IMG/VR virus record: IMGVR_UViG_3300007760_000001
Coordinates: 88,524 to 152,523 of that record
From: a virus
DNA: 64,000 nucleotides
Strand: one strand, 5' to 3'
Each line of letters begins with the position of its first letter. The first letter of the stretch is position 1. Both the position numbers and the translations under genes were made by a program. Positions 1 to 64,000 of this stretch are shown in pieces. The notes beneath the pieces are model-generated. The model was not told where the DNA came from, ran no database searches, and saw only the letters and a program-made list of their open reading frames with translations.

Positions 1-225
1 GTGTACCCTGTGTTCTACGCTGTGGAATTTTCCGTTGATGGGTACTCGGTTGTGCATCCCAAAAAAGTTGACGGATCGTACACAACTCCCGTGAAGCCTA
101 AAGCTGCACCCCTTCCCCACTCAAAAGAAGTGCTAAATGTGCTTCCTATCCAAATCTCGCCCAAAATCTTTCTGAGCAGACTTACAAAAGTCATTGATGA
201 TCAGCTTGATACACCTAAGCCCTGA
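1..225 (+). CDS. C-terminal part of an unrecognised plus-strand protein
   Basis: The frame is open from the first base and ends in TGA at 223-225, giving 74 residues. The first codon is GTG, but it lies exactly at the window edge, so this is more likely the end of a longer gene than a true start. The segment has a short beta-like beginning (FYAVEFSVDGYSVVHP), a Lys/Pro-rich middle, and a C-terminal stretch that could form one helix (around LSRLTKVIDDQL). I recognise no family. It runs in the same direction as the next gene, 42 bases downstream, and the two may share a transcript. Confidence 0.5.
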   Translation: MYPVFYAVEFSVDGYSVVHPKKVDGSYTTPVKPKAAPLPHSKEVLNVLPIQISPKIFLSRLTKVIDDQLDTPKP

Positions 226-267
226 CCTTTCCCCTACGATCTTTCGTATAAGAGGGGGAGGGCAGAA

Positions 268-930
268 ATGGCCAGAAAGAGAAAAGACCAACGCTTCGTT
301 GTAGATGACGCTGTAGAGCAACAGGTCTTCTCTCTCTTGGGCGATCAAAGTAAGCAAGCCCAAACCCTTATCGAGCTTCGGGAAGCCCTTACAACGCAAG
401 TGGAGCGGGTTTCTGAGGCTTTAGAAGCTATCTCTACCGACCTCTTGGCCCAAACCGTTGCCCTTGGCACAGGGAGGCGGGGGGAAGCTCGCTTTGAAGT
501 CGATCCAGATGGGAAATTGGTTCTGGTTGTATCCTATGGTGGGGAAGCTCTCGATCCACTAAATCGAGGGGACTTGAAGCCAGCTTGGATCAAACGAAAT
601 GATCGAAAGCCTCGCCAAAGCGTAGAACCCCCCAAAGCCGTAGAACCCCCCAAAAAGAAGAAGGGGTTCATCAAGACCGCACCCGCCATCTCCAAACCCA
701 CTCCTGTCACTCCTGTCACTTCAAATATGGATGACTTAGATGATCTCTTGGTGGGTTTTGGAGAGGACGAACTCACCGAAACGGTAAGTGCGGAAGTACC
801 TGAAGCCTACACGCCCCCTGCCCGATCTCGCCTACGGCGGATACCAGGGCAAAAGGTAACGAAGTCAAAAGGTAACGGAAAAGGGTCTCTTTCGAGTTTA
901 TTGTCTTTAGACAAAGAAAACGAGGACTGA
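268..930 (+). CDS. Hypothetical protein with helical N-terminus and charged Pro/Lys-rich tail
   Basis: This is a 220-residue protein starting at ATG 268 behind a purine-rich ribosome binding site (GGGGGAGGG, five bases before the ATG). Residues about 12-65 look like one long amphipathic helix (QQVFSLLGDQSKQAQTL, then LREALTTQVERVSEALEAI). A short beta-like part follows (ARFEVDPDGKLVLVVSYGG). The rest is low complexity: a duplicated VEPPKAVEPPKKKK element, a TPVTPVT repeat, an acidic DDLDDLLVGFGEDE patch and a basic C-terminus. Such a build suits an adaptor or nucleic-acid-associated protein, but no family is recognised and no function is claimed. It is convergent with the large minus-strand gene set, and its stop codon lies inside the shared terminator hairpin. 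Confidence 0.8.
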   Translation: MARKRKDQRFVVDDAVEQQVFSLLGDQSKQAQTLIELREALTTQVERVSEALEAISTDLLAQTVALGTGRRGEARFEVDPDGKLVLVVSYGGEALDPLNRGDLKPAWIKRNDRKPRQSVEPPKAVEPPKKKKGFIKTAPAISKPTPVTPVTSNMDDLDDLLVGFGEDELTETVSAEVPEAYTPPARSRLRRIPGQKVTKSKGNGKGSLSSLLSLDKENED

Positions 931-953
931 CCCTTACGGGGCAATCCTCGTTT
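918..953. terminator. Bidirectional intrinsic terminator between convergent genes
   Basis: AAACGAGGA at 918-926 pairs with TCCTCGTTT at 945-953. The loop pairs further (TG/CA and CCC/GGG around a TTAC loop), so the whole element is one imperfect long hairpin. The plus strand leaves the stem into TTT and the minus strand into TTTTC. It overlaps the stop codon of the plus-strand gene and lies 25 bases beyond the stop of the minus-strand gene ending at 979, as expected where two transcription units meet head-on. Confidence 0.75.
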
Positions 954-978
954 CATAAGCTCTTTTGAGAAGCGTCTG

Positions 979-1536
979 TTAGCCAGCGAAAGTAAGCTGA
1001 AGCGTACAACCCTGACCACCACCGTTGTCCGACCATGTGCAAGTAAGCACATCATCAGCAGACAGGTCGGCGGCTTCGTCTTCGAGAGTCAGTTCGCCCA
1101 AGCCAGTGACAGCAGCACCGTCAGCAGCCGTGACCATATCGTCTCCATCGGAGTTCTGAATGGTCATCGTAGCACCAGCATCGGAAGCACCAGAGGTGAC
1201 AATGCTTGCACCAACGAGCTTGCCCAACGCTCCAATCGCAACGACATCCGCATCAGCCAAGACCACTGAAAGGGTCTGACCAACGGAATCGCCACGCTCG
1301 AAGGTAGCGGAAGCGAAACCAGCAGAAATCGCAGAGCGAATCACGCCAGACTCGAAGCTACGAGCAACGTCAGCGGTGTAAACAAGGTCGCTGGTTCCAC
1401 TTTCGGGAACATACACGGCACCAGCCTTGCTGTTCTCGTGAATGGGGCCATCGGTGGCATCATTTACATCAGAAATAAGAAGGGAACCGTCGCTTGCGCC
1501 AAGGTGGGTTACCCGAATGAACAATCCTTCAGCCAT
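979..1536 (-). CDS. Small acidic Ala-rich protein, tandem paralogue A
   Basis: This 185-residue protein starts at ATG 1536 behind AAGGAGA. It is a paralogue of the next gene upstream (1561-2139). Both begin MAEGLFIRV and share ATDGP, GA-YVP, DVARSFESG, RGDS-G-T, LGK-V, EAAD and a final QLTFAG. The C-terminal half has GLGELTLEDEAADLSADDVLT, which resembles the 'LtDV...dGqvL' element seen in many phage fibre proteins and in the fibre gene at 37063-38037. There is no signal peptide or membrane segment. A small virion component such as a decoration or fibre-associated protein is plausible, but this is inference; the family is not recognised. It is the last gene of its transcription unit. Confidence 0.65.
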   Translation of the reverse strand: MAEGLFIRVTHLGASDGSLLISDVNDATDGPIHENSKAGAVYVPESGTSDLVYTADVARSFESGVIRSAISAGFASATFERGDSVGQTLSVVLADADVVAIGALGKLVGASIVTSGASDAGATMTIQNSDGDDMVTAADGAAVTGLGELTLEDEAADLSADDVLTCTWSDNGGGQGCTLQLTFAG

Positions 1537-1560
1537 GATATTTCTCCTTAGATAGACTGT

Positions 1561-2139
1561 TTAGGCATCCGCACCAGCGAATGTGAGTTGAACCGTCGCC
1601 CGTTGAATGGCGGCGGCGGAAACAAGAGTGATAGTAAGAACTTCGTCGGCGGCTACATCAGCGGCTTCGTCGGCCAGCGTCAAGTCTGACAGGCCGTCGA
1701 GGGCTGCGACATCGGCGGCCACATTTCCATCCAACACTCCACCAGCCGAGGCACCTTCGACGTTGATGGTTGCGGGATCGTTAAGTGCGCCAGAAGAGAT
1801 GATTTTCACGCTTACGATTTTGCCGAGAGCGGCGGCTACTTGAGCCGTTCCGTGGGCTACGACAACTGCGATAGTCTCGCCAGCCGAATCGCCTCGCAAG
1901 AACTCTGCCGTAAGCGTACCTGCGTCAATCATTCCTCGAAGGCATCCGCTTTCAAAGCTGCGAGCAACATCGCCTGAATAAGCAACATCCACTGAACCGC
2001 CACCCGGAACATAAAGAGCACCGGATCGAGTCAACCCGTGTTGGGGACCGTCCGTTGCATCGTAACAATCGTCAAGCAAAACGGAGGGAGTGGTACTCGC
2101 CGCTGCGTTGCTGACTCTGATAAATAATCCTTCAGCCAT
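1561..2139 (-). CDS. Small acidic Ala-rich protein, tandem paralogue B
   Basis: This 192-residue protein starts at ATG 2139 behind AGGAGA with about eight bases of spacing. It aligns along its whole length with the downstream protein at 979-1536: identical MAEGLFIRV start, shared DVARSFESG near residue 60, RGDS, an LGK-V core, LTLADEAAD and a closing QLTFAG. Only 24 bases separate the two genes and each has its own strong ribosome binding site, so they look like an old tandem duplication with both copies kept. The segment LDGLSDLTLADEAADVAADEVLT again recalls fibre repeats. The leader upstream is the longest gap in the window (152 bases) and may hold a promoter. Function is not known. Confidence 0.65.
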   Translation of the reverse strand: MAEGLFIRVSNAAASTTPSVLLDDCYDATDGPQHGLTRSGALYVPGGGSVDVAYSGDVARSFESGCLRGMIDAGTLTAEFLRGDSAGETIAVVVAHGTAQVAAALGKIVSVKIISSGALNDPATINVEGASAGGVLDGNVAADVAALDGLSDLTLADEAADVAADEVLTITLVSAAAIQRATVQLTFAGADA

Positions 2140-2213
2140 TTTTCCTATCTCCTAATCGAGAGGTTCAGTTTCAATTTACCCCCGACAGGAGGTGCCTCAT
2201 TCTACTTGTGGGG

Positions 2214-2223
2214 ACTATAAAGG
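2214..2223 (-). promoter_or_regulatory. Possible promoter element CCTTTATAGT in the 152-base leader
   Basis: The gap 2140-2291 lies between guaC and the tandem paralogues. On the minus strand it holds CCTTTATAGT about 75 bases before ATG 2139, with a -10-like TATAGT but no good -35. Similar elements, CCCTTATACT (10071-10080) and TCCCTTATCT (38091-38100), sit 54-67 bases before other genes that follow long gaps. The same leader also has TCTATATTTG (about 2274-2283), which recurs at about 38102-38111. These may be promoters read by a phage-modified polymerase; the support is only this recurrence. Confidence 0.25.
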
Positions 2224-2291
2224 CTCTAACGGGAGCAAAGGACATAAATCCCCTCCAATCTTCCACCCTTCTACAAATATAGAGGGGGTAT

Positions 2292-3317
2292 CTAAACGAA
2301 AACGCCATTGAATTGCTGAGTGCATCGCACGAAAGTCGTGCATTTGCTCAACTGTTTGAGCGTGGGGGCACCTACATAGGTACAGGTAGAACGGACTCCG
2401 CCGAGAATGTTTTTTATAGTGTCATCTACGGACCCTCGAAAAGGAACCTCAACGAGCCGCCCCTCTGAGGATCGGTAGTCAGCTATCCCTCCATGGTGTT
2501 TGTCCATGGCGGCATCTGAACTCATACCGTAGAACTGAACATTGGATTCACCGTTCTTCTCAACCACGGTGCCGCCCCCTTCTGTGTGGCCAGCAAACAT
2601 GCCACCGAGCATGACGAAATCAGCCCCCGCAGCGAAGGCTTTGGCTACATCTCCTGGGCAGGTACACCCGCCATCGGCAATAACGTGGCCCCCAAGCCCG
2701 TGAGCGGCATCCGCACACTCGATCACGGCACTAAGCTGTGGATACCCCACCCCCGTCTGAATACGGGTTGTACAGACCGATCCTGGGCCAATACCGACCT
2801 TTACGATGTCGGCCCCGCTCATAATCAGTTCTTGGGTCATGTCGGCTGTTACGACATTTCCAGCAATAATAGTGACATGGGGACATTTCTCTCGAACCTG
2901 TCGCACGAAATCAACGAAATGTTCGGAATACCCGTTCGCAATATCGATACAGACAAACCGAAGGCATTGTCGGGTAAGGAGCTTTTCAGTCTTTTCCCAG
3001 TCAGCCCTTCCTGTTCCTGTACTGATGGCGATCCTGTCGGGATCAACCATCTCCGCATAAAGATCCCAATCCCGATGACCGTAATGCTTCGCTATACAGG
3101 TGAACAGGCCCCGTTCCGCTAAGGCGTGGTGCATGTTGAATGTACCCACCCCATCCATATTGGCGGCCATGATCGGGATACCGCTCCATGATTTCTGGCT
3201 GTGCTTAAATGTGTAGGTCCGAAATAGATCCACCTCTTTTCGAGAGCGAAGAGTGCTCCGCTTAGGGCGGATCAGGACATCTTTGTAGTCGAGCTTGAGG
3301 TCGCTTTCGATTCGCAT
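2292..3317 (-). CDS. guaC: GMP reductase (EC 1.7.1.7)
   Basis: GMP reductase uses NADPH to convert GMP to IMP plus ammonia, returning guanine nucleotides to the purine branch point in the cytoplasm. The 341-residue product matches E. coli GuaC (347 residues) along its full length. Identical blocks include [72 protein letters not shown] and YGMSS. The catalytic Cys is about residue 182, in GSVCTTR. There is no CBS pair, so it is not IMP dehydrogenase. I chose ATG 3317 because it aligns with the GuaC N-terminus (MRIESDLKL); a TTG 27 bases upstream is the only longer option. The gene follows an intrinsic terminator, so it may be expressed apart from the virion genes. It is the only metabolic gene in the window and its neighbours do not explain it; a role in rebalancing purine pools during infection is inference. 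Confidence 0.96.
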
Positions 3318-3356
3318 AGGCCATCTCTTGGCAAGGCTAATCAAACTCTACCCACA

Positions 3357-3386
3357 AAAAAGCCACCCTCGGAAGGATGGCTTTTT
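3357..3386 (-). terminator. Intrinsic terminator at the end of the virion gene run
   Basis: AAAAAGCCA (3357-3365) pairs with TGGCTTTTT (3378-3386), and CCT/AGG pair inside around a CGGA loop. On the minus strand the stem ends in TTTTT, the classical form; the symmetrical A/T tracts mean it could work both ways. It lies 24 bases past the stop of the holin-like gene (3410) and 40 bases before the guaC start. It therefore marks the end of the roughly 60-kb structural run and separates guaC from it. Confidence 0.85.
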
Positions 3387-3409
3387 CAGGGTCGGGTATT
3401 TAGAGCAGA

Positions 3410-4036
3410 TTAAGCAGCCGCTTCGTCTGCTGTGGTGTCTTTCTTCTTCAAGACATGCTTGAACATCGATTCCCACAATGCGATTGCACTCGCACCTGAC
3501 AGGAAGGCGGTGTACAGGGCTTCGCCCCAATGCACTGAGCCAAAAGCGAGGGAAGTTCCAAGAGAACTCACACAAGCCAAGCCCATCGTAACCCAAGGCA
3601 CGGCGTTCTTAGGTAGAAACCCAAGAAGAGAGAAGGTCTTCGATCCAAAAGAGATGTTGAAGCGGCCAACCCATACGAAAAGCATGATGATCAAGCCAGC
3701 CAGAACGCCTTTGCCTTCTGCCGAACCCTTATGCTTCCCGTCTTGGACATGGTTGAAAATCTGTTGAACCAGATTGAACCCTTCAGCGATCTCAAATTCA
3801 CCCTCCTTAGGGGCATCTGCTGTTGGAGCCGTAGTTCCCTCAACGACCGCCTTGACGACTTCTTCGGTGGCTTCCTTCGCCTCCTTTGCGTCTGCCTCTT
3901 CACCAGAGGCTTTATCGGCATCATTGGCCACATCCGTAAGGGAGGGGCGTTCGCCGGGTACTGGCTCTTGTGCCATTGTGGGATTTGCGAAACATGCGAG
4001 AGCTACCACCAAGGCAGCGTGTTTTAGGAATTTCAT
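3410..4036 (-). CDS. Putative holin: signal peptide, acidic linker, three membrane segments
   Basis: This 208-residue protein starts at ATG 4036 behind AAAGGAG. Residues 1-22 form a typical Sec signal peptide (KFLKH, then ALVVALACF, ending PTMA before QEP). Residues 23-100 are very acidic and Ala-rich (EEADAKEAKEATEE). Three hydrophobic segments follow at about 109-125 (VLAGLIIMLFVWVG), 145-165 (VPWVTMGLACVSSLGTSLAFG) and 171-190 (ALYTAFLSGASAIALWESMF), then a basic tail HVLKKK. Small size, several membrane helices, a charged tail and the last position in the late gene run fit a holin that opens the inner membrane for lysis. A signal peptide plus a long periplasmic acidic arm is unusual for a holin; a virion or envelope protein is the alternative. 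LAC at 13-15 is a poor lipobox. Confidence 0.5.
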   Translation of the reverse strand: MKFLKHAALVVALACFANPTMAQEPVPGERPSLTDVANDADKASGEEADAKEAKEATEEVVKAVVEGTTAPTADAPKEGEFEIAEGFNLVQQIFNHVQDGKHKGSAEGKGVLAGLIIMLFVWVGRFNISFGSKTFSLLGFLPKNAVPWVTMGLACVSSLGTSLAFGSVHWGEALYTAFLSGASAIALWESMFKHVLKKKDTTADEAAA

Positions 4037-4038
4037 CG

Positions 4039-4296
4039 TTAGTCTCCTTTTCGAGTCTTATTCGTTCCAATTGCCCAAGGTGTAGCATCCTCAGGGATTG
4101 CACCCGGTAATACTACCCTTCCCTCAAGGGCATAATCCTTTCCGCCCGCAATTTCATCTAACCGCTTTTTTACGGCGGCTCGTTGCTGTTCGGAAAGAGC
4201 AGGGTTCAATAAGGCTCGCCTCAATGACTTGCGCCATCTTTCTACGTGGGGAGACTTCTTTTTTGGGGAGATTTCTTTTGAGCTAATTCGGTGCAT
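4039..4296 (-). CDS. Small basic hypothetical protein
   Basis: This is an 85-residue product. Its ATG (4296-4294) overlaps the TAA of the 1902-residue fibre gene (TAATG), so translation is probably coupled to it. The N-terminal half is strongly basic (KEISPKKKS, RWRKSLRRALL) and contains a predicted helical pair, including LSEQQRAAVKKRLDEIAGG at about residues 35-53. The C-terminus is short and mixed. I see no zinc motif, signal peptide or membrane segment and recognise no family. It sits between the last fibre and the holin candidate, where phages often encode small assembly or lysis accessories; nothing more specific can be supported. Confidence 0.7.
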   Translation of the reverse strand: MHRISSKEISPKKKSPHVERWRKSLRRALLNPALSEQQRAAVKKRLDEIAGGKDYALEGRVVLPGAIPEDATPWAIGTNKTRKGD

Positions 4297-7200
4297 TATT
4301 CGTCCTCTCCCGGATAAGCGAGTGGGGGCATATGCGGGTCAGGTAGATCCCGTCTACGAGCTTTGTGCATCGGACGACCGTCAATACGGTATCGATCTGC
4401 TGCCGCATACCCTTCACCGAACCCTGTGGGGGAAATCTCCCCGCTCAAAGTAATTCCCTCTTGTAAGGTCTTGCCGTTACTGAGGACTCCATAAGTAACA
4501 ATGAGGAGTTGGATCTCATCTCCGTCAGAACGCTTTTTCCCCACATGAGCGTTGGAAAAGGCATGTTCGTAGAAGTTCCTGACCAATATGGCCTTACATG
4601 CGAGGGCACCGCCCTTCATCATGGGATCAAGAGATTTTGGCATCGAATCAGCTACCCAATCGATTGGGCCTCCTGGCTGATCCCCCGATAAGTTGAATAC
4701 CGCCCCGCCGCCTCGATGGAGACGGAACTTCTTAACACCCGTATCCTCTGTGAAACCTTGGTAAGGGGCGTATTTGTTGATTGCCCCATCACTCATTGCG
4801 ATTAACTCACCCGGCGCACCGAAAAATCGTGTGTACTCTTGTCCGTTTGCTGCCAAAGGCAAAACATTCTGAACAGGGCGGATCGCTGATGTGCTGGTAC
4901 GGAAAGCCGTAGCATTGTCTCCCAGCGGGTTTTCGCAAATGAAATCGGAGTCTTGAAGTAGGATTCCCAACGGCAATCGCTCGGTCATACCCGTCAGTCG
5001 AAGTTGGCTTTCTCCCAACCCTGCATTGACAGGAATATCCATACCGCCAGCGAAGTTCGCCGCCGTAATGTGCTTAGGGTACTGCGTATTGTCGGTCGGA
5101 ACTCGAATCGAAATGATTTGGTGCGCCATCGGAGAGTCTACATCGTGTACCCAATCAGGCCCAAACCCAACCTCAACACGCATTTGATTACCGATAGCTC
5201 CCGACTGTAGGGCTTCCAAAGTAAGGACATGCGAACCGTCCCAAGAACGGTTCCTTCCTCGACCACTGGTATCTAATGCCGATTGAAGTTCGGGATGGTG
5301 GCTAATCAGCATCCAAATGCTTTCCAAGGTGTTGTTCCAATTCTGGAACTCCGTACCCGTAGAATGCACTTTGAATTCGTTTGGACCCCATGGGCCAGCT
5401 TCCCAGTCAGCCTTTCCTGTAAAGGTAACTCGGCCCCCGTCCAAACGAGTAATCGTAATTTGGAAATCATGGAGAGCGGCCAACTGTTCAGGACTAATCC
5501 CAAAACGAAGCTCCGCTTGCGCCCGTGAAGGGTTCGTAATCTGCCCTTCCGTGTAGGCCCGTGATTGTACGTGCCACCGCCGAAAATGAACCGTCGCTTG
5601 ATCTTCCGTGGGAACACGGATTGAAGAACCCGATGTTGGCTCAACTACGCCCACATCAAGTGCGGTGCCAGGGTATAACTTCCCTGCGATCTTGCCCGTT
5701 CCCATTGTCGTATAGAAATCCAAGCTGGCAAGGACTTCAAACCCACGAGGGTTCGGACGCTGAACCAGCAGGTTTCCATCTTCATCGAACTGTTTGATCG
5801 ATTTAGATAGTTGATGGGTCTTTAGGAGACTTAGGCTTCCATACCGCTGTTGGTAATCATGCCTGTCAATAGAGTCTCCCGAATGGGTCATAAAAGGATC
5901 ACCTTGATAGGGTGTCCGTGAGTATGCGTTGTAGCCCGCATCGTTCTTGTTGGGGGCCGCTGGAACAACCATTTCCACATCAGCAAACTCGGCCTCTCCG
6001 AGAGACGCAAGGTCTTGGGGAACGCCTGAGTGTTTACGAGCAAGCACATAGTTATTCTTGTTGATAAACCCACGAGCAAAGCCGAACACCACACATTCAA
6101 CAACATAGTCGAAATCATCAAAAGAATGGCCGTCCCAATTCTCTGACAAGGTATGGTCAATGGCCTCACTTGGAATAATGTAGGTGTGGTCGTCTTCGTT
6201 GCCTGTGATACTCCCACCGTAAGTACAAGTTGTCTCATCGTACTCGTACCCACCACCCTGTCGGATAAAGAGAGTCTGCTTGTCGGCATCTGTCTTTAGC
6301 AGGTTGGTTGGGGGGTTCTTAATCGGATTGATCCGAGCCAAATCCCCCGTAGCGTCAAACCCACCAGGAACATCGTCCTGTTGGTGCGCCTCGAATTCTT
6401 GTCGTTCGTAAACACCATACAAGCGAGCGATCCCGTAGTTCGGAGGAAGTTCAATACCTCGCATCCCGTAGCCGAGATCCGAAGAAATCACTTCGGGGAG
6501 GTAAACTTTCCTCGCCCCAATCGTCGGAGAAGCCGTCTGAGCGATCTGATTGCGAACACCATAAATGGTGTCTGTCTGAAACAATATCGGGGTTACTTGC
6601 TCATCTGTTGTAGAACCCTCGTTGTCCTCTCCGCCGATAATTGCGAATACATCTTCCGTCTCATTGGTGGAGTCCACGAAGAGATGGTTGATCCCAGACA
6701 TGAAGGGGTCGTTGTCACCCACTCGCACATGGTACGGAATGTCCTGCCGCCCAAACTTCGGCATAACCTCTGGCGGAAGGGCAAAGCCCAACACCATGTT
6801 GGAGGTCCAAATATGTGCGGGATCTCGCAAGCTGTCTTTTGACAGCCCATGTGAATAAGTCTTTTCACCAATCAAAGAAGGGTCGGCTTCAGTTTCGTGT
6901 GTCCGAAGCGTCATTGTACGCCGTTGGAAAGGCCGCCAAATAACTGTCTTTGACCCGTGATCTACGAAAAGCTCGCACTCACGGTCCTGCTCAGACCGAA
7001 GAACAACTCGGCCACCATAATGAGGGGCCTCTGGAGCATTCCAACCCAAAGCAGGCAAATGGTTCCAAAGCTGAACGTGTGTCGGGCGATAATGCCGTTC
7101 TGTTTCAGGGAAAGAGGTGGCTCCGTTCCACTCAACATCAATTTCATTGATGTCGTTCCGAAGATAACTGGTCCCACCGTCCACAACCGCTACCCGCTCA

Positions 7201-10004
7201 ATCTGATCGGGAACCCGTGTTGAACCGCCCCTGGAAGGGCTGTACATAACGGAGCTTGTTAGGATTATGTTGGACTGAACAGGCTGTACTGGGGCGTTGG
7301 AGGAGCCAACATTGTCTACATGCCACGGTAAGTCTTGCCCAATCCTGCCCTCAATATCATTCAACACAACACAAGCGGCTGAAACATTGTCGGAGCCTGA
7401 ACCATCTTCTACGTGTGTGAACTGAGTTCGGATTTCAGCGGAAACCTTAAATTCGGCATTGTCCTCAATCCAATGGAACCCCGGCCCGTCGATGCTCCAG
7501 TCCCAGTCAGCACTCAAAGGAACCACCGCAACGGAAGTGCTGTTTGCACAATCGTAATCTGTATAGCCAGTGTCTTTCCCCGCACCAATAATCTTGAAGG
7601 CCCCGTTATTCTGAGAGCCGCCATTACTAACGTCTCCCCAAAGGACCAAATAAAGCTCACTGCTTTGTCCCGTGGAGTCTTGTCCATCGGCGGTCAAGAG
7701 ACCGTAAAGGGTGTGTTCTCCCCGTAGTAGTGGCTGACCCACCTTATGAGGGTCATTCTCAATGGCCCCTTCATCGTCTAATGAGTGAAACAAGCCCGCA
7801 TCATCAAAATCGATCCCAAGGTCCACTTGGTAGAATTGACGCTCTGAACCGTCGTCTGCGGGATTCCTGAAAACAAGGGATGAGACAAGGCCCTCGGCAG
7901 AAGCCCCCGGCCAAGCAACGCCACCAAGAACAATAAAGGGGGTTTCAAACTTATGGTTACGCCATGGGAAAAACGGTCCTGGATGAGAATCCAGAATGGT
8001 TTGGCCCGTTTCGGTCTCAACCGTGGTCAATTCTCCGGGAGCGGCGGGTAGATGGATAGATTCGTCTTGGAAACGGATTGTCCATGGATATTGGTTTCCG
8101 TTCATAGGGTCTACTTGTGGATACCCCGCCTTCCAAAACTCCCGTGGCGATACAAACCTAACGCCTCGAACTTTTCCATTTCGGAAAGTTTGTCGGACTC
8201 CGCTACTGCCGTCCTGTCCTCCAAGGTGGAGGAAAATGACGCTTCCGTTGTTCCATCCAAGCGTCCCTTCACCATGCGCTTGCTTATTCATAAAGCCGGT
8301 GGGTCGAAGTTTTGCCTCAATCTCCCAGTTCAAACCTTCATCAAAAGTTGTGGAGGTGAACTGGTCTCCGTTTGTGCCGCCAAGAGTCGGCTCGAAGTCC
8401 AAGATAGCTGTCAGATTAGATTGGATGACAGCGGCATCTGACCAAGTGGTTCTGACCCCATCGGGACCGTCAATGATTTCTACGTGGTCAGGGAAGTTCT
8501 CGCCCACGGGTGGGTCAAGGGCCGTCATATAATCCACATGATGGATCGTAGGGCCTTGGCACTCGTTTTCGGCGGCTCCCGCTTTCCAAGTTGTCCGTAG
8601 ATCCCCACGGGCGAGGGCTGCGACATTGTGGATAAGTAGCCGTTCGTAGTCCCAATCCCCGAAATTGATCCCACGGCGGAGATCTAAAACATCTCGTTCG
8701 GTGACTTGATCCGCATACAAACCATCGGGCCGTACCCCATGTAGTTTGATCTTGGTCCCAGCGGGCCATCTGCGGGCCATGGTTCCACCACGCCCTCGGC
8801 TCGTAATCGTGAGCTTACTATTGCTGGTATCTGCGTTCGTGTATTGGACGAATTCTCTGTCGTTCCCTTCTCCAAACACCAAGAAGCGAGATTGTGGGTC
8901 ATCCGATCCCGCTATAAAGAATAGGTAAGGGTCATCTAAACCACTACCAAGCAAATCCTCCACATCGATTTCGGCAGGGATCTCGGTCCCATCTTCATCA
9001 ACCGCCCCAATATCAGGCGTGATTTCTGCGTGTAGGGTGCATTGAGTTAGAGGTACAGACCCATCTGGCGGGTTGGGTAAATAAGCCGCACCAGGAGTTC
9101 GTTCGGGCGCACCATTTTGGTTCGGCTCCGACTCGTCGGGCATGATCGCTTTGTAGGGGTTTCCGTTTCGCCTGAACACGGCGCAAATCGGAATAGCGTA
9201 AACATACCCATCAATGGCCCCCAAACCGTTATCGGGGTCGCCATCGCCCGCCCGCCATAAAGAGGGGTCGCCCATTTCCATTCGCATGTTCGAGAAATGG
9301 TGAGCCGCAGGGCTGTCTACTGGAGCATCGGCGGCACCTTGCGCCAAAATGTTCGGATCTTCAAACCCATCTGGATAAGCATCTAAAGCCGTGCCAGAGC
9401 CGTGTCCGTGTCCGTGTCCGTGAACTCTAATGCGATATTGAAGCTGAACTCGTTCGGTGGTCTCAATGCCGATTGAGGGGTCTTGTAGGTCATCCTCAAT
9501 GTTCACGCCTTGATGTTGGGTGTTACCCCACTTATAGATTTCAGCCGCATTTGGCTTATTTTCTTCGGAAGGGTTCGGGGCTACGAGGCACCGCCACACC
9601 TCCAAAAAGACAAAATCAATGCGGGAATCGGTATTTGGGGGCGGCCAAAGTCGAATAATATTCTCTAAGGACTCGGAATCTACTCCAGCAACAGGGATAA
9701 CCATCCCATCTACAACCGCATACATATGCGGTGCGCTCTCATCCGCTACTGTCTGACCGAAATGAAAGTGGTTTGCCCACAGGGGGTTAAACTTGTAGTC
9801 ATCTGCGGATCTGGTTGGGTCAAGAAAGAATCCCGAATGAGCTTGGGATCGCACGGTCTGGCGTAGGGCCTCGAACTCCACTTGGCTCATGAGGTTTAAC
9901 TCACTGTCCAGCGGAGGCTTACCCGACTGCCAGACAACGGCGGAAAACTGTCGGGCCAGTGCCGACAGGGTGCGTGTTACGCCATTTCCGAAGTCTTCAG
10001 CCAT
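4296..10004 (-). CDS. Giant fibre-like virion protein (1902 aa) with 'QSGKPPLDSELNL' N-terminal domain
   Basis: This is a beta-rich protein with no membrane segments, starting at ATG 10004 after a 108-base leader. The first 270 or so residues are clearly paralogous to the N-terminus of the 1143-residue protein at 27823-31254. Shared blocks are QSGKPPLDSELNL (26-38), DFVFLEVW (about 133), GNTQ, RVQLQYRIR, LAQGA--APV, and DGYVYAIPIC followed by VFRR. The motif recalls N-terminal motifs of phage baseplate-attached proteins of the DUF4815/DUF6519 kind (R/K-P-x-x-x-x-E-L/W-N); that link is inference. The shared domain probably anchors the protein to the baseplate, and the remaining 1600 residues form the variable arm. 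A His-Gly repeat (HGHGHGHG) occurs near residue 195. No enzymatic motif was recognised. It ends in TAATG overlap with the small gene at 4039. Confidence 0.75.
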   Translation of the reverse strand: MAEDFGNGVTRTLSALARQFSAVVWQSGKPPLDSELNLMSQVEFEALRQTVRSQAHSGFFLDPTRSADDYKFNPLWANHFHFGQTVADESAPHMYAVVDGMVIPVAGVDSESLENIIRLWPPPNTDSRIDFVFLEVWRCLVAPNPSEENKPNAAEIYKWGNTQHQGVNIEDDLQDPSIGIETTERVQLQYRIRVHGHGHGHGSGTALDAYPDGFEDPNILAQGAADAPVDSPAAHHFSNMRMEMGDPSLWRAGDGDPDNGLGAIDGYVYAIPICAVFRRNGNPYKAIMPDESEPNQNGAPERTPGAAYLPNPPDGSVPLTQCTLHAEITPDIGAVDEDGTEIPAEIDVEDLLGSGLDDPYLFFIAGSDDPQSRFLVFGEGNDREFVQYTNADTSNSKLTITSRGRGGTMARRWPAGTKIKLHGVRPDGLYADQVTERDVLDLRRGINFGDWDYERLLIHNVAALARGDLRTTWKAGAAENECQGPTIHHVDYMTALDPPVGENFPDHVEIIDGPDGVRTTWSDAAVIQSNLTAILDFEPTLGGTNGDQFTSTTFDEGLNWEIEAKLRPTGFMNKQAHGEGTLGWNNGSVIFLHLGGQDGSSGVRQTFRNGKVRGVRFVSPREFWKAGYPQVDPMNGNQYPWTIRFQDESIHLPAAPGELTTVETETGQTILDSHPGPFFPWRNHKFETPFIVLGGVAWPGASAEGLVSSLVFRNPADDGSERQFYQVDLGIDFDDAGLFHSLDDEGAIENDPHKVGQPLLRGEHTLYGLLTADGQDSTGQSSELYLVLWGDVSNGGSQNNGAFKIIGAGKDTGYTDYDCANSTSVAVVPLSADWDWSIDGPGFHWIEDNAEFKVSAEIRTQFTHVEDGSGSDNVSAACVVLNDIEGRIGQDLPWHVDNVGSSNAPVQPVQSNIILTSSVMYSPSRGGSTRVPDQIERVAVVDGGTSYLRNDINEIDVEWNGATSFPETERHYRPTHVQLWNHLPALGWNAPEAPHYGGRVVLRSEQDRECELFVDHGSKTVIWRPFQRRTMTLRTHETEADPSLIGEKTYSHGLSKDSLRDPAHIWTSNMVLGFALPPEVMPKFGRQDIPYHVRVGDNDPFMSGINHLFVDSTNETEDVFAIIGGEDNEGSTTDEQVTPILFQTDTIYGVRNQIAQTASPTIGARKVYLPEVISSDLGYGMRGIELPPNYGIARLYGVYERQEFEAHQQDDVPGGFDATGDLARINPIKNPPTNLLKTDADKQTLFIRQGGGYEYDETTCTYGGSITGNEDDHTYIIPSEAIDHTLSENWDGHSFDDFDYVVECVVFGFARGFINKNNYVLARKHSGVPQDLASLGEAEFADVEMVVPAAPNKNDAGYNAYSRTPYQGDPFMTHSGDSIDRHDYQQRYGSLSLLKTHQLSKSIKQFDEDGNLLVQRPNPRGFEVLASLDFYTTMGTGKIAGKLYPGTALDVGVVEPTSGSSIRVPTEDQATVHFRRWHVQSRAYTEGQITNPSRAQAELRFGISPEQLAALHDFQITITRLDGGRVTFTGKADWEAGPWGPNEFKVHSTGTEFQNWNNTLESIWMLISHHPELQSALDTSGRGRNRSWDGSHVLTLEALQSGAIGNQMRVEVGFGPDWVHDVDSPMAHQIISIRVPTDNTQYPKHITAANFAGGMDIPVNAGLGESQLRLTGMTERLPLGILLQDSDFICENPLGDNATAFRTSTSAIRPVQNVLPLAANGQEYTRFFGAPGELIAMSDGAINKYAPYQGFTEDTGVKKFRLHRGGGAVFNLSGDQPGGPIDWVADSMPKSLDPMMKGGALACKAILVRNFYEHAFSNAHVGKKRSDGDEIQLLIVTYGVLSNGKTLQEGITLSGEISPTGFGEGYAAADRYRIDGRPMHKARRRDLPDPHMPPLAYPGEDE
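9401..9422. repeat. Hexanucleotide tandem repeat (CGTGTC, about 3.7 units) coding His-Gly
   Basis: CGTGTC is repeated without interruption inside the 1902-residue gene. On the coding strand it reads as alternating Gly-His codons and gives HGHGHGHG near residue 195. Because the unit is six bases, gain or loss of units keeps the frame and would only change the length of the His-Gly stretch, which could bind a metal ion. The paralogue at 27823-31254 lacks the repeat at the matching place (RIRATGSTE). Confidence 0.7.
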
Positions 10005-10037
10005 GTTTTATATCCCCGTCATTCTCTGTTCATACTC

Positions 10038-10056
10038 TACACACATGACGTGTGTA
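10038..10056. repeat. Perfect 7-bp inverted repeat in the leader of the 1902-residue gene
   Basis: TACACAC (10038-10044) and GTGTGTA (10050-10056) flank the 5-base loop ATGAC. The element lies about 35-50 bases before ATG 10004 in the 108-base gap 10005-10112. It has no following T-run, so it does not look like a terminator. It could be an operator for a dimeric regulator or an mRNA hairpin in the 5' leader. Confidence 0.45.
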
Positions 10057-10070
10057 CCTACACGGGCGGG

Positions 10071-10080
10071 AGTATAAGGG
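10071..10080 (-). promoter_or_regulatory. Possible promoter element CCCTTATACT
   Basis: Read on the minus strand this gives CCCTTATACT with a -10-like TATACT, 67 bases upstream of ATG 10004. No convincing -35 box lies 15-19 bases before it. It resembles the elements at 2214-2223 and 38091-38100, which also lie in long gaps before minus-strand genes. A phage-specific sigma factor or polymerase reading a -10-only promoter is one explanation. The evidence is limited to similarity among three sites. Confidence 0.25.
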
Positions 10081-10112
10081 GACAACCGATTACGGCCATT
10101 CAACGGACACCG

Positions 10113-10901
10113 TTAGAACATGATTGCCCAACCGAGAATTCTATACTTCTGATCCGTGCGGTTGAGAAAGGCAAGACGTAGTTTAGAGGCGGGTTCACAA
10201 AAAGCGATGGGTTCAAGCCGATGTACTTTGAAATAAGCGGCCCCATCATTCACCGATAGAAGGACATCCAAGCCGTCAGGTTCTTGCTCAATAAAATTGA
10301 ATACTCGCAAAGCTGGCTCATTCGTGCCTGCTTGGAAACCAAAATCCGTCATAATATCTTCTGTGGTGTCGATAGTAGTGATCAACCACCACACCATGAA
10401 CTCATCGGCCCCACAATCATCGACAAAAGGAGCAATATCCAAGGTGTCTGTGATGAGGAGGCCCGGACGAGGAGGGTCTACGGTGTTGTTTTGTGGGAGT
10501 ACGAGCGTTGATCCCGCCGCATTACCCTCTTGTGGGCCAGGAACACGGCCAAGCTGCGCTCTGGACTTGTGGGCCAGCATAGGAGGGCCAACCTCGGTCA
10601 AGCCCGCCCCTAAGTCATAGTCTTCCACATCTTCGGGAAGGATATTGGGGCTGTAAACAATGTTCCCGTACATAGGGTATTGAGCCAACAAGCCTTCAAA
10701 GGCTTGAAACACAAGAGATTCGGGAGCATACGGGTTGGCTAAATCATCTGAGATGACCTTCGCCCCCGGCTCAATGTCGAGATCAGATCCTTCTGGCACG
10801 GGCAGAAGGTATCGCCCATTCACAAGCATCTGCTCACCAAGTTCGGGGGATTTCCCAACTTCGATTAGCTTATTGTCTGTGTAATTGACGATAACTTTCA
10901 T
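10113..10901 (-). CDS. Hypothetical virion protein, 262 aa, probable beta-sandwich C-terminus
   Basis: The ATG (10901-10899) overlaps the TGA of the upstream gene (ATGA), so the two are translationally coupled. The first 60 residues (MKVIVNYTDNKLIEVG, VNGRYLLPVPEGSDL) look like a small beta domain. A Pro/Asn-rich linker follows at about 125-150. The last 110 residues alternate short strands (DEFMVWWLITTI, ALRVFNFIE, GLDVLLSVND, YFKVHRLEPIAF, KLRLAFLN, YRILGWAIMF), suggesting a jelly-roll or similar binding fold. There is no signal peptide, membrane helix or recognised catalytic motif. It sits between two very large fibre genes, so a fibre tip, fibre joint or assembly factor is likely, as inference. 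Confidence 0.65.
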   Translation of the reverse strand: MKVIVNYTDNKLIEVGKSPELGEQMLVNGRYLLPVPEGSDLDIEPGAKVISDDLANPYAPESLVFQAFEGLLAQYPMYGNIVYSPNILPEDVEDYDLGAGLTEVGPPMLAHKSRAQLGRVPGPQEGNAAGSTLVLPQNNTVDPPRPGLLITDTLDIAPFVDDCGADEFMVWWLITTIDTTEDIMTDFGFQAGTNEPALRVFNFIEQEPDGLDVLLSVNDGAAYFKVHRLEPIAFCEPASKLRLAFLNRTDQKYRILGWAIMF

Positions 10902-11326
10902 TTTGACCCCCCCGTAGCGTATCGATAGGCCACCTCTCTGGCGAAATTATCGACATTTTCTCGATACAGGGAAATGGCCCCATCTCGTTCTTGGGCAACG
11001 AGCTTTTCAATCGCCCTTGGGTCATTACTAAAGGCTCGACCTCTTCCAGAGGTGGCGACTTTTGTATCTGCGGTCCATTTGATCTCGCCTTCGGGGTCTA
11101 CAAAGCCGAGAACGGTGTAAGAAATCGCCCCTTCTTCGTAAGGCTCCTGAAAGCTCACTGAACAAAATCCAGACCCAACTCGGATGTGGGGCTTGCTGCG
11201 GTATTTACGCCCAAAATGCTTACCCCAATACTCACACTCAATCTTGAGAGCATTAACCGGGGCGGCCAACTTCCAACGAGAGGCTACTTTCCGAGCTTGA
11301 TGTCTTTTCAATATTTTCGGGATCAT
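10898..11326 (-). CDS. Small basic hypothetical protein coupled to the 4345-residue gene
   Basis: I place the start at ATG 11326, giving 142 residues, because GAGGAAGG stands five bases before it and it follows the TAA of the giant gene by one base (TAAAATG). ATGs at 11341 and 11353 are possible, but lack a well-spaced binding site. The N-terminus is very basic (PKILKRHQARKVASRWKL). The middle alternates strands and turns (HIRVGSGFCSVSFQEPYEEGAISYTVLGFVD) and the C-terminus is helical (AIEKLVAQERDGAISLYRENVDNFAREVAYRYA). I do not recognise the family. Its position between a giant and another coupled virion gene suggests an accessory or chaperone for the giant protein, by analogy with small genes that follow tail-fibre genes. 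Confidence 0.65.
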   Translation of the reverse strand: MIPKILKRHQARKVASRWKLAAPVNALKIECEYWGKHFGRKYRSKPHIRVGSGFCSVSFQEPYEEGAISYTVLGFVDPEGEIKWTADTKVATSGRGRAFSNDPRAIEKLVAQERDGAISLYRENVDNFAREVAYRYATGGSK

Positions 11327-11327
11327 T

Positions 11328-14300
11328 TTAGCCTTCCTCATCTCCAAGGACATTCACATCAGTTGTCCATGCTGTGCCATCAGCGGTTTCCACATCAAAA
11401 CTCAACTTGATATTACCGACCCAAGCTCCCGCACCAAGGGTGCCTTGCAGATTTCCACCTAAAGAGTTGTTGTTCGACGCATTGCCGGGACCTACGGCTA
11501 CTTCAAGGTAAACCCTTGCTCCCGGAGGTAGCATTGATCCCGATGCGGCGGGGATACCGTAGCGTTCAAGGATTAACTCAAGCCAGTTACCCACCCGCAT
11601 TTGTCGAAGCATCTCTGAACTCTCGATAGGAACCGCTTCAAGGGTTTCGAGTTGACGACCATACCTACCAACTCGGAGGCGAGGATCGTTGTAATCAAGT
11701 TTTGGATTACCGGGTTGCTCAGTTGCCTTTCTGGGATGAATAGGCAACCTTGCCAAGAGACCTGACCCAACCTCTCCCATTGGCTCATGGTAAAAATCAC
11801 CAACGGGAGTAAGCGCAATCGTGAACCCGTGTGGGCATGAGTAGCCCGCTTCCAGGTTAGACTCGGCATAACTACCTGCTTCCGCTGTCGGAGGCGGGGG
11901 CATCGTTCCTGAGTGGGCCACAGTAAGACCCGTAAGGGTCGCCGCTGACAAAGACTGTGGATAGAAACCGGAGAACGCTTTCCCGTGAGGAATCAAACCA
12001 CTTGTAAAGGCAGACCGTAGTCCCCCACCCGTCCTTGACTGTCGTGGGAAAACAGATGCTTGTACCCGACTGTACTTCGCATGACTAAAGACACCATCCA
12101 ATTCTGTGGCATCATCTTTCCAACGAGCGAAGTCCATCCCGCCCCAAAGTACGGGGTTATAGGAGTTCACAAACAGGCCCTTATTAGCGTCCTGCATGTG
12201 AGCGGGAATGGCGAGCCAAAGGTCGGGAATATCCCACGAATGTAAGTGACCACTCAATCCCATCGAACCTGACCCCGCAAGGGTATTAGGGTCAAAGTAA
12301 CTGAGGTCGTCTGGTCTTTCTGAAGCTGTGCCGAACCCGTACTCATAGAAACCACCAGACCAATCGGGCGTAGGGTTCCTGACGGGAGCGTTAAACTCAT
12401 AGCTCTTCCTTGCGACTATGCTTGGTTTCGGACCAACCGTCACAAAGCGTTCCATGGTGTTTGGCATCATGTCACCAGCTTCACGGTTGCAATACAAAGG
12501 TACTACAATCGTTCCGCCGGGGAATCTTTGTTGATGTGGGTCGTGCCTTGTCAGGCTGTTTGAATTGTGGGTGGTCGAAGCTGTGGGAGCACGGCCACCA
12601 AACGGGAACCCGCTGTTTCCTGAGGATTTCGCAAAGTCGCTGCCATCATTGGCATCCCAAACTCGTGCTTGCGATCCTGGGATCTCCAAAATCAAGTTGA
12701 AGGCCATATACTGAGGGTCTAAAACATCGGCCCCCATCGCAGTGTTGGTTTCTAACGATGGTAGATAGCCGGGGGTTTCCCAAGGACGACGATCTCCACC
12801 AAGACCCGATGTTGCCGCTGGGTCATTACCCCATACTCCGAAGTTCACCCAAAGACGGTTGAGTCGAACGCCTCGTGGTGCTCGCCCCGGATGTGGGCTG
12901 TTCAACCCTGATCCTGGAGCAATCGCTTGCGTAAAGGCTTCCGTCAAATCCACCTTCAAGGTTGGGGGTGGGTGATCCGCACCCGGCCCATTGGAAGCCC
13001 AAGCGGGCTGGTATAACTGCCACCACTCACCTGCGGGCGACCACATATAAGTAGAGTCAATCGGAGTTAGCCATTCGGGGTTCGGAGCGGACCAACCTCC
13101 AAGTCCAAGCAGCCCCTCCATAAACACCTCTAAAACCAGCTTCAGAATATCCATCAGCTTTTCAATGAAAGCGACGACCAACCAAACCAGTTCGTAGATG
13201 ATGTTTTCCAATACCAAGAGCTTCGCATACGCAATTTCAATTGCTTGGTCGGCGGAGATTGTTGTGCTCTCGAAGGCGTTAAGCAAGAACTCAAGAGTGT
13301 TACCCCCGTGGATCACAGCAGCGGCTTCGGCGGCCACCTGAGCCGCTTTATTTGCAAGGTCATTACTGATATCCGTAGCCCATCTGCTCGCCACATCGAG
13401 CATTGACGAATAGCAATAATCATCCAAAGCTGGGGACTCGAATTGTCCCAACATCGCTGGAAATACAAAATCCCAATCGCCCAAGGCGTACATATCGTTA
13501 CTATGGTCAGACCAATCTGTATGCTTGAACTTATTCTTTAAGCGATTGAAGTCATTCTCGGCCAAGGCTTGTGCGGTGGTTGCGTCTGCCAGTTGGTCAT
13601 TAAGAAGAGTAATCTGATCGTTGAGGAGCGTAAGATGCTCCATGAGTTCGAGCTTTTCTTGCTCCTTCTCCATTTTGTCTGCAAGCATCATGTTACGCAC
13701 ATGGACATGCTTTTGCAGATCCTGTTGGTGAGCCTTTCGATCCTGTAACAGAGTCCACACAGTCATGTCGTTAGCGTAGTGGTCAGCTTCGTGGTCGCTG
13801 TTCCAATCGTAGTTCGTCTGAAGGTCATCCTCGATTGCTTGAATCATGGTTTCGAGATTATCGATAATGGTGTCTTCTGCGGCGATCAGAGTAGCGAGGT
13901 TAGCAAGAATCGTGTCGATAGCAGAGATCTGAGCCGTTACTGTACTTGCGTCGGCAGTTGTCGCCGTAAGCTCTGCGGTAATCTGGAAAACGAGCTTCGT
14001 CGCCGCAACCAAATCCTCATCCGCTTTCTTTAGATAAAGCTCAAGAGCATCTTTCTTGGTCTTAAGATAGTCGATCCAAGATAGGACTTCTTGTTTGTCG
14101 CCTTTTAGATCCTCTAATTCGGCCACTAAAATGTGGTAGTTGGCACTGACGGGATCTGCCAGACAAGCCTTTAGTAGTTGATCTGCGACAATAAGGTTGA
14201 AGAATTCAGTCAGTAGTTGGAGAAGAGCGGCGGCCAAATCCATTAAGGCCGTCAGCATCGGGCCAACAATCATGGCTACAATGTCGCCTACGAGCTGAAT

Positions 14301-17300
14301 CATTTCAGCGGCGAGGATGGCTCCCTCCGCAGCCACTTCAGCGAGAACATTGGCAATCGGCTTCATGTCGAAGTTGGCATTATTGATCTCAACTCGACTG
14401 TCGTAATACCCCCCTGTTGGAGATATGTAGCCCTTACTTTGAGTAATGATCTTTTCCAGCACGTTCATGCTGTCGAATCGGGTCATGTCCGTCCGACTGA
14501 CAAGCTGCCAAGGCTCCATGGCAAACGAGGTTTCGGGGGCAGTGAGCGTTCCAGGCATCCCGATAGCGAGACCGGGGCCTACACCTTGCGGCCCTTGTAC
14601 TGAACCAGTACTGAGTTCGGAGCGGCCACGACTCATGACAGTCGAGGATTTTGCGCTCGAAGGAGAGACCGTAATGATCTTTTCACGGGCGATTGGCTGG
14701 AGGGCGTAGCGAACTGGGAAATGCACCCCGCCTGTTTCACCCAATACCGAAGGTTCGTCCGTATCAGGCCAGCTTCCATGCACTCCCAAGGGGGCATACA
14801 TGATAGGCCGACTAAATCCCGTGTCGTCACCCTTTACGGTTGCGGCGAGATACCTGTTGTTACTGAATTCTGGGAAGAAGGTTTCGCAATCCCCACCAAG
14901 AAGCAATTTGGTCGTGGTAGGACAACGATTGATTCGGAAGATATCTGTTCGGAGATCAAGTCGCCCTTTATTCTTTTGGACATCCAACGCTCGCTGATGG
15001 CCCGAAGTCCATGTCGAGTCGATCTGCATCTCGGTGGTTTGCCCTGCGATCCGTTGAGAATCAAGGATACTGCCGAAACGGTGAATGTGGGGCCGAGTGA
15101 GATGTACATAGGAACCCGCATTTTCTTCTGAAAGCGGGTGTGAAAATACCCAACGCAACCCTCGTGCGGCACTCTGTACGGGCATTAGCGGGAAAACAAG
15201 ATCGGTGTCTTCAGTGGTGTTCGGGTTGTAGATACCCGCCGGGTCTTGGCTCAAGTACCCAATATACGGCATGGGGAGAGCATTGTTTCGATCTCCAACT
15301 GACCGATCCACACCACAAGAATGACCAATATCTTTCGAGAACCCGACAACATGCGGCCCGTCATAAACATCATAAGAGATAGACTCTGGGGACGTGTACG
15401 GCAGATAAGGGGCTAAGGCTCCCGTGGGTACGCCCACTTGAGCCACATCCCTTCGTGTGCGCCAATGGACTTGGAAGCAAGCAGACCCGCCTACAACTCG
15501 GTCATAAACAGGGTAGGACTCGCTCAGTCCAATCGATTCCAGTGCCGCTAAGTCGTAGTGGGCCGATAGAACATCTCCCTTTACGTTCCACACTACGAAC
15601 CCATTTCCAGCGTTGATGCCGGGGAATACCGTTTCTAAAAAGAGCACCCCATTAGATTCGGACCTACCATTCAGGAAATTAGCCGCAAGCTCACTGGTGA
15701 GAGCTACGGGTGCCGCCGTTGGCCAATCGGTGTTGTCACCACAGACACCAGCCAAGACCATATCTGCCTTGCTGATTGAAGTTGAAAACAGAAGGGGGTT
15801 CTGACCAAATCCGTCAAAAGCACCGCCATAGGGGGCTGGCTGGTTTACCTCTCCCGCTAAGTGGAAGTTTAGGTACAGGTTGTCATAAGACGGCAACAAC
15901 CATTCTTGATCCCCGTGGACTACCGGGGTACTGCGCCGACACAAGCCAAAGTGACCCATTTGATCGCCACAGTTAGTGTGGCGATCTGAAATACTCGATA
16001 CATACGGAGCACGAGGACGCAGCGGGAACCAACCCGTATGGTCATCAGAACGAGTTCCTTTAGGCTTCATAGACAACGGCACTCGTTGGGAGTCGTCGCA
16101 GTTGTACTTTCTGAGAAGGGCTACGGATTTTACCTTTGCGGTATGTTCGGGGTGGACATAAAGACCACGACCATCTCGCAAATCTGCTCGGTCAACTACC
16201 TGCCAATCCTCAACCACATCGATGATTGTGTACCAACCAGTGTGTGCATAGGTGTGGGTGCCGCAAACATACAACATGCGACCCACATCGCCTTCCCCTG
16301 TTTCGGGGGAGGGGGCAACAAACCTGTGGTTCAAGTCGTAAAAGACAGCATCCCCTTGAAGTGCCGTTTTTACCCAATAATCTCCAGTTCGACCTGTCTC
16401 AAATCGCCAATAAGCAGGCTCGGACAACCCTCCTGAAACACCTCTTGGCCCCAACACTGGAACAAACTCAACATTAGGGGTGATCCTCATGTTGTGGCCA
16501 GAAAGAGGTCGTCGGACGAATCGCCTGTCTACTCGATCCCCAAAACCGTTCGCAAGACCCTTCTCGGAGAAAGGCTCTCGATCCACATCGGGATCGAAGT
16601 TCTCAGAAATATCGTAGACCACTTCAGGTGCGGCATACCGTATAAAGGGCGTTAGGGGATCAATCGGATTGAAGTATGGGACTTTCCGAACACTCTGAGC
16701 AACCAAAGAGCCGTTCGTCGGTGAACGAACACCGTCTCCCAAGATACCTAAACTGGTACTTGCGTTTTTCAAGTTCTGGAAGCGGCCTGTCGCACCCACA
16801 GTGTAGAAGGTGCCGTTTGTGGTGTCTTCTACCACCATCCCATCCAGCAACCGCATCTGCACTAATGCGGTATCCTTATTGAAAAAACCGGGATCTTCAC
16901 GACTAATCGCATGTCGGTAGGCTTGTGAGATCGCTCCAGGTTGACCGAAGTGTGTGTAGTGACCTCGGTCGAAAATACTAAGACACGGGGCGTTGGTGTT
17001 CGCCGGGTTGGAAAACTGACCCGCCCCGAATACGGAATCCGCTTGGAAAACCGCCGAAGCATTGAACCCGAAGGGGGAGATATCCAAGCGAGCGTTCGGG
17101 AGAGTGGCGGATGGTGGTAGACCGCCTACACCGTCTTCAACATAGATCGAACTGATTGTTGCGTTGACAAACTCATAAAGAGGAATGTCAGTCGGGGTGA
17201 TACCGCCGCCAGATGCGTGTTTCGTGGGGTCTCCCATAAGGTTCTGGTTGGCTCGGAATTCACCTCTACCTGTTGGGCCTTGTGGGAGAAGTAAAACTTC

Positions 17301-20300
17301 TCCTTGGACAGGAATCCCCATCCCGGCGATGCCAGAACGATTGTGACTCCCTACACGAGATTTGCGATACGGGTTCATCCCCGTTGCATCGAGAGATCGG
17401 AAGGCCCTTTCGTAAACTGCCGTACCTGGGGTACGGAAGACCAGACCAGAGCTAATATGGGGGAACAGCGTATCGCTGATCCCTAAGCCCAAGCTCTTTT
17501 GGATCGCACGAGACTTAAATTCTCGTGAACCACTGTAATTTCCGTGGATAACACTTATCCCTGCCGTACTGCCCGACGCTGCTGTGTAAACAGTCAGCAT
17601 ATCAAGGGCCATGTTGCCGCTTACTGCGGGGCCAGAGTACACTTGTGAAGCGGCTTCGGCGGCCAGCATGTTTGCAGCCAAACCTTGAGCCGCCCAAGGG
17701 CTTTCAAAAACAATGCGACCTTGAGGATTAGCCACAGACAGTTCCCCATGGAACTCTGCGGTATTGAAGGTAGAGGGTAGCTCCACTCCAACATCAGCGG
17801 GTTTCAAGCCATTATAGAAAGGCCATGCCCCTCGTCCCCAAACCGTCATTTGGCCGATGCTTTCGACCTGTCGGGATCGGGGCGTTGCTCGGAAAGCGGT
17901 TGCTTGAACTAAGCCCAAACCACCATCCATAATAACGCCGGGACCAAGCCGTCTTGGGTATCCAAGATGGTTGACCCGCCCTGTTTCGGGGTCTACTACA
18001 AACTCGCCTTTAGCGTTGTCGCTTGCAGCCCCATCCAGCAGTCCAGCGGAATCCGCCAGCACCACCATCCTTGCAGAAAAGGGAACTGTTTGAACATTGT
18101 ATTCTTCATCTTCGCCCATAAACGCTGCATCGTTTACCGCAAAGAAAGCTCGACTGAAGTGCTGTCCGAAACGCCCAACTTGGTCGTGAACCCCTAAAAG
18201 CTCACAGCCAGTTTGCTCGAACAACGGTGCATTACCGGAGTCCGCCGCATAACCTTCAGTATTATGGGAAGCGGGGTGTTGATAGCTCGCAAGGAGTGGG
18301 ATCAATTCAGCCGATAGGGAGGACTTTCCAGCCACAAGCTGCGGATCAAGCGTCAGGCCCCGCAAAGACATCGGAGCACCTGTTGGAGACCCACCGGGGT
18401 CTACGACATCCGCTGTCATAATCGCATGAGCACCTAAACGGTCTCGGAAAACGCCCCAAAATAGTCCGTCGCCCGCCAGTTGCCAATCATCTCCGATTGG
18501 TGACGGTGTTACCGGAGCGAAGGAACTGAGTTTAGCGGGCTTGAAATCATCAAGATTCTTTCTCTTAAAGCCCTCAATCCGAATCAAAAGGGTTGCCACC
18601 ACTTGTGATTCACGCTGACGACCGGGGCTTAAAGCGTCATCCCGTCCAGAAGGCCGACCTAAAGGCTGGTGCATGTTGGGGGCATCTGAAAGCGGTCGAG
18701 TATTCGTAAGCACCGGAGCGGATACAATACGGAATAAGCCTGTGGACCATTTCTCAGAATTAGTTCCAAAACTGGGCGGGGAAATCTTCGTGTTTGAAGT
18801 AATCGGCTCATCCGACAACCGTAGATAAGAACCAACCAAAGAAGGCATCAAAATCGGCGGCTGAGAGGCCAATCCCATTTGGCCTACATGATAACCAAGC
18901 TGACCCGTACTTAAAGCGGCGTGGCCTGCGGCGGAAATGCCCGTAACAGGGTCGCCCAACCAATCCGCAACCCAATCACCGCCCGCTGCCCCTCGTAAGG
19001 CCAATAGGTCTGCGCCTGTCAAAGCGATTTGAATCGTAGTTTCCTGAATCACCACCCCATCAGGAGCTAATGTCGTTAGCTTACTTGGAAGGTGACCTGC
19101 GGAAACATCGAATCGCCCCGAAATTTCTCCGCCGCTTCGAGGAAATGCTGTCGCATACCGAGAGCGAAGGGGGCGAACATTTCGCAACCAGAGGTGAGCA
19201 TCACCACTGATTCGGATACCACCAACACCACCAACACGAGGAGCCTCATTAGAAATTCCGTGGGTGCTGGCTACCGCTGTGTTCTTTCGTTTACGGTCGG
19301 TCCAATAACCTTGAGTGTCTAAGCCGCCATCACTGGAAAGTACGGAGGCTGTCGTTTTGAAAGAGGCTTTCGCCATCCCACCCAAAGTGGTTGTGAAGGC
19401 ACCAGCTTCTAAGTACACCGAGGACTGACTAAAATCTTGTGGTGCAAGAGAGTCCGGGCGGTAGCCGTGAATAACATTGTGAAGGGCAAGGCCCGTAGGT
19501 TCTAATGCCCCCATTGAAGAGAACAAGGAAACCCTGCCCGCCCCAACCAATACGGAAGAAGGAGTGGTGGATGTCCCACCAGATAGCCCCTGATCTTTGA
19601 CAGAAACATCCATGTTCCTGTTGTGGACCAGATGGGCTACGGCGGCATGTGTGCCGCCCAAGGGAGAAGGAACAATAGAAACACTTGTTGTCAGCGTCCC
19701 CCACAAAGACCCGAAGGAAGATAAGGGGAGAACTTGATCAGGACTCGTAATCGCTGTGGGGTCGAACCCCGCCGTGACACCAGCACCCCTTACAAGAGAA
19801 GTGCTGTTACGAGGACCAGCTAAAACATACAGGTGTGGTGAGGTTTTGTGTTTTGCCAGAACCCGACCTTCAATAGAACATTCAATGGCTTGGTTACCTT
19901 TGGTGACTGAGCCGAAAGAAACAATGTCTCCGAACGCAATATCGCTCCAAACGGTTTCCGGTAACTGCCACTCGCTTCTATCAACGGGTTTCGTTTCCAA
20001 CAGAAAGGAAGTGTGGCTTATGGGGTATGGGTCGAACAAAGCCCGACCGAAAGAGTTCTCGTTGAACTCCTCTACACCAAAGGTCATATAGATATTGGTG
20101 ATCCCAGCATCTTTACCGTGCCGACCTTCGGGGAGAATTTCTGGCCTATCCCAAGGCCAAGACCAACGTCCGGCCCAACCTGAAGCGGGGTGGTCATACG
20201 CAATACCACCCGTCCTACCGAGAAAGTTTGCTTCGCCAACAGTTGTGGCGTTCGGGTCTGTGAAGGGCCTTTGGGTTTTACTTACCCCTCCAACAACATG

Positions 20301-23300
20301 AACATCAAGCCCAAGCCCTACGGCCCCCATCAAGGATTGATCGTTAAACCAATCGGACATGCCTCCAGTTGGGAACTTGACATCAAATAAGTAGCCCTTG
20401 CCACTTCTTCTAAAGCTGGTGATGGGGAAAGAGCCTGCATATCGCCCTAAGGGGCGGGTGCCGCTTCGTTCAAAACCAAGTTCTTGAACATTCCCTCGCA
20501 AGGTAAGAGAGTGGTGATCCCACGACCCCGTGTTCACAGACGTGGGGTACTCTTCAGGTCCACTCACATAGGAGTTATCTCCATAGAACAATCCACAGCG
20601 GGACTTCCCTGACTGGTGCTCAAATGTCCCACCGAGGAAATGAACTAAACTCTCTCTCTCTTTCCCGTCACTACTGGCTGGCCGCACTTCCAACAATACG
20701 TTGTGAAAGGGAGCGGCTTTCCGATGAAGCTCACTTGCGTTACTGGCATTCATGCCACCCAACTCGCTCTCAATATTGAGAGCGACCCCTCGGCCACCGC
20801 ACAAGAGAGCAACTTGGTCTCCCGCTTCTGCGGGGTGTCGATGATCGTTTCGAGCCGTGAAGATCAACTGGTGTTCGTACTTAACCGCATCTAAGGTAAG
20901 AGGTCCGGCGGTAGTCGTAACCGTCGTAGTGTTCTGCAACTCAGGGTTTTCAGATGGGGTCAGGATATCCTGAAGGAAGTTAGCTTTACCCAACGCAACT
21001 AATGTAGAGGGGTTCTGAGAAGTCGCTACGTCGGAGTACAGTCCCGTCTTATTGAGGTAATCGGCTAACTCAATTGGATTGGTGCAAGTAACTGGGTGGA
21101 CGGGTTTTGGGATCACCATCTCATAGTGAATCCAAGCCGTAGGTGTTCTTGGGTCTGCTGATCGTAGGTCGATCAGAAATCTCAATGCTGTCTTGATCTC
21201 AACTGGAAATTCAAGTTTAGATACCAAGTAAGGAGTTTCGGGGAGGGCTTGAATTTGCCGCCCCGTGGCCGTCAGTACCTTTTGCTTGTGAACAGGATCT
21301 GAGTCAAAATCTACAACATTCCGATTGGCACCCGTTAGAGTCCGTAAACCATAGCGTCCAGCAGGGGTTCCTGTGTTCAGGTGGTCAGAAATATCTTTCC
21401 AAGTAAGCACCCCATCAGAAGTGGCGGTAGCCCACCAAAGCGGATTTGATGCCGCTTCCGCCCTACGCTTATCGGTGGACCCGATGGTAACCATGTCTCG
21501 TTTGAGGGCATACCCAAAACGCTGACCCTTTGCCGGGATGTTTTGGGTAATGACAACAGAGCTAACTGTGGCACCCTCAACAACCGCCGATAAAAGATTC
21601 GCTATACCGTCTTGTTCGTGGGACTCGAAAAGCTCAAGAGCGTTCCAATCTCCGGTATTGGTATTCCGAAGGGCGATTGAAAAACCATTAGGAACAGGAG
21701 AGCCTACTTTTGGTTGGACTCCAATATCCTCGATCAGACCAGCGACCCGTCGCCATTGAACACCAGATGCGGGAGAGGACTCCCAATTGGTGTACATACG
21801 ACCACGAGAGACTTCGATTCCGATCTCATGTGTTTGATCGGGGGCTGGCAGGTGGCCAGAAGGCATCCATGGAGGATCGTCAGTTGACCATCGTTGCGTT
21901 TTAGCGTCGAAATGGAACCGAGAGATTTCTGATGTTTTCCCGTCTCCGAGGTCTCCAAGAGGGAAGAAGGCTCGCAACTCTTCGGCGGGACCAGCCACCG
22001 CTGTCGGCATGACCGTCATCGAGCCGTCGAAATTGTAGGTCACATTTCCGTAAGCTAATCGGACAACATCCGTGCGAGCACTGCTACCGTAAGTCGTATC
22101 AAAACGATGATCTAAATCCCCACGGTGCCTGAAAAAAACACCCGTATCTTGATTAAGAGTGATCGTGTTTGGCCCTATCGTTGAGAAAGGCCCTACTCCA
22201 ACTTGGAAGTAGATTTGTCTGAAGGAGATTTCCTCTGGACCCCATTTGATCCCGTCGTAATAGATATGGAGATCCGACAAAGGATGGTGATCTTGCGTAT
22301 CCAAATAGGGAAGACCAGAAGGCTGCATCGCAAGGGTGAGGTGACCCGTTTCTGGGAAACTCCCTACTTCAAAGGAGCCTCGAAGTACCGTTAAGGTATC
22401 CCCCCAACTGTAATCCTTTACCTTGGGAAGATGCCGCAACATCTTTTTGCTTGAGAAGACATCTCGTTGAGTGGGGTTTGGGTAACCCAAATTTGCCGAA
22501 TGTAGATCCCCGCCCGTCATTCGGACAGAGGAACCTCGTTGGCCGCCTTCCATAGAGTAAGGCACAAAAGCAGCCCATAAGAGAGGCCGCCCCGCCTTAT
22601 CCAAAGCAATGTCTCCGCCCGGTTTAGGGGTGTGGGAGAACTTCACGACACCCGAAGCGTAATCAATGTCTACATATTGGGTTTCGTCTAAATCGGGATC
22701 GAGAATCAACTCACGGGAAGCTAATGGCCTCTCATAGTCTGGTCGTTCAGCTTTGCTTTTATCCGAAGGGAAAAGAACCATTCGGAAACCGAGGTCCAAA
22801 AGACTCCCAGGATCAGTGTACTTTTGTGTGTTCGGGATCGCTCGATCTGCTCGTGCAGAAGAGCCTCCGCCGGGAACATCGTTTGTCCCATGCACCTTTA
22901 AGGAACGGCCAACTTCTTTCGGGTCGATCAAACCCGTCAAACGAGCCGAATCTAACGCATCGGCATCAAAGTTAACCCCTGGCCCGTGAAGAGAATCAAT
23001 CCCATCGTGGGCGGTACAATGGAGTTCGCCAACACCCGGCCCCTGAGTACGTAACTCGTGGTTAGGGTTCGCCAAAAAGAAGGGAACCCCTGTTTCAGGG
23101 TCTACGGTGTTGTGGTGTCGCAGTTCTACAAAGTATCCCTTTGACTTCGTTCGACCAATCTTGACTGCTTCAAAATAGCCGAGAGCACGTTTCGCCGTTG
23201 GGCAAACGGCAGGTAGACCTTCTTTGTCGAGATTGACTTCCGAAATGTGGATAATCGTAGTTTTCGGGTCTCCACCACCCAACCGCTTATCAAGCCACTC

Positions 23301-24365
23301 ATAAACACCTTTCTTGACTCCGATGCGGAACCGTCCAGGTGGTGAAATCCCTAAGAAGTTCACATGAAGCGGAGCTTCGTGACTCAAGATCGCTTTGAAT
23401 GTGCCGTGATCTGAATCGTATTCGGGGTCGAGGCTGATTGCTACAGGTCGAGGAATCGGCAAAGCCACTCGGCCCATGTAGTCGGCGGTGTCCCCTTTCC
23501 AAGCCACACGGGGCATCCAAAGATCGTCCGAAGCGGCGGAAGTTGGGGGAGTGACGACAAAGGACCGATTGTTGGAACCTCTAACGGGAACCAGCCGTGC
23601 GGTCTTCGCTTTTAATATGGTGATAGCTTTGAAAAAGCGTTTGTTGGAAGTGCTGGTCGTCTCGAAATACTCGTCGAGAGTCTTCGGGCCTTCCAAATCA
23701 ATAATAGTGTTGTCTCGGATACTTTTGATACGAAACAACTCGTATCGAGCCGTACCGAGATGCTTTTCGGTCTCTACATGCCCTCTCTCTGGAAGGGTGG
23801 GGGGCTTGGAGACTTTCTTTGTAGTGGGGTCGTAAAGAGGACCGCCAGGATCGGTAACTACAATCCAATAAGGGTGGTTTTCCACATCGTCTGACTTAAG
23901 GCCATAAATGTTGCTAATTGCCGTGCTAAATTCCAAACGGCGGGGGCCAGTAACTGCCCACTGGTGTTGCGCCAACTCTGCGTTTTTAAGAGTTGGTCCA
24001 TGCACCTCAAAGCTAACGGGGTGGCCTACAAGGGATAGCCCTAAATCCCCTTGGGCATTTGTGTTCCAAGCATACGGAACAAAGTTGATCTCTGGATAAC
24101 CTCGCCGCCCCAAACGATTGTCAAAGCCGCTAATCGGTGCGGGAATATCAGCTTGGGTCGGTAATTTACCGTGTCCTAAGGTGTAGGATGCCGCCCAACT
24201 ACCAGCGAAATCCTTTACTGCTTCTGCTGCTCGAATTGCTCTTGGAGGCACAGAGTCTTGACGACCAAACAATTCTTGCCAAGGCTGGCGTAATTGATCC
24301 GTGTCAGCGGCCTCTGCGAGCAACTTTCGCAAGCGATTTAATAGATCGTTCGTGCCCGTGGCCAT
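11328..24365 (-). CDS. Giant virion protein, 4345 aa, beta-rich with a helical/hydrophobic insert
   Basis: This is one of the two largest proteins in the window. The start is ATG 24365, behind GGAG; a TTG one codon upstream is less likely. Residues 1-70 are helical (LLNRLRKLLAEAADT). Residues 70 to about 3330 are beta-rich, with many Gly, Pro and aromatic residues, as in phage fibre or adhesin shells. Residues about 3345-3392 are strongly hydrophobic (DIVAMIVGPMLTALMDLAAALL). About 3409-3618 form a long coiled coil (LEDLKGDKQEVLSWIDYLKTK, LMEHLTLLNDQITLLNDQL). About 3712-3757 are hydrophobic again (ELVWLVVAFIEKLMDILKLVL). The final 590 residues return to beta-rich. No protease, hydrolase or glycosidase motif was recognised. 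A host-binding or envelope-penetrating role is inferred from the insert and from the fibre genes around it. A classical tape measure is unlikely because most of the chain is not helical. The gene is followed by a coupled small gene. Confidence 0.75.
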   Translation of the reverse strand: MATGTNDLLNRLRKLLAEAADTDQLRQPWQELFGRQDSVPPRAIRAAEAVKDFAGSWAASYTLGHGKLPTQADIPAPISGFDNRLGRRGYPEINFVPYAWNTNAQGDLGLSLVGHPVSFEVHGPTLKNAELAQHQWAVTGPRRLEFSTAISNIYGLKSDDVENHPYWIVVTDPGGPLYDPTTKKVSKPPTLPERGHVETEKHLGTARYELFRIKSIRDNTIIDLEGPKTLDEYFETTSTSNKRFFKAITILKAKTARLVPVRGSNNRSFVVTPPTSAASDDLWMPRVAWKGDTADYMGRVALPIPRPVAISLDPEYDSDHGTFKAILSHEAPLHVNFLGISPPGRFRIGVKKGVYEWLDKRLGGGDPKTTIIHISEVNLDKEGLPAVCPTAKRALGYFEAVKIGRTKSKGYFVELRHHNTVDPETGVPFFLANPNHELRTQGPGVGELHCTAHDGIDSLHGPGVNFDADALDSARLTGLIDPKEVGRSLKVHGTNDVPGGGSSARADRAIPNTQKYTDPGSLLDLGFRMVLFPSDKSKAERPDYERPLASRELILDPDLDETQYVDIDYASGVVKFSHTPKPGGDIALDKAGRPLLWAAFVPYSMEGGQRGSSVRMTGGDLHSANLGYPNPTQRDVFSSKKMLRHLPKVKDYSWGDTLTVLRGSFEVGSFPETGHLTLAMQPSGLPYLDTQDHHPLSDLHIYYDGIKWGPEEISFRQIYFQVGVGPFSTIGPNTITLNQDTGVFFRHRGDLDHRFDTTYGSSARTDVVRLAYGNVTYNFDGSMTVMPTAVAGPAEELRAFFPLGDLGDGKTSEISRFHFDAKTQRWSTDDPPWMPSGHLPAPDQTHEIGIEVSRGRMYTNWESSPASGVQWRRVAGLIEDIGVQPKVGSPVPNGFSIALRNTNTGDWNALELFESHEQDGIANLLSAVVEGATVSSVVITQNIPAKGQRFGYALKRDMVTIGSTDKRRAEAASNPLWWATATSDGVLTWKDISDHLNTGTPAGRYGLRTLTGANRNVVDFDSDPVHKQKVLTATGRQIQALPETPYLVSKLEFPVEIKTALRFLIDLRSADPRTPTAWIHYEMVIPKPVHPVTCTNPIELADYLNKTGLYSDVATSQNPSTLVALGKANFLQDILTPSENPELQNTTTVTTTAGPLTLDAVKYEHQLIFTARNDHRHPAEAGDQVALLCGGRGVALNIESELGGMNASNASELHRKAAPFHNVLLEVRPASSDGKERESLVHFLGGTFEHQSGKSRCGLFYGDNSYVSGPEEYPTSVNTGSWDHHSLTLRGNVQELGFERSGTRPLGRYAGSFPITSFRRSGKGYLFDVKFPTGGMSDWFNDQSLMGAVGLGLDVHVVGGVSKTQRPFTDPNATTVGEANFLGRTGGIAYDHPASGWAGRWSWPWDRPEILPEGRHGKDAGITNIYMTFGVEEFNENSFGRALFDPYPISHTSFLLETKPVDRSEWQLPETVWSDIAFGDIVSFGSVTKGNQAIECSIEGRVLAKHKTSPHLYVLAGPRNSTSLVRGAGVTAGFDPTAITSPDQVLPLSSFGSLWGTLTTSVSIVPSPLGGTHAAVAHLVHNRNMDVSVKDQGLSGGTSTTPSSVLVGAGRVSLFSSMGALEPTGLALHNVIHGYRPDSLAPQDFSQSSVYLEAGAFTTTLGGMAKASFKTTASVLSSDGGLDTQGYWTDRKRKNTAVASTHGISNEAPRVGGVGGIRISGDAHLWLRNVRPLRSRYATAFPRSGGEISGRFDVSAGHLPSKLTTLAPDGVVIQETTIQIALTGADLLALRGAAGGDWVADWLGDPVTGISAAGHAALSTGQLGYHVGQMGLASQPPILMPSLVGSYLRLSDEPITSNTKISPPSFGTNSEKWSTGLFRIVSAPVLTNTRPLSDAPNMHQPLGRPSGRDDALSPGRQRESQVVATLLIRIEGFKRKNLDDFKPAKLSSFAPVTPSPIGDDWQLAGDGLFWGVFRDRLGAHAIMTADVVDPGGSPTGAPMSLRGLTLDPQLVAGKSSLSAELIPLLASYQHPASHNTEGYAADSGNAPLFEQTGCELLGVHDQVGRFGQHFSRAFFAVNDAAFMGEDEEYNVQTVPFSARMVVLADSAGLLDGAASDNAKGEFVVDPETGRVNHLGYPRRLGPGVIMDGGLGLVQATAFRATPRSRQVESIGQMTVWGRGAWPFYNGLKPADVGVELPSTFNTAEFHGELSVANPQGRIVFESPWAAQGLAANMLAAEAASQVYSGPAVSGNMALDMLTVYTAASGSTAGISVIHGNYSGSREFKSRAIQKSLGLGISDTLFPHISSGLVFRTPGTAVYERAFRSLDATGMNPYRKSRVGSHNRSGIAGMGIPVQGEVLLLPQGPTGRGEFRANQNLMGDPTKHASGGGITPTDIPLYEFVNATISSIYVEDGVGGLPPSATLPNARLDISPFGFNASAVFQADSVFGAGQFSNPANTNAPCLSIFDRGHYTHFGQPGAISQAYRHAISREDPGFFNKDTALVQMRLLDGMVVEDTTNGTFYTVGATGRFQNLKNASTSLGILGDGVRSPTNGSLVAQSVRKVPYFNPIDPLTPFIRYAAPEVVYDISENFDPDVDREPFSEKGLANGFGDRVDRRFVRRPLSGHNMRITPNVEFVPVLGPRGVSGGLSEPAYWRFETGRTGDYWVKTALQGDAVFYDLNHRFVAPSPETGEGDVGRMLYVCGTHTYAHTGWYTIIDVVEDWQVVDRADLRDGRGLYVHPEHTAKVKSVALLRKYNCDDSQRVPLSMKPKGTRSDDHTGWFPLRPRAPYVSSISDRHTNCGDQMGHFGLCRRSTPVVHGDQEWLLPSYDNLYLNFHLAGEVNQPAPYGGAFDGFGQNPLLFSTSISKADMVLAGVCGDNTDWPTAAPVALTSELAANFLNGRSESNGVLFLETVFPGINAGNGFVVWNVKGDVLSAHYDLAALESIGLSESYPVYDRVVGGSACFQVHWRTRRDVAQVGVPTGALAPYLPYTSPESISYDVYDGPHVVGFSKDIGHSCGVDRSVGDRNNALPMPYIGYLSQDPAGIYNPNTTEDTDLVFPLMPVQSAARGLRWVFSHPLSEENAGSYVHLTRPHIHRFGSILDSQRIAGQTTEMQIDSTWTSGHQRALDVQKNKGRLDLRTDIFRINRCPTTTKLLLGGDCETFFPEFSNNRYLAATVKGDDTGFSRPIMYAPLGVHGSWPDTDEPSVLGETGGVHFPVRYALQPIAREKIITVSPSSAKSSTVMSRGRSELSTGSVQGPQGVGPGLAIGMPGTLTAPETSFAMEPWQLVSRTDMTRFDSMNVLEKIITQSKGYISPTGGYYDSRVEINNANFDMKPIANVLAEVAAEGAILAAEMIQLVGDIVAMIVGPMLTALMDLAAALLQLLTEFFNLIVADQLLKACLADPVSANYHILVAELEDLKGDKQEVLSWIDYLKTKKDALELYLKKADEDLVAATKLVFQITAELTATTADASTVTAQISAIDTILANLATLIAAEDTIIDNLETMIQAIEDDLQTNYDWNSDHEADHYANDMTVWTLLQDRKAHQQDLQKHVHVRNMMLADKMEKEQEKLELMEHLTLLNDQITLLNDQLADATTAQALAENDFNRLKNKFKHTDWSDHSNDMYALGDWDFVFPAMLGQFESPALDDYCYSSMLDVASRWATDISNDLANKAAQVAAEAAAVIHGGNTLEFLLNAFESTTISADQAIEIAYAKLLVLENIIYELVWLVVAFIEKLMDILKLVLEVFMEGLLGLGGWSAPNPEWLTPIDSTYMWSPAGEWWQLYQPAWASNGPGADHPPPTLKVDLTEAFTQAIAPGSGLNSPHPGRAPRGVRLNRLWVNFGVWGNDPAATSGLGGDRRPWETPGYLPSLETNTAMGADVLDPQYMAFNLILEIPGSQARVWDANDGSDFAKSSGNSGFPFGGRAPTASTTHNSNSLTRHDPHQQRFPGGTIVVPLYCNREAGDMMPNTMERFVTVGPKPSIVARKSYEFNAPVRNPTPDWSGGFYEYGFGTASERPDDLSYFDPNTLAGSGSMGLSGHLHSWDIPDLWLAIPAHMQDANKGLFVNSYNPVLWGGMDFARWKDDATELDGVFSHAKYSRVQASVFPRQSRTGGGLRSAFTSGLIPHGKAFSGFYPQSLSAATLTGLTVAHSGTMPPPPTAEAGSYAESNLEAGYSCPHGFTIALTPVGDFYHEPMGEVGSGLLARLPIHPRKATEQPGNPKLDYNDPRLRVGRYGRQLETLEAVPIESSEMLRQMRVGNWLELILERYGIPAASGSMLPPGARVYLEVAVGPGNASNNNSLGGNLQGTLGAGAWVGNIKLSFDVETADGTAWTTDVNVLGDEEG

Positions 24366-24416
24366 CAATCAATCTCCATGCTTCTGTGAAAGGCGGGGTA
24401 TAGGCAACGCATTGGA

Positions 24417-27400
24417 TTACTTCACTCCCGCTACACGTATGCCGCACAAGCCTTGAAGATGTTGTGGGGGAGCGGTTGGCCCACCCATTTCAAAGTTCAG
24501 ATATTTACCGCCACCTTGATACATGATCACCTTCACCAAAATTACCGCCCCATTTAGACCCTCAAACAACTGCGCTGGGGGTCCGAGGTTGCACCTTACC
24601 GTGCATCTATTGATCCCCATCTTCGGCATCGGGGTCAGATCCTTTGTCTCTGGCCCGACAACCATACAACCAGCACCATCAGCAAAGGGGTCTTGCTTTG
24701 ATGGGCCTTCACCATCTCTTCGCCCAATATCCATCCAAGAGGTCAAACCCGGAACCTTGATAAGAATCGCCAGTTCGGGGCTGCCCGGTTCTGGTGCCTC
24801 CCATTTGAACTGCTCAAGGTTCAGACCACGAATTTCCAAATCTACTAAAGAAGCCCCGACCGCATCATGACCAAGACCGAAGGCCCGTACCCAACTCCGA
24901 CCTATACTTATATGGTCAGCCATATCCGCCGCCTCAATGCCGCTGTAATCACAAGCGGAATTTTGAGTCGGTAAGTAGTTCTTGGTGTAGTCGTGTTGGG
25001 GGTAGATCAAAATCCCGCTGGTTGGCGTAGGATCTGTCACACCAAACTTAATGAATGGGTTTCGATCTGGCCAACCTGCAACTTGAAGCTCAAGCCGTTG
25101 GGCCGCTTCAGTTAGGGGCACCGTATGGGATTTGGATGTCAGCCAATGAATTGCGTCCCAAGCTGTACCGTGAACATCTTCAAGTCGAATAGGAACATGG
25201 AGGTTGGTAATTACGCCATGAGGGAGTCCTGGCCCACACAAAGTTTCAGTATCTTTTAGTCCTAACGGCAAGCTGCCATCAGGAGCTTTGAAATCGCTAC
25301 GGTAGCGGTATGTTTCATCGAGAAAGAGTTCCTTAGGGTCTTTAGCCCCATGCCAAAGATCCTCATGGGTGGTGGGATCGGCAGGGGTGGAAAACCAGAT
25401 GTCCGTTAGGTTGCTGTATCTTACGGGGTTGGGGCGATCCTTACTGTGATCTGACCCGTGCCAGAGCAAAGTGGCATCTTTAAGACCCTCACCGTAATTA
25501 TAGATACGGATACCTAAATCAAAGAAATGGTCGTGATGGTTCATATGCCGACCATGATTAAGAGGGCGGCGAAAGAACGCTCGTAAAGAAGCATCTTGTG
25601 AAAACTTCGGGAGCGTGTCCCCATCAAAATACAGAGCGGGGTCGTCAATCTGTTCGAGCAACATTTGGGCTACCGTATCCTCAACGGGAACGGGAAAGGA
25701 TGCGTTATCGGATAAGAGGTGTCCTGTACCGAAATGGATGCGACCTCTTCGGAAATTGATTTCTTGCTGAAACGCTTCGGCTGGCTCTCCTCCCCCTACC
25801 GTAGCAACAGTGGTATCCGCAGCGGGAGTGAACGCCGAAGTTCCCAAAAACGCAGGGAACATATTGCCCATGTATAAGGCATCCCCTGTGATAGCCGATT
25901 CGCCATACCCATCCTTACCGTCATGCGTCAGGAAAGAAGTCTCAAATAGGCCATATACGGGAGGTGTGGCATCGTGGTCTGGGGCCTTTAGAGTAACAAC
26001 CAGCCCTTCAGCCCGTAAACCCGTCGTATAGTTTTGCTCATAGCCAGCAGACAGAGCGTACTCAATCCCGCTTACGGCCATCACCTCTCCGACCTCCCAA
26101 GAGACCTGCGCTATATCATGTTGTCCTTCCCCATCTACAATCGGAGGTACGGGGTGTTTACAGAACTCGCTGTCCTTATCTCCAAGGACATCCTCGTAAA
26201 CATTGGATCGAAGCACATGGTAACAAGAGGAATGGACAGGATCGGTTGAAGCCCGAACCTTGTTCCACACAGATCCGAGATGGCTCCAATCAACCAGATT
26301 GGCACTATACATCTTGTCCTGCGTAGGCATTTCAAGATCCCGCACCATCTCCTCGAAGTAAGCCTCTTTCTTGAAGTGGATTAGGACATAGTGACCGCAA
26401 TCTCGTGGGTCATATTCAAGGAGAGTGTCGTCAGGGAGAAGGAACTGGTGGCGGTAGCGAGCTACCTGATAGGTCCAGTAGTCTTTGGCAAAGGATCTAA
26501 AGTCCCCTGCGTGTTCAAGATCAGTACCGGGATCGAGCGCAGCGATTGAGGGCTTCTCGTAAAACCGATAAAGCTCTTCGGGCGGAGTCCAAGGCAAGCC
26601 GTGGGGTTTGGTGTAATCAACTAAGTAAGGCAACCGATAACGGAAAAAGTTGCCCTTATGCCCACCACCACGAGCAATTTTAGAACCGCCAAGAATCGGG
26701 ATGCCGTCAGGGATCAATTCGATGCCCGCATTAGGGTCTGTGCCAAGACGAACTTGACCAGCAGCCGGTGCTCCTTGGCTTCCGTCTCCATCAAAATCAT
26801 AGAATTCGTTTGGAAGGTCGTTCCCGTGAAGATCCCTGCCCATATGGATCTCAAACAAGTTGTACTGACCTGTGGCCCGTCCGGGGAATGTAAAGGGGTC
26901 GTAGGAGTGGGGGGCGCAATCGCCTCCGTGCTCACCGAGCCAGAAAATACCACCCGGATACCCATCGCACTTATCAAGGATGCCTTGGCCAAGATTCAAA
27001 GCGGCCAAGACTCGAAGTTTGAAGTCTTCGGGGTGGTGAAGGTGTGCGAATTCCCCATTCGGCTCAAACCGAATCAGGGCAAGGGTTCCACGGTCGGCGG
27101 GGAACACAACTCCAGAAACGACAACTTCCTTACCTCCCTCTGGCCCACTGGAAGGAATGATCTCGTGGGTCATGGAAAGGCGGTTGTTCTCGGAGTTTTC
27201 ATCCTTTTCTCTAACAAAGGCTCCAGCGTGAGCCTTGCCAACACCGCCACCAAGATAGGAGCCGTCTTCTACATTGAAGATCGGGTCGGTGTAAGGGTCG
27301 TTGCCCTTGGGCAAGAACTCTGTCGCCCCTCTCGGAGATCGCCAGAAGTAAGGGTAGATTTCAAGGCCCGTATCGGGGTCAGGAATTGGATCTCCATCAG

Positions 27401-27821
27401 GCCCCGGAACTTGGTAGTCCAACCAACACCAATCTCCAGAGAGAATGTGGTGGGATCGAAGGAACCAAGTGGCATCGTCGAGCTTTAGAATCCCCCAATC
27501 AGGGATACTTGTCGTTTGAAAATAATGAAGGCTATGGCCCACAGTTGGGGGCCGGGGGGGTACGAGAGCAGCGAGTTCATCCAGCACACCCTCAACATTA
27601 GAGGCATCATAGATTTTGGGTACATCATCGACTGAAACTGAAGATGCTGGATGAGCATCATGCTCATCGATAATATGCTGCACCATGCCAGCACCCGCAC
27701 CACCAGCGGCGGGAGCACCTGGTTCACCAGATCCCGGAATAAAGGCGTTAACCTCAACGCTGTCGGAGGCGGCCAATCCGTGTCCGACCTTAATCGTTGC
27801 TGGGTCTATCTTTCGTGGCAT
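24417..27821 (-). CDS. Fibre-like virion protein, 1134 aa
   Basis: The ATG at 27821 follows the TAA of the upstream fibre gene by one base (TAAGATG), so the two are coupled. After a short beta start and a Gly/Ala/Pro linker (GEPGAPAAGGAGAG, residues 32-45) comes HIIDEHDAHPASSVSVDDVPK followed by VEGVLDELA (49-83). This is the 'H-x-x-D-x-x-AH-x-AS ... v-x-x-x-LdEL' element common in phage fibre proteins. The remaining 1050 residues are rich in His, Asp, Gly and aromatics with no membrane segment. The C-terminus (LGPPAQLFEGLNGAVILVKVIMYQGGGKYLNFEMGG) looks like a receptor-binding head. No enzyme motif was recognised. It lies between the 1143-residue anchor-type fibre and the 4345-residue giant, and the three may assemble together (inference). 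Confidence 0.75.
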   Translation of the reverse strand: MPRKIDPATIKVGHGLAASDSVEVNAFIPGSGEPGAPAAGGAGAGMVQHIIDEHDAHPASSVSVDDVPKIYDASNVEGVLDELAALVPPRPPTVGHSLHYFQTTSIPDWGILKLDDATWFLRSHHILSGDWCWLDYQVPGPDGDPIPDPDTGLEIYPYFWRSPRGATEFLPKGNDPYTDPIFNVEDGSYLGGGVGKAHAGAFVREKDENSENNRLSMTHEIIPSSGPEGGKEVVVSGVVFPADRGTLALIRFEPNGEFAHLHHPEDFKLRVLAALNLGQGILDKCDGYPGGIFWLGEHGGDCAPHSYDPFTFPGRATGQYNLFEIHMGRDLHGNDLPNEFYDFDGDGSQGAPAAGQVRLGTDPNAGIELIPDGIPILGGSKIARGGGHKGNFFRYRLPYLVDYTKPHGLPWTPPEELYRFYEKPSIAALDPGTDLEHAGDFRSFAKDYWTYQVARYRHQFLLPDDTLLEYDPRDCGHYVLIHFKKEAYFEEMVRDLEMPTQDKMYSANLVDWSHLGSVWNKVRASTDPVHSSCYHVLRSNVYEDVLGDKDSEFCKHPVPPIVDGEGQHDIAQVSWEVGEVMAVSGIEYALSAGYEQNYTTGLRAEGLVVTLKAPDHDATPPVYGLFETSFLTHDGKDGYGESAITGDALYMGNMFPAFLGTSAFTPAADTTVATVGGGEPAEAFQQEINFRRGRIHFGTGHLLSDNASFPVPVEDTVAQMLLEQIDDPALYFDGDTLPKFSQDASLRAFFRRPLNHGRHMNHHDHFFDLGIRIYNYGEGLKDATLLWHGSDHSKDRPNPVRYSNLTDIWFSTPADPTTHEDLWHGAKDPKELFLDETYRYRSDFKAPDGSLPLGLKDTETLCGPGLPHGVITNLHVPIRLEDVHGTAWDAIHWLTSKSHTVPLTEAAQRLELQVAGWPDRNPFIKFGVTDPTPTSGILIYPQHDYTKNYLPTQNSACDYSGIEAADMADHISIGRSWVRAFGLGHDAVGASLVDLEIRGLNLEQFKWEAPEPGSPELAILIKVPGLTSWMDIGRRDGEGPSKQDPFADGAGCMVVGPETKDLTPMPKMGINRCTVRCNLGPPAQLFEGLNGAVILVKVIMYQGGGKYLNFEMGGPTAPPQHLQGLCGIRVAGVK

Positions 27822-27822
27822 C

Positions 27823-30800
27823 TTAATCCCCCACCGTCATGAGCATGTCTTTGGTTCGGTAAACTGCCGCACAAGTTTGGGTGTCCGACTCACTAAAGCG
27901 AACAGTGTTGTCGTCGTCGCACTCACCAAAGCGGCAAAAAACGATCATCAACAACTCTCCTTTTCGGAACAAACGGCAGTCTTGTAGCGACCTTGCCAAG
28001 ACGGGGTAAAAAACTTTGTGCCTCACAACCCCTGAATGGCTCTGTGAGAGCACGGTGGGGCGATAAGAAGCATCATCTGCAAAGGGATAGACGGCTCGGA
28101 ACTCTTGATCCGCAAAGGGCGGATGTTCCAAGCTACCCAAGCTCAAGGGGGTAGTCTTATCCATTGGTACAAAAGGGTGTAGGGCTAATAGGCCCGTTGT
28201 GGCATCGAAATCATCAACCGAGGAGACCGTTGAGGCACAGAAATGCCACTCGTGGGGGTGAGAATCACCCAATTCATCGCTGGTCACGGTTGGGATCTGA
28301 TCTAAAGGAGCCACATAAGGGAACCCAAGTTCCAGTGACCCCATACCAATCTGACCCGTCCAAACCTCATTAGAAATCGCCATAACCTCTACTTCGAGGT
28401 TGGTCGGTAAGGGGCCAGCACCCCCCGCTTCAAGGTGGAAATCGCCCTCTTTTACACCACAAGTTTGAGGCGCATTGGTTCGATAGTAGATGCTGACTTG
28501 ATAACCATTGTCCCCATCCCCCCAGTTTGAAATGGGGTCTTGGGAGTAATAAGTCACTTCACAAAGGGTCTGCTCGCCTACCAGCGCATCTCCCGACTTT
28601 AGTCGAACGATGCGGGAAGATGACCCAAACTCGGTTCCAGGGTCGCCCACACCGCCCACATGGGCCTCATAAACATCGTTGGTAATGGTGTCTTCAATCT
28701 CAACCACATAGTTCTTGTCTCCCCATAATCTTCGGGGGGTCCGAACCATCTGACGAGTGTTAGATACAAGCGTGTCTTTAATGGGATCAAACGGCTCCGC
28801 TCCGGGGGCGCAATCCTCACCACAGTTTACAACCATCTCAACGGCAACCTCTCGGAAGCCTTCTCGGAACCTTGGAGCTAATGGCTTTTCCATCTCCAAA
28901 GGTTGTGTGGCTGGATTTGGGTTGTTCTCAATCAACTCTCCATACGGGTAAACCGTTTCGGATGTTGGGTTCACAAGACGGTCGGGAGTCTCGGTTAGGC
29001 CCACACCAAGCGGGTAACTGATCTCAACCTCTAAAAAGATTCGCCGTGGAGAACCGTTGTCCCCCACTACCCCATCCCCAACAATCGGGTATTCGGCAAC
29101 ATCAAGGCCCCCCGTTGCTTGAGAATGGTTAGCGTCTAAAGACACTGTTACATGGTGGCTCCCAACGCCCGTGACCGTAGCGACTTGGGTAGATTGATCG
29201 ATGGCTGTCTTGTAGTTTCCATCATCATGCCAAATGCCTAAAACATCGGTGATTTCTGTGCCGGGGGGCATAGCGTCTGCCACAGTTTTGACATAGCCGT
29301 GCATCGTGGGGTCGGGTGACCAGTTTTCCAAAGTGGTCGCATCCAACTCTGTTAGGTCAAGATGAAGCTCATCGCCTTCATACCACTTTGTAGTTCCAAC
29401 CATTTTGGTGACATATTTACCCGCATTTACGGCTACATCATCGTCAGTAAAGAACTCTACAACCATCCGTTCAACGACAGGTTGTGTCCCAAACCTCCGT
29501 GCAACATGGTCAAATTCTCGGATGAACTCACCAAACTCGGTGTCGCCAGAGTATAGGTTTGCCCCGGCACTATCCCAATCCCGACCGATCTCGTTGCATA
29601 CAAGGTATTGGGTCGAAACATCGCCTGACTCCCCACCTAAAGTGTTTCGGGAGGTGGCATCGATAGCCCAAGTGAAGAACTGGCCGTCAAGTAAGTGTTG
29701 GATCTGTCTGCGAAGTTCGGCGGATAAGTCTGCTCCCGTAGGGAGACTGTGCTTGCGAAGATCAAGGATGTCCCAATCTTCAATCACATCACAGAAGGCA
29801 CCGTCTGGACGATCTGAATGTCCAGCGGGGATGCTGCCCATAATCGCATTTCCACCACCGCCACCACCGCCATAAACTAAACCAGCGTGGTTCCAAGGCA
29901 GTGCGCCGTTTGTGTTGTTCAAGGGGTCAAACCCTGTGCCAGAACCCTCTCCTCCCGACTCACCTATGTAAGCGTTGCTGCGACGAAATACGAAACAGAT
30001 TGGAATTGCATATACGAAACCGTCTACGGCTCCGAGGTCAAGAGCGGATTGTTCAGAGCCATCGCCCGCAATCCATAGCCCACTATCTTTACGTTGGTAT
30101 GCAAGAGCACTGGAAGGAGTAGGCCCAACAGGGTCTACACTCTCACCGTCTGCTCGAAGGAAGCGGTAGTTGCTTACAGGGGCCGCCATAGCCCCCTGTG
30201 CCAGTACATCGGGTCCACTGAACCCGTCACACTCAGTCTTATGGTTGACCGCCTCTGTGGAGCCTGTGGCTCGAATGCGGTATTGAACTTGAACTCGTTG
30301 GGTGGACTCTGCTGCAACCGCAAGGTCTCGAATATCATCGTCCAAGTGGACGGCTTCGGGAGACTGTGTGTTTCCGTGGCGGTAGAGCGTGTCCTGTGAA
30401 GGTTTGTTTGGAGTATCCATACCGCCCGAAAGCTGACATTTTCCAGCTACGGGAGGGGTGTGTGGTGTGATGGCGGCTGCGTTGACGGTGGTGAACTCGT
30501 AATAACAATCGTTACCCAAATCACCTGTGACAGTGGAACGGAGATAAACGATGTCGGCTGTACCTGAGGCGTTGAACCCTACGATGGGATCAATGGCATC
30601 TCGAAGGCTCGCCGCAACTTGATTGACGTTCCAGGCTCCGCCCATTCCGTCATCTAACTGAAAATCAACCCCCGCTTCGAGGGTGGTAGAAGCTCCAACA
30701 CTATCGGTGAGAGTGATTGTGTCACCGTTCACAAGATTGTGGTTGCCGTCCACATCTATCGCATTGATCTGAATCCAACCTTGAGCACTTGGGCTGGAAG

Positions 30801-31254
30801 TCACTTGTGCTAACCAAACCTCCAAGAAAACGAAGTCTGTTCGTTTTACATCAGGGGGGGTGCCGCCAGGAACCGAAGCAGCTTCAAGTTGGATGCGGTT
30901 AAGGCTCTTTTCGATATCCGTGTACTCAACCACAACAGGACGGCCAGCAACATTGGCGACCATCTTTTTCAAGGCAAAACAATCTTCCTTAAAGTCCTCA
31001 TCTCCGGGCTTTAGAAAAAGGTAGTCCTCAAAAGAGTCATATGCGGTTTGTAAGCGTACAAAGCCTGAAGGGTGATGGACACTACGAAAGAGTCGTTCAG
31101 CGTAGGCTAAAACATCTGGGGAGAGGTTTAGCTCGCTATCCAGTACAGGTTTACCCGACTGGTACACAAGCGAATCGAAAGAGCGTTCACCCGGCGGCAA
31201 ATCTCTTGATACGCTGGTTCCTGTCTGAGTAAATCTTTTATTGTGAATCGCCAT
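27823..31254 (-). CDS. Fibre-like virion protein, 1143 aa, with 'QSGKPVLDSELNL' N-terminal domain
   Basis: This gene starts at ATG 31254, 14 bases after the 215-residue gene. Its N-terminal 440 residues share the anchor domain of the 1902-residue protein (4296-10004): QSGKPVLDSELNL (32-44), DFVFLEVW (about 141), GNTQ, RVQVQYRIR, DGF--PDVLAQGA and GAVDGFVYAIPICFVFRR. Compared with that protein it carries an insert of about 110 residues after DFVFLEVW (INAIDVDGNHNLVNGDTITL...) that looks like a small beta domain. The rest is beta-rich and unlike the paralogue, as in fibres with a conserved base and a variable arm. A Gly run (GGGGGGN) is near residue 460. It is probably anchored at the baseplate; the variable part may bind the host. 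No catalytic motif was seen. Confidence 0.75.
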   Translation of the reverse strand: MAIHNKRFTQTGTSVSRDLPPGERSFDSLVYQSGKPVLDSELNLSPDVLAYAERLFRSVHHPSGFVRLQTAYDSFEDYLFLKPGDEDFKEDCFALKKMVANVAGRPVVVEYTDIEKSLNRIQLEAASVPGGTPPDVKRTDFVFLEVWLAQVTSSPSAQGWIQINAIDVDGNHNLVNGDTITLTDSVGASTTLEAGVDFQLDDGMGGAWNVNQVAASLRDAIDPIVGFNASGTADIVYLRSTVTGDLGNDCYYEFTTVNAAAITPHTPPVAGKCQLSGGMDTPNKPSQDTLYRHGNTQSPEAVHLDDDIRDLAVAAESTQRVQVQYRIRATGSTEAVNHKTECDGFSGPDVLAQGAMAAPVSNYRFLRADGESVDPVGPTPSSALAYQRKDSGLWIAGDGSEQSALDLGAVDGFVYAIPICFVFRRSNAYIGESGGEGSGTGFDPLNNTNGALPWNHAGLVYGGGGGGGNAIMGSIPAGHSDRPDGAFCDVIEDWDILDLRKHSLPTGADLSAELRRQIQHLLDGQFFTWAIDATSRNTLGGESGDVSTQYLVCNEIGRDWDSAGANLYSGDTEFGEFIREFDHVARRFGTQPVVERMVVEFFTDDDVAVNAGKYVTKMVGTTKWYEGDELHLDLTELDATTLENWSPDPTMHGYVKTVADAMPPGTEITDVLGIWHDDGNYKTAIDQSTQVATVTGVGSHHVTVSLDANHSQATGGLDVAEYPIVGDGVVGDNGSPRRIFLEVEISYPLGVGLTETPDRLVNPTSETVYPYGELIENNPNPATQPLEMEKPLAPRFREGFREVAVEMVVNCGEDCAPGAEPFDPIKDTLVSNTRQMVRTPRRLWGDKNYVVEIEDTITNDVYEAHVGGVGDPGTEFGSSSRIVRLKSGDALVGEQTLCEVTYYSQDPISNWGDGDNGYQVSIYYRTNAPQTCGVKEGDFHLEAGGAGPLPTNLEVEVMAISNEVWTGQIGMGSLELGFPYVAPLDQIPTVTSDELGDSHPHEWHFCASTVSSVDDFDATTGLLALHPFVPMDKTTPLSLGSLEHPPFADQEFRAVYPFADDASYRPTVLSQSHSGVVRHKVFYPVLARSLQDCRLFRKGELLMIVFCRFGECDDDNTVRFSESDTQTCAAVYRTKDMLMTVGD

Positions 31255-31268
31255 TCTCTGCCCCTACC

Positions 31269-31916
31269 TCAGAAGGTCAATCGCCACGTTATGGTCAAGA
31301 TGGCCGTTGAAGGCTTCGAGATCACAGGGAAGGTCAGATAGTTGACTAAAATATCCTTTTCCGTGAGGTCCACCGTTGGGTCATAATGAGGCCAATCAGC
31401 GTTTACGGGGTTTTTGATGGATGGGTCACTGGAAAACGGGGATATTAGCCCCATCTCGTTCAGTGGCCCTACCGCCTCCGCCTCTCCATAAGAAGTCGTA
31501 AAATCGACTACATTGGTTGGTACGGCACTCACACCGCCTTCCGTGTCCCTGTAAATCACGGAAGCAAACTGCTTTCGCCCGAAATCTAACTCTGAATTTA
31601 ACTTACGCTGGTTGATGTGTGGGGCATCGGGGTTCAACAAAGACCCTCTCGCACCTGATCCCACAGTCAACATATGAAGGCCACGAGCAACGCCGCCGAA
31701 GTTTTGAAACAACATGGCGGCAAGTACGCCACCATCCTTTGTGATTACATTGTCACGTTCCCAAGAAACAAGGATCTCGCCCGTGAGAGCGTCCTTCATC
31801 TCCAAGATGAAGGTTCCCTTCCCGATTGGAAAGTGGTCGGCGTGTTTTACGCTGGCTCCCAGTTTCATAGCTTGCCTCATCCGTTTCACATTTTCCCGAT
31901 GTAGGGCCGAACTCAT
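31269..31916 (-). CDS. Phage fibre-region structural protein, 215 aa
   Basis: The start at ATG 31916 lies behind AAGGAG. After a basic helical start (HRENVKRMRQAMKLG) the protein has WERDNVITKDGGVLAAMLF, LHMLTVGSG, QRKLNSELDFGRKQ, NVVDFTTSYGEAEAVGPLNEMGL, NYLTFPVISKP and a closing ILTITWRLTF. This pattern (N-x-I-t-x-x-G, then TVGSG, then 'EAxAvG-L-EmGL', then a terminal '-LTI-WRLTF' strand) recurs in small phage structural proteins found among tail-fibre genes. I recall it only as a general type, not by a family name. It probably forms a compact beta domain that joins or caps a fibre. It is preceded by a 75-base gap and followed 14 bases later by the 1143-residue fibre gene. Confidence 0.6.
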   Translation of the reverse strand: MSSALHRENVKRMRQAMKLGASVKHADHFPIGKGTFILEMKDALTGEILVSWERDNVITKDGGVLAAMLFQNFGGVARGLHMLTVGSGARGSLLNPDAPHINQRKLNSELDFGRKQFASVIYRDTEGGVSAVPTNVVDFTTSYGEAEAVGPLNEMGLISPFSSDPSIKNPVNADWPHYDPTVDLTEKDILVNYLTFPVISKPSTAILTITWRLTF

Positions 31917-31991
31917 TTGTCTAACTCCTTCGGGGTCTCTCTCTCCGTGTATTCAATAGGTCGATTACCGATAGAACGGCCTGTTGTTGAA

Positions 31992-34900
31992 TCAATCTTC
32001 CCAAACGCCACTCCCTTCATTGAAAGACCTCCTTATATGAGAGGGTTCGGGCAAGGATGCCCCACCGAATAGGACCATTCCAGACGGAAGAGAACCCCCA
32101 TTCAACATTGATATAGGGGCTAAAGCCTCAATACCGCCCCACGGACCTAATCTCGAAAACCCTGCGCCAACCAGCATTTCATACTCAAGGCTGGAAATAA
32201 TTGGTTGAGGGAAACTTTCTTCCGAAAAAGGTGGTGGAGATCCCGTCCCCGCATCCGTTCTTAGATCCCAAAAAGTACGAACACTTACTAAACTGGGTTT
32301 GCCTGTAGGTCGAGAGGGTGCTGACGGCCATGTTACGGCTCCTTGCACCTCTCCCCCACCTAAAGTTCCTGACAGTGCGTCACCGCCCCCACCTAAAGTG
32401 AGGAAAGCTCCGGGAGCACCACCCCCTTGCTCAAAGGGGTATGCGGGAGGTGGAGCCGCAACCTCCACGAACATACGACCCTGAAGGTCGATTTCAGCCA
32501 AACCTTTAGCGGGGGCAATCCCGTCATCCAATGTCGAGATCAGCCCTGTTTCGTTCCCGTCCTCAACCTGAAAGAAATCTACGGAGGAGTATGCTGACTC
32601 ATGGGAAAATTCTACGAGAGTAGTTGGGTCTTGTGATGCAAAATCAGGATCTTCGGAGATCAAGTCGATGATCTCATCTTCTCTTGGGGCCTCCCCCGCA
32701 AGCGCCCTCTGGAGCTTCCCAAGCTGCGTTAGCAGATAAGGGGGCGTTCCTTCGTTGAGCTTTGTGATCCCATCCTTGAGAGGCTGGTTCAACAAATAGG
32801 TTTTCGTAATCGGCCTTCCAGGGGAAAACGCCACCTCTGCTGTGGATTGGTTAGGAAATTCAAGGTCTTGGATAGTAATAGTTTGAGCCGTCTGATCAAA
32901 AGTCCAACTGCTGTTAGCAAGCTGATCCCCGTTCACGGCGACATGAAAAATCCGTTTCGCTCGGATATTGGCATCCCGAAGACGCAAAGTGTCTTTTCGG
33001 ACCTTTACTCGAACATTCTCAACTGTGATATCTCCCGTGTACTCACCACTACTAAGGACATTCCAACGGTTAAGGATGGCCATTCGAGGAGGAACTCGGT
33101 CTTCATTCTCTTGGATGTACACTCGGTAACGAAAGTTGTCCCAAACAGAAGTCGCTAACGAACCAGAATTCTGCATCCCAAAGTGAATGGTGGAAATAGA
33201 GGTTCGTAAAATAGGAAGATGCTCCCACTCCACTGTGGCCCACGCTCCCGTGGGGTCATGTCGGCTTGTTCGCCCATCTCCCACATAGCCATCTGGTGGA
33301 GGCAGGTCGGGTCGCATCAAGGAGGCCCCCCAACCAGGATCAATCACCACCATCGTAGTGATTTCTTCATCCCACCCCATCTCAACAACATGGCCGTCTG
33401 AATCACGGGGCGTTTCCCAACTGCTCAAAAGTTCAGGGTCGCCACCCTTCCAGATACCAAGTGTGCGTTTCAAGTCGGGCGGGGGAAGCTCTCGGACATG
33501 GAATGAATAAAGATCCAAGTTCCATTCGGGTGCTCCGAACCCAACTAAATACGCTCGAACATTCGTGGAGGAAGGGTCGAAGTCAGCAAGGTTAGCTTGA
33601 GCAACCTCAACCCCATCTACATAGAGAATCGCTTTTGGAACGAATGCCTGTGTGTCCACCACAACTTTGTAGTGGTGCTCTTGGCCGTCTAACCAATCGA
33701 ATATGGCAAAAGCCAGATAGTTGACCCCATCCGAAGTTAGGATCAGCTTTCCGTTGGCAAACAGCAGGGCAACGCTTCGATCCCCCACATCCATACCGAG
33801 TACGATGCCCGCATCATCAAGATCATTGAAGGTGGCGTAATTGAACTTCAGCCGTGCTTCCAGCACACGAGCAGAAGTTACCCCCTCATATGGAAGTTCA
33901 TTGACGAAAGAGCCTAAAACCCGTTCTGCTTTGGATAGGTTGATGCTGAGTCCTTCAAAAAGATACTCAAACTCCCCTTGTTCTTGCCATCCCTGATCTT
34001 CAAGAGATTGCCCGCCAATCAAAGATGCGGAAGCGGCGATAAACATCTCAGGTTCAGCATCGGGTTCAATACTTGACCACAGGACGCTTTCTCCTGGCTC
34101 ATACTCACCCCGATAAGGAATTGTACAAACCATCACATCATGGTTTGGGCCAGTGATTCGGATGCCTGCGTCACCCCAAGAAGTCGGGCTTTCTACTTTG
34201 AATACAGAGGATACCTCCACGCCCGCCATCTCCGGGATCAAGGCATCCAACTTCTCAAACCCTGTCTTCTGTGGTCCGCCAATCGCCTGGAGACTCAGCC
34301 GATCATCTATCAAAGGCTCGGCCAGCCCATAGGCGGAAGTTGCTCTCCAAAGCGTTTGTTCCGTAGGAAGCTCGTGGAGCGTTAACGCTTCCAAGTGTCC
34401 AATAGAAGTAATGTTGTAGTCGTCTGGTACGGTTAGATAGCGAACGAAATCCCAACGGGAGTTCCCACCCGCAACCAGATTTCCGAAGAGTATCTCTCCC
34501 CGCCCATCCTGATCTGTCAAATCTAAGGGGGTAGTGCCTGCGCTGTACAGCACATGAGCATTGATGGAAGGAATGTCTACGGTGGCACTAAAAGATACGG
34601 CTCCCGTAAAAGCGACCCCAATAGGCTCGTTGTCTGCTCGGCCTACCAAATGAAAGTTGAATCGAGTCTCTTGCCACGGGATTTCAAAATAGACTTCAGC
34701 GAACCCGCCTCCCCATAACTTTACATCAGCGGGGAAATCTGGGGTAACGGACAACCAGTAGTTGCCAGTGGAGAGTTTTTCAATTGCCGTGACGGTGTAG
34801 TGACCTGTTTGACTTCCATCGGGGACAACAACTCGAAGCCCCACATAGAAGAGTTCGGGGAGATCGGCGGCTTGGATCTCCATGCGCCCACCACTTAGGA

Positions 34901-37013
34901 AGGTCGCTGTTGCCGTACACACAGGTTGCCAAGACTCTGCTTGGTCAATCTGATCCCCAACCAGCATGGCGATATAGGACACATCATCAATCTGAACCCC
35001 CGCCAAAAGACGGAGATCCTTCGTGTCGTGGAAAGCGATTGCAGGACCAAGCGTAAGTCGGTTGTTGACCGTTGTGGTCGCCACCGACTCAACTCGGCCA
35101 ACCAAAGTAAATGCCGCCCCTACGGGGTTTGACTCGACCTTTTTGTACACGCCCGCAGCGAGATCGGAGGTCAGATCGGCATATCCGTCACTGGCATCTA
35201 ATTGAAGAGTGGCGTTGCCTCGAACTTCCCACCCTTGTTCGAGAGTGCCCTCGAACTTCCCACTTTGGGAATACTGAGCGTAGCTTTTCCTCGTTCGGTT
35301 GCCGTAAGGGTCGGCATTGAGAACCAACGCTGTCGGGCTGTTCAGGCTCGCCGTGTAGGTGTTATCGAACCCGATATGCCGATGAGAAACCCACTTAGGG
35401 CGCACTCGTGGTGGCTGTAATAGAGTAAGAGCAATCGGGAACCGCTCTCCTTCTTTAGAGCCGCCACCGAGGTTTTCTATCGCCAGCGTAGAACTTTGGA
35501 CTTCGGGGTTCCGTCGATGATCCCACTTGTTCAAAACCAGACCGGGGTGGTTCAACGAACGGAAAGACATTTGTGGTGTCTCGAACCAGAAGTAATCTGC
35601 CTCTACGACAATCTCCCCAACATTCATTTTCGGTACTGGCGTTTCGAGATAAATGAAGCCCAAATATGGGTTCACATCTACAACCCCAACCTCAACACCA
35701 TTAACTCGAACGGCCACGTCATTGATACCTGCGGGAGTAGCATCCCCCCACCCTTTCGTAAGAGGGCCACGGTCAACGATAATCTTGTTTTTGACTTGAT
35801 CCAAAAGACCGAAAAAGGTCGCCTTCGCCTCATGAACAAAGTTCCCGTCTTCCGAATACATTGTGTCGGAAGCCGTTAGAGACACATCCGATACAGAGAT
35901 GGAGCCGCTTGTTTCGAGTTGGACTCCTGAAGCCCAAGAAGCGGGGGCTACCATATCCTCTACGGCGGCACTAAAGACGGGGTTGCCATCCAACAGGACC
36001 GCCACATGCCCTGTGAGAGAGTTTCGTAAGACTGTGACCTGTTCTACCGCTGTCCAATCGTAGGAGAAGACGTGATCGATTTCTGGCAAACTCTCGACCC
36101 GAACTCGCTTGGTCAGCCCATCTGTTTCCAGAGCCACTGAGAGCGTCCTATGGGCATCGCTGACACGGACAGCTAAAGAAGGTGCGTCCAGATCGGCAAA
36201 CTTCACATCTGCTCGGAAAGCACTGTTCTCCCCCAACTGACCAACTGCTTCGGGATCAATGTAGAAAGACCACCCATAGGAATCGCCTTCGTTTGCTTCC
36301 ATCAGGAAATGACTTCCCTCAAAGAGGGTGCTCATGCCCGATCCGAACTCGTCGGCAAAGTCAGGGAGGTCGTTTGGTCGGTATTGAATCGCCCGTGAGG
36401 GGCCTACTGTGAGTTCATAGGTGGCTTCGGTAAGCCCTCGGCAAAAGAGCTTGGTTTTCTTGCTCTTGTGTCCGACCCCTATCACTAAGGGTGTGACGGG
36501 GTACTCCGTAGAGATCACATAATGGTCAAGGTTGTCTTTGCCTTCCGCTAAAGGCTGATCAAATAAAACCGCAAGCTGGTTTCCCGGCTGCGGCTTTATT
36601 TTAATATCGAGTTCGTTCCCATGAGCTAAAAACAGACCTGAACTGGAACCCGCTCCGAGAGGGTAAGAGGGGTTGTTCTCTAAATCGTAAAAGCTCTTGC
36701 AAGTTAGGGTGTAGGGGCTGCCAAGCGTGGTTCCGCTATGCTTAATCTGTACGGTTTTCGGGTGATTGCCCTTTGGCCGAATCCCCTGAATAGTGGGGAT
36801 TCGTCCGAAGTTGGATGTGATCTCCCAATTATCGGGGTCTAAAAAGGCTTTAGTGACCAGAACTGGCTCACTAAACGTGACTTCTAAGATCCGACCTGTC
36901 AGAGAAACGACAGAGACGACTTCGGGCCTCCCTGTGTCCAGAGACCCGTAGGGGTCGGAGCCATATGGCCCCGTTCCATATCCCTTACCATTCTTATGCG
37001 GATCACTACTCAT
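31992..37013 (-). CDS. Multidomain adhesin-like virion protein, 1673 aa (SbsA/Ig-like and LamG-like domains)
   Basis: The start is ATG 37013. Residues 1-28 are Gly/Tyr-rich (GYGTGPYGSDPYGS). Residues about 30-125 and 130-208 look like SbsA-type Ig-like domains (LEVTFSEPV, then DNWEI; LAVLFDQPL, then LDHYVIS and YELTVG). A concanavalin/LamG-like beta-sandwich lies at about 218-378 (AVLLDGNPVF) and a second at about 1045-1175 (RLKFNYATF, KLILTSDG, HHYKVVVDT, ILYVDGVEV). At about 715-775 there is a 'GLRVVVPDGSQTGHYTV' unit like those in the gpI-like and 4164-residue proteins. The C-terminus carries a Gly-rich stretch (GGGAPGAFLTLGGGG, about 1525-1560). LamG and Ig-like domains usually bind glycans or proteins, so surface adhesion to the host is likely (inference). 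There is no signal peptide, consistent with a virion protein assembled in the cytoplasm. Confidence 0.75.
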   Translation of the reverse strand: MSSDPHKNGKGYGTGPYGSDPYGSLDTGRPEVVSVVSLTGRILEVTFSEPVLVTKAFLDPDNWEITSNFGRIPTIQGIRPKGNHPKTVQIKHSGTTLGSPYTLTCKSFYDLENNPSYPLGAGSSSGLFLAHGNELDIKIKPQPGNQLAVLFDQPLAEGKDNLDHYVISTEYPVTPLVIGVGHKSKKTKLFCRGLTEATYELTVGPSRAIQYRPNDLPDFADEFGSGMSTLFEGSHFLMEANEGDSYGWSFYIDPEAVGQLGENSAFRADVKFADLDAPSLAVRVSDAHRTLSVALETDGLTKRVRVESLPEIDHVFSYDWTAVEQVTVLRNSLTGHVAVLLDGNPVFSAAVEDMVAPASWASGVQLETSGSISVSDVSLTASDTMYSEDGNFVHEAKATFFGLLDQVKNKIIVDRGPLTKGWGDATPAGINDVAVRVNGVEVGVVDVNPYLGFIYLETPVPKMNVGEIVVEADYFWFETPQMSFRSLNHPGLVLNKWDHRRNPEVQSSTLAIENLGGGSKEGERFPIALTLLQPPRVRPKWVSHRHIGFDNTYTASLNSPTALVLNADPYGNRTRKSYAQYSQSGKFEGTLEQGWEVRGNATLQLDASDGYADLTSDLAAGVYKKVESNPVGAAFTLVGRVESVATTTVNNRLTLGPAIAFHDTKDLRLLAGVQIDDVSYIAMLVGDQIDQAESWQPVCTATATFLSGGRMEIQAADLPELFYVGLRVVVPDGSQTGHYTVTAIEKLSTGNYWLSVTPDFPADVKLWGGGFAEVYFEIPWQETRFNFHLVGRADNEPIGVAFTGAVSFSATVDIPSINAHVLYSAGTTPLDLTDQDGRGEILFGNLVAGGNSRWDFVRYLTVPDDYNITSIGHLEALTLHELPTEQTLWRATSAYGLAEPLIDDRLSLQAIGGPQKTGFEKLDALIPEMAGVEVSSVFKVESPTSWGDAGIRITGPNHDVMVCTIPYRGEYEPGESVLWSSIEPDAEPEMFIAASASLIGGQSLEDQGWQEQGEFEYLFEGLSINLSKAERVLGSFVNELPYEGVTSARVLEARLKFNYATFNDLDDAGIVLGMDVGDRSVALLFANGKLILTSDGVNYLAFAIFDWLDGQEHHYKVVVDTQAFVPKAILYVDGVEVAQANLADFDPSSTNVRAYLVGFGAPEWNLDLYSFHVRELPPPDLKRTLGIWKGGDPELLSSWETPRDSDGHVVEMGWDEEITTMVVIDPGWGASLMRPDLPPPDGYVGDGRTSRHDPTGAWATVEWEHLPILRTSISTIHFGMQNSGSLATSVWDNFRYRVYIQENEDRVPPRMAILNRWNVLSSGEYTGDITVENVRVKVRKDTLRLRDANIRAKRIFHVAVNGDQLANSSWTFDQTAQTITIQDLEFPNQSTAEVAFSPGRPITKTYLLNQPLKDGITKLNEGTPPYLLTQLGKLQRALAGEAPREDEIIDLISEDPDFASQDPTTLVEFSHESAYSSVDFFQVEDGNETGLISTLDDGIAPAKGLAEIDLQGRMFVEVAAPPPAYPFEQGGGAPGAFLTLGGGGDALSGTLGGGEVQGAVTWPSAPSRPTGKPSLVSVRTFWDLRTDAGTGSPPPFSEESFPQPIISSLEYEMLVGAGFSRLGPWGGIEALAPISMLNGGSLPSGMVLFGGASLPEPSHIRRSFNEGSGVWED

Positions 37014-37017
37014 ACAA

Positions 37018-37031
37018 AGCCTCTAAAGGCT
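37018..37031 (-). promoter_or_regulatory. Small hairpin covering the ribosome binding site of the 1673-residue gene
   Basis: AGCCT (37018-37022) and AGGCT (37027-37031) pair around a 4-base loop, just upstream of ATG 37013. On the mRNA the purine-rich part of the likely binding site (AGAGGC) is inside the stem and loop. This could lower or regulate initiation at this large gene. A 5-bp stem is short, so the effect may be small. Confidence 0.35.
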
Positions 37032-37062
37032 GAGTAGAATAGCCTCACAACCGACTAACGGA

Positions 37063-38037
37063 TTATAGGATCACCCACTTTGAAGAACCGTCACCACCCT
37101 CATCAGGATCACTGAATGAGGTACAAAGCAAGTGGACCGTAGCGTTATCTGAAAGCTCTACGGGGTCAGCAGACCCGTTGATCTCACCGCCAGCAACCGT
37201 GACTTCAACCATTCGACCAGTTTCCAAGCCATCATCTACGATGAAACAATGTCGGCCTACGGTGACTTCACCGCCCAAGGTGAGTTCAACAGCGCAAACT
37301 TCCGAACCGTCCCCTGCGAGTGACCAAGCTCCCATCAAGAACACAACCGTACCGTCCGACAAATCGATTGCTTTAGTAGTGCTGTCACATACTTCCGTTA
37401 CGATTTCTTCTGGTGAACAAAGTGCGGCTTCGTGACCACCTTCTTCCACAGACGCTTGCATTGCGAAATGTGCGTCGGTAGCAGGCATGTAGTCTTCGTC
37501 TTCAGGTAATCCGTGCTCCGCTGATGCGGGGATGAAAGTTAGGACTTCACCGCCCGCCAGACTTGAAGGGTCGGCTTCAACATCGGTAAGACCGTCTAAG
37601 GCAACGGGGTCTCCACCTGCGGGGGCATCTTGGGCTGACCAATCGCCAGCACCAGAACCGTCTCCACCTGCGGGATCCCAGACCCACTGAAGAATTTTGC
37701 CGTCAGCGGCTTCTTGGGCCGCAGCATCCAAATCCGCCATCGGATCTTGGAGTGGCATCCCTTGGTTGATGGCATACCAACCAGCCCCGTCCAGGCCGTC
37801 GTGGTCGTAGCTAAGGATCAAACCAGTATCGGTAACATCTCCAAGAAGCGTGTAATGGGTGTCGGTGAGATTGATCATCTCCGAGACACCACCGCCGCCA
37901 GAGTCATCCGTGCCGGGTTGGAAAACAATAATACCGTCGCCTATATCGACGGCTTTAAGAACTTGACCTTCAGTTGCCCCTTCGGGTTCAACGAGATCGA
38001 GGCGTTCTTGTAATGAACGAGTTAGAAAATGTGACAT
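37063..38037 (-). CDS. Short tail-fibre protein, 324 aa
   Basis: I start at ATG 38037 because AGAGGGG precedes it with correct spacing; an alternative start 42 bases upstream has no such site. The protein is very acidic. It contains fibre-type repeats: DGKILQW followed by a GDW element at about 120-150, and LDGLTDVEADPSSLAGGEVLTF at about 160-181. The last 95 residues (VTVGRHCFIVDDG, GEINGSADPVELSDNATVHLL, ending KWVIL) align with the C-terminus of the next protein upstream (38131-40047: TEGRRFFITDETG, STINGNPNDLILKNRAAVQII, ending EWYIF). The two therefore share a C-terminal domain, probably a trimeric fibre head or folding domain. The gene is followed 49 bases later by the 1673-residue adhesin. 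No enzymatic motif is visible. Confidence 0.75.
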   Translation of the reverse strand: MSHFLTRSLQERLDLVEPEGATEGQVLKAVDIGDGIIVFQPGTDDSGGGGVSEMINLTDTHYTLLGDVTDTGLILSYDHDGLDGAGWYAINQGMPLQDPMADLDAAAQEAADGKILQWVWDPAGGDGSGAGDWSAQDAPAGGDPVALDGLTDVEADPSSLAGGEVLTFIPASAEHGLPEDEDYMPATDAHFAMQASVEEGGHEAALCSPEEIVTEVCDSTTKAIDLSDGTVVFLMGAWSLAGDGSEVCAVELTLGGEVTVGRHCFIVDDGLETGRMVEVTVAGGEINGSADPVELSDNATVHLLCTSFSDPDEGGDGSSKWVIL

Positions 38038-38043
38038 TATTAG

Positions 38044-38050
38044 CCCCTCT
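38044..38050 (-). promoter_or_regulatory. Ribosome binding site AGAGGGG deciding the start at 38037
   Basis: On the minus strand AGAGGGG ends six bases before ATG 38037. The longer reading frame to 38079 has no comparable site at a suitable distance, and its extra 14 residues have no counterpart in the fibre motifs. Confidence 0.7.
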
Positions 38051-38090
38051 GAGTATATGAAATTGGCATCAGGGGACATGCCCCTCTCAT

Positions 38091-38100
38091 AGATAAGGGA
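38091..38100 (-). promoter_or_regulatory. Possible promoter element TCCCTTATCT
   Basis: This lies in the 93-base gap between the beta-helix spike gene and the 324-residue fibre gene, 54 bases before ATG 38037. It resembles CCTTTATAGT at 2214 and CCCTTATACT at 10071. Just upstream on the transcribed strand is TCTATATTTG (about 38102-38111), a 10-mer that also occurs in the 2140-2291 leader. The 5-bp AGGGG/CCCCT hairpin at 38071-38085 lacks a T-run. Confidence 0.25.
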
Positions 38101-38130
38101 CCAAATATAGAAACTTGATTGACGACTATT

Positions 38131-40047
38131 TTAGAAGATATACCATTCCAGCAAGCCATCCTCGGTCAAACCAGCAGAAATAATTTGCACCGCTGCACGA
38201 TTTTTTAAGATCAAGTCGTTCGGGTTGCCATTAATTGTGGAAGTGTCCCCTTCCAGTGCCTTGGGCCGCACCAAAACCCGCCCCAAACCAGTTTCATCTG
38301 TAATGAAAAAGCGGCGACCTTCGGTAACTTCCTCCTCCAAGTGTGGCAAAACGACAACATGATCGGTATCTGTTTCGGTTTTCACACCAATATAGATATC
38401 TTCGGGTTGGCAAGTGTGGCTCCCTTCAACCACCGTGCGGGGAATGTTGTGTAGTCCAACCGCAGTAAGGGAACTAACCAGAACTTCTACGGCGGATAGC
38501 CGCACTTCAGCCTCGGCCAATGAGGTTTGGAGGGCCAAGATTTCAGCTTGCGCTGTGTTGAGTTCATTACCAAGAACAGTTTCGAGTGAGGTCAGGTCGT
38601 CATCAAAGGCGAGCTTGTTTTCGTCAACATGCACCCGACCCGCCACATCAGACCAAACAGAGGGTTCGGTGTTTACGGGTGGTTGGGCTTCTTGATGGGT
38701 CAGTCGAACAGCCCCATCAATAACGATGTTCCCCGTCTCCACATGCTCTGGCATTTCAACGGAAGAGACACGCAAACTCGGTACGCCCATTGTGGGGTCG
38801 TAGCTGTACTGACCCGTAAGCTCCGAATGGAGGATATGTGTTTCCCCTCCCAATTCTGGATTGAGAGTTGAAGGGTCAACCAAAAGAGAGGTGGTTGTTG
38901 AAATGAGCTTGGAGTTCGAGACGGATAGGGTTCCTGATGAGTGGATCGCCGCCCCGTCTACATGAAGGGAAGTGATTGTGGATCGCCGCACATTAGCTGT
39001 GGCGGCCCCGTCAAAAATATGAATCCCTTCCGCACCATCAATCGTACAGTTGTCTACGAAGACTTCGCCGCTCCCATGAACAGCCAACGCACACCGACCG
39101 GCATTAGCATCTGCGATATTAGTTAGGGTAGTGCCTTGAAGGGTTGCTGTACCCCCCAAAACTTCTACGCACGGCCCTTGTGAAGCCCCGTTTGCATAAC
39201 GAACCACATGACATTGGATAAGGTTTACGGGGCCATCTATGGAGAGGAACCCTTCTTCCATCGCCACATCTTCAGAGTAAAATGTGATTCCGTGGAACCA
39301 TCCGCCCGCTAACTGGTGCATTTCTCCTTCGGCGGTGTTTTCAATTTTCACCACACCTTTTGAAGGCATCCCGATTAGATTGATCCCTACAGGAACATTC
39401 AAATCCTCAACATATCGGCCAGGTCGGAGCACAATCGTCCAAGTGTTGTCGATGTCTGCACCAATACCGCCAACACCGCCCGCAACAGCGAAATCCACGG
39501 CCTCTTGAATACTATAGAAATCAGCGTGGCCTTCGGCGGTTTCGGTGTTCTGATCGTTTTCGCTATCTTTCCCACGGTTTGCGTCTACATAAAGAAGCCG
39601 CCCACTGGCCGAAAGCCGTGACACATGGGCCAGCAATTCCCTCAAGTTGTGGTTTTGATCTAAAGCCCAACCCGCACCCGTCGCATCAGAAGGGATCGTT
39701 GAGTCCCCCATCTGTTCGCCACCAGCGACTAACTTGAGAGATCCAAACTTTGTGAGTGACCGTAAGCGCAAATACTGCTGATCTTCGGCTTCCGTGCCGG
39801 GATCTACCACCAAGCGAATAAGGTACGGACCTTCGTTGTCTACCGTAAACTCACAGTAGTTATCAGCGACCGTCAGTTCGGCTTCTGACTCGTTCGGGGT
39901 GTAGGCAAGCTCCCAAGAGTATTCAAATAGAGCGGCATCGTCAGACGTACAACGAACCACATCCCCCGTGCGTAAATCATCTCGACTACTACCAAGGGTT
40001 GCTGTCGTTTCATCCCCATTCAACATTGTCTGAATATTAGCTGCCAT
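38131..40047 (-). CDS. Tailspike-like protein, 638 aa, with parallel beta-helix
   Basis: The start at ATG 40047 follows GGAG/GGAGAG. Residues 1-95 resemble an Ig/PKD-like domain (DVVRCTSD, FEYSWELAYT, GPYLIRLVVDPG). From about 150 the sequence reads LLYVDANRGKD, SIQEAVDFA and TWTIVLRPGRYVEDLNVP, the usual opening of pectate-lyase-type beta-helix spikes. Short repeated coils follow to about 440 (CTIDGAEGIHIFDGA, STITSLHVDGAAIHSSGTL). A coiled coil lies at about 483-530 (LTSLETVLGNELNTAQAEI). The last 95 residues share a domain with the 324-residue fibre. Such spikes bind or cut surface polysaccharides, but I cannot identify catalytic residues, so enzymatic activity is not claimed. It is the first gene after the baseplate wedge set, the usual place of receptor-binding proteins. 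Confidence 0.85.
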   Translation of the reverse strand: MAANIQTMLNGDETTATLGSSRDDLRTGDVVRCTSDDAALFEYSWELAYTPNESEAELTVADNYCEFTVDNEGPYLIRLVVDPGTEAEDQQYLRLRSLTKFGSLKLVAGGEQMGDSTIPSDATGAGWALDQNHNLRELLAHVSRLSASGRLLYVDANRGKDSENDQNTETAEGHADFYSIQEAVDFAVAGGVGGIGADIDNTWTIVLRPGRYVEDLNVPVGINLIGMPSKGVVKIENTAEGEMHQLAGGWFHGITFYSEDVAMEEGFLSIDGPVNLIQCHVVRYANGASQGPCVEVLGGTATLQGTTLTNIADANAGRCALAVHGSGEVFVDNCTIDGAEGIHIFDGAATANVRRSTITSLHVDGAAIHSSGTLSVSNSKLISTTTSLLVDPSTLNPELGGETHILHSELTGQYSYDPTMGVPSLRVSSVEMPEHVETGNIVIDGAVRLTHQEAQPPVNTEPSVWSDVAGRVHVDENKLAFDDDLTSLETVLGNELNTAQAEILALQTSLAEAEVRLSAVEVLVSSLTAVGLHNIPRTVVEGSHTCQPEDIYIGVKTETDTDHVVVLPHLEEEVTEGRRFFITDETGLGRVLVRPKALEGDTSTINGNPNDLILKNRAAVQIISAGLTEDGLLEWYIF

Positions 40048-40059
40048 CTCTCCGCTCCA

Positions 40060-41580
40060 CTACAGATAAAATTGATCTGATACGTTCTCAGACTCTACAC
40101 GTTTGGGAAGGGTAGCTCCGAGCCGATCCACCCCCACTTCGTAGTCCTGAACATCAACTTGGTAAGGCATCCACGGACGGATTTCGAGAATCGATTGAGC
40201 GATCTGAAGCTCATGCGACTCCCACGGCCCCTTTCCTGGCAAGCCGCCTTTGATCCCAAGCACCATCTCAATCCGATATTGGCCTTTATTTGGACCCTCT
40301 AAAAACTCGAAAATCTCATCCTCAACAATCGTACCCAAGTCCACATTTTCGCTGGTCCCAAGGTATTCCATCGACTGATCTTGCACTTTCCCATCCGTCA
40401 CCACAGCGAAACCGACCAGCCCAGTTGGGATGGTTTTATAGGCTCGACCAACACTATCTGTAGGATAGGGAAGCCTATGGACCTCCTTCACGGCATACTT
40501 GCCCTTGTTGGGGCCAGATGAGATTTCTATGGGTGACCCTGGCAAAACGCTGAGAAAGTCCTTGTGGGGGTCAATTAGAAAACCTTTATTAGTTTCGGAG
40601 GTTTTAGCCTCTCCAGTGATGCTTTTCGCACCTCTCCAATTCTTGCGTAAATCTTCATACTTCCATGAGAAATAATCCCATGTCGGGTCGTCCTGAAAGA
40701 CTTCTCCAAAGAACTCCACGAACATATGCCGATACTGGTACAGCAGATGGGCGGGCTTTAGGGCTTTCAGGATCAGTTTAATGTTGTGCTGAAGAATAAA
40801 CGGGGCTTCGGGAAACTCTTGAACATAGTCGTGGGTGTGTTCAGTACGGTCAGCGGCCACATACGGTTGGATCACGAAATCCGTAACGGTGTGGCAATGG
40901 TAATCCTCCGACCCATCTGAAGAATAAACCCCATAGGTTTTGCCGTTCCCTTCCGAATTCACTCGGATACGGTGCCAGTGGTCGTCCTCTTGCCCTGTGT
41001 GTTTGAGAGCAACCGCATTGACCTCGATTTCAAACTGATCTTCTAAACCGACCCCCGACCCTGGTTTCCGCTCAAAGGCTACGGTTTCGACAATATCCAC
41101 ACCAAGATCCGCTAAGAGGCCAACACCTTCTTCCACAGGATCTTTTCGGGAACCTTCCAGCAACAGAACAACCATCTCTCGGAGAAAGTCTCGCATGGAG
41201 ATATCTCCATCGAGTTCAATCAATTCTGAATGTGGACGCATAGAATCGGGGAAAACCACCCGACCAAGGATCTGATAAAGAAATTCGGACCTCGTAAGGT
41301 CGAACTTCATATCATCCACATTTAGCTCCATCTCAACTTGGAATTCCGCAAGCTGTTTGGCTATGGCCCTAAAAAGATTGGAGTACAGCGGTCCCTGAAC
41401 CTGTGAAACATAGTTTGATGGCAAGCGTTTCAGGAACAGCCGCATAATGGCATCCTCAATCGCCCGCCTTCTTACGTTTGAGGTTTGGCCCTCTGGTGTA
41501 ATTTGAGCGGGGTTTTCAACCCTGCTCAAAAGACGATTTCCTACATACCGAGGCTTCTTTTTGTCATCATCGTAAGCCAT
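40060..41580 (-). CDS. Baseplate wedge/tail protein I-like, 506 aa
   Basis: The ATG (41580-41578) overlaps the TAA of baseplate J (TAATG). Its place directly after J matches gene I in P2/Mu-type phages, where gpI completes the wedge with J and holds fibres. The N-terminus (IEDAIMRLFLKRLPSNYVSQVQ, FRAIAKQLAEFQVEMELNVDDM) has the helical form of tail protein I family members. At 506 residues it is much longer than P2 gpI (under 200 residues). The extra part includes two related units, IEISSGPNKGKYAVKEV and FEFLEGPNKGQYRIEMV, which look like a duplicated small beta-barrel. Similar 'xG-xxGxYxV' units recur in the 4164-residue and 1673-residue proteins. Function is assigned from position and N-terminal resemblance, not from a catalytic motif. 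Confidence 0.65.
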   Translation of the reverse strand: MAYDDDKKKPRYVGNRLLSRVENPAQITPEGQTSNVRRRAIEDAIMRLFLKRLPSNYVSQVQGPLYSNLFRAIAKQLAEFQVEMELNVDDMKFDLTRSEFLYQILGRVVFPDSMRPHSELIELDGDISMRDFLREMVVLLLEGSRKDPVEEGVGLLADLGVDIVETVAFERKPGSGVGLEDQFEIEVNAVALKHTGQEDDHWHRIRVNSEGNGKTYGVYSSDGSEDYHCHTVTDFVIQPYVAADRTEHTHDYVQEFPEAPFILQHNIKLILKALKPAHLLYQYRHMFVEFFGEVFQDDPTWDYFSWKYEDLRKNWRGAKSITGEAKTSETNKGFLIDPHKDFLSVLPGSPIEISSGPNKGKYAVKEVHRLPYPTDSVGRAYKTIPTGLVGFAVVTDGKVQDQSMEYLGTSENVDLGTIVEDEIFEFLEGPNKGQYRIEMVLGIKGGLPGKGPWESHELQIAQSILEIRPWMPYQVDVQDYEVGVDRLGATLPKRVESENVSDQFYL

Positions 41581-44500
41581 TAGTAGCTCCTACCTCGATA
41601 AGACACGTCTGTGGGCTGATCCTCGTCAAATGACAGAGTGATCTCACCAATCTCGAAATAAGAGGACGGACTACACTGCAAATCCGAAACACCGCTGTCC
41701 CCCGCACTTGCATAGGTAGCGGTGAAGGAATGGTCTAAAGGAGAAGCCCCTACGGGTAAGCTGATCAGGATCTTATTGCCCGTAAGCTCTTTGCGACGGG
41801 CTGCGATTTCTTCATCGGTCACATAGCCTTGCGCTCGAATCGTCACATCGTCCGAATAGTTCGGGATCGGGAGGCCGTTTTCGCCAATGATATAAGACTG
41901 ATCTACTTGACCCCCAATAAGTTGAGGGAACACATCAATTAGGTCCGTTGAAAAACCGTCCTTCTCAATCATCCTATAAACGCCATACTCTGCCCCACCT
42001 CCCACAGTGGTCGTGTGGTTCAAAGTCTCGTGGAGAAGGAATACGCTTGCCCCCCCAGTTGACCAATCAAGAAGAAGGGAATGGTCGCCCGCTTGGTCGG
42101 AAGCCAAGCTCTCTTGGATAACGTAGGAGCCGTCCGATAAGGTCATCTTCGTCATTGGTAAAACGACATAAGAGACACCTGCCGCACTATCAATCGCCTC
42201 TACAACATCAGATTGACGGATAGGGTCGCCCATTTGCAGCCCCGCAAACAGGGTTGCCAGCGAGTACCTAACAGATGCGTCTACGGTCGATGCCGCTTGC
42301 CCTCTTGTCGTAACTACCGTGGCCGAAATGTCTACTTGGATTGGGATCGATTCTTTGATCAAGACATCGGCGGCGAGATGTTTCATCCCATCGATAGTCT
42401 CTTGGGTAGTCGCAACGATTAGGTTGCTTGTGTATTTCACCGTAAAGTTCTCATCGTGCTTATAGCTGATGAGAACGGTGTCTCCATCCCCGATTTCTTG
42501 TCCTTCAATACGCTTGATCGCTATGGGAGTGGTTTGATCCCCTTCTATGATTGTGTAGTCGAAAACCCCAGACGGATCATAAGGGCCTCGGTATTCGGTC
42601 GCCCCGTCCTCAGATGTGACTTTAATGGTTAGATTGATCCCACCAAGGTTCGAGAGGTATTCGATATACTCCCCGACCAAAACATGAGACTCATCCTCCA
42701 CCTCAATCAGTTCGCCCGTGGGTACAACAACATCTTCGCTGGCTTCCACAGGGGCAGTGACTTGAACGTAGTCCCCCGCTTCGGCAGAGAACCCCAAAGT
42801 AGTTGGGGGAGTCGCACGAGTAAGGGTGTACACACTGGGATCAAGCTCACCCGCAACTGTGCCCGTCATCGAAAGGATATCAGACACCGGCTGCCGCCCG
42901 AAAACATAGGCGGAACCCGTTCGGTAGCGATAATCCCCCAACACCACATCCCCGAAATCGACCGATGGCTGGTCAATATCTGTCGAAAGCGTGATGACGT
43001 TGTACGAAGAGATTTCTACATCAGTGAGGTCGAAGTATTCCCCCGTGGAAGCGTTTACTAACCCCAACTTAGGAACTTCATAGTTCAGCATTTCCATAAG
43101 CGGATTCTCAAGGGACAGATTGTCGTCAAGAACACGGAATGTCAGACTGTCTAAATGGACCAATTCAAACTGAACGTCCTGTTTCGTCTCGAAAGTGAAC
43201 GCAAAAGTATCTGCTATGTTGGTGTCTGTGGTCCCTCGGACCCACACATCCACCTTTCCTCCCAAATGTTTATTGTAATCGGGATCAAAGTCCCGCCTCA
43301 TCAGGTCATCCCCCGCAGCCACGCAAAGGGCTTCTTGCACCCCTGCGATTGAAGCAACCGCTTGGTAGTAGCCTCGTTTTGTGCCTGTATCGATTGAGGC
43401 TATTTTTACGAGAGTTCGATTTGCCAGAACACCATTTGATTCGCCCGAAGCCCCCCCATAAGTGGGGGCATCATTAGTCACAGAAAGCCCTTGGATTGGA
43501 GTGGTGCTAAGTTCACCGGAATTTAGGTTCCCGCCCTCTCCGGTATTCAAAGCGACGACCCCCACCTTGACGGAATACCGCTTAGTGGTGGGGTCGTAGT
43601 ACGAAGAGGCATCCTCATAAGGGATAGAAGCGGAAGATGTTGTTAAAAAGGTTGTAGAACCCCCCTTCACTCTTGATCCCAATGGGATGAATAGGGTTGT
43701 GAGCACTTCAGATGTATAAAAAGTGGCTTCGCCCCTTGCTTTCAACCCGCTCCTTCGAGCGACCCCATAATTTGCTGCCATCTTATCAAAACACCCGTCG
43801 ATCAGCGGCTGCACTGCTTCGGGCGATCCGAAATGGAAAGCGTTTGCTAATGCGGTTTTATATGGGGACTCCGACGCTTGGATGCTGGAACCAACTCCAA
43901 AAGGGTCATCGATTTCCAGCAAGGTATGAAAAGACGAGGATCGGTGAAGAAAGTCCACCAACATTCGGATTCGTTGAGCTTCGCTAATGTAGGGGTCAAC
44001 AATCACATCCCGCAAAATGGTCCCCGGATGAAAAGAGACATCTGGGTTCGCTAAATAGATGTTCGCCGCCACATCAGACAGAAGCATCTCTTTAGTGACG
44101 GTGGGGATAAGTCCTGATTGAGCAAGAACGGGCTGTGGTTTGGCTTCCACTTCAACGGAATATGCGGACTCATATTCAACCCCGTTCGGGTCCATATAGA
44201 CCGATGTCGCCACATAATAGAGAGGATCAGCATCTTCCGTAGCGAGAAAGTCATTGTTAGAAATCGTTGCGGGCGTGTTGTTTGGGCCGCCTGTGCGGGA
44301 ATGGGCAAAAGAGTAGTTATTCGTTCGTGTGTACTTCTCCACTTTCATCTGCAACCGCAGCTTATCCATGAGGTCGTCTACAACCATGACCTCATCCACT
44401 TCTCGTGAAATCACCTCTTGTGTTCCAAAATCTGCTTGTTGTGCGATGATTTGAAGCACCTGAGGAGACTTCAAAAGATTTCCGTCCTCATCTCGTGTGA

Positions 44501-45065
44501 CTTCCATGTCCACATCCATTGAGGCCAATTCGGTTCCATAGCGGTTAACTTCGGGAAGGGTCACCAAGTTCAAGTTGATCTTTGTGTACCCCGCATCTCC
44601 ACCCCCCGAAACGGTTGAGCAGTAAAAGTTGTAGCCAAGCAACCCTGTGCGATCCTCTGGCCCTTCAACCAAAACTCTTACAAAAGCCTGATAAGACTCG
44701 ACTCTGACACCACTTGGGGGAGGAGGAGGCTCTCGGAGGGTGTCGGGGCCAACTAATATTAGATTGATTTCCCCAAGATCCGAATGCTGACCCTTTAGGT
44801 TAGTGGCCCGCACAATAACCGTATTGTCGCCGGGAAATAGATCCAACCCTCCAATATAGGCTTCTGGGTTGGGGACTACGAAACCACCCTTCGTAAAGGA
44901 GATCAGGTCGGGGCTTGATACGAAGGCTTTCCCTCGAACGGAAACTTCTAAGTCAACTGTGTTCTCTTCATCGTAGGTTCCAGTGATGAAACGGCTTTCA
45001 ACAGTTGTTGAAAGAGCCGTCTTAGATAGATACTGGCCGTTCGGCATTAGAAAATAGATGGCCAT
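41580..45065 (-). CDS. Baseplate J-like protein, 1161 aa
   Basis: J-family proteins (P2 gpJ, T4 gp6 relatives) form the baseplate wedge ring that changes shape when the tail contracts. Residues about 325-390 have the N-terminal J pattern (HPGTILRDVIVDPYISEAQRIRML). About 430-580 have its core: FIPLGSRVKGGSTTFLTTS, GEGGNLNSGELSTTPIQGLS, TNDAPTYGGASGESNGVLANR and GVQEALCVA. About 892-972 give the C-terminal part (PIQVDISATVVTT, GDPIRQSDVVEAI, GVSYVVLP). Before the J core it carries an extra Ig-like domain (1-110) and an FN3-like domain (about 113-165, PPPPPSGVRVESYQ). Such extensions explain why it is far longer than P2 gpJ (about 300 residues). TAAATG joins it to the upstream gp25-like gene and TAATG to the downstream I-like gene. 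Confidence 0.92.
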   Translation of the reverse strand: MAIYFLMPNGQYLSKTALSTTVESRFITGTYDEENTVDLEVSVRGKAFVSSPDLISFTKGGFVVPNPEAYIGGLDLFPGDNTVIVRATNLKGQHSDLGEINLILVGPDTLREPPPPPSGVRVESYQAFVRVLVEGPEDRTGLLGYNFYCSTVSGGGDAGYTKINLNLVTLPEVNRYGTELASMDVDMEVTRDEDGNLLKSPQVLQIIAQQADFGTQEVISREVDEVMVVDDLMDKLRLQMKVEKYTRTNNYSFAHSRTGGPNNTPATISNNDFLATEDADPLYYVATSVYMDPNGVEYESAYSVEVEAKPQPVLAQSGLIPTVTKEMLLSDVAANIYLANPDVSFHPGTILRDVIVDPYISEAQRIRMLVDFLHRSSSFHTLLEIDDPFGVGSSIQASESPYKTALANAFHFGSPEAVQPLIDGCFDKMAANYGVARRSGLKARGEATFYTSEVLTTLFIPLGSRVKGGSTTFLTTSSASIPYEDASSYYDPTTKRYSVKVGVVALNTGEGGNLNSGELSTTPIQGLSVTNDAPTYGGASGESNGVLANRTLVKIASIDTGTKRGYYQAVASIAGVQEALCVAAGDDLMRRDFDPDYNKHLGGKVDVWVRGTTDTNIADTFAFTFETKQDVQFELVHLDSLTFRVLDDNLSLENPLMEMLNYEVPKLGLVNASTGEYFDLTDVEISSYNVITLSTDIDQPSVDFGDVVLGDYRYRTGSAYVFGRQPVSDILSMTGTVAGELDPSVYTLTRATPPTTLGFSAEAGDYVQVTAPVEASEDVVVPTGELIEVEDESHVLVGEYIEYLSNLGGINLTIKVTSEDGATEYRGPYDPSGVFDYTIIEGDQTTPIAIKRIEGQEIGDGDTVLISYKHDENFTVKYTSNLIVATTQETIDGMKHLAADVLIKESIPIQVDISATVVTTRGQAASTVDASVRYSLATLFAGLQMGDPIRQSDVVEAIDSAAGVSYVVLPMTKMTLSDGSYVIQESLASDQAGDHSLLLDWSTGGASVFLLHETLNHTTTVGGGAEYGVYRMIEKDGFSTDLIDVFPQLIGGQVDQSYIIGENGLPIPNYSDDVTIRAQGYVTDEEIAARRKELTGNKILISLPVGASPLDHSFTATYASAGDSGVSDLQCSPSSYFEIGEITLSFDEDQPTDVSYRGRSY

Positions 45066-46145
45066 TTAGAAACTCCCCATCGAATTGACTACCACACCAT
45101 CCCTACGAACTAATGCGGATGCGCCCGGTGCCGTATAAACAATACTTATTGTCACGGGGGCACCCGAATAGTTTTGAACTACGACATTACACAAGTAAGT
45201 AGTGGGGTCTTTTCGGTGCTGCTGCACTCGAACATCCACCACTCGATACAACCGCTCTTTCGTAGTCACGCTTTGGTATTTCGCTTGTTGGGCTTGGATA
45301 TCCTTATGGGTCTCCAACACTCGGTTGATCTCATCCGAAATTACACCCCCAACAGAAGCGTTGCCCTTTTTACCGACCATCTTCATGATCTGAGAGCCAT
45401 ACCAACGGTGCTGAAGGTTTGACCCTAAATCTGTAAGCAGAGCCTTTAAGCAGGATTGATACAGATGATCCTCATCTCGAATCATTTGAAAATGGCCCGC
45501 CGCATCCACTCGAACATCATTCTCAACTCTCGTTGCCATACATCTGCGACACCGATTAGCTTCCGTTGTGTAAGTCACCTCAAAACGGTTGTTATTCCGC
45601 TGTTTTACGGGATAGAAAAACCGAGGATAAGATACTGTCATGTACCCGTCTCGAAGCCCGATACCCCACGGGGGGGCGATTTCTTGCCCCGAACTGGCCC
45701 GCTGACCACTAAAACCTAAGGTCTCTAAAGACGATCCCGAAAGGGAGATTCGGCTTCCAACACCAAGCTGGAGACGATCCTCAAACAAAAGACGACCCCC
45801 TTCGTCGGACACCACCACCCCACCAAATAGCTTGCCTAAAGTATGGGCGAGATCCTTCGTCGTATGTAGCCCAACATCCAGTTCGACTTCCTTAGTCATG
45901 CCCATGTAGGTAATCCCAAACACTCTCGCATCTGGATAGACCCGATAGGCCCCTGGAGCACCTGCGAGCAATCTTGCGGGTGTTTGTAGCCCTTCTGGTG
46001 GGATCTCTCGGTCATTCATATAAACCTTCACACCCCCCACCACTGTATGTGAGGTCTGGAGAGTCACCCCGTCTGATGAGAGCAGCACTGGCTCTCGAAT
46101 CATCTCATGGGGGCAAGCAAAGGCTAATTGAAATTCAATGGACAT
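45066..46145 (-). CDS. Baseplate protein with gp25/gpW-like C-terminal domain, 359 aa
   Basis: I start at ATG 46145 because AGAGGAAG stands just before it; the longer form adds seven unsupported residues. The N-terminal 180 residues are beta-rich (VYMNDREIPPEG, GVGSRISLSGSSLETLGFSG). A CRRC motif at about 204-207 could bind metal. Residues about 219-355 (YQSCLKALLTDLGSNLQHRWYG, then a helix, then RLYRVVDVRVQQ, TYLCNVVVQNYSGAPVTISIVYT) have the order and shape of the gp25/gpW wedge domain: helix, variable loop, helix, then strands. The usual central Glu/Arg signature is not clear, so this is a structural guess supported by position, directly before J as in P2 V-W-J-I and Mu-like orders. TAAATG couples it to J. 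Confidence 0.6.
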   Translation of the reverse strand: MSIEFQLAFACPHEMIREPVLLSSDGVTLQTSHTVVGGVKVYMNDREIPPEGLQTPARLLAGAPGAYRVYPDARVFGITYMGMTKEVELDVGLHTTKDLAHTLGKLFGGVVVSDEGGRLLFEDRLQLGVGSRISLSGSSLETLGFSGQRASSGQEIAPPWGIGLRDGYMTVSYPRFFYPVKQRNNNRFEVTYTTEANRCRRCMATRVENDVRVDAAGHFQMIRDEDHLYQSCLKALLTDLGSNLQHRWYGSQIMKMVGKKGNASVGGVISDEINRVLETHKDIQAQQAKYQSVTTKERLYRVVDVRVQQHRKDPTTYLCNVVVQNYSGAPVTISIVYTAPGASALVRRDGVVVNSMGSF

Positions 46146-46148
46146 ACA

Positions 46149-46156
46149 CTTCCTCT
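46149..46156 (-). promoter_or_regulatory. Ribosome binding site AGAGGAAG deciding the start at 46145
   Basis: On the minus strand AGAGGAAG is followed by TGT and ATG 46145. No such site precedes the alternative start seven codons upstream. Confidence 0.65.
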
Positions 46157-46191
46157 GTCTGACCATAGGAAGCTATAGAGAAACCAACCAA

Positions 46192-47127
46192 TCACTCGTC
46201 ATCGTCCACGGGTGGGGCGGCCAGATTGTTGATCACCTCAATCCTGTTTTCCCCTTCCAGCCTCATCCATGGGGTTGTCCCACCTACCCAATCTTCACTT
46301 CCATCCTGTCGATCCAACATCAGGAAGTCATAGTGGCCTTCCTTGTAACTCTCTGGATTCGCCCTTCCGATGATGGGAATGTCCTCCTCATCCACATCGA
46401 AAAGGATGCGGTCCAAAATATTTATGTGGTGTTGTAACGTATAGGCACTGGCCCACTCTTGTGGGAGCGGCAACCCCTCAAGCAGGTTTGCAAGGCAGGA
46501 CTTCAATCGGACCTTCCTCTCGTTTCGTAGCTGCTCCGCCAAGTCCATCAACTTCACGATCCGCCACTCTAAATTTTGCCTTTTTTCACGAATCGCCTGA
46601 GATGCCCAAGCACGGGAATTCACAACATGCTCCGCTACGATTTCGGCTTTATCCCAAACCATCACCTTCCCAATACGGAGTCGGGGGTTCTTGCCGTAAA
46701 TGATCTCCCCACCAGTATCGAATCCCGCACCAGGGTTTTGACGAGTCCTTACTGTGATCAGCCCTCCGTAGGGTTCAAGATATTTCATCGTAACGGCCCC
46801 CTCATCGTCTTCCTCGAAAACCACCCCGTTTTCGGGATCAAGGAACAAGGAGATATCAAAAGGGTTCCCACCTTGAGCGATATACGCTCTCATAAGTTTT
46901 GCTAAAGTGGATTTTGGTGGAAAGGCCGCTACACCGATTCGAGTTTCCGTAGCGTGAATATCCTCAGTGTCTTTTTCCCAAAGCATAACAATGGAACCAA
47001 TGCGATTGATCTCTTGAGTACACTGCTCCAAGTGTTGGTCTACATTACGGAGTTCTTGGAGAAGAAATCGGCGTAGAGCAATCCAATCGCCCATCCGAAA
47101 CACACCAAGCCAACTGAAAGAAGCCAT
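46192..47127 (-). CDS. Hypothetical baseplate-region protein, 311 aa
   Basis: The start at ATG 47127 follows AGGGG, and the gene begins 3 bases after the TAG of the 897-residue gene. Residues about 13-55 are helical and basic-acidic (IALRRFLLQELRNVDQHLEQCTQEI). The middle has a beta part (GGLITVRTRQNPGAGFDTGGEIIYG), and about 165-225 are a long charged helix (AIREKRQNLEWRIVKLMDLAEQLRNERKVRL). The end is acidic (PPVDDDE). There is no signal peptide or membrane helix, and I do not recognise the family. Its place just before the wedge genes W-J-I suggests an inner baseplate or tail-end completion role, by position only. Confidence 0.6.
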   Translation of the reverse strand: MASFSWLGVFRMGDWIALRRFLLQELRNVDQHLEQCTQEINRIGSIVMLWEKDTEDIHATETRIGVAAFPPKSTLAKLMRAYIAQGGNPFDISLFLDPENGVVFEEDDEGAVTMKYLEPYGGLITVRTRQNPGAGFDTGGEIIYGKNPRLRIGKVMVWDKAEIVAEHVVNSRAWASQAIREKRQNLEWRIVKLMDLAEQLRNERKVRLKSCLANLLEGLPLPQEWASAYTLQHHINILDRILFDVDEEDIPIIGRANPESYKEGHYDFLMLDRQDGSEDWVGGTTPWMRLEGENRIEVINNLAAPPVDDDE

Positions 47128-47130
47128 TTG

Positions 47131-49824
47131 CTAAACCCCTTCATCGGCTAAGAGTGCCGCCGCATCAATTTCTTCTTCTCCACCGCCGCCCCCTTCAGAA
47201 GACTCCTTCGCAGCAATGATCGCTTTGATTAGATCCAGAATAACCAGAGGCAACCCGCCAGCCACCACAACGGCACCATGACCAACTTCTTCGGGGCCGC
47301 CATCAGGCTTGCTTTCCGCTGTCATAAACTCGCTGATCAAGCCTTGGGTTCCCGCCCCCGTTACAACCAACATCTGAAAATCAGCGGAAATCTTGAAGTC
47401 TGAAAGCATCCGAAGGATGCCCTGAATCCGTCGAATCAACTGCTGAATCTGCATGATCCGAGACTCAATCATCTTAATGTAGTTCAAAATCTGCTGAATG
47501 ATTGCCAATAAGCCTTCTCGAAGCCCTTTTAGAAACTGTAATAGCTTCTCAATGAACTCCTCCACAGGCTGTAAGAAGGTGTCCAAGGGTCTTATTACGA
47601 TCCACTTCCCCTCGGAAGATAGGCGAGTAGCAACATTAAGTACGGTCAACGCTGAATTAAGGACATCTTTACTAAAAAGGTTTCGGGCGGGGATCGCAAC
47701 AGCGTTGCCTTCTCTAAACTTTGTGACCCACTGCTCATCGTTTAGCTTCGCCATGTCAGCACGGGACATCGCAGTTTTTTTCATCCCCACAAACACGGGG
47801 ACATTGTCCATATTAGCGTCAAGCTGTTGGATAGAATAAGTTGCAGCTTGAATCCCCAGAAAAGCATCGGTCGCCCACCGTGGGTTACAGCCGTCAAGCG
47901 CACTCTTGAAATTCCAACACCAAGCCAATCGCATCATATGTACGCCAGGGGTAGCCTCCGAGAAGGTGTTGAACCGATTACAGTGCTCATAAATCGTGAG
48001 CTTTTTGGCTTCTTCAACGGCGAACATATATCCAGGTTCGGGCACCCCACTACCGATACTTTTACTGACGTCGCTCCCATCAGCCGTAAAGAGTGAGGTG
48101 CCGTTAAATTCTAACATTTCCATAGGAAACAGGAGGGCAGATGAATGTTGTTCAACTAAACCCTCGAAAACAGCTTCGGGGATGCCACTCGACATCCGAG
48201 TAAACTCTTCCGCTATCGCATTAGCTGCGACCGCAAGTTTCGTTCTGGACTCAATACCGGGTGACCAATCGGACCATGGTGCAATACCCCCAAGGGCTTT
48301 GTTTAACTTGCCCGCAAGCGGTAGGAAGTTCGTGACTGCCTGTCCAAAGGGAGCCTCCTTTTGCGACTCAGCGTCCAAATCCCCTCGGCATAAAAGAGCG
48401 ATGACGGCAGCGTTCTGCACCATCTGCATGAATTTCTTCTTTGCATCAGACGGGAAGCTGATCTTGATCTCTTGAGAGCTTCGACTCCGAGAAGCGGGTT
48501 CGGGCCAAACCCTGCACGTCACAGGCTTGGCGGGGTTAGCGATGTTGATGATCTCGAAGCCAGATTGCCCCTCGTTCTTTTCTTCATCTCCCATCCACTT
48601 AGGGGCACCATCATGGCCCACACCTTCACCACCAGAAGCTATCGAAACCCAAACATCACGGGCTGGCTCATCCTCAGGGGTCGGTTTCCCCGACGCAACA
48701 CTCTTGATTGCATAAGGCATCTCTTCTTGAACGAGCTTGAACTTGTACTCAGGGAAAAAGAACCGAGTCGCAGCGTTCATGTGAATGACATGCTGCTTTT
48801 GTCCAATTGGACCGCCTTGGGATGCCTCTGCCTTGATCAACTCGTTTAGATAGACAGGCTCTTTGTCTTGTGGGCCTTTCACCAACCAAACACCCTGCTG
48901 GCCAGGGCCCGCAGGGGTGGTCACTGGCCCGTTGCCTGTTCCTAAATATTGCTTGTCCTTCACCAGACAGGCGGAACCCCCAAAGATCCTCAAAGGCCCG
49001 CCACCAACCTCAATCGGAGCTTGAATAAAGCCGTTCTCCTTCTTACCAGCGGGTCCGGTGCCTCCCGCTTGCGGTCTGGAATATCCAGGCCACCACCCTC
49101 CAGGAAAGGTTGAGATTTCTACAATGCAACATTCAGGGGGGAGTGGGGTAAGGGGCATCGAATAAGGTTTAGCGGGTGAGGCCGAAAACCCCCAAGTCAG
49201 GTTAGCCCTTGTTGGCGGGCTGTCGGGGGATTCCCAATGGTCCTTCAAATTCCCCCCGAATCCGAACTCGGATACGAACTCATACTTCACATCGGCAGGG
49301 GTTTGGAGGAACTTGCCTCCACCCACATTGGAGAAAAACTTTACCAGCCCCATAATCGCATTGTAGGCTTTTATGAGGTCTGAATAATCAACTCCCATGT
49401 AGAAAAAGAGACCGAGAACGCCAGAAGCGGTACTGAAATCAGGGCGGGAAGGGTCGGTGCTGTCGATCAGCCAGTTAAAGGCTCTGGCCTCAAACGCCCC
49501 GTAGCCCCCCTCCAGTTCCTGAAGGGCTGCTTTCCAATCCGATGCGTTAACCCAAGTGTCCCAATCTCCTCGGAGATACAGGCCCGCTTTCCTCAGGTCG
49601 TTAGCGAGACTTTCAACGAGCGCAATAAGCGCATCTAAAATAGCGAGCATTGGAGACAGCAAACCGAGAACGAAAACCTTACAAATCTCGATAATGATCA
49701 ATACGATATCTAAGAACACCACAAGGAGTTCTAAAGTATCGTTGATAGCCGTAATGATCGGCTCTAAAAAGGGTGGGGGAACTTCAATCGAGGCCCCGCC
49801 CCATTTGGCTGCCTCCTCTGCCAT
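47131..49824 (-). CDS. Large structural protein with hydrophobic helices at both ends, 897 aa
   Basis: The ATG (49824-49822) follows the TAA of the small coiled-coil gene directly (TAAATG). Residues about 19-75 are almost continuously hydrophobic and helical (LELLVVFLDIVLIIIEICKVFVLGLLSPMLAILDALIALVESL). Residues about 752-812 form long amphipathic helices (FIEKLLQFLKGLREGLLAII, RIMQIQQLIRRIQGIL). Near the end a glycine-hydrophobic stretch (GAVVVAGGLPLVILDLIKAIIAA, about 845-872) precedes an acidic Gly-rich tail. The centre (about 170-740) is a globular mixed domain with Pro/Gly-rich parts. Hydrophobic ends on a soluble body occur in tape measures and in proteins released into the host envelope on infection, so a membrane-contact role is possible (inference). 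A similar hydrophobic-helical design is embedded in the 4345-residue giant. Confidence 0.65.
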   Translation of the reverse strand: MAEEAAKWGGASIEVPPPFLEPIITAINDTLELLVVFLDIVLIIIEICKVFVLGLLSPMLAILDALIALVESLANDLRKAGLYLRGDWDTWVNASDWKAALQELEGGYGAFEARAFNWLIDSTDPSRPDFSTASGVLGLFFYMGVDYSDLIKAYNAIMGLVKFFSNVGGGKFLQTPADVKYEFVSEFGFGGNLKDHWESPDSPPTRANLTWGFSASPAKPYSMPLTPLPPECCIVEISTFPGGWWPGYSRPQAGGTGPAGKKENGFIQAPIEVGGGPLRIFGGSACLVKDKQYLGTGNGPVTTPAGPGQQGVWLVKGPQDKEPVYLNELIKAEASQGGPIGQKQHVIHMNAATRFFFPEYKFKLVQEEMPYAIKSVASGKPTPEDEPARDVWVSIASGGEGVGHDGAPKWMGDEEKNEGQSGFEIINIANPAKPVTCRVWPEPASRSRSSQEIKISFPSDAKKKFMQMVQNAAVIALLCRGDLDAESQKEAPFGQAVTNFLPLAGKLNKALGGIAPWSDWSPGIESRTKLAVAANAIAEEFTRMSSGIPEAVFEGLVEQHSSALLFPMEMLEFNGTSLFTADGSDVSKSIGSGVPEPGYMFAVEEAKKLTIYEHCNRFNTFSEATPGVHMMRLAWCWNFKSALDGCNPRWATDAFLGIQAATYSIQQLDANMDNVPVFVGMKKTAMSRADMAKLNDEQWVTKFREGNAVAIPARNLFSKDVLNSALTVLNVATRLSSEGKWIVIRPLDTFLQPVEEFIEKLLQFLKGLREGLLAIIQQILNYIKMIESRIMQIQQLIRRIQGILRMLSDFKISADFQMLVVTGAGTQGLISEFMTAESKPDGGPEEVGHGAVVVAGGLPLVILDLIKAIIAAKESSEGGGGGEEEIDAAALLADEGV

Positions 49825-50133
49825 TTAGATGCCGCCCCCATGCTTGATCTTCTTGATCTTCATGTGAAGGTCTTGGACAAGTGCTCGATCTTTCTGAAGC
49901 TGCATCTCTAATAGCTTTTGCACCTCAGTCATCATTTGAGCACCGTCTTTCATGTACTCCAACTCATCTGCACCAATGTCTCTGGTTATGTCCAACTTTC
50001 CCGAAGTCATGCCTTCTCGCAAGACTTTCAACTCAACCAGTTTCGCCCGAAGCACTTCCACCGTTTCATTGTGTTCGGTTTCTAAAGCCTCTCGGACTGC
50101 TTTTGCTTTATCTTTTGCTTCTTGATCACTCAT
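49825..50133 (-). CDS. Small coiled-coil protein, 102 aa
   Basis: I place the start at ATG 50133 because GGGAGG precedes it by five bases; the longer frame would overlap the giant gene by 62 bases without a binding site. The product is almost entirely helical: EAKDKAKAVREALETEHNETVEVLRAKLVELKVLREG at the N-terminus and EYMKDGAQMMTEVQKLLEMQLQKDRALVQDLHMKIKKIK at the C-terminus, joined by a short loop around GKLDITRDIGADE. This looks like a helical hairpin that could oligomerise. It follows the TGA of the 4164-residue gene by one base and precedes the 897-residue gene with TAAATG. A chaperone, spacer or small baseplate component is plausible; no family was recognised. Confidence 0.7.
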   Translation of the reverse strand: MSDQEAKDKAKAVREALETEHNETVEVLRAKLVELKVLREGMTSGKLDITRDIGADELEYMKDGAQMMTEVQKLLEMQLQKDRALVQDLHMKIKKIKHGGGI

Positions 50134-50134
50134 A

Positions 50135-53100
50135 TCAACCTCCCATTGATTCCTGTAAACGCCGCATACGCTCTCGTTCAATGAGGCGTTCAACAAGCTG
50201 CGCTTTCCAATTACGAATATTAGCCAAAGTACCGTCAGTTTTAGTTGTCCGAAGGAAAAGCCACGCCAACCGCTTCTGTCGAATACGGTCTGTCTTATCC
50301 AAAATCTGATCGATTCGTCCTAACAACAACGGAAACCCATCCTCCTCTGAGAACTTCGTATAGAAGGGATCTGGAGTATCGTTAGGGGGATGTTCAATAT
50401 CGAGAAGGATATCCTCCAAGATTACCCGTCGATCCAACGCCGATAAGCAATCGGAATCATTCAGGAAAGGGGCATACTGGTATTGGCCCGCCAAACCGTA
50501 CAAGAAGTTGTTTCGAGGAACCCCCAACCCTGTGTCTGGGATCGTCGGGTCACCTAAATCAAAGGAGTGTCGCTCGTTTTGGAAATCCCAATACGTCCCA
50601 CTCTTGTCTCCCCGCATGGCCCCCTCGAAGTTTTCCATAAGAGACAGAATCCGCTCACGGTGGAACAAAATCATCTCTACCGTGTCATCTTTCAGGAACT
50701 TCGTGGGTCGAATGACCTTGTACGAAAAGGGTCCAATCGAGAACGGGGTTTCCTTGAAGGAGTTGTGGGGAGGAACCCCTGTTTCACCCCCTGGCTCATC
50801 CCAAGCGGGGCCGCCATTCGCCCACAGTCCTTGATGGGGATCTTCTCCAGCGAACGCCGTGGGCCGTAGATCCCCTTGACCTTCTCGACCGTTTGCCGTC
50901 CCATCCAGCGGATCAATCTCTCCTGATAAGGAAGATGCGCTAATCGTTGGGTAAAGGGCGAAGAAATTAAGAGGGGTAGACCCGCCTCCGTGTAGCTTAT
51001 CAATTGGATTTGGTTGGCCTGAAGACCCGATGAGTTCGGAAGCTCCGAGCCGATTTGGACTCACCTGCACCCGTGTTTCTTCGATCTTCTCGATCTTGTA
51101 ATAGCCTCGGTTATCGTCAAGCTCGCCCGGATAACCTTTCTCGTAACCATCAGCTTCGCTGACTGCGGTGCCAATATCTCCAAAAGGCCGTAAGCCTTCT
51201 TCAACGGGGTCGGGCTGTTCTTGTGTGTTGTCCCAACCTTCCACTTCTCCGGCAGGGTCAATAAGGAGATAGTCCCCTTCCTCGATGCCTTCCGATTGGA
51301 AATTGATCTGGCCGTCCTCCAAGCCAGCATTTGTGTCCGTGAGAAAGTTTACGGACGCACCATATATGTCTGTATTGGGGTGTGGGGGATCGCCGGGTTC
51401 GGGAACGGGCAAGCTGGAAGCGTCCCACTTCACAATGCCGCCAGCGGCGGGGTAGCCGTTTTCGTCATTCCCCGGCCCAAGTGCCGCCCGCCGAGTCATG
51501 ATGATCTCTTCGGTAGCCAACTCTAAAAGCTGTTCGTTGGACTGCTGGTGAGGCACAGGTGGCCTGAACAAGTAGATTTCAAGCTGGTCCCCCGCTATGG
51601 GATCGTCTCCCACAAACCCTGGCGGCCCGATCTGAATCTCTGTTCCTTGCAGCCAACCAGCCCCTATATCCTCCAAGGTGCCTTCGACCTTGCTGATTTC
51701 CCCCCAACCTCGAAGCTCCCCCGTGGTCGTGTTCATCACTCGCACAATGTCGCCAACATTGATGTTCACATCATCATCGGTAAGAGGCCCAAGCTGAGTT
51801 CCCCAACCTGTAATGTCTTCGGCATCGGGTGGGGGCTTCACTATCAACTTACCGAAGGTGTACCCCTGCGTATAAGAGACACACTCGGAACGGCGGGTTT
51901 CATAAGCGAAGCGTAAGCCCTTCATGGCATCCGATAGTGGGTCCAAAACATAGTTATGGAACCTACGGATGCGACGAACGGAGAACTGTACTCGTTCTAC
52001 AAAGTGATCAAAGGGGTAATCTGGAACCGTGTCACCATCTTCATCAGCGATGAAGTCTAAGACAGTTCGTTCACCGACCTCATTCGGGTCAAGGCTTTCC
52101 TCTGTGGCTGGCACAGTGCCGTTATCATCACAAACAACTGAACGGGTCGCCCGACCTAAATCAAAGGTCGGCCTTGGGAAGTTGGGTTCAAGGAAAACCC
52201 CCGCCTCTGCCCAAAAGGTCGCATTGAATACCGTACCAGGGAGCAGACAGTTGAGACAGTTGTTTGCCACCGAAGCGGTGGGGTCGTTGATCCCAAATTC
52301 TCCACCAAGAGACAGAAACGAAATATCAATGTATGTGGGGATAGTCTCGTAGGCGGCCAGAGCGTTCTCGTCTTCTTGGAACTCTCCATGAACCCAACCC
52401 GTCGCAGGGGTCTTACCTACCAGAATATGTCCCTCTGGACCCTTATCGGGGTTGACCCCCATCCAATCGTGTTTGCGGATACGGGCACGGTTGTAAAGCC
52501 CGTCATAAGGCAACGGCGGTTCGTAATCCCCGTCTCCATGGGCGGTCCAAGTTTGGGTGTCCCCATAAGCCATATCTTCATTTTGAAGCTGAATATCTAC
52601 GAACCCACGAATAGCTCGATGCTCTCGTAAGCCGTCTACGCCGAGATCGGTCGCCCTTGGGTTCGGGTCGTCGGGAAGCTCGCTCCAATCATGGCCTGAC
52701 AGTCGAATATCGGGGTACTTGGTAGTGTTGGGGTGTTTGATATTGATTGGAAAGAACTTCGCTCCTGTGATGTTCTTTCCAACAGAAGCGATCACTAACT
52801 CTTTAGCGTCCTCGTAAGAAAGAACGGTGCCTCCCCCTCCTTTTGCCGTATCGAGATCAAGCGTAAAAGTTCCTGCCGCCGCATCAATCGCCGTGTATTC
52901 GCACCGAAGAACCGCTTCATCCAAGTCGGTCTGGTTCATACTGTCGGTGGGGTTTTCAAACAGGATGTAAAGGTAAGCCTCAAAAAGACCTACACCTCCG
53001 GGGTCTAACCAACTTGTTCCGTTCGTAGTGGGTGCGCCGTCAAAAGTTCGGAGACCTGAAACGGTAAGAATGTCGTTGGCCTCATCAAAAGCTGTGATAG

Positions 53101-56100
53101 CTGGAACACGAAGGTCCAACCACCCATCATTTGTGTTCCAATTAACTGTTTCTTCGGATGCTCGAACAGGTCGCATCGGGGCTTTTTGCCCGTTGATGGT
53201 TCCAGTTCCTTCCCAAGCGGGATCGGGATAAAACGTCCCCCCCGCTGGTGTCAGATTTTTCCCGTCCGAATGGTTTTGGGGGTCGAGGCCGTAGCGCACC
53301 AAATAGGTGCCGACTTTAGTAGAGGCGTACTCTCCTGGCCCTGTTTGAATGTAAACCACATCTCCCGCTTCCACTTCGGGGCACTTGAAGGAGCACTCAT
53401 CGGGATCGTTCAGATATGGCATAGTTTCATCCATACTGTACGTTGAGATACGATTCGGGAACGAGCTTGAACCCGTTAACGGGTCTGCGTCTGCGTCTTG
53501 GTGCCAGAGCATGTCCCCATATCTTCCTTCGGGCAGATTGGGGGGGATCACCAGCGAGGTTGGTGTCAGGTCAGAGGACGGGATCGCCGCTGTCTTGGCC
53601 GCTTCTGTGAAGGTGATTGGGACATTCCCGTGGGCTTCAAAGCCCATCACTCTCAAGACCCCATAACCAGTTCGCCAATAGCCCACACCGTCAATCGTAG
53701 GGGGTTCCTCTCCAGCAGGTATGTTGTCGGGATCGATATCCGTCATCCAATCGTGTCGAGGAAGGAAGGTGAACGGAACGCCCCCATTAACATGCGCCAT
53801 GTCGTTTACGTTGAGGGGGATCTCTACTGGCAATCCTATCCAGTTGAAGTAATCGGAGTCGGTTTCAATCGCTTGCCCCGTGACCTTGGAGACGTTCAGA
53901 TCCATTTCCAAGTTGATCTCGGAAATCGGATGGGTGGTGCCTCGAACTTTCCCGTTACGGACATCCACAGGGCAGGTGAAGGTCAGACGGTCTGAATCAA
54001 TGTACGCATTGACTCCATCGATAACCTCCACGCTCATAAGCACTTCCTCATAAGCGTCGGCAAAATCGCTCACAATGGCGGGGGAGTGATCAATAATATC
54101 CCCTTCCCACACCTCGGCATGGCCCCATGTGTAGCGTTCACGAGGGATAAAGGGGGCAATACTTGGGTCTCCCGAACCATCGTTGATTTCATACGGAAGG
54201 TTGTCCGTCAGGTCGATATGGACAAACCTCGTCCAATCGAACCATGAACTCACGGCGTTGGGATCATGGTCAGGATTAGCCAACCCTTCGTCGGGGTGGC
54301 CTGGAGGGAACGGGTCTGAATACTGTTCGGGAGCTTCGGGGTGGTAGGTCCGAATCACCATCACCGCACTCGGAGAGTCGTTGGTGGTGTACAGCCATTG
54401 TTCGTGCAGGGTTCCACCTACCCCATCGGGTGTTTGGATATACCCGATGGGGGAGCCGTCTATTTCAAGTTGGAACACATGCGCTGCACCTGCCCCGCCC
54501 ATAAGTTCGGGATCGTCTCCCATCGTGACTTTGACGACATCGAGCGTAAGGAGCACGGAGCCGTCTCCCGCAAGCGCATCGGGTTCGTAAGAGTAAGTGA
54601 TTGGCGGGCCGGGATCTTCGATCAAAGTCGCCCGTTGTAGAAGCTGGAAGGTCAGCTTGGTTCCGACTTCTGCTTGTGCAAGAAGGTCATTCAACCCCCC
54701 TGTAGCAACATCATATCCGGGCGTACCGCTGGAAGGATCGTAGTAGCCACTTCCAAACGGAGTGGTGTCGTTCGCCGCCCCGTCATCTACATTGAAGCCG
54801 ATGATCTCGAACTCAAGCCTTGTCTCGGTGTATCCCTGCTCATGGGGGAAAAGAGGGTCCGAACCATTTACAACGGTCTCTCGAACCCGAAGCCCCGACT
54901 CCACATAAATAGCGTCCGACTCGAAGTTCCCCATCGTCGCCATGGCCCGATTGATTTCATAGTTGATCGGGGTTTCAGGCTTCGACCGAGTAACGAATCG
55001 AGGGACCGAGATAACGGAATACCTGTCTGGCTCTTCTCCATGAACGGTGTAGCCGCCTACAGACAAGAACCCTTGGACCCCTGCTGGTGCAGGGAGTGGA
55101 GCACCTTGATCTGTTTCAATAAGGACCAAATCTCCCGCTCGGAGATCCCCCAACCCACTACCATCCTCGTAAGTACCACCCACAGGGGCAGCGTCAGCCT
55201 CTAACTTCAACCCTGACCCGTCTGCTTCTGCAAGAGGGAAAGCCGTGTTGAAAATCTCATCGGGATAAACAGACTTCCACACATGGGGGAGTGGGGTGAA
55301 AGTGCTGTCCTGCTGCATAATGGCGATAACGCTCGCCATAGCCTCCCTGAGCCGCACCAACTCTGTGTTGGTAGACTTCATATAGGGGAGGGTGTAATCC
55401 CCGCTGTCGTCCCGTGTCTCGCCTTTGAGGGCGGGGATCGCAAGGGGGGTCAAGCTGGAATTATAGAAATCCGCATCCCCCTCAATACGTTGATGTGGGT
55501 TCGGCCCGTGTTGCCCAAACATCTCGTGTATTCCGAGCATTGGAGTGGACCATTCAGGGAAAGTAAGGTCTCGAATCCGCCCGCTTCCTGAAACAGTGTA
55601 ATCAAAGCCTTCTCGGTAGGTGGGTAGGCTGGAAGCGTATGCTCCCAAGTCACTAAATGAGGGATCGTCGGGGTCTACGCCTTCCGTTGAAACCCCGTCT
55701 CCGACCAGCATGACCAAAGTATCAGAATGGGCCAGCGTGATTGGCTCCTCGTTGTTAGCGGGATCAATGATCATGTTGGGATTGGTGATGATGTCCCCTG
55801 AAGCAAAGGTCATCACGCAGCCCTTGATGATTTCTCCAACGAAGAGTTCCTTGAACTCCTCGTTCGGACCCCACCCAGTCTTTTCGTTGTATTTCGGAAC
55901 CACCATATCGCCATTCGGGTGTCCGAATTGGAGCCTCATACCAACGGCCCATGGTGGAACATGATCTTCCCAGTTACCCGTATTCAGGTCGGGCAATCCG
56001 TTTTCAGGGTCGGTGGTGGCAAACGAAGCTATGTTGGGCCAGCCCTCCTTTAGGGGGAAATCGGGCAAATCCACCACACTGGCGATTACGGCGGGGCGGG

Positions 56101-59100
56101 GGATCTCGGAAAAGGAATTTGGGTCTGCAACCCCACCATCAAACAACTCCTCGTCCAGTTCGGGGAACCCGATAATACTGTATCGAAACACCCGTGCTCG
56201 TGCGGTTCGTGGCCGCATGGTGGTGTCCGTAACATTTGTAATGGGGCCAATAACAGGGTTCTCCACTTGACCGATAGTCGATAGGAAAGTGCTTCGGAGT
56301 TTCCAATCCATGATCTTGAGGAAAGAATATGTCCCAAAGTCCATATTCTTAGGGTCAGCCCCTAATCCCGGATAGGTGGTGGTGAAGTAATTAGCCTTAT
56401 TCGGGAAGATGCGAGAAAGATAATGCGTCTCCTCCATCGAACGAATCCGACCCTTGATCTCAATCTGAGGCCAACCAGGAAAACGCCATCGGATACCTGA
56501 GACCCTAAAACCAATCACTACTCGGTCGTCCACATCGTTTTTGATGTATTCCATCTGATTGTCGATCAGCAGTTCTCGCCAATCGGAAGATGGCATTACC
56601 CCATCCAACTCTTCGGCAGAGTCGATGGAGAAATCTGTCGGGTCCACAATCAAATCATCTTCGTCTACGATGACATCTGTATCCGGGGGCATAAACCTCA
56701 AGAAGGCTCGCCCATACGCATAACGAGGGTTCAATTTCCCTGAAACAGGGTTGGTGAAGCCAGGGGGTGTGTATTCCAGCCCCTCTCCAACCCAAAAACG
56801 GAACTTACCGTCTCGATCTCCAACGATTCGGCCCGTAGCGGCCTCGCTGATCTGTTCAAACCCAACGCAAACTTCATTGAAGAAGCTCAGATAGGCACGG
56901 GCTGCCCGATCAGTGTCATACAAATGATCTTGTTCAACCTTGATCCCAACCCGACCGTTCTCCCAGTTCTTATCTCCACCAACAGCAAGCGTAGAGCCGT
57001 AAGAACTTTGCTTGGCGGCGGCCTTCTTGATGATTTCTGTTGCCGCTTCGCCCGCAAAATCCAACAGTGGGATGGCTCGGTAATAGAACGAGTCTGGTGT
57101 GTGATAGGAATACGTCCCCATCAGCAGGTTCCCCAACAAACCGTTGCCTTCAGATGGGGCAACCTCGTGAAGGTATCGAAGATTGAAAGTGGGGAACTGA
57201 GGGTAGCCCTCGACCATTTTAGGCTTCACTACTCGGATTCTAATCCTACGGAAAGTTAGCCGTTGGTCGCTCTGAATGTACTGTTGGATTGGGTACTGGA
57301 AATCGATATCCCCTGTTTGGGGATCAGCGATATAGTCTTGGAACGGGGTCATTGTGCGACCTGGAAGGGTCGTCCCAAACTTATCGACCTCTCCCCACAA
57401 AACGACATCGGTCTCTTCGGATGCCAAAAAGGGCCTTCCAAAACCTAAATACGTCGTATCGTCAGGGGGGTAGATGGGTCGGGTGCTGACCAACACTTCA
57501 TCGTCCCCGTACAAAATGCCCTTAGGAAGGGGTGGGGTGATGGAAACGGTTGTCCTTGTGCCGTCCTCGGACAGTGCCAACCCTGTAATCGTATGGGGAG
57601 AGCCGCCGATCTCAATCAAGAAGCCTTGGCCCAACGCCTCGATCAAGTTCGCAAAGAAAATAACCTCTCCCCGTGTTTTCGGGGTTGGCTCAAAACCTAC
57701 GTTGGAGGGTTCGGGTTCATCGGGGTTTCCGAAAACAAGCCGTTCCCCTATCGGAACCAGAAACCCGTGTGGTGAAGAAGCTGTGTTACCCCAAAGGTTC
57801 CCACTTGGGTCTTCGGAGATCACCACGGGATCAGAAGGATCTACCTCTCTTGCTACAGGCCATTCCGTAATCAGGCTTAGAACATCATTTCCAGGTGCTC
57901 TGGACCCTGCTCCCGACGATGGGCTTTCAGGATAAAACGTAACTGTGGTTAGGTCTGTTTCCGCATCGTAGGCGACCGCTTTCAAGTAAAAGAGAAACGA
58001 CCCAAGACGCATCAGTTGGCCGGGGTGTAGATCCGCACTCCGATCTTCTAAAAGCTCAAATGAGGATACCTTTCCATCAAGGAAAAACGGTGGGCGGTAC
58101 ACGGGAGGTGCCGAAACCGTATAAACCGACTCTCCCCCAAAGGCTTCAAGCACCGCATAAGTAATCGTGACCTTACGGCCAGCCAAAGTAGCGGCATATG
58201 TCCCATCCCAAACAGGAGTCGTCTCAATTATGGGGGAGTCAGGGTCTAAGGGGTCGGACAGCACAGCTTCAGGAAGGTCGGGTACATCGTATTCAAGTGT
58301 GATCTCATTCGTTTCGTAATCGACCGACGCTATGATCGGCCCATATTCTGAGGCCATCTCTGGACCCACATAGATAATAGGCTCAATGTCCTGACGGACT
58401 GTTCGCCCTGTCGGATTGAACTTGAAGGTGGTGTTATTGACCTTCTCACATTCTTCGGCTCGAACATGCAGCGGTAGGAACTCGACGATTTCTGGCAGGA
58501 TGTTGTCGTCGTCATCTTTTAGAAGCTCTCCCGCCGCATTTGTCGTCTGATAGGTGGCTTCCACAATTTGCCACTCAAGCAACTGCTCTCGGAACATGAA
58601 AGCACCAGCCATCGGATTGAGAAACACATCGGTTTGATCCTCTGTGACCATCCGAGAATCCCAATACACTTGCTCACCCATATTGTTCGCAATATCGATC
58701 TCGCTAAGAGCAATCGTGCCGTCAACCGAGTTCACCTCGGCTTTCCCCGCTTCCAACAGTTCGGGAGGGAAAAGAGTCTCTTCGTAAATGACGATTGCTT
58801 GACCATAATCGTCAAGAATCTGACTGCTGAACTTTAGCTCACGAGTATCTGCTGTAATTTCAACCCCTGTGGGGTCTTCACTGAAATCATCGCTTGTCGG
58901 AACTTCGACAAGCTCATCCGAAGCAATAAGAAGCGTGGCGATCCGAAGCCGATAATCCCCCGAAGCAAGATGGGTGTCGTCAGGGATATGGTTGGAAGTC
59001 AGAAACAAGGAAGCGTTCGCCAAAAGTCCTAACTCGGTAGTTTCCAACCACCGCACTGCGGCCCTTGGCGCAAAGTAAGATAGCCCGTCTACTTCGGATT

Positions 59101-62100
59101 CGATCAAAGTGTGGTGCAGCCCAAAACGAATCCGAACTCGTCGTTCACGAGCCAAGTCTTGACTCACATTCGCTATTAAAGCGTCAGTCCCGATCACCCC
59201 AACAGGAGATAGTAGGTGAATCTGAAACGTCTCTCGTGGCATGTGATTGAAGCGTTTGTAGACATAATCAACACTCAATTGATCGTCGATCTCATCGGGG
59301 GTTCGTAACGAGTAGACCTCCCACGAAACCACCCCATCTGAATCCGATGGGAAATTGGGCCACACGGTAAGAGTGTCCTCGTCAAACGCCTCGATCAAAT
59401 AGGAGCCGACAGAATCCCCTGTGAGGACTTTCAGGCGGGCACCAATGGCAATGTCAGGGATAGCGTTGAAGCCAACCCCCTCAGGCCCCGCTGAGTCGTC
59501 TGTGAACACATTCCCACCCTCATCGAAGGTGCCTTTCGCCCCCAAGGATAGAAGTGCTCCGATCTCCTGAATCAGGATAGCGTTCCCTGTCGCCCCTTCT
59601 TGGGGAAACAAGTAATCTTCTCCGTCTGTTTGATACTTATATCCGTCCGTACCGGGATCACGGCTTAAGAAGAAGCCTTTGAGGGCGGGATGTAGGCTTT
59701 CGGGAACAACCCCTTGAACCCCGAAGCTGATTGTAGATACGGGGGTCTTGGTTTGAAACGCTACCGCCCTACTCCCCAACCAAACAAAGCGACCGATCCC
59801 AAACTGGTGGAGGATATCCTCCATGTGGACAAGACTTCGCTGGTATGGACCATCAAAAATCTCAAAGAAAACCCCTTCATCAACACCAGCCACATCTTCC
59901 AGCGGGGCTTGTTGAAGGAACATATAGGGGGAGCCACCAACATCCCCCAAATAAAGGCTTTCAATGCGGTTCGTGGCCCGAAAGTCGGGAGTTCCGTCAT
60001 CGTTCCCCTTATTGAAAGGGGTTCTTTTGAAGCCGATGCAACCCCCGGTATCTGGTAGCCAGTTCAAGTCTAATGAGGTGCCAGCCAAATTGACATCTGT
60101 AAGGGGGTAGGATGTCTTCCAGAAGGGGTTGAAGCCTAAAGCCGCACACCCTGAAAAGTCCTTCTCTCCGTCCACCCCTGGAAGGATCTCAATCATCCCC
60201 TCACCCGAAGTGGCCGTTAGGAAAAGACGGTTTCCGATGTAGCCAGCTTCGTAGCCGCTGCCGTCCAGAATAAGGTTGATGCTTTCGGAGACTTCCTTCG
60301 CCGTATATGTGTCGGGATCAACCGTCACTTCTTCTGTAAGTGAGAGAGCTTCCCAGATTTTGTAATGACTTCCCCCAACAACTAACTGCAAAACCTCGTC
60401 ACCACGAAGAGCGTAGGGTCCATCTTTCCGAGAAAACATGCGGATATCGGACGCATAAAAGGCTGGCGTAAAGTCTGTGTTTTGGAAGTAAAGTGGCAAC
60501 CCCTGTCGCTCATCTTGGTTAGGGGCTGACCGATTGAATACAAGGGGTGAAGTCTCCGCCCCACCATGATTAGAGGAGCCATAAGTAGTGTAAACCTGAG
60601 TCAGGCTTGGGCCAAAAACCCCATCCAAGTCATCGGGGTCTTTTTTGACCACCAAATCCTCAAAAGCCTTATTGGGGTTGAATAGGAAAGTGTCTCCAAC
60701 CCCCCGACACTTCCGAACTACGCCTGACTTCCCCGGCCTTCGTCCAACGACCTGACTAAAATTAGGCTCTCGCCCTGTCTTGTCCTCTTCGATCCTTATT
60801 CCAGAAACACCAAGGCCGGGAACTGGAATCGCTACGGGAGCGTTATACCCATCAGACTCCGTAAACTCATCGGTCACAAGTGCGGGAGCCTTTAACGGTT
60901 GGGCAACTCGGCACATAGCAACGCCGTCGTAGTAAAGGGTAGCCCCTGACCACAAAGGCTCAAAATCATCGTTTGGGGCATCCACCTCCCCCATATCCGC
61001 TTTTGTTATGTCAGCGGCACTCAACTTGATTTGACCTGTCGTCAAAGACACGCCAACTTGACCCGTGTTGATAATCGAATCGCCCAACTGCTGATCGTTA
61101 TCCGCAAACTGAACGTCCAACCACTGTCGATTTCCGATCTTCAGTAGGGGTCTTTCTGTAGAACTTGGGATCGGAGAAATGAATAGAGGTTCGAGATCCG
61201 TGCCAAGGATCTTCCCCACTTCACCTTCAGACTCCGACTCGAAGATATCTTGTATGTACCAAATAGTCTGGCCCGCATACTGAGCAAAGACTCCTGGGTG
61301 CCACTGAATAATGCCGTTCTTGTCCCCAACGATCCCAACGGGAGCGGGGTCAAGCACAGAAAAGTCGTAGGTGGCATCATCAATAATGCTGTCAGGTACA
61401 ACCAAGATCCCACGGAAACCAATCGTGCCTGCCTCATCGTCCCCTAAAGGGATTGATCCAGCATCAGGACGAACCCCTAAGCGCACCATGGCTACGGAAT
61501 CAGGGATTTGTGTGCCGACTAAGTAATCCCCGACAACCAGATTCTTTGGTCGAGGGGCTAACTGAGTTGTGGCTTTTTCAGCGTCCAATCGGCCCAAATT
61601 CTTGATGGGGCCGCCCTTGTAGGGTGCCCAACGCTGATCTTTCCCGCTAAACCCAAAACGAGTTTGAGAAGGGTCATTGCGAGTCCACCAAAACTTAGGG
61701 GGGGACAGATAATAACCAACCTCTGTGACCCGATCTCCTCGTTTATGGCTCAACCCCGCCACAGAGTTCTCAGTTGGACTCAGCACACCCCGATTGAAGA
61801 CGGTGTCCTCAACATAGATCACGCCAGAGTTGGGGGCGGGGCAAGAAATGTTGCCATCGGCTACCGAAAGGGTCACATCATCCCAATCGTCTGACCAATC
61901 CCCTCTACGGACGTTGATATAAGCCACCCCTGATATGGTTCGGCCACCGTCATCTGTCAAAATGACTCGGCTGCTGGCCGTCAAAGGAGCTAAAACCTGC
62001 GCCACTACCTCTAAGGCTTCAGGAACAACCTCTCCCTCTGGCATATAGAGTTCAAACGGCTCTGTAAGGGTCAGACTGTCAATGTCCAACACCTCCGCCA

Positions 62101-62629
62101 CAGTTACGGCGTATTCAGTCCCAAAGGAATCCTCAAAAATAATGGTGGCATCAGTGCTCAGTTCAGAAACAAAATTTGTCCCAAGCCCTGTCACCAAAGT
62201 CGAGTCGTTCATAAACGCTACGATGCCCGTCAAGAACACGGGAAGAGTATCGTCCTCATCGAGACTGTTACAGGACTCAGACCCGTTTACAGGTATCCTA
62301 CAAGAGCCTTGGGTCACCACGAAGTCGCCACCCTCAACCGTAGCGACACTCCCTGTGGTAGCGGCGAATACCAAGTATTCCTCTAATTCGCCCTCATTCC
62401 CCATAAGAACTGAAGAACGGTACTGATCGACACAAGGATGGGTTGGGTGATCTCCCCAAGCAGTTCGGAAGCCTTCGGAATACCCAAACCCAATGGGAGT
62501 GTGAGGTTCCGTTCCGTCAGAGAGCTTCTTAATGTCGAAATCGACACCCCCCCGTGGTGCCCCCGTTTTGGGGTCATTCGAGGGGGCTACTCTTGGCCCT
62601 CTAAGTACGTGTCCATCAAAATTGCTCAA
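50135..62629 (-). CDS. Giant virion protein, 4164 aa, beta-rich, TTG start
   Basis: The reading frame can only start at TTG 62629: the in-frame TGA of the preceding gene lies four codons upstream, and the first ATG comes about 75 residues in. GGTG is the only weak binding site, so translation may depend on re-initiation from that stop. The chain is acidic and beta-rich, with repeated short units of the form 'GD-V-I ... G-Y-V' (about 59345-59455, 55060-55160, 53270-53370, 51650-51780 and 51060-51280). Residues about 1845-1947 form a more conserved-looking helical part ending in RIVGDRDGKFRFWVG. CLNC occurs near 3458. The last 180 residues are helical and basic (MILFHRERILSLMENF; RIDQILDKTDRIRQKRLAWLFL). 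It lies between the spike-like genes and the wedge genes, so it is probably part of the baseplate periphery or tail tip. No enzyme motif was recognised, and it is not a tape measure by composition. Confidence 0.75.
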   Translation of the reverse strand: MSNFDGHVLRGPRVAPSNDPKTGAPRGGVDFDIKKLSDGTEPHTPIGFGYSEGFRTAWGDHPTHPCVDQYRSSVLMGNEGELEEYLVFAATTGSVATVEGGDFVVTQGSCRIPVNGSESCNSLDEDDTLPVFLTGIVAFMNDSTLVTGLGTNFVSELSTDATIIFEDSFGTEYAVTVAEVLDIDSLTLTEPFELYMPEGEVVPEALEVVAQVLAPLTASSRVILTDDGGRTISGVAYINVRRGDWSDDWDDVTLSVADGNISCPAPNSGVIYVEDTVFNRGVLSPTENSVAGLSHKRGDRVTEVGYYLSPPKFWWTRNDPSQTRFGFSGKDQRWAPYKGGPIKNLGRLDAEKATTQLAPRPKNLVVGDYLVGTQIPDSVAMVRLGVRPDAGSIPLGDDEAGTIGFRGILVVPDSIIDDATYDFSVLDPAPVGIVGDKNGIIQWHPGVFAQYAGQTIWYIQDIFESESEGEVGKILGTDLEPLFISPIPSSTERPLLKIGNRQWLDVQFADNDQQLGDSIINTGQVGVSLTTGQIKLSAADITKADMGEVDAPNDDFEPLWSGATLYYDGVAMCRVAQPLKAPALVTDEFTESDGYNAPVAIPVPGLGVSGIRIEEDKTGREPNFSQVVGRRPGKSGVVRKCRGVGDTFLFNPNKAFEDLVVKKDPDDLDGVFGPSLTQVYTTYGSSNHGGAETSPLVFNRSAPNQDERQGLPLYFQNTDFTPAFYASDIRMFSRKDGPYALRGDEVLQLVVGGSHYKIWEALSLTEEVTVDPDTYTAKEVSESINLILDGSGYEAGYIGNRLFLTATSGEGMIEILPGVDGEKDFSGCAALGFNPFWKTSYPLTDVNLAGTSLDLNWLPDTGGCIGFKRTPFNKGNDDGTPDFRATNRIESLYLGDVGGSPYMFLQQAPLEDVAGVDEGVFFEIFDGPYQRSLVHMEDILHQFGIGRFVWLGSRAVAFQTKTPVSTISFGVQGVVPESLHPALKGFFLSRDPGTDGYKYQTDGEDYLFPQEGATGNAILIQEIGALLSLGAKGTFDEGGNVFTDDSAGPEGVGFNAIPDIAIGARLKVLTGDSVGSYLIEAFDEDTLTVWPNFPSDSDGVVSWEVYSLRTPDEIDDQLSVDYVYKRFNHMPRETFQIHLLSPVGVIGTDALIANVSQDLARERRVRIRFGLHHTLIESEVDGLSYFAPRAAVRWLETTELGLLANASLFLTSNHIPDDTHLASGDYRLRIATLLIASDELVEVPTSDDFSEDPTGVEITADTRELKFSSQILDDYGQAIVIYEETLFPPELLEAGKAEVNSVDGTIALSEIDIANNMGEQVYWDSRMVTEDQTDVFLNPMAGAFMFREQLLEWQIVEATYQTTNAAGELLKDDDDNILPEIVEFLPLHVRAEECEKVNNTTFKFNPTGRTVRQDIEPIIYVGPEMASEYGPIIASVDYETNEITLEYDVPDLPEAVLSDPLDPDSPIIETTPVWDGTYAATLAGRKVTITYAVLEAFGGESVYTVSAPPVYRPPFFLDGKVSSFELLEDRSADLHPGQLMRLGSFLFYLKAVAYDAETDLTTVTFYPESPSSGAGSRAPGNDVLSLITEWPVAREVDPSDPVVISEDPSGNLWGNTASSPHGFLVPIGERLVFGNPDEPEPSNVGFEPTPKTRGEVIFFANLIEALGQGFLIEIGGSPHTITGLALSEDGTRTTVSITPPLPKGILYGDDEVLVSTRPIYPPDDTTYLGFGRPFLASEETDVVLWGEVDKFGTTLPGRTMTPFQDYIADPQTGDIDFQYPIQQYIQSDQRLTFRRIRIRVVKPKMVEGYPQFPTFNLRYLHEVAPSEGNGLLGNLLMGTYSYHTPDSFYYRAIPLLDFAGEAATEIIKKAAAKQSSYGSTLAVGGDKNWENGRVGIKVEQDHLYDTDRAARAYLSFFNEVCVGFEQISEAATGRIVGDRDGKFRFWVGEGLEYTPPGFTNPVSGKLNPRYAYGRAFLRFMPPDTDVIVDEDDLIVDPTDFSIDSAEELDGVMPSSDWRELLIDNQMEYIKNDVDDRVVIGFRVSGIRWRFPGWPQIEIKGRIRSMEETHYLSRIFPNKANYFTTTYPGLGADPKNMDFGTYSFLKIMDWKLRSTFLSTIGQVENPVIGPITNVTDTTMRPRTARARVFRYSIIGFPELDEELFDGGVADPNSFSEIPRPAVIASVVDLPDFPLKEGWPNIASFATTDPENGLPDLNTGNWEDHVPPWAVGMRLQFGHPNGDMVVPKYNEKTGWGPNEEFKELFVGEIIKGCVMTFASGDIITNPNMIIDPANNEEPITLAHSDTLVMLVGDGVSTEGVDPDDPSFSDLGAYASSLPTYREGFDYTVSGSGRIRDLTFPEWSTPMLGIHEMFGQHGPNPHQRIEGDADFYNSSLTPLAIPALKGETRDDSGDYTLPYMKSTNTELVRLREAMASVIAIMQQDSTFTPLPHVWKSVYPDEIFNTAFPLAEADGSGLKLEADAAPVGGTYEDGSGLGDLRAGDLVLIETDQGAPLPAPAGVQGFLSVGGYTVHGEEPDRYSVISVPRFVTRSKPETPINYEINRAMATMGNFESDAIYVESGLRVRETVVNGSDPLFPHEQGYTETRLEFEIIGFNVDDGAANDTTPFGSGYYDPSSGTPGYDVATGGLNDLLAQAEVGTKLTFQLLQRATLIEDPGPPITYSYEPDALAGDGSVLLTLDVVKVTMGDDPELMGGAGAAHVFQLEIDGSPIGYIQTPDGVGGTLHEQWLYTTNDSPSAVMVIRTYHPEAPEQYSDPFPPGHPDEGLANPDHDPNAVSSWFDWTRFVHIDLTDNLPYEINDGSGDPSIAPFIPRERYTWGHAEVWEGDIIDHSPAIVSDFADAYEEVLMSVEVIDGVNAYIDSDRLTFTCPVDVRNGKVRGTTHPISEINLEMDLNVSKVTGQAIETDSDYFNWIGLPVEIPLNVNDMAHVNGGVPFTFLPRHDWMTDIDPDNIPAGEEPPTIDGVGYWRTGYGVLRVMGFEAHGNVPITFTEAAKTAAIPSSDLTPTSLVIPPNLPEGRYGDMLWHQDADADPLTGSSSFPNRISTYSMDETMPYLNDPDECSFKCPEVEAGDVVYIQTGPGEYASTKVGTYLVRYGLDPQNHSDGKNLTPAGGTFYPDPAWEGTGTINGQKAPMRPVRASEETVNWNTNDGWLDLRVPAITAFDEANDILTVSGLRTFDGAPTTNGTSWLDPGGVGLFEAYLYILFENPTDSMNQTDLDEAVLRCEYTAIDAAAGTFTLDLDTAKGGGGTVLSYEDAKELVIASVGKNITGAKFFPINIKHPNTTKYPDIRLSGHDWSELPDDPNPRATDLGVDGLREHRAIRGFVDIQLQNEDMAYGDTQTWTAHGDGDYEPPLPYDGLYNRARIRKHDWMGVNPDKGPEGHILVGKTPATGWVHGEFQEDENALAAYETIPTYIDISFLSLGGEFGINDPTASVANNCLNCLLPGTVFNATFWAEAGVFLEPNFPRPTFDLGRATRSVVCDDNGTVPATEESLDPNEVGERTVLDFIADEDGDTVPDYPFDHFVERVQFSVRRIRRFHNYVLDPLSDAMKGLRFAYETRRSECVSYTQGYTFGKLIVKPPPDAEDITGWGTQLGPLTDDDVNINVGDIVRVMNTTTGELRGWGEISKVEGTLEDIGAGWLQGTEIQIGPPGFVGDDPIAGDQLEIYLFRPPVPHQQSNEQLLELATEEIIMTRRAALGPGNDENGYPAAGGIVKWDASSLPVPEPGDPPHPNTDIYGASVNFLTDTNAGLEDGQINFQSEGIEEGDYLLIDPAGEVEGWDNTQEQPDPVEEGLRPFGDIGTAVSEADGYEKGYPGELDDNRGYYKIEKIEETRVQVSPNRLGASELIGSSGQPNPIDKLHGGGSTPLNFFALYPTISASSLSGEIDPLDGTANGREGQGDLRPTAFAGEDPHQGLWANGGPAWDEPGGETGVPPHNSFKETPFSIGPFSYKVIRPTKFLKDDTVEMILFHRERILSLMENFEGAMRGDKSGTYWDFQNERHSFDLGDPTIPDTGLGVPRNNFLYGLAGQYQYAPFLNDSDCLSALDRRVILEDILLDIEHPPNDTPDPFYTKFSEEDGFPLLLGRIDQILDKTDRIRQKRLAWLFLRTTKTDGTLANIRNWKAQLVERLIERERMRRLQESMGG
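50139..50144 (-). promoter_or_regulatory. Ribosome binding site GGGAGG deciding the start at 50133
   Basis: On the minus strand GGGAGG is followed by TTGAT and ATG 50133. It lies within the last codons of the 4164-residue gene, so initiation is probably linked to ribosomes finishing that gene. Confidence 0.7.
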
Positions 62630-62641
62630 ACCACTACACCA

Positions 62642-63238
62642 TCAAGAAATCATGTTGCTTGGACTTGATCCCGCCGCCACAGCGGGAGCGGGAGTCACGG
62701 GGGAGATTGCACCTGTCCCAAACCCTAAGGCAAGGTTCAAAGCAATCCCATTTCCAATACCTGTTGCTAACATGGGTAACAATACCCCCTTCATACCCAC
62801 GGCCTTGAATCCGCTCTGAATCGACTTGATTAATTTAGGTGAATTAGACACCACCACCTTAGCAATATCGGCCCCACCTGAAACACCTGCAACCGACCCC
62901 CTGTAATATGCGCTTTGATTTATAGTGTTCGAGAACCCGATAGAGATCGCAGTCGCCATCTCCACCATCTTGACCCCCTTTAGGCCAGCAGCAAGGCAAG
63001 CCCCTATCACCACTGGCGGTGCCGGGGGGCAAATTACCTTACCGCTCGATATCATCCCCGCACCCGCTGGCCCTACTGGACAAACACCGACCAGCATCGC
63101 ATTAGAGGTTTGGGCATTGATCCAGTTCTGAACCCCCATCCCAATCCCATTGGTCATCATCAACCAACCCGGAGCCGTGGACTTGAAACTGCTTGCTGAA
63201 CGAATGTTTTGAGCAAGCGACACCCCAATAACAGGCAT
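62642..63238 (-). CDS. Gly/Ala-rich hydrophobic protein next to the spike, 198 aa
   Basis: I start at ATG 63238, where a perfect AAGGAGG lies five bases upstream; the longer frame would overlap the preceding gene by 67 bases. The protein is rich in Gly, Ala, Val, Ser and Pro, with hydrophobic runs (NAMLVGVCPVGPAGAGMISSG, PVVIGACLAAGLKGVKMVEMATAISIG, GVLLPMLATGIGNGIALNLALGFG) and three Cys, but no typical signal peptide. SGGADIAKVVVSNSPKLIKSIQSGF is a more polar central part. It follows the Cys-rich spike-like protein by 11 bases and precedes the 4164-residue giant. A spike-tip, hub or membrane-contact protein is plausible by position; I do not recognise the family. Its TGA is in the same frame as the giant that follows. 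Confidence 0.6.
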   Translation of the reverse strand: MPVIGVSLAQNIRSASSFKSTAPGWLMMTNGIGMGVQNWINAQTSNAMLVGVCPVGPAGAGMISSGKVICPPAPPVVIGACLAAGLKGVKMVEMATAISIGFSNTINQSAYYRGSVAGVSGGADIAKVVVSNSPKLIKSIQSGFKAVGMKGVLLPMLATGIGNGIALNLALGFGTGAISPVTPAPAVAAGSSPSNMIS

Positions 63239-63243
63239 AGCAG

Positions 63244-63250
63244 CCTCCTT
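63244..63250 (-). promoter_or_regulatory. Perfect ribosome binding site AAGGAGG deciding the start at 63238
   Basis: On the minus strand AAGGAGG is followed by CTGCT and ATG 63238. Its first base overlaps the TAA of the preceding gene. It rules out the longer frame that begins at 63316. Confidence 0.85.
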
Positions 63251-64000
63251 TATACGAAACGCATCCCGTAGGCCGCTGTCGTAATCATCTTGTACTTCAA
63301 CCCTGTAATCGGACAAAGGGAGCCGCCCGTAACAGGGCTGCCTGGAGCCGCTGCATTAGCCGCTGCCGTGAAGGTAAACAAACAAGCGTTCGCATCATGT
63401 TTACCTACCGTATCTGTACTGTACCCTGTCAGGCCCGTCAGGGACATGGCCGCCAACTGCGCTTTGTGGGAGATCCCACCAACCAAAGTCGAATTCGTAT
63501 AACCGTTCGCAAAATCTTGGACGGTTTTGTTTGTGCCACACTTACTGGTTCGTTTACCTAACCCGATAATGTGTTTCTCATCCCCAAGTTTGCGATTGAC
63601 CTCACCATCCCCCGCATCAACCGTGCATTTCGTACTGCCATAAAGATAGTGGCTCTCATCCACAACAGTCGGGTAAGCAGCGCAACCAGAGGCGGGGCTA
63701 CTGGTGAACTCTGTTTTTCGACACGGGCCGTCTTCGGAAGAACCCCCACCATGGGTGTATTTGGCGGTTTTCGACGTAAATACCTCTTGGTTGTCTCCGG
63801 CAAAGGATATCTTTGGAGACTCTACCTGACACGATGATTTTACACGGCAATCGAAGGTATCAGCGTCATGGAAATCAAAGCTCTCTTGAGCCGAAAAACG
63901 GGCACTTCCCGCCACCGTCATTTTTGAATGGCCGCCAGAATTCAACATCAGGGCAGGGTCATCCTTGGATTGATCTTTCTCGCTCCCTCCCGCCGAGGAC
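63250..64000 (-). CDS. Cys-rich baseplate spike-like protein, C-terminal part (cut by window edge)
   Basis: The frame stays open to the window edge (the residues before Met at 63948 read SSAGGSEKDQSKDDPAL), so the true start lies outside and at least 250 residues are present. The first visible part has short alternating strands (MTVAGSARFSAQESFDFHDA, VKSSCQVESPKISFAGDN, VFTSKTAKYTHGGG) like the beta-helical needle of gp5/VgrG/gpV spikes. The rest has eight Cys in all (FDC, SSC, GPC, SGC, TKC, SKC, NAC, SLC) and several His, which may bind metal, as the tips of P2 gpV, phi92 gp138 and PAAR proteins do. It is the first of the coupled baseplate gene set in this window, the position of gene V in P2-like orders. 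The assignment is moderate to weak because the N-terminal domains are missing. Confidence 0.5.
   Translation of the reverse strand, partial: SSAGGSEKDQSKDDPALMLNSGGHSKMTVAGSARFSAQESFDFHDADTFDCRVKSSCQVESPKISFAGDNQEVFTSKTAKYTHGGGSSEDGPCRKTEFTSSPASGCAAYPTVVDESHYLYGSTKCTVDAGDGEVNRKLGDEKHIIGLGKRTSKCGTNKTVQDFANGYTNSTLVGGISHKAQLAAMSLTGLTGYSTDTVGKHDANACLFTFTAAANAAAPGSPVTGGSLCPITGLKYKMITTAAYGMRFV

Follow-up and report, generated by a model that had tools for sequence, protein, structure and literature searches.

What are the two proteins of more than 4,000 residues encoded in one stretch of viral DNA, and are they parts of the same kind? The window, that is, the whole stretch of DNA analysed, comprises 64,000 bases (positions 88,524-152,523 of the 152,523-base IMG/VR record IMGVR_UViG_3300007760_000001), and its right edge is the edge of the record. 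The two genes are as follows:

11328..24365, minus strand: P0001, size-variable, probable appendage protein of 4345 aa, ATG start
50135..62629, minus strand: P0002, giant baseplate-module protein of 4164 aa, TTG start

The open frame of P0001 runs from 11328 to 24368 (4346 codons counted from an upstream TTG), and the start common to its relatives is the ATG at 24365. For both proteins, the aligned relatives start at the same residues. With the base composition of the window, the chance of an open run of 4164 codons is about 10^-80, and the other five frames contain 93-232 stops across each giant gene. Furthermore, a second contig of the same virus, IMGVR_UViG_3300007512_000021 (locus L037), which extends about 17 kb beyond the right edge of the window, carries P0002 with 4 differences in 12,495 bases and P0001 with 99.98% identity to the window copy. 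The shared starts, the chance estimate and the near-identical second contig thus confirm the claim of a first-pass annotation that both genes are intact, at 4345 and 4164 residues; its estimate that they cover 40% of the window agrees with our count of 25,533 of the 64,000 bases (39.9%).

The neighbours in the window mark a contractile tail module, with a Baseplate_J/gp6 protein, a gp25-type sheath initiator and a beta-helix protein. The genes surrounding P0002 are:

63250..63999, minus strand: C-terminal part of a 783-aa spike-position protein, complete in L037, labelled by position and by a match to Tunturi_5 gp253
62642..63316, minus strand: 224-aa hydrophobic protein (g62642), frequent partner upstream of P0002
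49825..50133, minus strand: small protein after P0002, with a likely ATG at 50133 inside the listed frame 49825-50196
47131..49824, minus strand: 897-aa protein with hydrophobic ends (g47131), commonest neighbour of P0002
46192..47127, minus strand: 311-aa conserved baseplate-module protein (g46192)
45066..46166, minus strand: gp25-like sheath initiator with an extra N-terminal domain
41580..45065, minus strand: gp6/gpJ-like baseplate wedge protein (Baseplate_J, E 7e-20)
40060..41580, minus strand: protein in the gp7/gpI position (g40060), related to phage G gp189

The longer contig L037 supplies the genes beyond the window. In the direction of transcription, two chaperone-position genes (products of 371 and 420 aa) come first, then a tape-measure candidate of 1515 aa, tail proteins of 221 and 590 aa, a hub-type protein of 1627 aa that is weakly matched by a tail PHROG (E 8e-4), and lastly the spike-position protein in full (783 aa). 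Pfam has no match to any of them. The labels “hub” and “spike” are positional and rest in addition on matches to Tunturi_5 gp254 and gp253 and on the one weak PHROG. Several families match two known phages: the 221/590 families match phage G gp184 and Tunturi_5 gp255/256, the hub family phage G gp185 and Tunturi_5 gp254, the gp25 family phage G gp187 and Tunturi_5 gp242, and the gp6 family phage G gp188 and Tunturi_5 gp241; the spike-position family matches Tunturi_5 gp253 only. The predicted order of the module is tape measure, hub, spike position, P0002, gp25 and gp6.

This arrangement recurs widely. Among 69 P0002 loci outside the virus of the window, many of them truncated, the neighbours recognised are g47131 (54 loci), the spike-position and hub genes (51 each), g62642 (49), gp25 and g46192 (38 each) and gp6 (36), and in 31 of the 69 P0002 is flanked by the spike-position gene on one side and gp25 on the other; in L106 and L128, P0002 itself is unlabelled, another frame having been preferred. 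Joint encoding of P0002 with hub, spike, gp25 and gp6 genes, the first two named by position, is thus seen in the window, in L037 and in many of the 69 loci. No hub or spike relative was recognised beside P0002 in LR745208.1, L061, L067, L078, L082, L087, L092, L111 or L116, and no gp25 was recognised downstream of it in L076, L081, L089, L102, L109, L110 or L117, so that coupling to the module is not absolute. In LR745208.1 (485 kb), which probably comes from the huge-phage survey of Al-Shayeb and colleagues, a 3642-aa P0002 relative and g47131 are paired on the strand opposite to gp6, and L087 and L092 are copies of this arrangement. The first-pass annotation had both giants tightly coupled to baseplate or fibre genes; the link to baseplate genes stands, but for P0002 the coupling does not extend to every locus.

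How far is P0002 itself conserved? An IMG/VR scan seeded by a three-member alignment gave 90 confirmed stretches, the best 80 of which resolve into 70 distinct loci including the window's own virus, so that IMG/VR holds at least 70. One complete frame of 3477-4164 aa is present in 51 of the 70, 18 are cut by contig or locus ends, and in a single locus, L115, the gene is broken into two frames (2189 and 1589 codons) that overlap. From end to end, the 48 distinct complete proteins are collinear with P0002 at 31-43% identity, with both ends conserved. Across these proteins, column filling is 0.85 at residues 1-100, 0.68-1.00 at 301-2500 and 0.96-1.00 at 4001-4164, and it is low at 101-200 (0.25) and 2601-3500 (0.44-0.79). 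In the eight closest pairs, drawn from 12 proteins that recur among the pairs and exclude that of the window, dN/dS is 0.12-0.25 and reaches at most 0.42 in any 600-residue block, with dS above 1 in several.

A profile of the P0002 core found it in 20 of 22 records, and not in Tunturi_5 or phage G. Because 16 of the 22 were known or suspected to hold P0002 and two were phage G and Tunturi_5 themselves, only four test presence; these four, reached only via other genes (G013, G014, G018 and G025), all contain the core. The positive records include ones of 402,383, 435,804, 485,034, 536,053 and 618,736 bases. A tblastn search with the first 2210 residues of P0002 against 50,697 phage records returned one match only, to an uncultured genome, and among 75 pattern matches in contigs of bacterial genomes, one, a 74-kb contig assigned to a metagenome-derived genome, encodes a P0002 relative.

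Some relatives are much shorter. The parts of P0002 relevant to this comparison and to its structure are:

55325..61696, minus strand: residues 312-2435, core common to the compact relatives (~1,770 aa), with the signature FWWTRND at its start (hhalign probability 100, E 2.7e-96)
60110..60493, minus strand: residues 713-840, small domain like the N-terminal domain of the gp25-like protein (hhalign probability 80)
54905..58162, minus strand: residues 1490-2575, piece modelled with AlphaFold2 (mean pLDDT 74.7, pTM 0.50)
57479..57790, minus strand: residues 1614-1717, predicted beta-barrel resembling a domain found in T5 Dit pb9 and in phage tailspikes (fold search)
52190..54832, minus strand: residues 2600-3480, least conserved and indel-rich
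50153..50323, minus strand: residues 4103-4159, conserved C-terminal end, matched in the compact relatives (probability 89.8)

The compact form occurs in L173, L177 and L187 (1744-1774 aa), and a compact frame of 1774-2262 codons is present in 3 of the 20 P0002-positive records. It retains the first half of P0002 and the last ~57 residues, its end aligning with residues 4103-4159 in hhalign. Relative to the 1774-aa form, P0002 has an excess of ~2,400 residues, distributed as ~1,430 between the core and the C-terminal end, ~700 inside the core and ~250 before it. By tblastn, the compact form has no match in the 50,697 phage records.

P0002 is one long chain whose modules are for the most part unrepeated and largely of beta type; a few of them look like portions of gp25-type, Dit and tailspike proteins. 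The AlphaFold2 model, built from 47 sequences and covering about a quarter of the chain, consists mostly of strands with one long helical stretch. Its barrel at residues 1614-1717 matches the LKA1 tailspike gp49 (Z 10.3, 78 residues aligned, rmsd 2.5), the K1 capsule lyase (Z 9.2), the T5 distal tail protein pb9 (Z 7.9; Foldseek probability 1.00, E 0.06), the T5 and Chi tail tips (Z 7.0 and 6.9) and the JBD30 baseplate (Z 5.7). Eight of 999 chains reach Z 8 against the modelled piece, and the ~100-residue barrel is the only domain with fold matches above Z 8; of the combination of an OB-type barrel with a Dit ring domain, one barrel-like domain is seen in the modelled quarter. No PDB entry reached E <= 0.001 in Foldseek. 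Residues 2141-2415 match EF-Tu (Z about 6), which was read as a common arrangement, and six BFVD matches at E <= 0.001 were set aside, five being unnamed and the other, the “virion structural protein and packaging” of cyanophage S-TIM5, having a probability of 0.11 and a low TM-score. T4 gp7, gp8 and gp10 do not appear in the fold listings, an observation that carries no weight.

Small domains also link P0002 to other proteins of the module. As regards the known baseplate families (gp6, gp7, gp8, gp10, gp25 and gp53), hhalign against the families of the window gave small common domains only; besides the gp25-like one, residues 1027-1114 weakly resemble part of the protein g31992 (probability 60) and residues 921-1081 part of the gp7-position protein (probability 53). 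Searching with the P0002 profile also picks up relatives of both, at E 6e-5 for the gp7-position protein and E 7e-4 for g31992. We rejected a repeat protein, as self-comparison of windows along the chain yielded two weak pairs of regions only, 421-568 with 1247-1330 (probability 41-42) and 1517-1594 with 1649-1721 (probability 63-64). Since, in addition, the compact relatives align a second time near residues 1197-1449 (probability 74-88), a few old duplications within the chain are likely.

The first-pass annotation had recognised no described family for most of either giant and had proposed profile and Foldseek searches; profile searches, and Foldseek on one modelled piece of each, gave no named family, and Pfam, PHROG and PDB sequence searches found none above chance. 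Neither protein has a Pfam family at E 0.1, catalytic domains included, although absence from a profile search does not exclude such a domain. P0002 has two PHROG matches only, at chance level (E 0.054 and 0.074), and the profiles of both families retrieved nothing meaningful among PDB sequences; the best hit (E 0.031), in which an ATP synthase subunit aligned with P0001's helical part, was read as chance.

The same annotation treated the giants as one kind, which does not hold: P0002 is conserved in size and lies near hub, spike-position and gp25 genes, whereas P0001 varies in size on a constant base. The parts and neighbours of P0001 are:

22002..24365, minus strand: residues 1-788, base module common to 45 loci (model pTM 0.76)
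13074..14489, minus strand: residues ~3293-3764, helix-rich insertion (~470 residues) with hydrophobic ends, in this virus and G002
11331..13073, minus strand: residues ~3765-4345, C-terminal part conserved in the giant class
24417..27821, minus strand: 1134-aa protein, with relatives upstream of P0001 relatives in 9 of 9 loci, other frames lying between in four
10113..10901, minus strand: 262-aa protein on the downstream side of P0001, with relatives seen in 8 of 9 loci and the remaining locus cut

P0001 also lies among fibre-like genes, namely the beta-helix gene and g27823/g4296, whose products have a common N-terminal domain.

Searching with the first ~790 residues of P0001 identified 45 loci, of which 38 have complete frames of 998-5090 aa (some duplicates) and seven are cut. 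Among 32 distinct complete proteins, the base is similar in all 496 pairs because the loci were found with the base, and the distal parts are similar in 99 of the 496, falling into single-linkage classes of 12, 8, 6, 4, 1 and 1. The class of six contains the giants (2954-5090 aa), P0001 among them. When the 25 pairs with the most similar bases are compared, none of them from the giant class, the distal part is the less conserved in every case; for L214 and L230, the base stands at 70% and the distal parts are unrelated. The six giants have a conserved C-terminus that the other classes do not have, and between P0001 and its G002 relative this C-terminus is at 53.5% compared with 48% for the base. 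The helix-rich insertion has no counterpart in the four other complete giants, in which its flanks are joined within ~80 residues or less. A constant base with a variable distal part is therefore seen in the family overall and not within the giant class. As judged from these sequences, the relation of distal part to base appears to be the behaviour of exchangeable receptor-binding appendages; the conserved C-terminus of the giant class, which looks unlike a typical receptor-binding tip, counts against this.

The wider search that the first-pass annotation had suggested, for conservation among large-phage genomes, thus bore out conservation of P0002 from end to end, but for P0001 the part common to the 45 loci is the base only. 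Ten distal parts of P0001 relatives showed no binding or trimerising domain above the Pfam cut-off, and one of 37 base sequences matched a “virion structural protein” PHROG (E 0.0047). Modelled from 37 sequences, the base (808 residues) is predicted to be compact (pTM 0.76, pLDDT 68.8). Its fold matches do not exceed Z 5.9 and Foldseek finds none at E <= 0.001, so we give it no fold name. The 20 P0002-positive records, which may be fragments and are a non-random set, most of them already known to hold the base, contain it whole in 12, as short pieces in one and not in seven; W02 and W03 have no P0001 base. Neither the final 2,890 residues of P0001 nor a short base-bearing relative had a tblastn match in the 50,697 phage records. 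The description of both giants as beta-rich is borne out by their low helix propensity, with helix-favouring windows at 0.09 and 0.11 compared with 0.35 in the 1515-aa tape-measure candidate, and by the AlphaFold models of one piece each, but not by the helix-rich insertion at residues ~3293-3764 of P0001.

Taken together, we consider it reasonably probable that P0002 is a baseplate-body protein of very large size, belonging to a broad group of uncultured huge phages with contractile tails, and that P0001 is an outer arm. P0002 belongs to a widespread, uncatalogued family, probably a building block of the tail baseplate, and P0001 is probably a size-variable outer appendage. The first-pass annotation took the giants to be probably abundant parts, but baseplate parts normally occur in few copies; P0002 might be present in several per baseplate (six or a multiple), packed round the hub. 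Its conserved first half and C-terminal end would hold to the hub and to the gp25/gp6 wedges, with the indel-rich stretch 2600-3480 facing outward, and the protein would enlarge the baseplate and, once fibres have bound, relay their signal to gp25 and the sheath. The ~800-residue base of P0001 would dock the arm to the tail, and the exchangeable distal part, here ~3,500 residues, could reach toward the host surface. P0002 would link the outer arms, of which P0001 would be one, to the sheath trigger.

Several other readings have to be weighed against this one. A role for either giant as the tape measure protein, which determines tail length, is highly improbable, as the first-pass annotation had already argued in preferring other tail parts. 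Tail-operon proteins of great length are often tape measures, that of phage G reaching 2893 aa (PMC8570332, accessible text), and g47131, the neighbour of P0002, has a weak match to a tape-measure PHROG (E 0.004). However, the giants are of beta type, P0002 follows the spike-position gene and P0001 follows gp6, and a separate candidate exists: the 1515-aa protein at L037:11817-16364 is helix-favouring with a hydrophobic stretch, lies between the two chaperone-position genes and the hub, and weakly matches the tape measure gp257 of Tunturi_5 in a single-sequence profile comparison (E 0.013). We therefore rejected the giants as tape measures on position and composition, neither having a chaperone-hub location or a helical make-up with hydrophobic segments; given that module genes on the longer contig match those of phage G and Tunturi_5, the tape measure is probably encoded elsewhere than in P0001 or P0002. 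It is also improbable, if less so, that the giants are polyproteins, long frames cut into several mature proteins. Processing by a virion protease has a precedent in phiKZ (PMC13282480, accessible text), and genes in this group do fuse or split, relatives of g40060 and g31992 forming one frame in LR745208.1. Against this, the 48 distinct P0002 relatives keep a single frame with constraint in every block tested, and the sole split gene, in L115 among the 70 loci, consists of overlapping frames, as in a frameshift or an assembly error.

Two further alternatives concern the place of each giant in the tail. P0002 could lie outside the baseplate proper, in an outer tail structure such as whiskers, a coil round the sheath or a collar, and merely be encoded in the baseplate operon. 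Phage G, a distant relative by its gp6, gp25 and hub genes, has such a coil according to the accessible text of PMC8570332, and P0002 stands apart from the operon in some records. We consider this unlikely: P0002 was not found in phage G, either with the core profile over the whole record or with the full and compact profiles over a 50-kb tail stretch, and both its usual position in the module and its weak domain sharing with gp25 favour the baseplate. P0001, for its part, could be another structural component of the outer baseplate rather than a receptor-binding arm, with lineage-specific armour accounting for its size classes. This is the most serious of the alternatives, though still a doubtful one: among the giants, conservation at the C-terminus and in several internal blocks equals that of the base, and no binding domain is recognisable, but across the family different distal classes sit on one base, the distal part diverges faster outside the giant class, and P0001 is positioned among fibre-like genes.

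P0002 could be of practical use as a marker for huge phages of this uncultured group; its core was present in all four records reached by other genes, and its first 2210 residues found one match in 50,697 phage records. The baseplate decides the firing of a contractile tail, and a protein this large, conserved in length and order across many phage contigs, yet not found in two related phages of known genome, suggests that huge phages have contractile-tail parts beyond those listed so far. The two giants may also represent two routes to giant virion proteins, with P0002 at a fixed large size group-wide and P0001 by open-ended extension on a constant base. More tentatively, and with the balance tipped slightly against it, P0002 could be a new core component class of contractile tails, of ~380-460 kDa (at 110 Da per residue), carried by huge phages between spike and gp25; their baseplates would then be assembled about a protein that, to our knowledge, exceeds every T4 baseplate part several-fold in size, and the compact (~1,770 aa) and large (~3,700 aa) versions would record the size change.

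Contractile tails and their core genes are already known, and large proteins of huge phages have been mentioned before; the description of the P0002 family is new as far as the literature was searched. That search, made by text because sequence search was not possible and with subscription journals mostly outside it, returned no description of the family. Phages above 200 kb have been noted to encode very large predicted structural proteins, and proteins “up to 7,694 amino acids in length” are mentioned in general terms (Al-Shayeb et al. 2020, PMC7162821); the accessible text of that survey names no family, position or conservation, whereas one family is defined here with its gene context. With the accessory beta-barrels of Dit/tail-tip and tailspike proteins (T5 pb9, LKA1 gp49), P0002 is predicted to share the same small fold at residues 1614-1717, a resemblance limited to one ~100-residue domain of 4164. 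P0001 is like modular tail fibres and receptor-binding proteins in having a common base with differing distal parts, and unlike them in a giant class of up to 5090 aa with a conserved C-terminus and no match to a known fibre family. The closest comparison is with the T4/P2-type module in its phage G and Tunturi_5 versions, which is alike in the hub, gp25 and gp6 families and in the gene after gp6, a match to phage G gp189. In neither phage was a counterpart of P0002 detected, whether in the tail stretches by the full and compact profiles or in the complete records by the core profile, nor one of g47131 above chance, whereas here a protein of 3.5-4.2 thousand residues and its 897-aa partner stand between the spike-position gene and gp25.

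The motif LRxxLIRLAHxNPxLRxxLLPLLK forms a short N-terminal tag on proteins that are otherwise unrelated. It was matched in 11 frames, including two copies of a frame of LR745208.1, which leaves nine distinct frames:

L038 (a stretch of the record), 3651-5351, (-), tagged frame
L038, 7428-8108, (-), tagged frame
L038, 9042-10688, (-), tagged frame
L038, 10685-13279, (-), tagged frame
L041 (a second stretch of the record), 3434-4396, (-), tagged frame
L010 (a stretch of LR745208.1), 4069-4731, tagged frame
L061, 26243-27310, tagged frame
L116, 6985-7818, tagged frame
L146, 21144-22259, tagged frame

All nine were scanned for domains: in one, a domain of the ADP-ribosyltransferase type known from polyvalent proteins was recognised (E 1e-10), in another a zeta-toxin domain (E 5e-12), and the scan gave no match above the cut-off for the remaining seven. 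We infer that the tag may be a signal for packaging of its proteins into the particle.

Common N-terminal sequences were also seen in groups of adjacent small genes. Three such genes at record bases 109-2171 (L038) share the motif MNxRQLxxxWF, and five adjacent frames of 195-224 aa at record bases 78525-82314 (L041/L042), which presumably resemble pieces of DNA methyltransferases, share the start MKxxxLARKPFxGTVAxNxLTxGxGGxNI. Within the window, a pair of small paralogues (185 and 192 aa, 49% identity) lies side by side at 979-2139 (-), and an IMP dehydrogenase/GMP reductase gene (2292-3344, (-); Pfam E 1e-76) adjoins a holin-like gene.

In LR745208.1, the gene following gp6 (L010:36542-41833, (-)) is a single frame of 1763 aa, parts of which match window 40060-41580 and 31992-37013. 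The relative of P0002, the putative baseplate-body giant, at L115:9992-21132 occupies two overlapping frames of 2189 and 1589 codons, reflecting either an error of assembly or a frameshift. In record G020, three different frames (701, 1636 and 1213 aa) each contain a short segment of the P0001 base module (profile positions ~543-649), which thus looks like a small domain that can be exchanged between proteins. Outside the tail module, the record encodes a third giant of 3064 aa (L039:6473-15667, (-); record bases 26473-35667), with laminin-G-type and bacterial-surface Ig-like domains.

The large proteins of window 27823-31254 and 4296-10004, both (-), have their N-terminal ~500-590 residues in common (hhalign 100). 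This region, of which gp211 of phage G and gp247 of Tunturi_5 likewise contain parts, may serve generally for the attachment of fibres.
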